Assembly: GCA_007280205.1 (NCBI GenBank)
Contig: QYPX01000069.1
Coordinates: forward strand, 1 to 32,261
DNA: 32,261 nucleotides
DNA from: Comamonadaceae bacterium
GTDB lineage: Bacteria; Pseudomonadota; Gammaproteobacteria; Burkholderiales; Burkholderiaceae_C
Direction: 5' to 3'
The notes under the pieces are model-generated. The model searched no databases. It was given only the letters and a program-made list of their open reading frames with translations, and was not told where the DNA came from. Position 1 is the stretch's first letter; every line of letters begins with the position of its first letter. The position numbers were made by a program, and so were the translations under genes. This document shows, piece after piece, positions 1 through 32,261 of the stretch.

Positions 1-163
1 CAACCCTGCGCTTCGCTATCGGGTCAGCGGCATCGGACCCTTTGTTTCGTTCAAGATCCCTGGCAAGGAAGCCGGCTTCAATCTGAGTTACTCCCAGAAT
101 CTGGACGGCTACAACGCGCAGTTCGCAAACTTCTGGCAGTTACGCTTCGTCAAGGATTTTTGA
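1..163 (+). CDS. C-terminal end of an outer-membrane beta-barrel protein (partial)
   Basis: The reading frame enters from the left edge and ends at TGA 161-163, giving the last 53 residues. They alternate polar and hydrophobic residues, as in membrane beta strands, and finish on Phe, the usual C-terminal signature recognised by the Bam assembly machinery. The GIGPFVSF and QLRFVKDF stretches resemble the last strands of Phenol_MetA_deg-type transporter proteins from aromatic or hydrocarbon catabolic clusters, but 53 residues cannot fix the family. The next gene starts 9 bp downstream, so this is probably an upstream member of the same operon and a candidate uptake channel. A nearly identical inverted copy lies at the right edge (32099-32261). 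Outer-membrane barrel: fairly sure; exact family: unsure. Confidence 0.6.
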   Translation, partial: NPALRYRVSGIGPFVSFKIPGKEAGFNLSYSQNLDGYNAQFANFWQLRFVKDF

Positions 164-169
164 GCTGAA
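1..169. repeat. Left arm of the 169-bp inverted terminal repeat
   Basis: Bases 1-169 are the reverse complement of 32093-32261 with a single difference: base 142 is A here and the equivalent base at 32120 gives G, a silent Leu codon change. Bases 1-141 are identical. Similarity stops abruptly at base 170. The repeat covers the 3' end of the outer-membrane gene plus six bases after its stop. It begins exactly at the window edge, so the true repeat probably extends outward. Confidence 0.95.
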
Positions 170-172
170 CAA

Positions 173-1186
173 ATGAATACCACACCCAGCCTTGCACCAA
201 CCCAGATTCGCCTGCGTGCCTACCCGGCCGGCGCCGTCACCGAAGACACCTGGCTGATAAGCCACGATCCGCTGCCGACTCTGCAACCGGGCGAGATCCG
301 GGTCCGGATCAAGCACCTCTCGGTAGACCCTGGAATGCGCGGCTGGATCACGCCCAAGCGCAGTTACATGGCACCGGTACAACCCGACGAGGCGATGCGG
401 GCTTTTGGCGTAGGAGAAGTGCTTGAGACTGCCAGCAAGTATTTCCAGGTCGGTGACCACGTGACCGGATTTACCGGTGTGCAGACCGAGGCGGTGCTGG
501 ACGGACGACAGATGCGCAAGGTCGATCTGTCGTTTGCGCCGGCTCGCAGTTAGCTGACAAGCGTTGGCATGACGGCGTTCACTGCCTACTTTGGACTGCT
601 GGATGTAGGTAAGCCCAAAGCCGGACAAACGGTGGTCGTCTCGGCCGCTGCTGGCGCGGTTGGCGCCGTCGTTTGCCAGATCGCCAAGATTCAAGGTTGC
701 AAGGTCATCGGCATCGCCGGTGGACCTGAGAAGTGCGGCTACCTGCGCAATGAGCTGGGGGTCGACGCCGCGATTGACTATAAGAGCGAGTCGGTGGCTG
801 AGGCCTTGAAGCTGGCCGCACCGGATGGCGTGGACATCTTTTTCGACAATGTGGGCGGTGACATTCTGGACGCAGTGCTGATGCAGATCAATCGCCATGC
901 ACGCATCGTAGTGTGCGGCGGGATCTCACAGTACACCGACATCGAGCATGCGCGCGGCCCGGCCAACTACCTGCAGATCATTGCCCAGAGCGCCACCATG
1001 CAGGGCTTCACCATGCGCGACTATCTGGCGCGCATCCCCGAGGCTTTTATGTCGCTCATGACATGGCAACGCAAAGGCGAACTCAAGGTGCGTGAGCATG
1101 TGCTGCACGGCATCGACTCCTTTCCAAGGGCCTTTCAAATGCTTTTTACAGGTGAAAACCAGGGCAAACTGGTGATCGACTTATGA
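173..1186 (+). pseudogene. NADP-dependent medium-chain dehydrogenase/reductase (prostaglandin-reductase/CurA type) interrupted by one TAG
   Basis: Two pieces in the same frame (173-553 and 555-1186) together make a normal-length protein of about 337 codons. The first piece has the N-terminal GroES-like domain (SVDPGMRGW near codons 50-58, VGDHVTGF near 98-105). The second has the Rossmann domain with AAAGAVGA (about codons 158-165) and DNVGG. Only codon 127 is wrong: TAG at 551-553, where the family usually has Tyr in a (S/T)YLG-like segment. One C-to-G change from TAC explains it. No frameshift or deletion is seen and the reading stays well conserved beyond the stop, so the lesion is recent, polymorphic or a sequence error. 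Enzymes of this class reduce the C=C bond of alpha,beta-unsaturated ketones with NADPH. Its stop overlaps the next start (ATGA). Confidence 0.85.
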
Positions 1187-1827
1187 ATACTTCGACAATA
1201 CACGGCGCGTGGTGGGTCTGGCTGATGGCGGCTGGCCTGTATATCGTATTCCGACTTTGGTACGACAACTGGCGCGGCCCCTTGAGCAAGGACGAAGTGG
1301 AGCACTTCATGCGACTTGCGCAGTCATCTCCTGGCAGGGACCACACTGACACAGCGGTCATGCGAGCCTTTCTGGAAAAGGACGATGGCAAGGAATTTGT
1401 CATGTGCAATCTGATTCGTCTGCACCCCCAACCGGTCATACACCCGGCAACCGGCGACATGATCACGCCGCTAAAACTGATAAAGGAATACTTCCGACCT
1501 TTCGTGGTGACTTTGTTGCTGCGCGGCGGGCATCCGATGCTGTCATCGCGCAAGGTAGGCGGGTATGTCGATTCCTGGAACACGCCGCCCGACCCTGGCT
1601 GGACAGCGGTCGGAATGATGCGCTACCGCAGTCGCCGCGACGCAATGTGCTTGACATTTGACAAGCGCTTCCAGGGCGGGTATCCGTTCAAGATTGCCGC
1701 CATCGAGCAGACCTTTTCCTTTCCGACCCAAGTGATTTCGGAGATGGTGCTAAGACCGCGCGGCATCGTGGCACTGGTGCTGGCCCTTTTGGCGGCACTG
1801 GTTCATCTGGCTTCCTTGCTGATCTGA
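1183..1827 (+). CDS. Two-TM protein with a DUF1330-like alpha/beta core, function unknown
   Basis: This 214-residue protein starts inside the previous stop codon (ATGA), which implies translational coupling. A hydrophobic Trp-rich segment lies at residues 8-26 and a strong one at 194-214, so both ends are membrane-anchored and the core (about 40-190) faces one side. The core contains EFVMCNLIRL and a GWTAVGMMRYRSRRDAM segment. These mirror MVNLLKFKK and WDTVGLMEYPSRAVF in the soluble DUF1330-like protein at 28839-29252, which suggests the same dimeric alpha/beta-barrel fold. No catalytic residue can be assigned. Its place between a reductase and a dehalogenase-fold hydrolase suggests a role in the same pathway, but that is inference. 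Confidence 0.75.
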   Translation: MNTSTIHGAWWVWLMAAGLYIVFRLWYDNWRGPLSKDEVEHFMRLAQSSPGRDHTDTAVMRAFLEKDDGKEFVMCNLIRLHPQPVIHPATGDMITPLKLIKEYFRPFVVTLLLRGGHPMLSSRKVGGYVDSWNTPPDPGWTAVGMMRYRSRRDAMCLTFDKRFQGGYPFKIAAIEQTFSFPTQVISEMVLRPRGIVALVLALLAALVHLASLLI

Positions 1828-1832
1828 GTCGC

Positions 1833-2750
1833 ATGAAGATTCTGCGCACGCCGGACTCGCAGTTCGAGGGCCTGGACGGTTGGCCCTTTGAGCCGCACTA
1901 CACCACCATCACCGCCGACGACGGCACGCCCATCCGTATCGCCCATGCCGAGCAGGGGCCGAGTGGGGGCGAGCCGATCCTGCTGATGCACGGCAACCCG
2001 AGTTGGTCCTACCTGCACCGCCACATGATGGGCCCGCTGGCGGCTACCGGGCGGCGCGTCATTGCGGTCGACCTGGTTGGCCATGGCCGCTCCGACAAGC
2101 CCGCGTCAAAAGACGACTACACGCTGGCACGTCACATCGACTGGATGTCCAAGTGGCTGGTCGCCATGGACCTGCAGCAGACCACACTGTATTGCCAGGA
2201 CTGGGGCGGCACCCTCGGGCTGCACCTGGCGGCCGCCTTCCCTGAGCGCTTCGACCGCGTCGTTATCTCCAACAGTGGCCTACCGCTGGGCGACCGGTCC
2301 AACTGGTTCCTGAAGCTGTGGACCGGTCTGATGGGCATGGCGTGGCGTTTTCCGTGGTTCATGTTCAAGCCTGGCTTTGCCCGGCCCATCAGCGATGCCG
2401 TCTACCGTGCCTACAGGGCGCCCTACCCCACGGCCGCCTATGAAAAGGGACCGGCCAAATTCCCGGTTCTGATCGCCGTGTCGCCGACCAATCCTGGCGT
2501 GCCGCTGAACCGGGCCGCCTGGGCCCGACTGAAGACTTTCAACAAACCTTTCCTCACACTCTTCGGCGCCAAGGACGTTGTTGCGAGGGGTGCCGACGGG
2601 CGCTTGCAGAAGCACATTCCAGGTGCTGCGGGCCAAGCCCATGACGTGATGCCAACGGCCAAGCACTTCATCCAGGAAGACGAGCCGAAGTGGCTGGTGG
2701 AGCGCATCACCCGATTCCTGGAGGTCAAGTCATGCAAAACCAGCCGCTGA
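1833..2750 (+). CDS. Haloalkane dehalogenase, subfamily I (DhlA/DhmA-like), alpha/beta hydrolase
   Basis: At 305 residues it matches the length of DhlA-type enzymes. Visible motifs are HGNPSW at 53-58 (oxyanion/halide region), nucleophile Asp123 in CQDWGG with halide-binding Trp124, catalytic acid Asp248 in FGAKD, and His278 in KHFIQED. An acid after strand beta-7 and Gln just before the nucleophile are features of subfamily I. The reaction would be hydrolytic removal of halide from an alkyl halide through an Asp ester. Related folds also cleave other esters, and the halogenated substrate is not shown by sequence. It starts 5 bp after the previous stop and its 3' end overlaps the next gene by 19 bp, so it lies inside a tight plus-strand operon. 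A second, different-subfamily enzyme is at 18761-19642. Confidence 0.85.
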   Translation: MKILRTPDSQFEGLDGWPFEPHYTTITADDGTPIRIAHAEQGPSGGEPILLMHGNPSWSYLHRHMMGPLAATGRRVIAVDLVGHGRSDKPASKDDYTLARHIDWMSKWLVAMDLQQTTLYCQDWGGTLGLHLAAAFPERFDRVVISNSGLPLGDRSNWFLKLWTGLMGMAWRFPWFMFKPGFARPISDAVYRAYRAPYPTAAYEKGPAKFPVLIAVSPTNPGVPLNRAAWARLKTFNKPFLTLFGAKDVVARGADGRLQKHIPGAAGQAHDVMPTAKHFIQEDEPKWLVERITRFLEVKSCKTSR

Positions 2751-3886
2751 CCCTGTTCGGCGCCCCGGTCGGTCTATGGACCGGCAAGATCCGCAGCTAC
2801 CTGCGCAAGCAGGGCATTCCTTTTGTTGAACGCTTGCCTTCGGACCCGGTGTTCCAGGGCGAAGTCATGCCCGCCGTCAAGCGCTTCATCAACCCGGTGA
2901 TCCGCTTCGCTGACGGCATGCTGGTGCAGGATACGGCCGACATCATCGACTATCTGGAGCGCAAGGGCTACGCCCGCTTCAGCGTCTATCCGCAGCAGCC
3001 ACTTCAGCGCATCGTGGCGCTGACGCTGGACCTGTTCGGCGGCGAAGGGCAGGTGCGCGCAGCCATGCATTACCGCTGGAGCTATCGCGACTACAACGAC
3101 ACCTTTTTGCGCCACGAATTCGGCCTGGCCTTCCGGGCGGTGGGCCTGCCGCAGGCCGCCATCGACCAGCAACTCGATGGCTTCATGGGCTACCTCAACG
3201 CCTACTTGCCCAAGCTGGGGATCACCCCGACCAGCGCACCCGCAGTGGAGGCTGCTTATGGTGACTTGCTGGCAGCGCTGGACGCGCACTTTCGCGTGCA
3301 GCCTTACCTGCTGGGCGGGCGGCCCACGGTGGCCGACTTCGGTTTCATCGCCAACCTGTTTGCCCACCTTGGGCGCGACCCCTACCCGGCGGACATGATG
3401 AAGCGCAAGGCGCCCAGCGTCTTTCGCTGGACCGAGCGCATGATGGCCAATGACCCGGACACGCCCGAGTTCCCGAACTGCGCCTTCGCGCTGCCCGAGG
3501 CGGACGAGGTGCCCGCCACGATAGGCCCGGTGCTGCGCCTGATGGCACAGGACTACCTGCCCGAGTTGAAGATGGCCGTGGCCTACACCGATGCCTGGCT
3601 GGCTCAGCAGGGCGATATTGCGTCTGGCACGCCAGTGGGCGGCAAGCCCAAGGTACGCAACATTGGCCAGGGTCGCTTCCACCTGCGTGGCGTGGAGCTC
3701 GAAACCCTGGTCTGGCCCTACAGCCTTTACATGCTGCAACGCGTCACCGACGCTTATGAAAAGCTCGATCCGCAGCAGCAACCCGTCATCCATGATTACT
3801 TCGCCTCAACGGGATTGGAGGATTTGTTGACCTTGCGGGCGACGCGCCGGGTGGAGCGGCGCGACCATATCGAGATTTGGGCTTAG
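2732..3886 (+). CDS. GST-like protein with an extra C-terminal domain (384 aa)
   Basis: The start at 2732 is chosen because GGAGG lies 8 bases upstream and the residues then align with the paralogue at 5967. Residues about 5-80 form a thioredoxin-like GST N-domain (TGKIRSYLRKQGIPF, then VQDTADIIDYLE). Residues about 90-240 form the all-helical GST C-domain, including the N-capping box TVAD at 199-202. About 125 further residues (260-384) follow that ordinary 200-230 aa GSTs lack. They contain QDYLPELK and end in RRVERRDHIEIWA. The extension is shared with the 5967-7139 protein (DYLPEV; RRVERKNHLEVWG), so it is a real conserved domain. The substrate is unknown; glutathione-dependent reduction, isomerisation or dehalogenation are options. 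No obvious catalytic Cys is visible in the N-domain. Confidence 0.85.
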   Translation: MQNQPLTLFGAPVGLWTGKIRSYLRKQGIPFVERLPSDPVFQGEVMPAVKRFINPVIRFADGMLVQDTADIIDYLERKGYARFSVYPQQPLQRIVALTLDLFGGEGQVRAAMHYRWSYRDYNDTFLRHEFGLAFRAVGLPQAAIDQQLDGFMGYLNAYLPKLGITPTSAPAVEAAYGDLLAALDAHFRVQPYLLGGRPTVADFGFIANLFAHLGRDPYPADMMKRKAPSVFRWTERMMANDPDTPEFPNCAFALPEADEVPATIGPVLRLMAQDYLPELKMAVAYTDAWLAQQGDIASGTPVGGKPKVRNIGQGRFHLRGVELETLVWPYSLYMLQRVTDAYEKLDPQQQPVIHDYFASTGLEDLLTLRATRRVERRDHIEIWA

Positions 3887-3919
3887 CCCAGAACAACAGA
3901 GAACAACGGGGACGTCCGC

Positions 3920-5374
3920 ACGATCAAACGCATCTTCATCGGCCTGCTGACGCTTGCCCTGCTGGCGGTTTTGTCGATTTACGCGGTGGGCGGAAAACTC
4001 GAAGCCTTGCTGCTGTTTGTCAAATACGGGATGCACAAGGAACATGCACCAACACAGGATATTTCCTGGATACAGGGGCCCGGCAAGCCTGTCGCAACCG
4101 ATCGTAAGAAAAGACCGAATGTCATCCTGATCGTCGCTGACGACCTGGGTTACAACGACATCACCCTCAACGGTGGCGGCGTTGCCCATGGCGCTGTGCC
4201 AACACCGAACATCAACCGCCTGGCCCAGGAGGGCGTCAATTTTCAGACCAGCTACTCCGGCAATCCAACCTGCGCCCCATCGCGCGCCGCCATGATGACC
4301 GGGCGTTACCCGACCCGCTTCGGCTTTGAGTTCACACCAACTCCAAAGCTGTTCATGAAAATGCTTGGCGAGTACAAGCCGGCGGGTGACATTCGTTTTC
4401 CCATTTACCACCCGGACCGCGAGTCGGACGTCATTGCCTATGAAGACATGGGTCTGCCGGCGAGCGAAATGTCGTTGGCCAAAGTGATGAAGGGTGAGGG
4501 CTATCACACCCTGCACATCGGAAAATGGCATTTGGGTGACAGTCCGCAGTTCCGGTCCTATTCGCATGGATTCGATGAAGCACTGTCGTTCATGCATCGC
4601 GCTTCCATGTACTTGCCGGAAAACGACCCCAATGTAGTGAACGCCAAGCAGGACTACGACATGATCGACCGCTTTCAGTGGGCCGCGCACAGCTGGGGCA
4701 TTCGCTTCAACGACGGCAAAGTCTTCAAGCCCAAGAATTACGTCACCGACTATCTGGCCGACGAGGCCGTCAAGGCGATTGCAGCCAACAAGAACCAGCC
4801 CTTCTTCATGTACCTGGCCTACACCGCGCCGCACACGCCGCCATGATCCGGTCCCTTGCTCGCAATGTCGGGCGGGTACTGCAAACATTGAAGGAGCAGG
4901 CGCTGGCCGACGCGCCGGCCCAAGGGAGCGACACTGAGTGATCCCGTCAGTCACATGGATATTTTCGCGACCACAGCCAATGCCGTTGGCGCCAGGGCGC
5001 CAACCGACCGGATTGTCGACGGGGTTGATTTGCTGCCCTTCACCGAAAAGAAAGCCAGCTGCCGGCCGCATGAAACTCTTTTCTGGCGCACCGATTCCTA
5101 CCGGGTCGTGCGTCACTTCGACTGGAAACTGCAGGTTACCGAAATTCCGAAAAAGGATTGGCTCTATGACCTAGGAGCGGACCCGACAGAGCAGAAGAAT
5201 CTGGCACCGACGGATCCGCAGCGCGTCAAGACATTGACGTCAAAAATTGTGGATTTCAACAAAGCGCAGGTCAAACCGCTTTGGCCTTCGCTGGCTGAAG
5301 GACCCATTCCCATCGACAAGATGATGAAGGACCGTCAAAGCCCGGATGACGAATTCATCTATTACGCGAACTGA
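3920..5374 (+). pseudogene. Decayed membrane-anchored sulfatase (FGly type)
   Basis: This is a broken paralogue of the intact sulfatase at 29309-30970. Similarity begins at an ACG (3920-3922) where the intact copy has its ATG, and there is no in-frame ATG between the upstream TAG and this point. A TM anchor, the ADDLG metal motif and the CAPSR formylglycine motif are still readable. At 4844 the frame ends: relative to the intact copy about 70 nt are missing, joined at a shared ACGCCGC. A second loss after about 4900 removes roughly 50 codons including the DNGG segment, and the frame returns at about 4945-4955. The C-terminal part (4955-5374) then aligns to the end (SPDDEFIYYAN versus SPDDAYVYWAN). 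With the start codon, frame and metal-site segment gone it should be inactive. It follows the GST-like gene by about 33 bp. Confidence 0.9.
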
Positions 5375-5416
5375 GTTGCCCCTGCACGAGGGCCAATGGA
5401 CGCGGCAGGACAACAA

Positions 5417-5878
5417 TCAGTCAGCACAGGCCGCCGGACCCTGGCCGGCCCGCAGGGAAAGGCCAAAAAACGCCGTCGCCAACAAGAGAACAAGGTAGGT
5501 TCCATAGGAGCCGGGAGGGGCCGCCGCAATTTGCAGCGGCTTCAAATGTCCGGCGCTTATGCGCAACAGTTGTTCCAGCACGACCGCCAGGAGCATGGCT
5601 GGGACCAAAAAGCGGTAGCGCAGAACCACCAGCCACTGAAGAAACGCCAGCACCAATTGGCTGGCGCCCCACTGCGCGAACAAGGCGACGATGTTGATTC
5701 CGCCAGCAAGGGCAATATCGATTCCGGCAATGCTGTGCGAGCCACCGTCGGCGGCGAATATGTGAACCAGACTGCGACCGGTACTGACTGCCGTCAGCAC
5801 GATGAGGAAATAGAAGGACCAGCGTGATCCGGTATAGACCCGCTCAACTCTCGGAAACAGTGTGCTCACGTCCATCAT
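5417..5878 (-). CDS. Small four-TM inner-membrane protein, unknown function
   Basis: The 153-residue minus-strand frame has four predicted hydrophobic helices at about 20-40, 57-83, 88-106 and 126-143. Short Arg-containing loops (RYRF, RISAGH) lie between some of them. AGAAGG sits just upstream of paired ATG codons (5878 and 5875); either could be used. I do not recognise the family. It is convergent with the sulfatase remnant and divergent from the GST-like operon at 5967, with a 23-bp dyad (5906-5928) only 28 bases from its start, so it may share control with that operon. The opposite-strand frame over the same bases encodes a polar, low-complexity peptide and is not favoured. Confidence 0.7.
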   Translation of the reverse strand: MMDVSTLFPRVERVYTGSRWSFYFLIVLTAVSTGRSLVHIFAADGGSHSIAGIDIALAGGINIVALFAQWGASQLVLAFLQWLVVLRYRFLVPAMLLAVVLEQLLRISAGHLKPLQIAAAPPGSYGTYLVLLLATAFFGLSLRAGQGPAACAD

Positions 5879-5905
5879 CGCCTTCTTGCTTCAATTCAGT
5901 CACCT

Positions 5906-5928
5906 TATTGACATGTAGCATGCCATAA
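5906..5928. promoter_or_regulatory. 23-bp dyad operator candidate (TATTGACA-N7-TGCCATAA)
   Basis: This inverted repeat lies between the divergent genes at 5878 (minus) and 5967 (plus). TTGACA at 5908-5913, a possible -35 element, is part of the left half. The same dyad in reverse orientation is at 27763-27785, with 18 of 23 bases identical including both nine-base outer blocks. A third version with the same spacing is at 25361-25383. A TetR-type repressor site is the simplest reading. Confidence 0.55.
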
Positions 5929-5966
5929 TATAGAGTGACTTGCAAGCAACGATCTTCCATCGAATC

Positions 5967-7139
5967 ATGAACCATATTCTTTACGGTATGCCCGGTTCTC
6001 TCTACACCGGCAAGGTTCGCTCCTACTTGCGCAAGCAGCGAATCCCTTTCGAAGAACGGGTCGCCGGCGATCCGCGCTTCGTAAACGAGATCGTCCAGGT
6101 GGTCGGCCGCTGGATCGCTCCGGTGCTTCAAACACCACAGGGGCAGACCTTGCAGGACGGTGCGATGATTATTGACTACCTGGAGACGCTGCCTCAGGCT
6201 GGACCACGTGCGGCGCCGCATGATCCGGTTTTGCGGGTCGTGGCGCACATTTTCGAAATGTTTGGCGGTGAAGGCATGTTGCGTCCAGCCATGCATTTCC
6301 GCTGGAACTTTGATGAGGCCAATATGGCCTTCATCCAGAAAGACTTCCTGAGTGCACTGGCACCCGGCAAACAGGGAGCTGAGGCGGACATGGCTTTTGC
6401 TTTCGCCAGCGGACGCATGCGCAAGGCCACGCTGAACTTTGGCGTCACCCCGCAGACAGCGCCCACCATCGAACGTACCTACCAGGACTTTCTGGAACTC
6501 TTTGACAAACACCTTCAGACCACGCCTTATCTGCTGGGCTCATCGCCCGGTTATGGCGATTACGGCCTGATCGCACCGCTCTTTGCCCATCTGGCGCGTG
6601 ATCCCTATCCTGCGCAGATGATGAAGCGCGTCGCCCCAAGGGTCTCGCGCTGGGTGGAGCGCATGAATGCACCCGACGCGGATGCAGGCGAGTACATGGA
6701 CCATGCGCCCGAATGGATTGACCTTGCCCAGCCCTGCGAGTCGCTCGACGCCCTGCTTCGCTTTGTAGCAGAAGACTATCTTCCTGAAGTGGAAGCGATG
6801 GTGCGGTTCACCAACGATTGGCTGGCTGAGCGGCCCGACCTGGCCGCGGGTACCAACGGCATGCCCAGACCCGGTGACCGGCACATCGGAATGATGAAAT
6901 TCGAATGGCGCGGCATCGCGATGGAGGTGATGGTGATGCCCTACCGCATCCTGATGCTGCAACGGATTCAGGACAGTGCGGCATTGTTGAATGCGCAGCA
7001 GGGCGCCGCTCTGAGGGCGCTTCTGACCCGAACCGGCTTGCAGCAACTGCTTGAACTACGCTGCCATCGCAGGGTCGAGCGCAAGAACCATCTGGAAGTT
7101 TGGGGGCCACCACACAACAATGAGAGGATATCCACATGA
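5967..7139 (+). CDS. GST-like protein with an extra C-terminal domain (390 aa), paralogue of 2732-3886
   Basis: The start at ATG 5967 is chosen because the first residues then align with the 2732 paralogue. A TTG nine codons upstream (5940) is the alternative. Domain order is the same: thioredoxin-like region with YTGKVRSYLRKQRIPFEE, helical GST region with YLLGSSPGYGDYGLIAPLFA, then the shared extension beginning near residue 265 (FVAEDYLPEVEAM) and ending in RRVERKNHLEVWG. It is clearly divergent from its paralogue, so this is an old duplication or independent acquisition rather than a recent copy. Its stop overlaps the next start (ATGA). First gene of a GST/DUF2855/TetR operon behind the 5906-5928 dyad. 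Substrate unknown. Confidence 0.85.
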   Translation: MNHILYGMPGSLYTGKVRSYLRKQRIPFEERVAGDPRFVNEIVQVVGRWIAPVLQTPQGQTLQDGAMIIDYLETLPQAGPRAAPHDPVLRVVAHIFEMFGGEGMLRPAMHFRWNFDEANMAFIQKDFLSALAPGKQGAEADMAFAFASGRMRKATLNFGVTPQTAPTIERTYQDFLELFDKHLQTTPYLLGSSPGYGDYGLIAPLFAHLARDPYPAQMMKRVAPRVSRWVERMNAPDADAGEYMDHAPEWIDLAQPCESLDALLRFVAEDYLPEVEAMVRFTNDWLAERPDLAAGTNGMPRPGDRHIGMMKFEWRGIAMEVMVMPYRILMLQRIQDSAALLNAQQGAALRALLTRTGLQQLLELRCHRRVERKNHLEVWGPPHNNERIST

Positions 7140-8218
7140 GCGCCACACGCCTTCTTGTCAACCGGTCGAACATCGCGGAAACAATGATTGAAGTGCAGGA
7201 GTCTGCGCCGCTGCAGGACGGACAGATTCGACTTCGCATCGAGAAAGTCGCGTTGACTGCCAACAATATCAGCTATGCGGCAACGGGAGAGATGCTGCAG
7301 TACTGGCGCTTCTTCCCGGCTGAGGCACCGTGGGGCTGTGTGCCGGCCTGGGGGTTTGCCTTCGTGACCGAATCTTTGGCCAAGGGTGTTGAAGTTGGAG
7401 AAAAACTGTGGGGCTTTCTGCCGATGGCATCGGAACTCGTGATGGAGCCGGTCAAGGTGACGGGTTTTGGGTTCACCGACGGAGTCGCTCACCGGCGTGC
7501 CTTGCCTCACATTTACAACGAATACACGCGATGCCGTATGGACCCGATGCACACCGAGGGTCAAGAAGATGTGGAAGCTATCCTGCGACCGCTTTTTGCG
7601 ACCGGATGGCTGGTTGACGACTTTCTGGAAGACAACAATTTCTTTGATGCAAAGACAGTCATCCTTTCCAGCGCTTCGAGCAAAACGGCCTACGGCACCG
7701 CCACCCAATTGGCGCGGCGCAAGGACCTGCAGATCGTGGGTCTCACTGCCAGCAAAAACATGGAGTTTGTCAAAGGCCTGGGCTGCTACACCCAGGTTGT
7801 GTCCTATGACGCACTGGACCAACTCGATGCGGGCGCCGCCTGCGTTTACCTTGACTATGCAGGCGACGCCGAACTGCGCCGCAAATTGCACACCCTGCTC
7901 GGCAACATGACCTACAGCAGTTCCATCGGGGCGTCGCACGTCGACAAGATGGGTGGTTCAAGCGGCTTGCCGGGGCCGAAATCCACATTCATGTTTGTGC
8001 CAACGCAAGCCGCCAAGCGCGTCGCGCAATGGGGCATTGCCGGTTTGATGGAGCGCATGACGCGTGACTGGGAAGCTTTTGCCAGTCGCGCGACCGATGC
8101 CAAGCAACCCTGGCTTATGGTGCAGCATCACCCTGGGGAAAAGGCGGTGCAAGCGGCCTACGCACTGGTGCTCGCCGGCAAGGGCGACCCCAGGACGGGG
8201 CATATGCTTTCCTTGTAG
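7136..8218 (+). CDS. DUF2855 family protein (MDR-like fold)
   Basis: The 360-residue protein has the DUF2855 pattern: an N-terminal region with ALTANNISYA (about residues 41-50), LPHIYNEYTR in the middle, and a Rossmann-like second half with VILSSASSKTAYGTA followed by VGLTASKN. The fold is related to medium-chain reductases, but the glycine-rich nucleotide loop is replaced by SSASSKTA, so the cofactor and reaction are unclear. DUF2855 genes often lie in lipid and hydrocarbon catabolism loci. It overlaps the upstream GST-like gene by 4 bp and is followed 5 bp later by a TetR regulator, so the three form one transcript. Confidence 0.85.
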   Translation: MSATRLLVNRSNIAETMIEVQESAPLQDGQIRLRIEKVALTANNISYAATGEMLQYWRFFPAEAPWGCVPAWGFAFVTESLAKGVEVGEKLWGFLPMASELVMEPVKVTGFGFTDGVAHRRALPHIYNEYTRCRMDPMHTEGQEDVEAILRPLFATGWLVDDFLEDNNFFDAKTVILSSASSKTAYGTATQLARRKDLQIVGLTASKNMEFVKGLGCYTQVVSYDALDQLDAGAACVYLDYAGDAELRRKLHTLLGNMTYSSSIGASHVDKMGGSSGLPGPKSTFMFVPTQAAKRVAQWGIAGLMERMTRDWEAFASRATDAKQPWLMVQHHPGEKAVQAAYALVLAGKGDPRTGHMLSL

Positions 8219-8223
8219 GCCGC

Positions 8224-8838
8224 ATGGACATGTCCACTAAAACCAATACCCCTGCAACTGCCGACGAATCCGGCGCCCAGGACGGGCGCCGCAATCGCAC
8301 CGTGGCAACCCGTAAACGCATCGTCAAGGCGCTGACCGAATTAATCAGGGAAGGGCAGGTTGCACCCACTGCCGAAGATGTGTCGGTGCGTGCCAACGTC
8401 GGTCTGCGCACCGTCTTTCGTCACTTCGACGACATGGAGACCTTGTACCGCGAAATCAACAACGAATTGCAGGGCACCGTCCAGTCGATGGTGCACATGG
8501 AATTCGAGTCTGCCGACTGGCAGGAGCGGTTGCTCGAAGGAATCCGAGTGCGCGCACGCCTCTATGAAAGCATCACCCCGTTTTTTCGCAGTGCCCAGGT
8601 TCACCGCCATAAATCGAACGTAATTGACGCCAACATCCGAGACGGCGTCGGGCTCGAACGTGCCATCCTGAAGAAGTTGTTGCCCAAGGAGATTGTTGCG
8701 GACCGACCGCGCTTCGAAGCCCTGATCATGGTCTTGAGCCCGGAGGCCTGGGTCCGGCTGCGCCAGGAACAGGGTCTGAGTTTCAGTGCGGCCATAGCGG
8801 CAATTCAGATGGTTGCAAAAAGACTGCTGCCGGCCTGA
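8224..8838 (+). CDS. TetR/AcrR family transcriptional regulator
   Basis: At 204 residues this is a typical TetR. The N-terminal helix-turn-helix spans about residues 25-75 (AEDVSVRANVGLRTVFRHFDD) and is followed by a ligand-binding helical domain without recognisable specificity. It starts 5 bp after the DUF2855 stop, last in an operon whose promoter region carries the 5906-5928 dyad. Autoregulation through that dyad, and control of the matching sites at 25361 and 27763, is a reasonable inference. It is convergent with the acyl-CoA ligase gene; the 75 bp between them hold no clear terminator. Confidence 0.9.
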   Translation: MDMSTKTNTPATADESGAQDGRRNRTVATRKRIVKALTELIREGQVAPTAEDVSVRANVGLRTVFRHFDDMETLYREINNELQGTVQSMVHMEFESADWQERLLEGIRVRARLYESITPFFRSAQVHRHKSNVIDANIRDGVGLERAILKKLLPKEIVADRPRFEALIMVLSPEAWVRLRQEQGLSFSAAIAAIQMVAKRLLPA

Positions 8839-8913
8839 CCTTTTCGTGCACATCGAATTCAAACCACCGCCGAAGAATCGCTCCTCACTTGGGGCTTTGC
8901 TGGCCGCAGTTGC

Positions 8914-10584
8914 CTAGGCTCGCTCGCGCAGTTCACGCCGCAGGATTTTGCCGACATTGCTCTTGGGCAGGTCATCGAGGAATTCCACGTACCTCGGCAC
9001 TTTGTAGGCTGTCAATTGTTCGCGGCAGTGCTTGATCAGTATTTCCTGCGTCAACGCCGGGTTCTTCTTGACCACGAAAATCTTGACACCTTCGCCGGTG
9101 TTGGGATCTTTCTTTGACACCGCCGCGACCTCAAGCACGTCCGGGTGCATCATGACCACTTCCTCGACCTCGTTCGGATAGACATTGAAACCCGACACCA
9201 GAATCATGTCTTTCAGGCGATCGACAATCTTCAGGAAACCACTTTCATCCATAACCGCCATATCGCCGGTGCGCAAAAAACCATCGGAGGTCATCACGGC
9301 GGCGGTTTCAGCGGGGCGCTTCCAGTAGCCTTTCATGACCTGCGGGCCTTTGACGCACAGTTCGCCGGCTTGGCCGACCGGCAGTTCCAGACCCGCTGCA
9401 TCGCGAATCGAGACTTCGGTTGAAGGCACTGGCAAGCCGATGCCGCCACTGAACTCTTTCAGGTCGTACGGGTTGACGCTCACGGTGGGCGAACACTCGG
9501 TGAGTCCGTAGCCTTCGAGCAGCGGTGTGCCGGTCACCTGCTGCCATTGATCGGCGACGGCCCTTTGCGTGGCTGCCCCACCGCCCACGCCAAAGAGCAG
9601 CTTGCTGAAGTCGACCTTGGCGAAGTCGCGATTGTTCAGCAACCCGATGAAAAGCGTGTTCACCGCCGGCAGGCTGGCGAACTTGTACTGCGCCAGCACC
9701 TTGACGAAGGCGGGGATGTTGCGCGGATCGGCGACCAGCACGTTGGTGCCGCCACTGCCGATCCCGCCGATGCTGTTGCCCAGTGCATAGATGTGATACA
9801 GCGGAATGGCGGTGATGCTGATCATGGCCTCCTGCTTGTCGATGATGGGGTCGAACCAGACCCGGCCCTGCTCCACGTTGGCCAGCACATTGCGGTGCGT
9901 CAGCATGGCACCCTTGGAGACGCCGGTAGTGCCGCCCGTGTACTGCAGGAAGGCCAGATCGTCCGGCTTGAAACTGACCGGCTTGAAGATCGCTTGTGCG
10001 CCACGCGTAAGCGCATCGCGCAGGCCCAGGCTGCCGGGCAGGCTGTAAGCGGGGACCGCCTTCTTGACATGGCGGATCAGGAAGTTGCCGATTACGCGCT
10101 TGCCCCAGGGCATCATGTCAGTCAGACCGGTGACCAGCACATGCTTGACGGGCGTGCTGGCGATCACCTTGGCCAGTGTGTGTGCAAACACCTCGACCAC
10201 GATCATGGCCTCGGCGCCCGAATCCTTGAGCTGGTGTTCGAGTTCGCGCGGGGTGTACATCGGGTTGACGTTGACCACCACGTAGCCGGCTCGCAGCAGG
10301 CCGAACAGGCAGACCGGGTACTGCAACAGGTTGGGCATCATGAGTGCCACGCGCGTGCCCTTGGGCAGCAAGAGCACCGACTGGAAGTACGCCGCCACGT
10401 GGCGGCTCAGCGTGTCAAGCTCGCGGTAGGTCAGCGCCACGCCGGTGGAGCCGCTGATGAAGGCCTTGCGGTCCGCATATTGGGCGACAGATTTCTCGAA
10501 ATAGTCTGAGATGGATCCCAAGGCATCGACGTCAATCTCGGTGGGAACCCCGGGCGAATAACTCTTGAGCCAGATTTTTTCCAT
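8914..10584 (-). CDS. Long-chain fatty acid/carboxylate-CoA ligase (FadD-like)
   Basis: A 556-residue ANL-superfamily enzyme of normal FadD length. The P-loop YTGGTTGVSKGAMLTHRN is at about 215-232, the GYGLTECSP adenylate motif lies mid-protein, RTGDMA follows, and the catalytic Lys546 sits in PKSNVGK near the end. It would form acyl-CoA from a carboxylic acid, ATP and CoA through an acyl-AMP. GGAGG precedes the ATG. It is the last gene of the minus-strand beta-oxidation run and the only acid-activating enzyme in the window, so it probably feeds the acyl-CoA dehydrogenases encoded upstream. Chain or ring specificity cannot be read from sequence. Confidence 0.92.
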   Translation of the reverse strand: MEKIWLKSYSPGVPTEIDVDALGSISDYFEKSVAQYADRKAFISGSTGVALTYRELDTLSRHVAAYFQSVLLLPKGTRVALMMPNLLQYPVCLFGLLRAGYVVVNVNPMYTPRELEHQLKDSGAEAMIVVEVFAHTLAKVIASTPVKHVLVTGLTDMMPWGKRVIGNFLIRHVKKAVPAYSLPGSLGLRDALTRGAQAIFKPVSFKPDDLAFLQYTGGTTGVSKGAMLTHRNVLANVEQGRVWFDPIIDKQEAMISITAIPLYHIYALGNSIGGIGSGGTNVLVADPRNIPAFVKVLAQYKFASLPAVNTLFIGLLNNRDFAKVDFSKLLFGVGGGAATQRAVADQWQQVTGTPLLEGYGLTECSPTVSVNPYDLKEFSGGIGLPVPSTEVSIRDAAGLELPVGQAGELCVKGPQVMKGYWKRPAETAAVMTSDGFLRTGDMAVMDESGFLKIVDRLKDMILVSGFNVYPNEVEEVVMMHPDVLEVAAVSKKDPNTGEGVKIFVVKKNPALTQEILIKHCREQLTAYKVPRYVEFLDDLPKSNVGKILRRELRERA

Positions 10585-10608
10585 GGTGCCTCCGTTTCGT
10601 TATTCCGT

Positions 10609-11418
10609 TCAAGACGTTCCGACCACGCCACCATCACAGGCAATGGTCTGGCCAACCACATATTCACCAGCCCGCGAGCAAAGGAAGATGGCAAGTCCGG
10701 CAATGTCCTGCGCAGTGCCGACGCGGCCACTCGGATTGAGCTTGCCGACACGGTCCCAATCCACCCCTTCGGTCTCGCCACCAAAGCCGACACCTGTGCT
10801 GAGCATCCAGGTCGGAAAAGGTCCGGGTGCGATCGCGTTGAAGAGGATGTGTTCCCTGGTCAGGTGCGCCGCCATGAAACGCGTCAGGTGATGCACCGCG
10901 GCCTTGGAGGCGCCGTAGGAGAACGTGTCAAACACGGCGGCTTTGATGCCATCGATCGATCCGATGTTGATGACGCGAGCCGGGCTGGCGGCGCTGGCTG
11001 CCTGACGCAACAAGGGAAGCAACTTCTGGGTCAGGAAGAACACACCCTTGACGTTGGTGTCCATCACCTTGTCCCACCCGACCTCCGGAAACTTCTCCAG
11101 CGGCGCGCCCCAGGCGGCACCGGCATTGTTAACCAGAATATCGAGCTTAGCCTCTCGCTCTGACAATTGCTTGGCCAGACTTTCAACGCCCGCCAGCTGA
11201 GACAGGTCAGCCGGTAGCGCGACGCATTCGCCACCATAGGCCTCGCTGAGGCGCTTGGCCGTTGCGGCACATACATCGGCCTTGCGCGCCGAGATATAGA
11301 CCTTGGCACCGCCCGCCAAGAAACCGGCGGCGATCATCTCGCCAATGCCGCGCGAGCCACCTGTCACAAGCGCAGTCTTGCCCTTGATCGAAAACAGATC
11401 GTTGAATTGCACACTCAT
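10609..11418 (-). CDS. SDR family oxidoreductase
   Basis: Classical short-chain dehydrogenase of 269 residues: TGGSRGIG at 19-26, NNAG at 97-100, catalytic Ser154, and YGASK with Tyr168 and Lys172. The C-terminal VGQTIACDGG matches the family end. It would oxidise or reduce a hydroxy/keto group with NAD(P). It sits between the thiolase and the ligase in the minus-strand run, so a 3-hydroxyacyl-CoA-type or side-chain hydroxyl dehydrogenase is plausible. The cofactor is uncertain; an Arg after the second strand (ARK, residues 44-46) hints at NADP. Confidence 0.9.
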   Translation of the reverse strand: MSVQFNDLFSIKGKTALVTGGSRGIGEMIAAGFLAGGAKVYISARKADVCAATAKRLSEAYGGECVALPADLSQLAGVESLAKQLSEREAKLDILVNNAGAAWGAPLEKFPEVGWDKVMDTNVKGVFFLTQKLLPLLRQAASAASPARVINIGSIDGIKAAVFDTFSYGASKAAVHHLTRFMAAHLTREHILFNAIAPGPFPTWMLSTGVGFGGETEGVDWDRVGKLNPSGRVGTAQDIAGLAIFLCSRAGEYVVGQTIACDGGVVGTS

Positions 11419-11465
11419 TGATTCACTCCAGTTGGGTCATCGAGCCCGGTTGTTGAAAGTTTCCG

Positions 11466-12641
11466 TTACACCACTTCAAACAAGCCCGCCGCCCCCATAC
11501 CGCCACCGACGCACATGGTGATCACGACATACTTGACGCCACGGCGCTTGCCCTCGATCAGCGCGTGCCCGACCATGCGCGCGCCCGACATGCCATAGGG
11601 GTGACCAATGGCAATGGCGCCACCATTGACGTTCAGACGCTCATCCGGAATGCCCAGCTTGTCACGGCAATAGATGACCTGAACCGCAAAGGCTTCATTG
11701 AGTTCCCACAAGCCGATGTCATCGACCTTGAGACCGGCACGTTCCAGCAGACGCGGAATCGCAAACACTGGCCCAATACCCATCTCATCAGGCTCACAGC
11801 CCGCCGATGCAAAGCCGCGGAAGATGCCCAGGGGCTTCATGCCTCTTTGCTCTGCAAGCTTGGAGTTCATCACAACCACTGCCGAGGCACCATCGGAGAA
11901 CTGGCTGGCGTTGCCAGCGGTGATGACACCGCCCGGCTTGGCTGAGCGGATCTTGGCTACACCTTCGAGCGTGGTGTCAGCGCGTATGCCTTCGTCTTCG
12001 CTGACCGTGACCTGCTTCATGCCAAAGCCCATTTTCGGATCAGCCACACCCATAGTCACCGTGATCGGTGCAATCTCGTCCTTGAAGAGCCCGGCGGCAC
12101 GGCTGGCAGCTGCGCGCTGCTGGCTGCGCACGCCATAAGCGTCCTGCACGTCCTTGCCGATGCTGTAGCGCTTGGCAACAACCTCTGCCGTGTCGAGCAT
12201 GGACATGAAGAAGGCGGGACGGTTCTCGGCCATCCATTCATCCTGGATGTAAGTCATGTTGACATTGGCCTGCACGCAGGAGACTGATTCGACACCGCCA
12301 GCCACCATGACCGGCACCTTGTCGACGATGATGCGTTGCGCAGCAACCGCGATGGCCTGCAGCCCGGAGGCACACTGGCGATCGATCGTGGTACCGCCGG
12401 CTGTCACGGGCAGCCCTGCCCTTAGCGCGGCGTAGCGTCCGATATTGAGACCGGTTGCGCCTTGGGGTAGTGCGCAACCCATGATCACGTCTTCAACCTC
12501 GGCCGGATCGATGCCAGCGCGCTTGACGGCGTGCTCGATGGCATGCCCGGCCAGCGTTGCGCCATGCGTCATGTTGAAACTGCCGCGCCAGGATTTGCCC
12601 AGCGGTGTGCGGGCTGTGGATACGATTACTGCGTCTGTCAT
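11466..12641 (-). CDS. Acetyl-CoA acyltransferase (thiolase)
   Basis: The start is placed at ATG 12641, 19 bp after the FadB-like stop. The longer upstream extension would overlap that gene with no family similarity. The 391-residue protein has acyl-accepting Cys90 in DRQCASG, His347 in GHPYGMSG and Cys377 in CVGGGMG, the complete thiolase triad. It would cleave 3-ketoacyl-CoA with CoA, releasing acetyl- or propionyl-CoA. Coupling with the FadB-like gene immediately upstream gives a functional hydratase/dehydrogenase/thiolase set. Confidence 0.93.
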
Positions 12642-12660
12642 GTCAATTCTCTCGGTTCGA

Positions 12661-14760
12661 TTAGTTGAATGTCTTGCCTTCGACGGCCAGCTTGGCCAGC
12701 AGCGGCGCAGGCCGCCAGACGCTCTGAGCGGACTTGTCGTTGCGCGCGAAGCCTTCGATGGCGCGCTGCACACTCAGCAAGCCCAGGCTGTCGGCATACA
12801 GCATCGGGCCACCGCGGTAGGGCGGGAAGCCATAGCCAAAGATGTAGACGATGTCGATGTCGGAGGCGCGCTGGGCAATGCCTTCTTCCAGGATGCGGGC
12901 TCCCTCGTTGACCAAGGCAAAGATGCAGCGCTGCACAATCTCGGTGCTGCCGATCTTGCGCGCAGTGATGCCATGCTCTTTGCGGTGAGCCTCGACCAAT
13001 GCATCGACTGCCGGGTCAGCCAGCGCAGCGCGGCCACCCTTTTCATAGCGATACCAGCCGGAACCGGTTTTCTGGCCAAAGCGGCCCTGCTCGCAAAGTT
13101 TGTCGGCCAGCCTTGCGGCGCTGGGCCACTGGTACTCTGGATGCTCGGCACTGATGCCTTTGCGTATCGACCAGCCGATGTCGTTGCCAGCCAGATCCCC
13201 CATGCGAAACGGCCCCATGGCCATGCCGAACTTCTCCAGCGCGCCGTCGACTTGCTGCACGGTAGCGCCTTCTTCGAGCATCTTGGTCGCCTCGCCGCCG
13301 TAGCCGGCGATCATGCGGTTACCGATGAAACCATCGCAGACACCCGAGATGACAGCCGCCTTCTTGATCTTCTTGGCCACCTGCATGATGGTCACCAGCA
13401 CATCGTCCGCCGTCTTGGCACCTCGAATGACTTCGAGCAGTTTCATCACATTGGCCGGGCTGAAGAAGTGCGCTCCGACCACGTCCTGCGGCCGCTTCGT
13501 GAAGGCGGCTATTCTGTTCAAGTCCAGCGTTGAGGTGTTGGAGGCCAGGATGGCGCCGCTCTTGCAAACCCGGTCCAGTGTCTCGAAGACGGTCTTCTTG
13601 ACCGCCATCGTCTCGAAGACGGCTTCAATTGCCATGTCGACGTTGGCAAAGTCGTCGTAGCTCAGGGTCGGCTTCAGGAGTGCTGCCAGCGTCTTGGCCT
13701 TGTCAGCTTTCATCTTGGCCTTCTTGACGCGGCTCTCGAAGAAGTCGTTGATGTGCTTGACCCCACGGTCCAGCGCTTCCTGCTTGGTCTCCAGGATCAC
13801 GGTCGGGATACCTGCGAGCAGGAAGTTGATCGCAATACCCGCACCCATGGTGCCGGCGCCGATGATGCCGACGCTCTGGATTGCGCGCGGCTTGACGTCG
13901 GGGGATACGCCCTCGACTTTGGAAGCCTTGCGCTCGGAGAGGAACAGATGCCGCAGGGCGCGTGATTCTTCTCCGACATAGAGATTGGCAAACAAATCTC
14001 TTTCTGCCTTCATGCCCTCATCAAACGGTTTGGTGAGCGCCGCTTCGACCGCATCGACGCACTTGAGCGGTGCCGGGTAGTTCTTGGAAACGGCGCCCAC
14101 TGCATTGCGCACGAACATCATGAAGGCCGCCGGCTTCGGGTGGCTGACCTTCAGGTCGCGCACCCGTTTGAGAGGGCGCTGTTCAGCAACAACCTGTTTG
14201 GCGAAGGCAACTGCGCCTTCCAGCAAGTCGCCTTCGATAAAATGGTCAAACAGCGGCGTGAAGCGCAACAAGTCGGAAGGGACGGTGTTGCCCGAGACAA
14301 TCATGTTGAGCGCCGGCTCCAGGCCGATCAAACGCGGCAGGCGCTGCGTGCCGCCACCGCCGGGCAGCAAGCCGATCTTGACCTCGGGCAGGGCAATCTG
14401 GGCGCCTGGCACTGACACCCGGAAGTTGCAACCCAGGGCCAGTTCCAGACCACCACCCATGCAGGCGCCACCGATTGCCGCGATGACCGGCTTGCTGGAG
14501 GTCTCAATCAGGTTGATCACGCTGTGCAGCGTAGGCTCAGTGCCGGCTGCCGCGGTGCCGAATTCTCGGATGTCGGCACCGCCCGAGAAGGCCTTGTCGG
14601 AGCCGATCAGGACGATGGCGCTGACCGCAGCATCCGCTTCAGCGCGCTTGACCTCAGTGACGATGCCTGCTCGCAAGGCATGGCTCAGGCCATTGACCGG
14701 TGGGTTGTCCAGACGGATGACGGCGATGCCTTCTTTTGCTTCGTAGTGGGTGTTGTTCAT
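12661..14760 (-). CDS. FadB-like bifunctional enoyl-CoA hydratase / 3-hydroxyacyl-CoA dehydrogenase
   Basis: A 699-residue fusion. The N-terminal crotonase domain has GGADIREFG (60-68) and the two catalytic Glu positions, Glu106 in GGGLELALG and Glu126 in LPEVKIG. The C-terminal dehydrogenase has the NAD loop GAGTMGAG at 301-308 and HFFSP with His431. It hydrates trans-2-enoyl-CoA and oxidises the 3-hydroxy product. I start at ATG 14760. The open frame runs 44 codons further, but that extension reads GSRIKSGMT, the usual spurious translation of a genomic palindrome (see 14852-14926). No strong ribosome site is visible. The domain order is that of FadB and of peroxisomal bifunctional enzyme. 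Confidence 0.93.
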
Positions 14761-14851
14761 GATTTTGGATGGTTGGTGATGTAACTCTAAAAGATGGTCG
14801 TTGCGAGCGGTCAGTTCCGGTTCAGAACTGCACATGGACCTTGAACCCGAA

Positions 14852-14926
14852 TTTGTCATCCCGGACTTGATCCGGGATCCAGTGCCACGCATAGACTGGA
14901 TTGCGAATCAAGTCCGCAATGACAAA
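14852..14926. repeat. REP-like imperfect palindrome
   Basis: Two 32-base arms (14852-14883 and 14895-14926) pair at 27 of 32 positions around an 11-base loop. The left arm contains GGACTTGATCCGGGATCC, typical of dispersed palindromes in proteobacterial genomes. It lies in the 200-bp gap between the acyl-CoA dehydrogenase stop (14961) and the FadB-like start (14760), so it could attenuate or stabilise mRNA within the minus-strand run. The rest of the gap shows nothing clear. Confidence 0.8.
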
Positions 14927-14960
14927 AACTAATAATTGGTGCATTAGCAATTTCTATCTC

Positions 14961-16100
14961 TTAATAGCCCTGCTGGCGCGCGAGCTGATCGAGATGGAAA
15001 TTGGCGTCACCAAAGAGTTCTTGCAGAACCCTGGCGCGCTTCATGAAGAAGCCGATCTCGAATTCGTCTGTCATGCCCATGCCGCCATGCATTTGCACCG
15101 CTTCCTGCACTGCCAAAGTGGCGGTGCGACCGGCACGTGCCTTCGCCATGGATACGGCGCGGCTGGCGCCATCGGCCTTGGCATCGAGTTGCTGCTGGGC
15201 ATGAATCACAACGGAGCGGGTGATTTCCAGCTCGCAATAGAGTTCTGCGGCGCGGTGCTGCAAGCCCTGGAACTCGCCAATGACCCGGCCAAACTGTTTG
15301 CGTTCTTTGAGGTAGTTCACAGTGCGCTCGAAGACTTCGTCGGCCAGACCGAGCAACTCGGCTGCGGCTGCGGCGCGTGCGGCGTCAAGCGCTGCGCTCA
15401 AAGGCACCCAGCCCGCATCGACCTGACCCAGCACCGCATCCGTGCTGACCTGCACGTCCTTGAAAGCGATGCGGGCGGCGTTGTGGGCATCGACCATCAC
15501 GGTGCGCTCTATCTCCACCCCTGGCGCCTTGGCATCGACCAGGAACAGGGTGATGCCATCCGTGTCACCGGGCTCGCCGGCACGCCGGGCAGCGACGATC
15601 AGCAGGTCTGCCACATGGCCATCGAGCACAAAGGTCTTGGCACCGCTCAGGGTGAAACCGCTGGCGCTGGGCGTGGCGCGCAGCGCAATCTCTGTCGGCT
15701 GGTGTTTGGACTTCTCGTCGATGGCAAGGGTGGCAATAGCCTCAGCGCTGGCCAGCCTCGGTAGCCAGGCTTTCTGCTGTGCCTCAGTCCCGCCGTGGCG
15801 CAGGGCCATGACGGCGGCGATGCTGGACGCCAGAAAGGGCGAGCAGCTGAGCTGATGGCCGATTTGCTCCATCACGACACCGGCTTCGACCTGACCGAGT
15901 CCCATGCCGCCAAATTCCTCGGGCACCAGCACACCGCTGAAACCCATTTCGGCAAACTGCTGCCAAAGAGCAACCGAGAAACCGGTCGCGTCTTTTGTGT
16001 CGCGCAACTGGCGCAGTTGCGTCACTGGGGCTTTGTCAGCCAGGAAATCGCGGGCACTGTCGCGCAGCATGGTTTGTTCTTCTGTGAGGTTGAGTGACAT
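14961..16100 (-). CDS. Acyl-CoA dehydrogenase, FadE28-type small subunit
   Basis: A 379-residue ACAD with LPEEFGG-type N-domain motif (VPEEFGGMGLG), the R-K-QFG motif (LKERKQFGRVIGEFQ) and QMHGGMGMTDEFEIGFFMKR near the end. The usual FAD-side SEP/TEP motif is replaced by IDEKS. That pattern, and its position 2 bp after another ACAD gene, matches one subunit of alpha2-beta2 ACADs such as mycobacterial FadE28-FadE29, which oxidise steroid side-chain CoA esters. It probably pairs with the 16103-17293 product. Which subunit supplies the catalytic base cannot be settled here. Confidence 0.9.
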   Translation of the reverse strand: MSLNLTEEQTMLRDSARDFLADKAPVTQLRQLRDTKDATGFSVALWQQFAEMGFSGVLVPEEFGGMGLGQVEAGVVMEQIGHQLSCSPFLASSIAAVMALRHGGTEAQQKAWLPRLASAEAIATLAIDEKSKHQPTEIALRATPSASGFTLSGAKTFVLDGHVADLLIVAARRAGEPGDTDGITLFLVDAKAPGVEIERTVMVDAHNAARIAFKDVQVSTDAVLGQVDAGWVPLSAALDAARAAAAAELLGLADEVFERTVNYLKERKQFGRVIGEFQGLQHRAAELYCELEITRSVVIHAQQQLDAKADGASRAVSMAKARAGRTATLAVQEAVQMHGGMGMTDEFEIGFFMKRARVLQELFGDANFHLDQLARQQGY

Positions 16101-16102
16101 GT

Positions 16103-17293
16103 TCAGGCTCCCGGCAGTTCAAGGATTCGTTTGGCAATGACGTTGAGCTGCACTTCACTGGTACCGCCCTCGATCGAGTTGCCCTTGGTACGCAGCCAGG
16201 TGCGCGCAACGATGCCATGGCTGGAGCGTTCGCTTTCCCACTCCAACGCGTCACTGCCTCCGGCGCTGGCCATCAATTCCCAGCGTCGCTTGTTCAGCTC
16301 AGCTCCGTAGTACTTGAGCATGGACGACATGGCCGGGTGTGCCTGTCTGGCCTTGGCCATGTCGAGGACGCGCTGCAAGGTGAGTCGGAATGCTGCTTCG
16401 TCGAGCTCAAATTCTGTGATTTGTGCTCGCAGCTGGGAATCCGCCAGCCGGCCCTGAGCGTCCAGGCCCACGCTTGTCTTGGCGGTCCGGGACAGGGAAG
16501 GTGTCGTTGAGGCCTCTCCCATTGCACCTATCATGTCGCGCTCGTGCGTCAGCAAGTATTTGGCGACATCCCAGCCGGCGTTGAGGGTGCCCACCAGATT
16601 GTGCTTTTCCACACGGACCTTGTCGAAGAAGGTCTCGCAAAACGGTGACTTGCCGGAGATCAGCCGGATCGGTCGGGTACTGACGCCCGGTGTAGCCATG
16701 TCGAACAGCACAAAGCTGATGCCGGTGTGCTTTTTTGCTGTGTCGGTGCGCACCAGGCAGAAGATCCAGTCGGACTCGTCGGCATACGAAGTCCAGATCT
16801 TTTGACCATCGACGATGAAGTGGTCGCCCTGGTCTTCGGCTCGGGTGGCCAGCGACGCCAGGTCCGAGCCTGCGTTGGGTTCGGAGTAGCCCTGGCACCA
16901 GCGGATTTCGCCACGGGCTATTTTGGGGAGGTGTTCAAGCTTTTGTTCGTGCGTGCCGAACTTCAGCAGTGCCGGGCCCAGCATCCAGATGCCGAAACTC
17001 ACCAGCGCTGGGCGGCAGCCCAGGGACGCCATTTCTTGCGCGAGCACTTTGGCCTCGGCGCCTGAAAGGCCACCGCCTCCGTACTCTTTCGGCCAGGTCG
17101 GTACGGTCCAGCCGCGCTCGCCCACGCGCTCCAGCCACTGCTTCTGTGCCTCCGAGGCAAACTTCCATTGGCGACCGCCCCAGCATGCGTCGTCAGCGCT
17201 GGTCATCGCTTTACGCATTTCGGCGGGACAGTTGGCTTCGAGCCAGGTGCGCGTGTTGCTGCGGAATTCCGAGATTTCTGCGGTGTCGTTCAT
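16103..17293 (-). CDS. Acyl-CoA dehydrogenase, FadE29-type large subunit
   Basis: A 396-residue ACAD, first gene of the minus-strand run. It has WPKEYGG near residues 65-71, QGYSEPNAGSDLA (FAD contact), DGQKIWTSYA, and the C-terminal GNSIEGGTSEVQLNVIAKR. These fit the subunit that heads FadE28/29-like heterotetramers. GGGAGC precedes the ATG. It is divergent from the double TetR gene across a 164-bp AT-rich gap, so that regulator probably controls this operon. The paired, unequal ACADs point to a bulky acyl-CoA (steroid- or terpenoid-like) rather than a plain fatty acid, by analogy only. Confidence 0.9.
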   Translation of the reverse strand: MNDTAEISEFRSNTRTWLEANCPAEMRKAMTSADDACWGGRQWKFASEAQKQWLERVGERGWTVPTWPKEYGGGGLSGAEAKVLAQEMASLGCRPALVSFGIWMLGPALLKFGTHEQKLEHLPKIARGEIRWCQGYSEPNAGSDLASLATRAEDQGDHFIVDGQKIWTSYADESDWIFCLVRTDTAKKHTGISFVLFDMATPGVSTRPIRLISGKSPFCETFFDKVRVEKHNLVGTLNAGWDVAKYLLTHERDMIGAMGEASTTPSLSRTAKTSVGLDAQGRLADSQLRAQITEFELDEAAFRLTLQRVLDMAKARQAHPAMSSMLKYYGAELNKRRWELMASAGGSDALEWESERSSHGIVARTWLRTKGNSIEGGTSEVQLNVIAKRILELPGA

Positions 17294-17457
17294 GGCTCAC
17301 TTGCTCCCAATTGGATACATACCAATCATTCTAAAATAATTCTATTGTCACTTTCTGTATTGGCATATAGGGTAAACGATAATATACCTACTGTTCTTTT
17401 AAACGCTATTCTCACATCCATATCTTGTGCTGCCGAAGGTGCAATTTCACTTTCACC
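17294..17457. promoter_or_regulatory. AT-rich divergent promoter region with half-site repeats
   Basis: This gap separates the divergent ACAD operon (17293) and double TetR gene (17458) and is much more AT-rich than its flanks. TATTGTCA (17343-17350) and TATTGGCA (17358-17365) form a direct repeat with N7 spacing. They resemble the half-sites of the dyads at 5906, 25361 and 27763, but here in direct orientation. ATTGG-N7-CCAAT is also present near 17310-17328. Likely holds both promoters and operator sites; exact -35/-10 boxes are not assigned. Confidence 0.5.
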
Positions 17458-18708
17458 ATGCCCCTATCCGTGCCAAAAAAGAAACCAGTCAGGAGCAAAC
17501 GTTTCGATCAGAAGCGCGAAGCGATTCTTGCTACCGCAGCCAGGCTTTTTAATGAAAGAGGCCTGAAGGGCGTCACACTCAATCAAATTGCCGCCAGCGT
17601 CGGTTTGGAGACGACCAGCATCACCTACTATTACCGCAGGAAGGAAGATCTGGCTGTCAGCTGCATGCTGCGCACCATCGCTGAAATCGAGTTGTCGGTG
17701 CGCAAGGCGGCGCTGATGAGCTCGGTCGTTGAACGCGTCGAACATTTCTTCAGGCTCTACGCCAACCTACTGGCGGCCATTGCCGCGGGCGATCAGCCGC
17801 CACTGATCGGTTTCGGCGATGTTCGCTCCTTGCCCGAGGCGACCGCTTCAGTGGTCTTTACCGCTTATAGCGACATGTTTCGAGGCATCCGAAAATTACT
17901 TTCAGGAAGCGAAACTGCGGCGCTTACACGCCAGTCACTTAACGCACGCGCGCACCTGGTGGTCTCGGCTATGCACTGGATGGGGGTCTGGATAGGCCGC
18001 TATGAAATCGATGACTATCCACGCATTGCCCAGAGAGTGGCAGATCTGCTGTTGTACGGCCTGGCCGGGCCATCGCAAACCTGGCCAAATGCCACATCGC
18101 TGCATGAAATGGATTTTGCCGAGTTTCCGCTAGCACCCGATGACTCAGGTGAGGCATTTTTGCGTGCTGCAACGGAGTTGATCAATGAACAGGGCTATCA
18201 CGGTGCCTCGGTCGACAAAATATCAGCCCGGATCAATCTAACCAAAGGTTCTTTCTATCACCACAACGAAACCAAGCTGGACCTGGTTAGCGCTTGCTGG
18301 GAGCGTTCATTCGCGGTGATGCGGCACACGCTGCAAGCGGCGCAGCTGAGTCGCGAAACGGGCTGGAACCGCTGTTGTGCTGCCCTGTCTTCGTTGGTGC
18401 GTTTTCAGTTGTCCGAGCGTGGCCCCTTGCTGCGGGCGTCAGCCATTTCGGCTTTGCCGGATCATGTTCACCGAGATCAGGTGTTGCATACCTGGCAAGC
18501 ACTGACTGAGCGCATCGCCAGTCTGCTGGTCGATGGTCTAGTTGACAGCTCGGTCCGACCGCATGATTCGTCCGTCTGTGCGCAACTGCTATCGAGCACG
18601 ATCAATGCTGCAGCAGAACTAAAACAATGGGTGCCAGGCATCGACATGGGAAACGCAGCCAGCTTGTACGCGCGTCCGGCGTTGTTGGGCCTGCTTTGTG
18701 GGGATTAA
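17458..18708 (+). CDS. Double-headed TetR regulator (two TetR units in one chain)
   Basis: A 416-residue protein containing two successive TetR-like units. The first DNA-binding domain is at about 20-67 (AILATAARLFNERG, then GLETTSITYYYRRKEDL), followed by a helical domain to about 215. The second DNA-binding domain is at about 232-280 (AFLRAATELINEQGYHGASV, then LTKGSFYHHNETKLDL), with its own helical domain to the end. Ordinary TetRs have about 200 residues and one HTH. The start is ATG 17458; a TTG 11 codons upstream is less likely. It is divergent from the ACAD operon and upstream of the dehalogenase run, so it probably controls one or both. A single chain with two HTHs could bind a dyad as a pseudo-dimer. 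Confidence 0.88.
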   Translation: MPLSVPKKKPVRSKRFDQKREAILATAARLFNERGLKGVTLNQIAASVGLETTSITYYYRRKEDLAVSCMLRTIAEIELSVRKAALMSSVVERVEHFFRLYANLLAAIAAGDQPPLIGFGDVRSLPEATASVVFTAYSDMFRGIRKLLSGSETAALTRQSLNARAHLVVSAMHWMGVWIGRYEIDDYPRIAQRVADLLLYGLAGPSQTWPNATSLHEMDFAEFPLAPDDSGEAFLRAATELINEQGYHGASVDKISARINLTKGSFYHHNETKLDLVSACWERSFAVMRHTLQAAQLSRETGWNRCCAALSSLVRFQLSERGPLLRASAISALPDHVHRDQVLHTWQALTERIASLLVDGLVDSSVRPHDSSVCAQLLSSTINAAAELKQWVPGIDMGNAASLYARPALLGLLCGD

Positions 18709-18760
18709 GGAGATTGAAACCGCCTTCCGCCACCGTCCATTTACCAAGGAGTGCCATCGC

Positions 18761-19642
18761 ATGACCCAAACCAGCTCGCCCGTCAAGAAGTTCTGCAAGG
18801 TCAAGGGGCATCGTCTCGCCTACGTGGAAGCCGGATCCGGTGACCCCATCGTTCTGCTGCACGGCAATCCCACATCCAGTTTTCTTTGGCGCGATGTGAT
18901 CCCCGCCCTGGCTGGCTGCGGCCGCGTCATCGCGCCGGACCTTATTGGCCAGGGTGATTCCGACAAACTGCCCGCATCCGAGGGGCCTGATCGCTACAGC
19001 TTCGAAGTGGCATACGACTATCTCGCCGAACTCCTTGGCGCCCTTGGCGCAGATCAGAAAGTGACCCTGGTGCTGCACGATTGGGGCACGGCGCTGGGCT
19101 TCCATTGGGCGCGCTTGCACCCACAGCAGGTGCGCGGCATCGCCTACATGGAGGGCATTGTGATGCCGCTGCCAAGCTGGGACGACTGGCCGCAGAAGGC
19201 ACGCGGCGTCTTTCAGGGCTTCCGCTCAGCCAAGGGAGAAGATTTGATTCTGAAGCGCAATATGTTCATCGAAGGCGTGTTGCCGAATTCGATCCTGCGC
19301 AAGCTCAGCGACGACGAGATGGCGCACTACCGAGCCCCGTTCCTGGTCGAGACCGACCGACAGGTCACGCTGAACTGGCCGCGCCAGATCCCCATAGCCG
19401 GCGAGCCGGAGCACATGGTTGCACTGGTGCAGCAGTATGCCGACTGGCTGAGTCAGAGTTCCGTACCCAAGCTGTTCATCAATGCCGATCCGGGTTCTAT
19501 CCTGGTTGACCGGCAGCGAGAGTTTTGCCGCACTTGGCCGAAGCAGACCGAGGTCACCGTGAAGGGACTTCATTTCATCCAGGAAGACTCCGGCGCCGAA
19601 ATCGGTCGTGCGGTGGCTGCCTGGTCCTCAACACTCCCATGA
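18761..19642 (+). CDS. dhaA: Haloalkane dehalogenase, subfamily II (LinB/DhaA-like)
   Basis: The 293-residue protein carries the full subfamily-II catalytic pentad: nucleophile Asp107 and halide-binding Trp108 in LHDWGTALG, halide-binding Asn36 in HGNPTSS, acid Glu131 in AYMEG, and His271 in LHFIQED. Segments such as SWPRQIPIAG-like (NWPRQIPIAG) and PKLFINADPG match LinB closely along the whole length. It hydrolyses carbon-halogen bonds to alcohol plus halide. AAGGAG lies 10 bases upstream of the ATG. It is first of a plus-strand run continuing with DUF1330 and a crotonase, and starts 52 bp after the double TetR. Family membership is firm; the physiological halide is unknown. Confidence 0.93.
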   Translation: MTQTSSPVKKFCKVKGHRLAYVEAGSGDPIVLLHGNPTSSFLWRDVIPALAGCGRVIAPDLIGQGDSDKLPASEGPDRYSFEVAYDYLAELLGALGADQKVTLVLHDWGTALGFHWARLHPQQVRGIAYMEGIVMPLPSWDDWPQKARGVFQGFRSAKGEDLILKRNMFIEGVLPNSILRKLSDDEMAHYRAPFLVETDRQVTLNWPRQIPIAGEPEHMVALVQQYADWLSQSSVPKLFINADPGSILVDRQREFCRTWPKQTEVTVKGLHFIQEDSGAEIGRAVAAWSSTLP

Positions 19643-19653
19643 AAGAAACCACC

Positions 19654-19968
19654 ATGTCCAATGTCCCTGTATTCCTTCTCGTCAACCTGGTGGTGCAAGA
19701 TGCCGCCGAGTACCGCACGTATGAAAAAGGTTTTTTCCCGATACTCAAACGTCACGGTGGTGAGTTCGTCACTTACGACGACCATGCGCTCAACTTTGAA
19801 GGTGCCGCGCCGCGCAGCGGCCGCATGATCATCTTCAAGTTTCCGTCGGAAGAGCAGGCCCGGCAATGGTACGGCGACCCCGAGTACCAGGCTTTGTCGG
19901 AGCATCGTCGCGCCGGCACGCATCTGGAATTCCTGACCATGGTGCGTGGCATGGCGCCTCGCGCATGA
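19654..19968 (+). CDS. DUF1330 family protein
   Basis: About 104 residues with the dimeric alpha/beta-barrel pattern: VFLLVNLVVQDAAEYRTYEKG, a middle GGEFVTYDDHALNFEG, then IIFKFPSEEQARQWYGDPEY. The last motif (aromatic, D/S-P-EY) is the DUF1330 hallmark. The family has no settled biochemical role. The start at 19654 places family similarity at the N-terminus. An alternative ATG at 19639 overlaps the dehalogenase stop as ATGA and would add five residues. Linked tightly to the dehalogenase, and related to the proteins at 28839-29252 and, more loosely, 1183-1827. Confidence 0.85.
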   Translation: MSNVPVFLLVNLVVQDAAEYRTYEKGFFPILKRHGGEFVTYDDHALNFEGAAPRSGRMIIFKFPSEEQARQWYGDPEYQALSEHRRAGTHLEFLTMVRGMAPRA

Positions 19969-19992
19969 GGTCAACCTGAAACTGGAGAAATC

Positions 19993-20784
19993 ATGGAATC
20001 CATTCTTCTGAAGCGCGATGGCGCAATCGCCACCGTCACCCTGAACCGGCCAGCGGCACTGAACGCACTGTCCTCTGAAATGAACCTGGAGTTATCCGAG
20101 GTCACATCCGAGCTGGAGCTCGATGAAAGCGTGCGCTGCGTTGTCATCCAGGGCGCCGGTGACCACTTCATGGCCGGTGGCGACGTCAAGGGCTTCAGCG
20201 AGGCAACGCTCGATCCGCAACAGCGCAAACTGGCGCTGGAACGCGGCATCACCGAAACCCACAGCATCATCACGCGTCTGAGGCGCATGCCTAAACCGGT
20301 GATTGGCAGTGTCAGAGGTGCGGTAGCTGGATTTGGCATGTCACTGATGAGCGCCTGCGACCTGGTGATCGCTGCGGACAACAGTTTCTTCACACTTGCC
20401 TACTGCCATATTGGCGCTTCACCCGATGGTGGCGCGACCTACGCTTTGCCACGTTTGCTTGGCGTCAAACTGGCCATGGAGATCGCTCTCCTGGGCGACC
20501 GTTTCGATGCGCAGCGTGCACTGGCCTTGGGTCTTGTCAACCGCGTCGTCGCCCTGAGTGAACTCGATGGTGCAACCAGCACGCTGGCAACACGACTGGC
20601 CAAGGGACCGACGGCGGTTTATGGCCGCACCAAGCGCCTGATCAACGAGTCGCTTGACCACACACTGGCAGAGCACCTGCAGGCAGAGCAGGACAGCTTT
20701 GCAGCTTCTGCCTTCGGCGCAGACTTTGCAGAAGGTGTGCGTGCCTTTGTGGAGAAGCGCAAGCCGGTCTTTGTGGGCTGCTAG
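19993..20784 (+). CDS. Enoyl-CoA hydratase/isomerase family (isomerase-like active site)
   Basis: A 263-residue crotonase-fold protein with NRPAALNAL, MAGGDVKGF (oxyanion region) and VAGFGMSLMSACD. The first hydratase Glu is absent (GMSLM instead of GCELA-like) and the second region reads AYCHIGASPDGGATY, with Asp145 and no Glu. This is closer to PaaG-like isomerases and other Asp-using crotonases than to true hydratases, so double-bond isomerisation is a better guess than hydration. It follows the DUF1330 gene by 24 bp with GGAG upstream. Confidence 0.85.
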   Translation: MESILLKRDGAIATVTLNRPAALNALSSEMNLELSEVTSELELDESVRCVVIQGAGDHFMAGGDVKGFSEATLDPQQRKLALERGITETHSIITRLRRMPKPVIGSVRGAVAGFGMSLMSACDLVIAADNSFFTLAYCHIGASPDGGATYALPRLLGVKLAMEIALLGDRFDAQRALALGLVNRVVALSELDGATSTLATRLAKGPTAVYGRTKRLINESLDHTLAEHLQAEQDSFAASAFGADFAEGVRAFVEKRKPVFVGC

Positions 20785-20965
20785 TTCCAGCGAGGCGCTG
20801 CGACATCCATTCGACTGGATTGCTGCAGAGGAGCCGACTCACTGAAAAGACTCAGCGACGCTGCCCATCGACAGCTATCTGGAATCTCAATTCTCACCCA
20901 CCCAGCGGCCATTCAGGCTGAGGACCTATCGCAGGACGCTATCCATTCTTACGCGATTCACATAA

Positions 20966-20978
20966 TGCCAAATTGGCA
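20966..20978. promoter_or_regulatory. Palindrome TGCCAAATTGGCA upstream of the YghU-like gene
   Basis: Two perfect 6-base arms (TGCCAA, TTGGCA) flank a single A in the otherwise featureless gap 20785-21046. The half-sites resemble those of the 23-bp dyads but point the opposite way and have a one-base spacer. It sits 68 bases upstream of the start at 21047 and may be an operator, but it could be chance. Confidence 0.35.
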
Positions 20979-21046
20979 GAGATACCGTACCATGCGCTTG
21001 TCACCTTGACCCGAGCAAACTTCAATCGCTACAAACTGCCCACTTC

Positions 21047-21907
21047 ATGGACAATTCATCCTCTTACACGCCGCCCAAAATCTGGTCTCCTAACAAGGAA
21101 AACGGTGGTCGCTTCGCCAGCATTAACCGTCCGACTGCAGGAGCAACCCACGACAAGGAACTTCCGGTGGGACGCCATCCCTTACAGCTCTATTCACTGG
21201 GCACACCCAACGGCGTCAAGGTCACGATCATGCTGGAAGAGTTGCTGGCAGCGGGCCACTCCGGAGCGGAATACGACGCCTGGCTGATCCGGATCAACGA
21301 AGGCGATCAGTTCGGTAGCGGCTTCGTCTCAGTCAACCCAAACTCCAAGATCCCGGCGCTGTTGGACCGCAGCGGAGCGACTCCGATCCGGGTGTTTGAG
21401 TCTGGTGCAATTCTCATCCATCTGGCCGAGAAGTTCGGCCCCTTTCTCCCTACTGACGCCGCCAGGCGCGCCGAATGCCTGTCGTGGCTGTTCTGGCAGA
21501 TGGGCAGTGCACCTTTTCTTGGCGGCGGCTTTGGTCATTTCTACGCTTACGCTCCGACCAAGATCGAATACGCGATCGATCGTTACGCCATGGAGGTCAA
21601 GCGTCAGCTAGATGTGCTCGACCAAAGACTAGCGCAAAGTCCCTACCTGGCGGGAGATGAGTACACCATTGCCGACATGGCGGTCTGGCCTTGGTACGGC
21701 ACGCTTGCCATGGGGCAACTTTACGAAGCCGGTGAATTCCTGCAAGTTCAGACCTATACACATGTGTTGCGCTGGACCAAGCAGATTGCCCAACGTCCGG
21801 CCGTCCAGCGCGGTCGCATGGTCAACCGCACATTTGGCGAACCAGCCAAGCAATTGCACGAGCGTCACGATGCCAGCGACTTCGACACCAAGACCAAAGG
21901 CAATTGA
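21047..21907 (+). CDS. yghU: YghU-type glutathione transferase (disulfide-bond reductase)
   Basis: The 286-residue sequence is strongly like E. coli YghU throughout: FASINRPTAGATH, LPVGRHPLQLYSLGTPNG, VNPNSKIPALLD, FLGGGFGHFYAYAP, AGDEYTIADMAVWPW and LHERHDASDF. YghU belongs to the Nu-class GSTs, binds two glutathiones, and reduces disulfides and organic peroxides. The N-terminal extension before the thioredoxin fold is present, so the length is normal. No clear ribosome site is visible before 21047. The next gene starts one base after its stop. Presence in a catabolic run suggests a detoxifying or redox role in the pathway (inference). Confidence 0.93.
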   Translation: MDNSSSYTPPKIWSPNKENGGRFASINRPTAGATHDKELPVGRHPLQLYSLGTPNGVKVTIMLEELLAAGHSGAEYDAWLIRINEGDQFGSGFVSVNPNSKIPALLDRSGATPIRVFESGAILIHLAEKFGPFLPTDAARRAECLSWLFWQMGSAPFLGGGFGHFYAYAPTKIEYAIDRYAMEVKRQLDVLDQRLAQSPYLAGDEYTIADMAVWPWYGTLAMGQLYEAGEFLQVQTYTHVLRWTKQIAQRPAVQRGRMVNRTFGEPAKQLHERHDASDFDTKTKGN

Positions 21908-21908
21908 G

Positions 21909-22793
21909 ATGGCATTGAACGAACTGCAAACGGTCCAATACGCTGTTGAAGGTGGCATTGCCACGGTCACCTTGAACCGACCCGAAAAGATGAACGCGTA
22001 CACGCCACGAATGCGTGATGAGCTCATCGCAGTGTTTGACGAAACGGACGCAGACGACGCCGTCCGTGTTGTCATTGTGACGGGCGCCGGCAAGGCGTTT
22101 TGCGCAGGTGCTGATTTGTCGCGCGGCGGCGAGACCTTTGACTATGCCGCGCAGTCCAACCCGCAGCGCGAGTCCACGCGGGTCGGTGATGTGTACCGGG
22201 ATGGCGGGGGACTGCAGACGCTGAGAACGTTTCGCAGTCTCAAGCCCGTGATCGCTGCGATCAACGGCGCCGCTGTCGGGATCGGCGTGACGATGCTCCT
22301 GCCCATGGATATCCGAATGGCATCGAGCGACGCCCGCTTCGGCTTTGTCTTTGCGCGCAGGGGCATTGTTCCCGAAGCTGCCTCGTCCTGGTTTCTCTCC
22401 CGGTTGGTAGGCATGCAGACGGCCCTCGAATGGTGCTACACCGGTCGTGTGTTTGATGCAACCGAGGCGCTCAGGCACGGATTGGTGCGCTCGGTTCATG
22501 CGCCGGAGGACTTGCTGCCAGCGGCGCGCGCCCTGGCTCGGGAAATTGCAGACAACACGGCACCGGTATCGATTGCGTTAACGCGCCAGATGCTATGGCG
22601 TATGTCAGGTGAAGACAATCCAATGCGAGCCCATCAAATTGACAGCCGGGCCTTGCAAGCCCGAGGCCGGTCAGCCGACGCCAAAGAGGGGGTCAGCGCC
22701 TTTCTGGAAAAGCGCTCCCCGGTCTATCCGGATCGGGTATCAACCGACATGCCGGAATTCTTCCCGTGGTGGGACGAGGTGCCATTCCAGTGA
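21909..22793 (+). CDS. Enoyl-CoA hydratase family protein
   Basis: A 294-residue crotonase with NRPEKMNAYT, FCAGADLSRGG and AVGIGVTMLLPMDIRMAS. Glu156 in RRGIVPEAASSWFL is the second catalytic Glu position; the first is Val (GIGVTM). An internal insert (about 72-100) and a C-terminal tail ending FFPWWDEVPFQ are typical of one subgroup of long EchA-like proteins. It starts one base after the yghU stop, so the two are co-translated. It could hydrate an enoyl-CoA or act as an isomerase; the single Glu leaves this open. The frame is open far upstream inside yghU, but that part has no crotonase similarity. Confidence 0.88.
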   Translation: MALNELQTVQYAVEGGIATVTLNRPEKMNAYTPRMRDELIAVFDETDADDAVRVVIVTGAGKAFCAGADLSRGGETFDYAAQSNPQRESTRVGDVYRDGGGLQTLRTFRSLKPVIAAINGAAVGIGVTMLLPMDIRMASSDARFGFVFARRGIVPEAASSWFLSRLVGMQTALEWCYTGRVFDATEALRHGLVRSVHAPEDLLPAARALAREIADNTAPVSIALTRQMLWRMSGEDNPMRAHQIDSRALQARGRSADAKEGVSAFLEKRSPVYPDRVSTDMPEFFPWWDEVPFQ

Positions 22794-22842
22794 ACCGATG
22801 AAGTCGTAGTTGCCGAACCATGAAATCTGGATACCCAGCAAA

Positions 22843-23118
22843 ATGATGACACTGTTTCACTGTATGCGTGCCCGTTCCTTTCGTCCCCTGTGGACCCTGG
22901 AAGAACTCGGACTGCCGTAGGTTCTGAAGATGCTGCCCTTCCCCCCTCGCATGCATGCGAAGGAGTATCTGAAGATCAACCCCCTCGGTACCATCCCGGT
23001 CTTTTTCGACGGCGAAATGCTCATGACCGAGTCTTCTGCCATCTGTCACTATCTGGCCACTCGCGACGGGCCCTCGCGCTTGTCCATTGCAAACCAGCCT
23101 ATCAAGCTCCGACGCTGA
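22843..23118 (+). pseudogene. Remnant of a GST gene (N-terminal domain only)
   Basis: The reading from ATG 22843 gives a GST thioredoxin-like domain: RSFRPLWTLEELGLP, a TAG at 22918-22920 where Tyr is usual, then EYLKINPLGTIPVF, and MTESSAICHYLAT. It ends at TGA 23118 just after GPSRLSI, so the whole helical C-domain is missing. The in-frame TAG plus truncation means a dead gene. It lies in the 490-bp gap 22794-23283; the remaining 165 bp before the SDR gene show nothing else clear. Confidence 0.85.
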
Positions 23119-23283
23119 CTGACTGCTTCGGCTGCACTAGAGCTGAGCGACCGCAATGGAGAATTCGGTGCAGTGAATGGTCGTTATGCAGAAGGTAGTT
23201 GGAGCGCGGGAACTGTCGGACGGTAGAGTTTCATCCGGTTAAGAACTTGCGTAACATGGTGCTTTCAATCAAGGAGAAAAGCG

Positions 23284-24090
23284 ATGTCAGGACGGCTTGA
23301 GGGCAAGGTTGCGATCATTACCGGCGCGGGCTCGGGCATCGGCCGCGCGGCGGCGTTGCTGTTCGCCAGCGCGGGAGCAACGCTTGTGCTTGGCGACAAG
23401 ACAGAAGCGGTTCATGAGACAGCGCGCCAGGTGATAGCGGCGGGCGGTCATGCGACAGCACTGCAGATCGATGCTGGCGTCGAAAGTGATGTGGCCAACA
23501 TCGTGGCAAGCGCAGTCGCAAGCTATGGCAATGTGGATGTCGCCTTCGCCAACGCGGGAATTTCGGGCGGAATCGAGGGCATCTTCGACTCAACCCCGGA
23601 GCTATGGAGCGAGATCCTGCGCGTCAATCTGATCGGCTGCTGGCTGATGGTCAAACATGCGGGCAAGGCGATGATGGATGCAGGAAACGGCGGCTCCATT
23701 ATTTTGACGGCGTCGGTCGCAGGCATCAGATCCGGCGCCGGAGGACCCGCCTATTCAGCTTCAAAGGCCGGCGTCATCAATCTGGCGATGGTGTCTGCGC
23801 AGCAGCTTTGCGACACGGGTGTCAGGGTCAACGCCATCTGCCCGGGGCTGACCGAAACCGGCATGACCAAGCCCGTCTTCGACTTGGCGAAAGCCAAGCA
23901 AGTGACTCACAAACTGGGACAACTCAACCCGCTGCGCCGCGCGGCGCAGCCGGAAGAACTGGCGCAGGTCGCCCTGTTTCTGGCGTCTGGCGAATCAAGC
24001 TATGTCAACGGGCAGGCGATCGCCGTCGACGGTGGGCTTTCCAGTTCGCATCCGGTGACGCGGCAAGCGACCGGACGGACCGCTTTTTGA
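23284..24090 (+). CDS. SDR family oxidoreductase
   Basis: A 268-residue classical SDR: TGAGSGIG at 13-20, NAG at 90-92, Ser144, and YSASK with Tyr157 and Lys161. An Asp at the end of strand two (LGDKTE) favours NAD. AAGGAG precedes the ATG. It stands between the GST remnant and a convergent reductase gene whose stop is only 7 bp away, so it is probably a single-gene unit. A hydroxyacyl-CoA or alcohol dehydrogenase role is likely from context. Confidence 0.9.
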   Translation: MSGRLEGKVAIITGAGSGIGRAAALLFASAGATLVLGDKTEAVHETARQVIAAGGHATALQIDAGVESDVANIVASAVASYGNVDVAFANAGISGGIEGIFDSTPELWSEILRVNLIGCWLMVKHAGKAMMDAGNGGSIILTASVAGIRSGAGGPAYSASKAGVINLAMVSAQQLCDTGVRVNAICPGLTETGMTKPVFDLAKAKQVTHKLGQLNPLRRAAQPEELAQVALFLASGESSYVNGQAIAVDGGLSSSHPVTRQATGRTAF

Positions 24091-24097
24091 AACTCCT

Positions 24098-25273
24098 TCA
24101 CCGGTTCAGCACTTCGAACCGGATCCCGGCGAGTTGCAGGCGCTCCAGCAGCACGCTTGCCATGGCCTGCACCGGCGTTAGCACACCGCCCAGCCGGGGC
24201 AACTCGTCAAACGCCAGGCACAAGGCGGATTCAGCCAGCATCTTGGCTGTCTCGCCATAACCCGGGTCGCCACCGCTAACCTGGGTCTCGACGTTCTTTC
24301 CGCCACCGGTACCGATAAAGGTCACCTTGAACCAGCCCTTGCTGCGCTGCTCCGGGCTCGGGCCAGCACCTGCTTCCTTGATGCGCAACAACCGGTCGCG
24401 TGTCAACCTGAACTGGGCGCCGGCGAAAACGGCTGCGACACCGCCCAGCAGCACAAGCACGCTGGTGAGCTTCTTGAGCAGCAAGAAATGCCCGTAGCGG
24501 AAGTCGGGGCCATAGCGATCAAGTGCGGCGGCCGAGCGGCGCACGATCTGCGGATCGATGGTCGGCATCGGCACTGCCCAGCCATCGAGTTCCTTTTCAA
24601 AGTGAACCGACTCGCCCGTAGAGCCGATCTTGCGCCCCGCCGGCAAAGGCTGCGCCTGGCGTCTTTGCTTGCCGAGATGCATTGAACTCCTGAAACGAGA
24701 GAACGCGGTCACCGCCGAGTGCAAGGTGCCGCCCGAAAAAGTACCACCTGCTCGTACAAAGCCCTCGACTTTGATCGGCACATTGGCGGGCAACTGCCCC
24801 ACGGTGAACCAGACGCCGAGGTCATGCGGAATGCTGTCGAAGCCACAGCAATGGACGATGCGCGCACCGGTCTTGACCGCCAGCTCGTGATAGCGCAACC
24901 ACATCAGGTCCACAAACTCTGGCTCGCCAGTGAGGTCCACGTAGTCGGTGCCGGCATGGGCGCAAGCCGCCACCAAAGGCTCTCCGTATTGGATGTAGGG
25001 ACCGACGGTCGTGATCACTACTCTGGCGGACTCGGCGATATGCTGGATCGACGCGGGGTCGGTCACATCCGCCAGCAGGAGTTTGATCGCGCCAAAGCCA
25101 GGCGCGACGGCAGCAAGTCGCTCCCGCACCTTTTGCAGCTTGTCGAGACTCCTGCCTGCCAGGGCCCAGCGCAAAGAAGGGCCGCCGTGTCGGGCCAGGT
25201 ACTCAGCAGTCAACGCGCCGGTAAACCCGGTGGCGCCAAACAGCACAATGTCAAATTCCCGCTTTGCTGCCAC
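24098..25273 (-). CDS. Saccharopine-dehydrogenase-fold protein (trans-acting enoyl reductase-like)
   Basis: A 391-residue protein with GATGFTG at 13-19 (NAD(P)-binding), AGRSLDKL, TTVGPYIQYGEPLV and HCCGFDSIPHDLG. These are the hallmarks of the family that includes mycobacterial trans-acting enoyl reductases (Rv2449c/Rv2953-like). A hydrophobic stretch at 269-288 may associate with the membrane. The start is GTG at 25273, with AGGAG seven bases upstream. It is divergent from the ACAD gene at 25423, sharing the region with the 25361-25383 dyad. The substrate is unknown; reduction of an enoyl or keto lipid is the usual suggestion. Confidence 0.85.
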   Translation of the reverse strand: MAAKREFDIVLFGATGFTGALTAEYLARHGGPSLRWALAGRSLDKLQKVRERLAAVAPGFGAIKLLLADVTDPASIQHIAESARVVITTVGPYIQYGEPLVAACAHAGTDYVDLTGEPEFVDLMWLRYHELAVKTGARIVHCCGFDSIPHDLGVWFTVGQLPANVPIKVEGFVRAGGTFSGGTLHSAVTAFSRFRSSMHLGKQRRQAQPLPAGRKIGSTGESVHFEKELDGWAVPMPTIDPQIVRRSAAALDRYGPDFRYGHFLLLKKLTSVLVLLGGVAAVFAGAQFRLTRDRLLRIKEAGAGPSPEQRSKGWFKVTFIGTGGGKNVETQVSGGDPGYGETAKMLAESALCLAFDELPRLGGVLTPVQAMASVLLERLQLAGIRFEVLNR

Positions 25274-25335
25274 AAGTTGCTCCTGAAGGATGACCCGGCG
25301 ATAGTGCTGCCGTGAACTTTGGCGACACCCCCTTG

Positions 25336-25364
25336 TTGATTCCTCGCCGGGTTGAATCTATATT
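25336..25364 (+). promoter_or_regulatory. Sigma-70-type promoter for the ACAD gene
   Basis: TTGATT (25336-25341) and TATATT (25359-25364) are separated by 17 bases, the ideal spacing, and lie about 60 bases before the ATG at 25423. The -10 box overlaps the left half of the dyad at 25361-25383, so a protein bound there would block polymerase. Confidence 0.5.
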
Positions 25365-25383
25365 AGCAGCGCAAGTGCCAATA
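25361..25383. promoter_or_regulatory. 23-bp dyad operator candidate (TATTAGCA-N7-TGCCAATA)
   Basis: The arms are complementary at 7 of 8 positions and the N7 spacer is the same as at 5906-5928 and 27763-27785. It overlaps the predicted -10 of the ACAD promoter, as expected for a repressor site, and lies in the gap shared with the divergent reductase gene. Confidence 0.5.
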
Positions 25384-25422
25384 TATTTCATTTGACTCAT
25401 CTGACCCACTAGAGAACACATC

Positions 25423-26640
25423 ATGGACTTCGACCATTCGGAACGCGCGCAACTGCTGATTCCACAGCTTGAACGCTTCATGGCGGAAGAAATACTTCCC
25501 AACGAGCAGACCTATTACGACCAGTTGGTCCACTCGAACGACTACCGGCAGTGGCGTGTGCCGCCCATCATGGAAGAACTGAAGGCCAAGGCCAGGAACG
25601 CGGGCCTGTGGAACCTGTTCCTGCCTGACGACCAGTACGGCGCCGGCCTGGACAACCGGGATTACGCACCTCTGGCCGAAATCACCGGCCGTTGCCCGAT
25701 CGCGCCCGAGGTGTTCAACTGCGCCGCCCCGGATACCGGGAACATGGAAGTGCTGGTCCGTTACGGCTCACCGGAGCAGAAAGAGCAATGGCTCAAACCC
25801 TTGCTGGCGGGTGAAATCCGTTCCGGTTACTCGATGACCGAACCGGCCGTGGCTTCGTCGGACGCCACCAACATGAAGGCGACCTGCGAGGTCGAAGGCG
25901 ACGAAGTCGTCATCAACGGCCAGAAGTGGTGGACCAGCGGTGCCGGCGATCCGCGTTGCAAGATTCTCATCTTCATGGGCGTTACGGACCCAAGTGCCGA
26001 CCGGCTCAAACGCCATTCCATGGTGCTGGTACCGCTCGATACCCCTGGTGTCAAGATCCTGCGCATGCTGCCGGTCCTCAATTCGCTCGACGAACCGCAC
26101 GGTCATGCGGAGATCCTGTTCGAGAACGTGCGTGTGCCGGTCAGCAATATCATCCATGGCCCGGGACGCGGCTTCGAGATTGCCCAGGGCCGACTGGGTC
26201 CGGGTCGCATCCACCATTGCATGCGCTTGATCGGCGCCTCCGAGCGCGCATTGCAGTTGTTGTGCCAGCGCGGACTCGGTCGTATCGCCTTTGGCAAGCC
26301 CCTGGTTGAGCTGGGCAGCAACCGCGACATCATCGCCAACGCCCGTCTGGCGATCGACCAGGCGCGCTTGCTGACGATGAAAGCGGCCTGGGCACTTGAC
26401 AAGCGCGGCACCTTTGGCGCGCTCAATGACATATCGGCGATCAAGGTGGTCGCACCCAACGTCTTGCAGCACATCGTTGACGCGGCGATCCAGATTCACG
26501 GCGGCGAGGGTGTGTCGGACCCGGAGTTGTCGCGGCTACTGGGAATGGCACGGGCACTGCGCCTTGCCGATGGCCCGGATGAAGTGCATCGCCGGCAGAT
26601 CGCCAAGCTGGAACTGTCCAAATATCTGCGCAAGTCATAA
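25423..26640 (+). CDS. Acyl-CoA dehydrogenase (ACAD10/11-like)
   Basis: A 405-residue [19 protein letters not shown] (136-150) is the FAD-contact motif of the ACAD10/11 group, DGQ-like [12 protein letters not shown] follows, then [33 protein letters not shown] and the typical end [22 protein letters not shown]. Human ACAD11 and relatives handle 4-hydroxy or long-chain acyl-CoAs, so this may serve a hydroxylated intermediate; that is inference. It has its own promoter and dyad, apart from the ACAD pair at 14961-17293. Its stop codon lies within the first unit of the 60-bp tandem repeat. Confidence 0.92.
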
Positions 26641-26755
26641 ACGGTTGGGGACAGAGCACGCTCACTTCGTGTAGCTTTGGTCTGTCCCACAAAGACATAA
26701 TCAGTTGGGGACAGAGCACGCTCACTTCGTGTAGCTTTGGTCTGTCCCACAAAGT
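26636..26755. repeat. Two tandem 60-bp units, each a hairpin
   Basis: Units 26636-26695 and 26696-26755 differ at three positions; the 51-base cores 26644-26694 and 26704-26754 are identical. In each unit GGGACAGA and TCTGTCCC form the outer stem and CACG/CGTG an inner stem. The first unit overlaps the ACAD stop codon and the second ends 18 bases before the NMO start. It looks like a duplicated REP-type element that may act as a terminator or mRNA stabiliser between the two genes. Only two units exist and there are no unique spacers, so it is not CRISPR. Confidence 0.9.
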
Positions 26756-26773
26756 TCAAGAAAGGGAAATATC

Positions 26774-27751
26774 ATGAAAACACGCATCACCGAATTGCTC
26801 GGAATTGAGCACCCCATCATTCAGGGTGGCATGCACTATGTCGGCTATGCCAAGCTGGCAGCGGCAGTATCCAATGCCGGTGGTCTGGGCATCATCACCG
26901 CCCTGACACTGGGCACGCCAGAGTTGCTGGCCAAGGAAATTGCGCTTTGCCGGGAGATGACAAACAAACCCTTCGGCGTCAACCTGACGTTCCTGCCAGC
27001 GTTCTCCGAACCACCTTACCCCGAATACATTCGCGCGATCATCGAAGGCGGCGTGAAGGTCGTCGAGACCGCAGGGCGCAATCCTCAAGCCTACATGCCT
27101 TATCTGAAGCAGGCCGGCATCAAGGTGATTCACAAATGCACATCGGTGCGGCACTCACTGAAGGCGCAGGCAATTGGCTGCGACGCCGTCAGCGTCGATG
27201 GTTTTGAGTGCGGCGGCCATCCAGGCGAAGACGATGTGACCAACTTCATCCTGTTGCCGCGGGCAGCCGACGAATTGAAGATTCCGTTTGTGGCATCTGG
27301 CGGCATGGCCGATGGACGCAGCCTGGTGGCGGCACTGGCACTGGGGGCGGAGGGTATCAACATGGGCACGCGTTTCATCGCGACAAAGGAAGCACCGGTA
27401 CACGACAACGTCAAGAACGCGATCGTCGCCGCCAGCGAGTTGGACACACGTCTGGTGATGCGCAAGCTTCACAATACCGAACGAGTGATGATGAATTCGG
27501 GCGTTGAACGCCTGCTCGAAATTGAAAAGCAAAAGGGCGACGCGCTGACCATTGCCGATGTCTACGATCAAGTCGCCGGCGTCTATCCGAAGATCATGCG
27601 CGATGGCGAGATGGAAGCCGGCGCCTGGAGTTGCGGCATGGTCGCCGGATTGATACACGATATACCGAGTGTCAAGGAACTGATTGACCGGATCATGAGC
27701 CAGGCCGATGCGCTGATCACCCAGCGACTGGCTGGCTTGAGCCGGCCGTAG
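26774..27751 (+). CDS. Nitronate monooxygenase-family flavoprotein
   Basis: A 325-residue FMN TIM barrel: PIIQGGM at 14-20, AVSNAGGLGII, KPFGVNLTF, the His-containing CGGHPGED motif (His149), VASGGMADGRS and ALGAEGINMGTRF (phosphate binding). His149 is the catalytic base position in true nitronate monooxygenases. The family also includes IpdC-type reductases acting on CoA esters in steroid-ring breakdown, which fits this CoA-rich neighbourhood. AAGGG precedes the ATG. Compare the second, His-lacking member at 31020-31970. Confidence 0.88.
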   Translation: MKTRITELLGIEHPIIQGGMHYVGYAKLAAAVSNAGGLGIITALTLGTPELLAKEIALCREMTNKPFGVNLTFLPAFSEPPYPEYIRAIIEGGVKVVETAGRNPQAYMPYLKQAGIKVIHKCTSVRHSLKAQAIGCDAVSVDGFECGGHPGEDDVTNFILLPRAADELKIPFVASGGMADGRSLVAALALGAEGINMGTRFIATKEAPVHDNVKNAIVAASELDTRLVMRKLHNTERVMMNSGVERLLEIEKQKGDALTIADVYDQVAGVYPKIMRDGEMEAGAWSCGMVAGLIHDIPSVKELIDRIMSQADALITQRLAGLSRP

Positions 27752-27762
27752 CAAACTGGTTG

Positions 27763-27785
27763 TTATGGCATATATAATGTCAATA
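27763..27785. promoter_or_regulatory. 23-bp dyad operator candidate, reverse orientation, with TATAAT at its centre
   Basis: Reading the minus strand gives TATTGACA-N7-TGCCATAA, with both nine-base outer blocks identical to the 5906-5928 site. On the plus strand a perfect TATAAT (27773-27778) lies in the middle, about 40 bases before the ATG at 27818. Repression by occlusion of the -10 is the natural reading. No good -35 box is seen. Confidence 0.55.
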
Positions 27786-27817
27786 GTTTTTTATCAACTG
27801 CCTTAAAGGAGAACGGC

Positions 27818-28030
27818 ATGAGTTATTCGATTGAAAGCAACCTCGGTGAGCTTCTTGACAACGAGCAGACCAAGGCGATTCTGGAACAACATTTGCCTGG
27901 TATTGCCAGCCACCCTTCCATCGGCATGGGGCGCTCGATGCCACTGAAAACCGTTGCCGGCTTTTCTGGCGGCATGATTACCGATGCGCATCTGGCAAAA
28001 ATTGCTGAAGACTTCGCCAAGTTGGCGTAG
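27818..28030 (+). CDS. 70-aa protein with LGELLDN...LPG...IGMGRSM motif, unknown
   Basis: Short but well supported: AAAGGAG at the right distance before ATG, TATAAT upstream, and family-like composition. The pattern LGELLDNEQTKAILEQHLPG, then IGMGRSMPLKTVAGFSGG and ITDAHLAKI resembles a small helical domain that I recall at the ends of some glycoside hydrolases and esterases and as a stand-alone protein. No function is established that I can name. It sits under its own dyad-controlled promoter and precedes the 28086 gene by 55 bp. Confidence 0.75.
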   Translation: MSYSIESNLGELLDNEQTKAILEQHLPGIASHPSIGMGRSMPLKTVAGFSGGMITDAHLAKIAEDFAKLA

Positions 28031-28085
28031 GGCCTGAGCGTCCCGCTGCAGGCGCGAATCCCCTGTCGATTGGAGAAGAATTCGA

Positions 28086-28730
28086 ATGAATACCCTGCAA
28101 TCCGACACGGCGCTGGGGCAGCCCGAGTGGACCGACAACTGGACGATTGGCGGCTGCGGCTCGCTGCACATGGAAATCATGAATGCCGCCACCGGCGACG
28201 TCTGGCTGGCGCAGCAGCCGGTGACCGACGTCCAGTTCGAGGCGCTGGTGCCGCCGCCGGGATTTCAAAAAAGCGGCATCGGCCAGGCAAGTGTCGATGC
28301 TGCCTATTTTCGGCGTTCGCCCGGCGCAAGCGCGGACGGGCCGGTCGAGACGATGGAGGTTGACGGCCTGCGCTTCGCCCGCGTCGCCCGACCAGTGCGC
28401 TTTGAGCCGGGACATCGCGGCCTGTGGGTTGCCTATATAGACAAGTACCACCGAGTGCTATTCAAGGCCGGCCGCAGCATCGAGATCATGGATTGCGGCG
28501 ATGGCAATGATTATCTGCAGCAGGTCTCCCGGGGGCGTGGACCGATCCTGGCGGCTCTTGGAATCAGCACCGAACGTCAGCTCCCGCAAGGCTGGTCTGT
28601 GCGCACGGTAACACTGGCGAAAGACCTGCTGGTCGAACTGCCGAACCCCGCACGTGTCGTGTTTTTTTCCAACGGCGATTCGTTCCAGGGCCCGCTGCAA
28701 CTTGAACCCGGCCTCATTGGCTCAACTTGA
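28086..28730 (+). CDS. Unknown 214-aa protein
   Basis: No family recognised. It is soluble, without signal peptide or TM segment. It has repeated aromatic and charged stretches (WTDNWTIGGCGSLHMEIM near the start) and ends VELPNPARVVFFSNGDSFQGPLQLEPG. GGAGAAG lies about 10 bases upstream of the ATG. It is probably co-transcribed with the 70-aa protein. An overlapping ATG at 28730 opens a short frame that runs into the antisense of the next gene; I do not support it as a gene. The 108 bp to 28839 hold nothing else clear. Confidence 0.7.
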   Translation: MNTLQSDTALGQPEWTDNWTIGGCGSLHMEIMNAATGDVWLAQQPVTDVQFEALVPPPGFQKSGIGQASVDAAYFRRSPGASADGPVETMEVDGLRFARVARPVRFEPGHRGLWVAYIDKYHRVLFKAGRSIEIMDCGDGNDYLQQVSRGRGPILAALGISTERQLPQGWSVRTVTLAKDLLVELPNPARVVFFSNGDSFQGPLQLEPGLIGST

Positions 28731-28838
28731 TGACCTCTTCGCATCCTGCTGTTGCAGCTCTGCCCGCCACAAGCATTGCACGCGGCGGCTGGCCGTGGCT
28801 TGCGAGTCTTGCGGGTTTGCCCATATTCACGGGCGCAC

Positions 28839-29252
28839 TTATCTGCCTGGAAGGTCCGACTTGGTTTCGATATTCAACTGGCCCGCGAGTCCGGCGATGC
28901 GGTGCTTTTCGATTTCCCGATATTCTGGCGACCGCGTGATCTGGCGAAACACGGCACGCGACGGATATTCCATGAGCCCTACGGTGTCCCAGAGCTCTTC
29001 AACCTCACCCACCATCAGACCGGAGACTTTTCCGGAATACAACAGCCGCCCGCCGGCCGCCTCGACCATGGCTCGCATCTGCAAGGCATAACGCGTATAA
29101 GCTGTGCGACCACTAACGTCCTCGCCATTTTCGTAGCTCGCCTTCTTCTTGAACTTGAGGAGATTGACCATCACAAACGCTCCGTCCTCGGGAGCTGAAA
29201 ATGTGGCACTGATTTGTTCTGCGGTCGGGAAAACGCTGTTGTCAACTTTCAT
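28839..29252 (-). CDS. DUF1330-like small protein
   Basis: A 137-residue protein with FVMVNLLKFKKKA, a middle AAGGRLLYSGKVSGLM and WDTVGLMEYPSRAVFRQITRSPEYREIEKHR. This is the DUF1330/dimeric alpha-beta-barrel pattern (hydrophobic strand, then S-R-x-x-F and SPEY). It lies 56 bp after the intact sulfatase on the same strand, so it is last in an NMO/sulfatase/DUF1330 run. Similarity to the membrane-bound 1183-1827 protein supports a shared origin of the two ends of the locus. No enzyme activity is established for the family. Confidence 0.82.
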   Translation of the reverse strand: MKVDNSVFPTAEQISATFSAPEDGAFVMVNLLKFKKKASYENGEDVSGRTAYTRYALQMRAMVEAAGGRLLYSGKVSGLMVGEVEELWDTVGLMEYPSRAVFRQITRSPEYREIEKHRIAGLAGQLNIETKSDLPGR

Positions 29253-29308
29253 GGGTATTGGCCTTATCGGTGTGTCATTGCAAGTGTCAGGGCGTGCAAA
29301 ACGTGTAT

Positions 29309-30970
29309 TCAGTTGGCCCAGTAAACGTAGGCATCATCAGGACTCTGAGGTTCTTTGAGCGTCTTGTCCAGAGCGAACGCCCCTTCAATCAATGCCGGCC
29401 ATAGCGGCTTGGCCTGCTGCTTGTTGAAACCATCGATCAGTGCCCTGAGCTCTGCCACCTTGGCCGGCTCGCTAGCGGCCAGATTGTTCTTTTCTCCTGG
29501 ATCCTTGGCAAGGTTGTAGAGCCAGTCCTGCTTCGGCAGTTGCGTGACCTGTAGCTTCCAGTCTCCTTCGCGTACTACACGGTAGTCACCGCTGCGCCAG
29601 AACAGTCGGTCATGCGGCTTGCCCGCCGCCTCGCCACGAACGAAGGGCAGCAGATTGACACCGTCGATGATCCGATCCGTTGGCGCTTGAGCACCCGCCG
29701 CTGCCGCCGCGGTGCCAAAGATGTCGAAATGGCTCACCATGGACTCATAGCGTGTGTTGGCTGGAATTTTCCCTGGCCAACGCATGAAGTACGGCACGTG
29801 CGTGCCACCGTCGAAGAAGGTCGCCTTCCAGCCGCGATAGGGCAGGTTCAAGCCCGGGACACCAATGTAATTGGCACCGCCGTTGTCGCTGGTGAATACG
29901 ACCAGCGTGTTGTCGTCGATCCCCTGATCTTTCAGCGCCTTCATGACACGCCCGATATTGCGGTCGAGTGAGCGGATCATGGCGGCGTAGACGCGCGTCG
30001 TGTGGTCCTGAATGTTTGAGAGCGCGTCGTAGTCGGCGCGAGTAGCCTGCAGCGGCGTGTGCGGCGCGTTGTAGGCGAGGTACATCAAGAACGGACGATT
30101 CCTGTTGGCAGCGATGGCCTTGACTGCTTCGTCGGTCAGGTAGTCGGTGAGATAGTTGCGCGGCTGGAACACTTCGCTGCTGTTGAAACGCACGCCCCAG
30201 GGCGCGCTGGCCCACAGAAACTGGTCAATCATGTCGAACTCCTGCTTGGAGTTGACGACGTTGGGATCATTCTCGGGCAGGAACATCGAGGCGCCGTGCT
30301 GCAAGGACAGCGATTCATCGAAACCGTGGGCGTAAGAGCGATATTGTGGACTGTCGCCCAGATGCCATTTACCCAGATGCAGCGTATGGTAGCCCACCCC
30401 CTTGAGCAATTTGGCAATCGTGACTTCGCTGGTTGGCAGGCCCATGTCTTCGTACACGGGCATGTCGCGCTCGCGATCAGCGTGATAAATCGTGTCGTGC
30501 AGGTTGCCCGGCGCGTGGTGCTTACCCACGAGCCGGGCAAATTCCACGGGCACCGGAGTGAACTCGAAACCGAAGCGGGTCGCGTAGCGGCCGGTCATCA
30601 TCGCGGCACGCGAGGGCGCGCAGGTGGCGTTGCCGGCATAGCCCTGTGTGAAGTTGACGCCATCGCGTGCGATGGCATCGATATTCGGTGTCGGGACGCT
30701 GCCAGCGGCGATGCCGCCACCGTAGAACGTGATGTCGTTGAAGCCAAGGTCATCGGCCAGGATCACAATGATATTGGGACGTTTTTTGTCGCCAGGCTGA
30801 GGGCTTGCCGGCCCGGCCTGCCAGTTCACTTCCCGAAACGGGGCGCTGGGCTTGCGCAGGACATACTTCACATACAACACCATCGCGCCTTCGCGCCCGC
30901 CAATGGCGACCAGACCAAGACCACCAAACAGTATGAGGACGATCAGACTCCAGACGATGCGCTTGATCAT
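29309..30970 (-). CDS. Membrane-anchored sulfatase (formylglycine-dependent)
   Basis: The start is ATG 30970: GGAG lies 8 bases upstream and the following residues form a signal-anchor helix (about 4-24). The frame is open further upstream but reads low-complexity sequence. In 553 residues it has ADDLGFND (metal Asp73/Asp74), CAPSR with Cys117 for conversion to formylglycine, GKWHLGD, PHTPL, TSDNGG and GGTHVP, a complete set for the arylsulfatase-A type. It would hydrolyse a sulfate ester in the periplasm. It follows the NMO gene by 49 bp. The decayed copy at 3920-5374 shares its whole layout. A matching formylglycine-generating enzyme is not in the window. Confidence 0.93.
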   Translation of the reverse strand: MIKRIVWSLIVLILFGGLGLVAIGGREGAMVLYVKYVLRKPSAPFREVNWQAGPASPQPGDKKRPNIIVILADDLGFNDITFYGGGIAAGSVPTPNIDAIARDGVNFTQGYAGNATCAPSRAAMMTGRYATRFGFEFTPVPVEFARLVGKHHAPGNLHDTIYHADRERDMPVYEDMGLPTSEVTIAKLLKGVGYHTLHLGKWHLGDSPQYRSYAHGFDESLSLQHGASMFLPENDPNVVNSKQEFDMIDQFLWASAPWGVRFNSSEVFQPRNYLTDYLTDEAVKAIAANRNRPFLMYLAYNAPHTPLQATRADYDALSNIQDHTTRVYAAMIRSLDRNIGRVMKALKDQGIDDNTLVVFTSDNGGANYIGVPGLNLPYRGWKATFFDGGTHVPYFMRWPGKIPANTRYESMVSHFDIFGTAAAAAGAQAPTDRIIDGVNLLPFVRGEAAGKPHDRLFWRSGDYRVVREGDWKLQVTQLPKQDWLYNLAKDPGEKNNLAASEPAKVAELRALIDGFNKQQAKPLWPALIEGAFALDKTLKEPQSPDDAYVYWAN

Positions 30971-31019
30971 TTTCCAGTCTCCGTGATGGTTCCGATGCCA
31001 AAGCCTGCGAACTATAAGT

Positions 31020-31970
31020 TCAGCCGTACTTGCTGGCCATGTCTCTGACTGTTTCCTCAAATTCCCGCATGGTTTCAGCGATGATTTCTGCCACGGTCTT
31101 GACGCTGTCGATCCGTCCCGCGACCTGACCGCACAGCGCAATGGAGGCTTCCATATCGCCGTTTTCATAGAGGTCCAGCATGTTGCCAAATTCCGCCATC
31201 AGGGGTGGGCCGGCGTAATTGGGAACCAGTTCGCGCTCCAGGCGCGACGTCTTCTCAGTGCGCAACACGCGAACGACCGGTTTGGAGAACTGGTTGAGAA
31301 AGATGGTATCGGTCTCTGCCGCGTTCACAATGGCCTGCTTCCAGTTGGCATGCACCGGGCTTTCCTGCGAACAAACCATTCTGGTTCCCATCTGGATGCC
31401 TTCGGCACCTAACGCAAACGCAGCCGCCATGCTGCGACCGCAGGAAAAACCGCCGGCAGCGATGATCGGCACCTTGACTTTTTCGGCGACCAGCGGCAGC
31501 AACACCATCGACATCACCGGCTGTGGATTTTTGAAGCCACCGCCCTCTGCACCCTCAACCACCAAACCGTCGACGCCCGCTTCGATCGCCTTCAGCGCAG
31601 CCTTCAGCGTTGGCACCACATGAAACACGGTCAGGCCAGCCGCTTTGAGTGGTGCGGTGAATTTGGTCGGGTCACCGGCGCTGGTGGTGACAAATCGTAT
31701 CCCCTGGTCGACAACGAACTGGACGATACCCGGATCGCGCACATAAGCCAGCGCAATGTTGACGCCGAAGGGCTTGTCGGTGAGATCGCGCATTTTGGCA
31801 ATCTCAGCCTTGATCACATCGAGTTGACCAGACGAAGTCTCGATGATGCCCATGCCACCAGCGTTCGACACCGCGGCCGCAAGTTGGGCTCTGGAAATCC
31901 AAGCCATCGGCGCCTGCACGATGGGATATTCGACTCCCAGCATGGCGGTAACGCGGTTATTGATTGCCAT
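31020..31970 (-). CDS. NMO-family flavoprotein lacking the catalytic His
   Basis: A 316-residue FMN barrel with PIVQAPMAW, AVSNAGGMGII, KPFGVNIAL, AAGGFSCGRS and ALGAEGIQMGTRM. At the position where the 26774 protein has GGHPG, this one has GGGFKN (Phe146), so the usual base for nitronate oxidation is missing. An enoyl-CoA reductase or IpdC-like role is therefore more plausible than nitronate oxidation. GGAGAAG precedes the ATG. First gene of the NMO/sulfatase/DUF1330 run, 128 bp downstream of the outer-membrane gene. Confidence 0.88.
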   Translation of the reverse strand: MAINNRVTAMLGVEYPIVQAPMAWISRAQLAAAVSNAGGMGIIETSSGQLDVIKAEIAKMRDLTDKPFGVNIALAYVRDPGIVQFVVDQGIRFVTTSAGDPTKFTAPLKAAGLTVFHVVPTLKAALKAIEAGVDGLVVEGAEGGGFKNPQPVMSMVLLPLVAEKVKVPIIAAGGFSCGRSMAAAFALGAEGIQMGTRMVCSQESPVHANWKQAIVNAAETDTIFLNQFSKPVVRVLRTEKTSRLERELVPNYAGPPLMAEFGNMLDLYENGDMEASIALCGQVAGRIDSVKTVAEIIAETMREFEETVRDMASKYG

Positions 31971-32029
31971 CGGGCTTCTCCATTTCAGAATTCCGCAGCT
32001 GGGAAGTTGGTCTCGCGCCCCTAAAGTTC

Positions 32030-32071
32030 GGGCCAGGTGGCTGACTCTGTATCACCAGCACCACCTGGCCC
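32030..32071 (-). terminator. Perfect 11-bp GC stem-loop after the outer-membrane gene
   Basis: GGGCCAGGTGG (32030-32040) and CCACCTGGCCC (32061-32071) pair perfectly around 20 bases, 28 bases downstream of the minus-strand stop at 32099. There is no T-run, so it may be a weak terminator, a processing site or an operator. The rest of the 31971-32098 gap shows only the ribosome site of the NMO gene. The left copy of the outer-membrane gene lacks this hairpin: its repeat ends at base 169 and the next gene follows at once. Confidence 0.45.
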
Positions 32072-32092
32072 TAATTCGGCCCTTCGTCATCA

Positions 32093-32261
32093 TTCAGCTC
32101 AAAAATCCTTGACGAAGCGCAACTGCCAGAAGTTTGCGAACTGCGCGTTGTAGCCGTCCAGATTCTGGGAGTAACTCAGATTGAAGCCGGCTTCCTTGCC
32201 AGGGATCTTGAACGAAACAAAGGGTCCGATGCCGCTGACCCGATAGCGAAGCGCAGGGTTG
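32093..32261. repeat. Right arm of the 169-bp inverted terminal repeat
   Basis: Reverse complement of 1-169 with one difference (32120 against 142). The outermost 141 bases are identical. Similarity ends sharply at 32093, so downstream sequence is unrelated on the two sides. Confidence 0.95.
32099..32261 (-). CDS. C-terminal end of an outer-membrane beta-barrel protein (partial, second copy)
   Basis: The frame enters from the right edge and stops at TGA 32101-32099. It encodes the same 53 C-terminal residues as the left-edge copy, ending in Phe; the single base difference is silent. It probably precedes the NMO/sulfatase/DUF1330 run as an uptake protein, as its twin precedes the left operon. 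The 5' part is outside the window. Confidence 0.6.
   Translation of the reverse strand, partial: NPALRYRVSGIGPFVSFKIPGKEAGFNLSYSQNLDGYNAQFANFWQLRFVKDF

Follow-up and report, generated by a model that had tools for sequence, protein, structure and literature searches.

Candidate operators of a TetR-family regulator and a proposed regulon for halogenated, sulfated compounds in a Comamonadaceae bacterium

Three 23-bp dyads in a 32,261-nucleotide stretch of a draft Comamonadaceae genome (the whole stretch is referred to as the window) are very probably operators of an autoregulated TetR-family repressor encoded at positions 8224-8838, serving the breakdown of halogenated, sulfated compounds. A paralogue of this repressor, on contig C271, probably uses them too. 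We predict that a TetR dimer recognizes approximately TADTGRCA-N7-TGYCAHTA across or next to the -35/-10 region. Bound repressor would block its own operon, which encodes a glutathione S-transferase (GST)-like protein, a DUF2855 protein and the TetR protein, as well as the acyl-CoA dehydrogenase and FabK-like genes and the gene for a 70-aa protein with what follows it. An operator located off the contig would place an operon for a haloalkane dehalogenase, a GST and a sulfatase under the same repressor, and an inducer, presumably the substrate or an intermediate, would release it. The regulatory mechanism itself is ordinary. The regulon looks wider than the sequence-only reading of this DNA had seen, extending to contig C271 and to dehalogenase and sulfatase genes.

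Position, rarity and target genes of the dyads

Predicted operators 1 (5906..5928, forward strand; TATTGACA-N7-TGCCATAA), 2 (25361..25383, forward strand; TATTAGCA-N7-TGCCAATA) and 3 (27763..27785, reverse strand; TATTGACA-N7-TGCCATAA) were found exactly where the sequence-only reading had put them. Sites 1 and 3 have 18 of 23 bases in common, as it had claimed, and all three do lie in gaps 5' of a gene (5879-5966, 25274-25422 and 27752-27817). The suggestion that two dyads overlap a -10 element stands in part: among scanned promoters only site 2 does so, overlapping the -10-like TATATT of TTGATT-17-TATATT (25336-25364), whereas site 1 holds a -35 instead, a perfect TTGACA (5908-5913) with TAGAGT 17 bp downstream. 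Site 3 holds TATAAT, despite which the promoter scan found no promoter there.

The draft genome (4,189,258 bases, or 4.19 Mb, in 276 contigs; 84% complete) contains three exact matches to TATTRDCA-N7-TGCCAWWA, which are the three window sites, and none to the reversed control, so the motif is not frequent genome-wide. This pattern was derived from the window sites themselves, and other genomes thus give fairer tests. Allowing at most one mismatch, the pattern TADTGRCA-N7-TGYCAHTA yields five sites, three in the window and two on C271, all confined to the two contigs that bear the two TetR genes of the family. At up to two mismatches there are 17 sites versus 16 for the reversed pattern, and the added matches are therefore no better than the control. 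Within the window, site 2 scored 17.3 bits in one matrix scan and the next-best position 8.1. Site 1 is the same at 23/23 bases in the relative G034; site 2 differs there at one spacer base and in a second relative, G001, at none, with adjacent bases also conserved; site 3 is altered yet near consensus in G001 and degraded in G034.

The first gene behind operator 1 encodes a two-domain GST-like protein (5967..7139, forward; GST_N_3 and GST_C_2, scanned on 5940-7139 from an alternative start at 5940), followed by the DUF2855 protein (7136..8218, forward; PF11017, E 3e-101) and, as the final gene of the operon, the TetR-family regulator (8224..8838, forward; 204 aa). Divergent from the operator and 28 bases from it is a gene for a small protein (5417..5878, reverse) with no Pfam match and 93% identity in G034, predicted by eye from its sequence to be a membrane protein. 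Behind operator 2 are an acyl-CoA dehydrogenase (25423..26640, forward; assigned by Pfam) and, probably in the same operon, a FabK/nitronate-monooxygenase-like protein (26774..27751, forward; PF03060, with the FabK model below cut-off). The latter gene stops immediately before operator 3; in G001 its ORF is missing, and its 3' end and operator 3 are still there. Membership is uncertain for the gene divergent from operator 2, which encodes a saccharopine-dehydrogenase-like NADP-binding protein (24098..25273, reverse; PF03435) and did not turn up in the stretch fetched from G034, where site 2 is kept. Operator 3 precedes genes for the 70-aa protein (27818..28030, forward; 96% identical in G034, 97% in G001) and a 214-aa protein (28086..28730, forward; 92% identical in G034), neither with a Pfam match. 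The idea that the dyads link these gene sets into a candidate regulon holds, but the pairing of the last two genes was not found in two relatives: they lie on separate contigs in G034, and the fetched G001 stretches show the 70-aa gene only. Neither the large beta-oxidation operon (8914-17293) nor any gene between 17458 and 24090 was kept as part of the regulon (no site, scores of at most 8.1).

The regulator and its dyad in other genomes

By sequence the 8224 protein is a candidate TetR regulator: TetR_N scores 20.5 bits (Pfam cut-off 24), no NCBIfam model reaches its cut-off, and the best PDB match in a profile search of solved sequences (E 2e-6) covers residues 18-91 only. The profile search and the structural model both point towards the TetR family. 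The model (pLDDT 88) has ten helices in an all-helical fold with a predicted C-terminal ligand domain. All 50 Foldseek matches listed belong to transcription regulators, among them EthR, KstR, FasR and TtgR (best E 3e-4; TM of about 0.4-0.7 among the matches listed), and we take the unlabelled ones to be of the TetR family. The gene has a palindromic site of its own, as site 1 heads the operon that holds it. The C271 TetR protein is 62% identical, and two dyads flank its gene, one of them a full consensus match. The helix-turn-helix residues V59-H67 are identical in 8/8 aligned members of the family, and the 8224 and C271 proteins are thus expected to read the same site. In one case, a homologue of 26% identity has an altered recognition helix and beside it an altered dyad, TATTTGCA-N7-TGCAAATA. 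The plasmid collection contained no match to the 8224 TetR.

We fetched 80 loci by match to the 8224 TetR family, from Alpha-, Beta- and Gammaproteobacteria. With a matrix built from the three window sites, 60 of them have a dyad no more than 1.5 kb from the TetR gene, whereas 200 permuted dyads average 0.5 such loci and never exceed 7; every other spacer length from 0 to 14 yields 0-7 loci, versus 60 with 7 bp. The remaining 20 comprise 11 with a more distant site and 9 with none in the stretch. After clustering of the TetR proteins at 70% identity, 28/37 clusters are near a site, and 53 distinct 23-mers occur overall. Sites are upstream of an ORF start in 121/124 cases, versus 33% of random positions. 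Limnobacter alexandrii LZ-4 (L119), a cultured non-pathogenic relative, has both the TetR and the operator. In an unseeded search no exact dyad with 5-bp arms was commoner than TGACA-N7-TGTCA (19/80 loci; runner-up 15), and unseeded dyad searches on the 27 alphaproteobacterial loci alone did not recover the motif. The earlier proposal of the 8224 TetR as candidate binder is strongly supported by the same 8-7-8 dyad near its homologues in many genomes.

A matrix from 48 alphaproteobacterial sites, which had originally been picked by a matrix that included the window sites, ranks the window sites 1 to 3 (23.9, 23.8 and 13.9 bits; next 8.4). Site 2, with one poor half-site, is the weakest of the three: the same matrix gives 15.1 and 15.5 among 25 other stretches (96 kb), and resampled windows reach a chance score of up to 20.5 in one of two sets. 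One genome, G039, has seven sites with at most one mismatch yet no match to the 8224 TetR. Exact sites in G023 and G041 were discarded as regulon evidence, there being no 8224 TetR match in either genome and the G023 site lying inside an ORF. Across 200 genomes of the bacterial family, 18 match a broad form of the pattern at up to one mismatch and matches to the reversed control outnumber them, so the pattern alone is insufficient outside TetR-bearing genomes.

Three other accounts of the dyads can be weighed against these results. That the C271 paralogue is the main binder rather than the 8224 protein, or that both bind with cross-talk, has a modest chance of being correct, given the two sites flanking the C271 gene and the recognition residues shared by all eight members; against it, G034 has kept the site 1 orthologue and an intact 8224 orthologue, and a 36-residue TetR match is all that is left between two of its other sites. 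We think it very unlikely that the dyads belong to a different regulator, such as the double TetR protein at 17458 or the product of some other locus, with the 8224 TetR a mere neighbour. An 8224-type TetR is present in all loci by construction, as they were picked by that family, and TATTGNCA-like half-sites do lie upstream of 17458, but the dyad stays close to the 8224-type gene in three proteobacterial classes while surrounding genes vary. The direct-repeat half-sites reported at 17343-17365 are present, but both units are changed in G001, where the bases around them are conserved, and their dyad score is -0.3 bits; they were rejected as an operator. The 17458 protein has two TetR units in one chain (two stretches matched by TetR_N), and the analysis found nothing that links it to the dyads. 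Hardly credible is the remaining account, in which the dyads are chance AT-rich or core promoter elements with no dedicated binder: sites 1 and 3 do contain the core promoter words TTGACA and TATAAT, but the fixed 7-bp spacer, the permuted-dyad control and the rarity of the motif in the genome all argue against it.

Dehalogenase and sulfatase genes of the proposed regulon

The dehalogenase operon includes an MDR-type alcohol dehydrogenase (173..1186, forward; PF16884, PF00107), which is in two ORFs here (173-553 and 569-1186) and in a single ORF in G034 and G001. It is followed by C10, a conserved family (1183..1827, forward) for which the alignment, model (pLDDT 79) and fold matches suggest a dimeric alpha/beta-barrel core with terminal hydrophobic helices, and which is an operator target 9 times over 86 loci. 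The next gene encodes a predicted haloalkane dehalogenase of the subfamily I type (1833..2750, forward; closest solved chain 5esr, E 6e-92). Catalysis by such enzymes requires an Asp nucleophile followed by a Trp, a second halide-binding Trp, an acid Asp and a base His. In the dehalogenase alignment D123 and W124 occur in 38/38 sequences, W58 and D248 in 37/37 with a residue at the position and H278 in 36/37, and the 1833..2750 protein retains the catalytic set of subfamily I. A second GST-like protein (2690..3886, forward; GST_C) and a sulfatase (3971..5374, forward) also belong to the operon. The sulfatase is in two ORFs, 3971-4846 (PF00884, E 6e-35) and 4955-5374, the latter assigned mainly from position, as its Sulfatase_C match is weak and below cut-off; the G034 counterpart is one ORF of 554 aa. 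The dehalogenase is probably in the regulon via an operator off the contig, as judged from relatives, in which sites lie upstream of the dehalogenase operon (G034, L042:4219; G001, L051:593). A close haloalkane dehalogenase is encoded in 7/8 genomes with a strong TetR match versus 4/52 others (p 6e-6, with cut-offs picked after the tables were seen).

Type I (formylglycine) sulfatases carry the motif C/S-x-P-S/A-R. The form CAPSR was found in another sulfatase of the window (29309..31189, reverse; PF00884, solved sulfatases at E 1e-81) in alignment with the carrageenan sulfatase 6prm, within the sulfatase fold. Its membership in the regulon is possible: in G001 a site (L044:4211) precedes the NMO gene neighbouring this sulfatase, but the window has no site at 14 bits upstream of the gene.

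Across loci, the operator targets include sulfatases, TetR, glutathione transferases, haloalkane dehalogenases, an outer-membrane channel and a formylglycine-generating enzyme. The last is present in other loci and not in the window. Since the same regulator/operator pair stands, in many Proteobacteria, at sets of dehalogenase, sulfatase, formylglycine-generating enzyme and GST genes, we infer that a halogenated, sulfated natural compound is most likely dismantled. A GST-led general detoxification of electrophiles, rather than catabolism of one such substrate, seems somewhat unlikely. GST-like genes in 41 of the 86 loci and the 49 stretches in which no dehalogenase was seen would suit it, but sulfatases in 62 loci and formylglycine-generating enzymes in 35 would not, nor would the 54/86 loci that combine a dehalogenase or GST gene with a sulfatase-type gene (a sulfatase, metallo-beta-lactamase fold or formylglycine-generating enzyme).

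Relation to known systems and significance

The 8224 protein resembles TetR-family local autorepressors in its modelled fold, in the location of its gene in or beside the regulated operon and in the palindrome over the promoter; it differs in its sub-cut-off TetR_N match, in a best PDB match confined to residues 18-91 and in the lack of an NCBIfam model at cut-off. The closest solved relative of the 1833-2750 protein, 5esr, is presumably DccA of Caulobacter crescentus. In Rhodococcus, the regulator of the haloalkane dehalogenase operon is, we assume, DhaR, a TetR-like protein. That operon combines a haloalkane dehalogenase, alcohol and aldehyde dehydrogenases and a regulatory gene that may encode a repressor (PMC3414701), and is alike in that a probable repressor adjoins dehalogenase and alcohol dehydrogenase genes; the excerpted description, unlike our operon, does not mention sulfatases (PMC3414701). 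The Psychrobacter SlfR/slfCHSL system is a repressed, inducible alkyl-sulfate module that starts with a sulfatase and ends at fatty-acyl-CoA, and its inducer is a pathway aldehyde (PMC10779009). SlfR differs from the 8224 protein in belonging to the AraC/XylS family, and its module is listed with one alkyl sulfatase and no dehalogenase (PMC10779009). Mce3R of Mycobacterium tuberculosis has two TetR units in one chain (PMC11667970), as does the 17458 protein; the solved-sequence search with the latter at 1e-8 matched 2hyt alone and not Mce3R, and the likeness is therefore architectural only.

Chlorosulfolipids, long-chain alkyl sulfates that bear chlorine, were originally reported from golden algae of fresh water. 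That the regulator and operator form a widespread, previously undescribed regulon for chlorosulfolipid catabolism is improbable, although its steps can be sketched: sulfatases would take the sulfate, haloalkane dehalogenases and GSTs the chlorine, and acyl-CoA enzymes would finish the chain. If true, this would give subfamily-I haloalkane dehalogenases a natural job. In the portions of the open-licence PMC literature retrieved, we recognized no work on bacterial chlorosulfolipid degradation or on a dehalogenase, sulfatase, GST and TetR together, and a search of that literature found no mention of DUF2855. Haloalkane dehalogenases are widespread in organisms not recorded as degraders of synthetic organohalogens, and a review takes this spread to mean that the enzymes have a part in dealing with natural halogenated compounds (PMC6299022). 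A repressor and 23-bp operator uniting dehalogenases, sulfatases, a formylglycine-generating enzyme and GSTs would offer a route to the natural substrate, the signal being whatever frees the repressor. The operator also permits the listing of candidate regulon members in many genomes, nameless families included.

Dyads and relatives of the 8224 TetR

The three 23-bp dyads lie at 5906-5928 (+, site 1), 25361-25383 (+, site 2) and 27763-27785 (-, site 3). Their coordinates, their placement in gene-upstream gaps and the identity of sites 1 and 3 at 18 of 23 bases are as the sequence-only reading gave them. It had proposed a genome-wide motif scan, and in the draft assembly (276 contigs totalling 4,189,258 bases; the window is complete contig C126) TATTRDCA-N7-TGCCAWWA matches exactly three times, at these sites, and the reversed pattern not at all. 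A close pattern with up to two mismatches has 23 strand-wise matches versus 7 reversed. TADTGRCA-N7-TGYCAHTA, a consensus learned later in the analysis, occurs in five places at up to one mismatch, three in the window and two on contig C271; at up to two it occurs in 17 places versus 16 reversed, so the added places are at control level.

The TetR-family regulator at 8224-8838 (+; 204 aa), whose structure model is of TetR type (pLDDT 88; best fold match E 3e-4), had been proposed as the binder, and its relatives argue for this. Using a matrix from the three window sites alone (threshold 14 bits), we found that 60 of 80 loci carry a site no more than 1.5 kb from the TetR. These are the best 80 of 388, fetched from named genomes with an alignment of the TetR. 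In 200 controls with half-site columns permuted and the dyad kept, the mean was 0.5 loci and the maximum 7, and with every other spacer between 0 and 14 only 0 to 7 loci had a site. Titles include Rhodoferax and other Comamonadaceae, Oxalobacteraceae, Limnobacter, Roseateles, Caulobacter, Phenylobacterium, Sphingomonas, Parvibaculum and Pseudomonas. Among the other 20 loci, 11 have a more distant site and 9 none in the stretch. Redundancy does not account for the association: 28 of 37 TetR clusters at 70% identity (10 of 14 at 60%) include a near site, and the near sites have 53 distinct sequences.

Unseeded searches of the 80 loci returned TGACA-N7-TGTCA as the commonest dyad with exact 5-bp arms (19 loci; next 15) and TGRCAC-N5-GTGYCA (19) with 6-bp arms and one purine/pyrimidine position allowed; with exact 4-bp arms, GC-rich words alone were at the top. 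None returned the dyad from the 27 alphaproteobacterial loci alone, of which 23 have a near site by matrix. A matrix built from 48 alphaproteobacterial sites, not fully independent because these were first found with a matrix including the window sites, gives the three sites the top three scores in the window (23.9, 23.8 and 13.9 bits; next 8.4). No match at 13.9 occurred in 100 resampled windows; another 200 gave a mean maximum of 7.2 and a highest of 20.5. One half-site of site 2 is poor, and two places elsewhere among 25 stretches scanned outscore this site with the same matrix. Site 3 is degraded in the related genome G034.

Relatives of the 8224 TetR were identified in 11 of 60 genomes searched, its own included (8 strong, E <=1e-39), and similarly shaped dyads lie next to their genes or some kb away. 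The C271 paralogue (62% identical) has one on either side, TAGTGGCA-N7-TGTCACTA and TAGTGACA-N7-TGCCGATA, and could itself be the main binder. Dyads also occur near the relatives of G034, G001, G019 (57%), G007 and G035 (46-47%; weak dyads), G038 (43%; another family) and G016 (7 kb from the gene). In G037 a 26%-identical relative with a differing recognition helix adjoins TATTTGCA-N7-TGCAAATA. Sites at up to one mismatch number 24 in the 8 strong-TetR genomes and 38 in the 52 others (reversed control, 26 over all 60), with 7 in G039, which has no match to the 8224 TetR. In G034 a TetR match of just 36 residues (L042:859-966) lies between two good operators; one repressor may thus have been lost there, its sites persisting.

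Genes behind the candidate operators

As previously read, candidate operator 1 heads the GST, DUF2855 and TetR operon (5967-8838) and adjoins a divergent small membrane protein, and the acyl-CoA dehydrogenase gene at 25423 follows candidate operator 2. Candidate operator 3 does head the 70-aa gene; its pairing with the 214-aa gene was not found in two relatives. In G034 the 214-aa gene is on a different contig, and a search of three G001 stretches did not find it. The FabK-like ORF before operator 3 is missing in G001, where its 3' end and the operator are kept. A formylglycine motif is present in the sulfatase at 29309. A double TetR (17458-18708, +; 416 aa, two units in one chain) and an acyl-CoA dehydrogenase operon are divergently oriented; the gap (17294-17457) shares conserved blocks with G001, TTCTAAAATAATTCTA and ATATAGGGTAAACGATAATATACC, which may contain an operator of the double TetR.

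A six-site matrix was applied to 86 loci, made up of the window, 11 fetched stretches and 74 of the 80 (six duplicates being dropped); the TetR was recognised in 81. It gave 124 sites. By crude gene calls made within this analysis, 121 of them are upstream of an ORF start, versus 33% of random positions, and 87 have intergenic midpoints, versus 9%. One site can have two targets, which are sulfatases (36), TetR (31), GSTs (22), haloalkane dehalogenases (19), an outer-membrane channel (Phenol_MetA_deg, 16), a metallo-beta-lactamase-fold hydrolase (9), formylglycine-generating enzyme (9), the C10 family (9), a DsbA/HCCA-isomerase-like protein (5), DUF1254 (1) and others (35). Sulfatase genes are present in 62 of the 86 stretches, GST in 41, metallo-beta-lactamase fold in 38, dehalogenase in 37 and formylglycine-generating enzyme in 35. 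Related genomes hold 15 close dehalogenases (E <=1e-70), spread over 11 of the 60: 7 of the 8 strong-TetR genomes versus 4 of the 52 others (p 6e-6, with post hoc cut-offs). In L221, L222, L223, L225 and L226, two of them from genomes lacking an 8224 TetR match (G018, G012), the dehalogenase adjoins a metallo-beta-lactamase-fold gene of cluster C2, whose L140 member matches arylsulfatase 8gyg; L222 alone has a site, a weak one.

Predicted regulation and substrate

Two sites had been read as overlapping a -10 element. Site 2 does overlap a -10-like hexamer; site 1 spans a -35 hexamer. TATAAT is present within operator 3, yet a promoter scan found no promoter there. On the ordinary reading, we infer that a repressor on the operator would occlude the promoter and that a pathway compound would release it. 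Autoregulation by a TetR through a palindromic operator is a known arrangement. Described cases are, in Rhodococcus, a haloalkane dehalogenase with a probable repressor next to it (PMC3414701) and, in Psychrobacter, an alkyl-sulfatase module under repression (PMC10779009); no report of dehalogenase and sulfatase sets joined in one regulon was found in the open-licence literature. That chlorosulfolipids are the substrate is a guess, and an improbable one, prompted by gene content and by the first description of these lipids from a freshwater alga (Ochromonas danica; PMC13413282). Locus record titles hint at freshwater habitats for some (Lake Baikal, ponds) and marine water for others.

The dehalogenase operon and contig C271

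The operon at 173-5374 encodes an alcohol dehydrogenase, the C10 protein, a haloalkane dehalogenase (catalytic residues kept; closest solved relative 5esr, E 6e-92), a GST and a sulfatase, and has no site of its own within the window. In G034 a site is just upstream of the corresponding operon (L042:4219), and in G001 a TetR and a site precede an outer-membrane channel gene (Phenol_MetA_deg), which is followed by the operon. The C271 end and the window start are collinear with this G001 stretch, and thus the two contigs are probably neighbours, with a repeated gene between them. The 3' end of this gene, an outer-membrane channel gene, occurs inverted at both ends of the window (169 bp, 1-169 and 32093-32261; 99% identical), and this repeat probably explains why the contigs break. 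The alcohol dehydrogenase (173-1186) and sulfatase (3971-5374) are two ORFs each in the window and one each in G034, the split being a frameshift or assembly error. Beside operator L042:4219, a 99-aa ORF (L042:3828-4127) with two short dehalogenase matches is possibly a dehalogenase remnant. The C10 protein (1183-1827), without a Pfam match, belongs to a cluster of 18 members and is modelled with a dimeric alpha/beta-barrel core and a hydrophobic helix region at each terminus.
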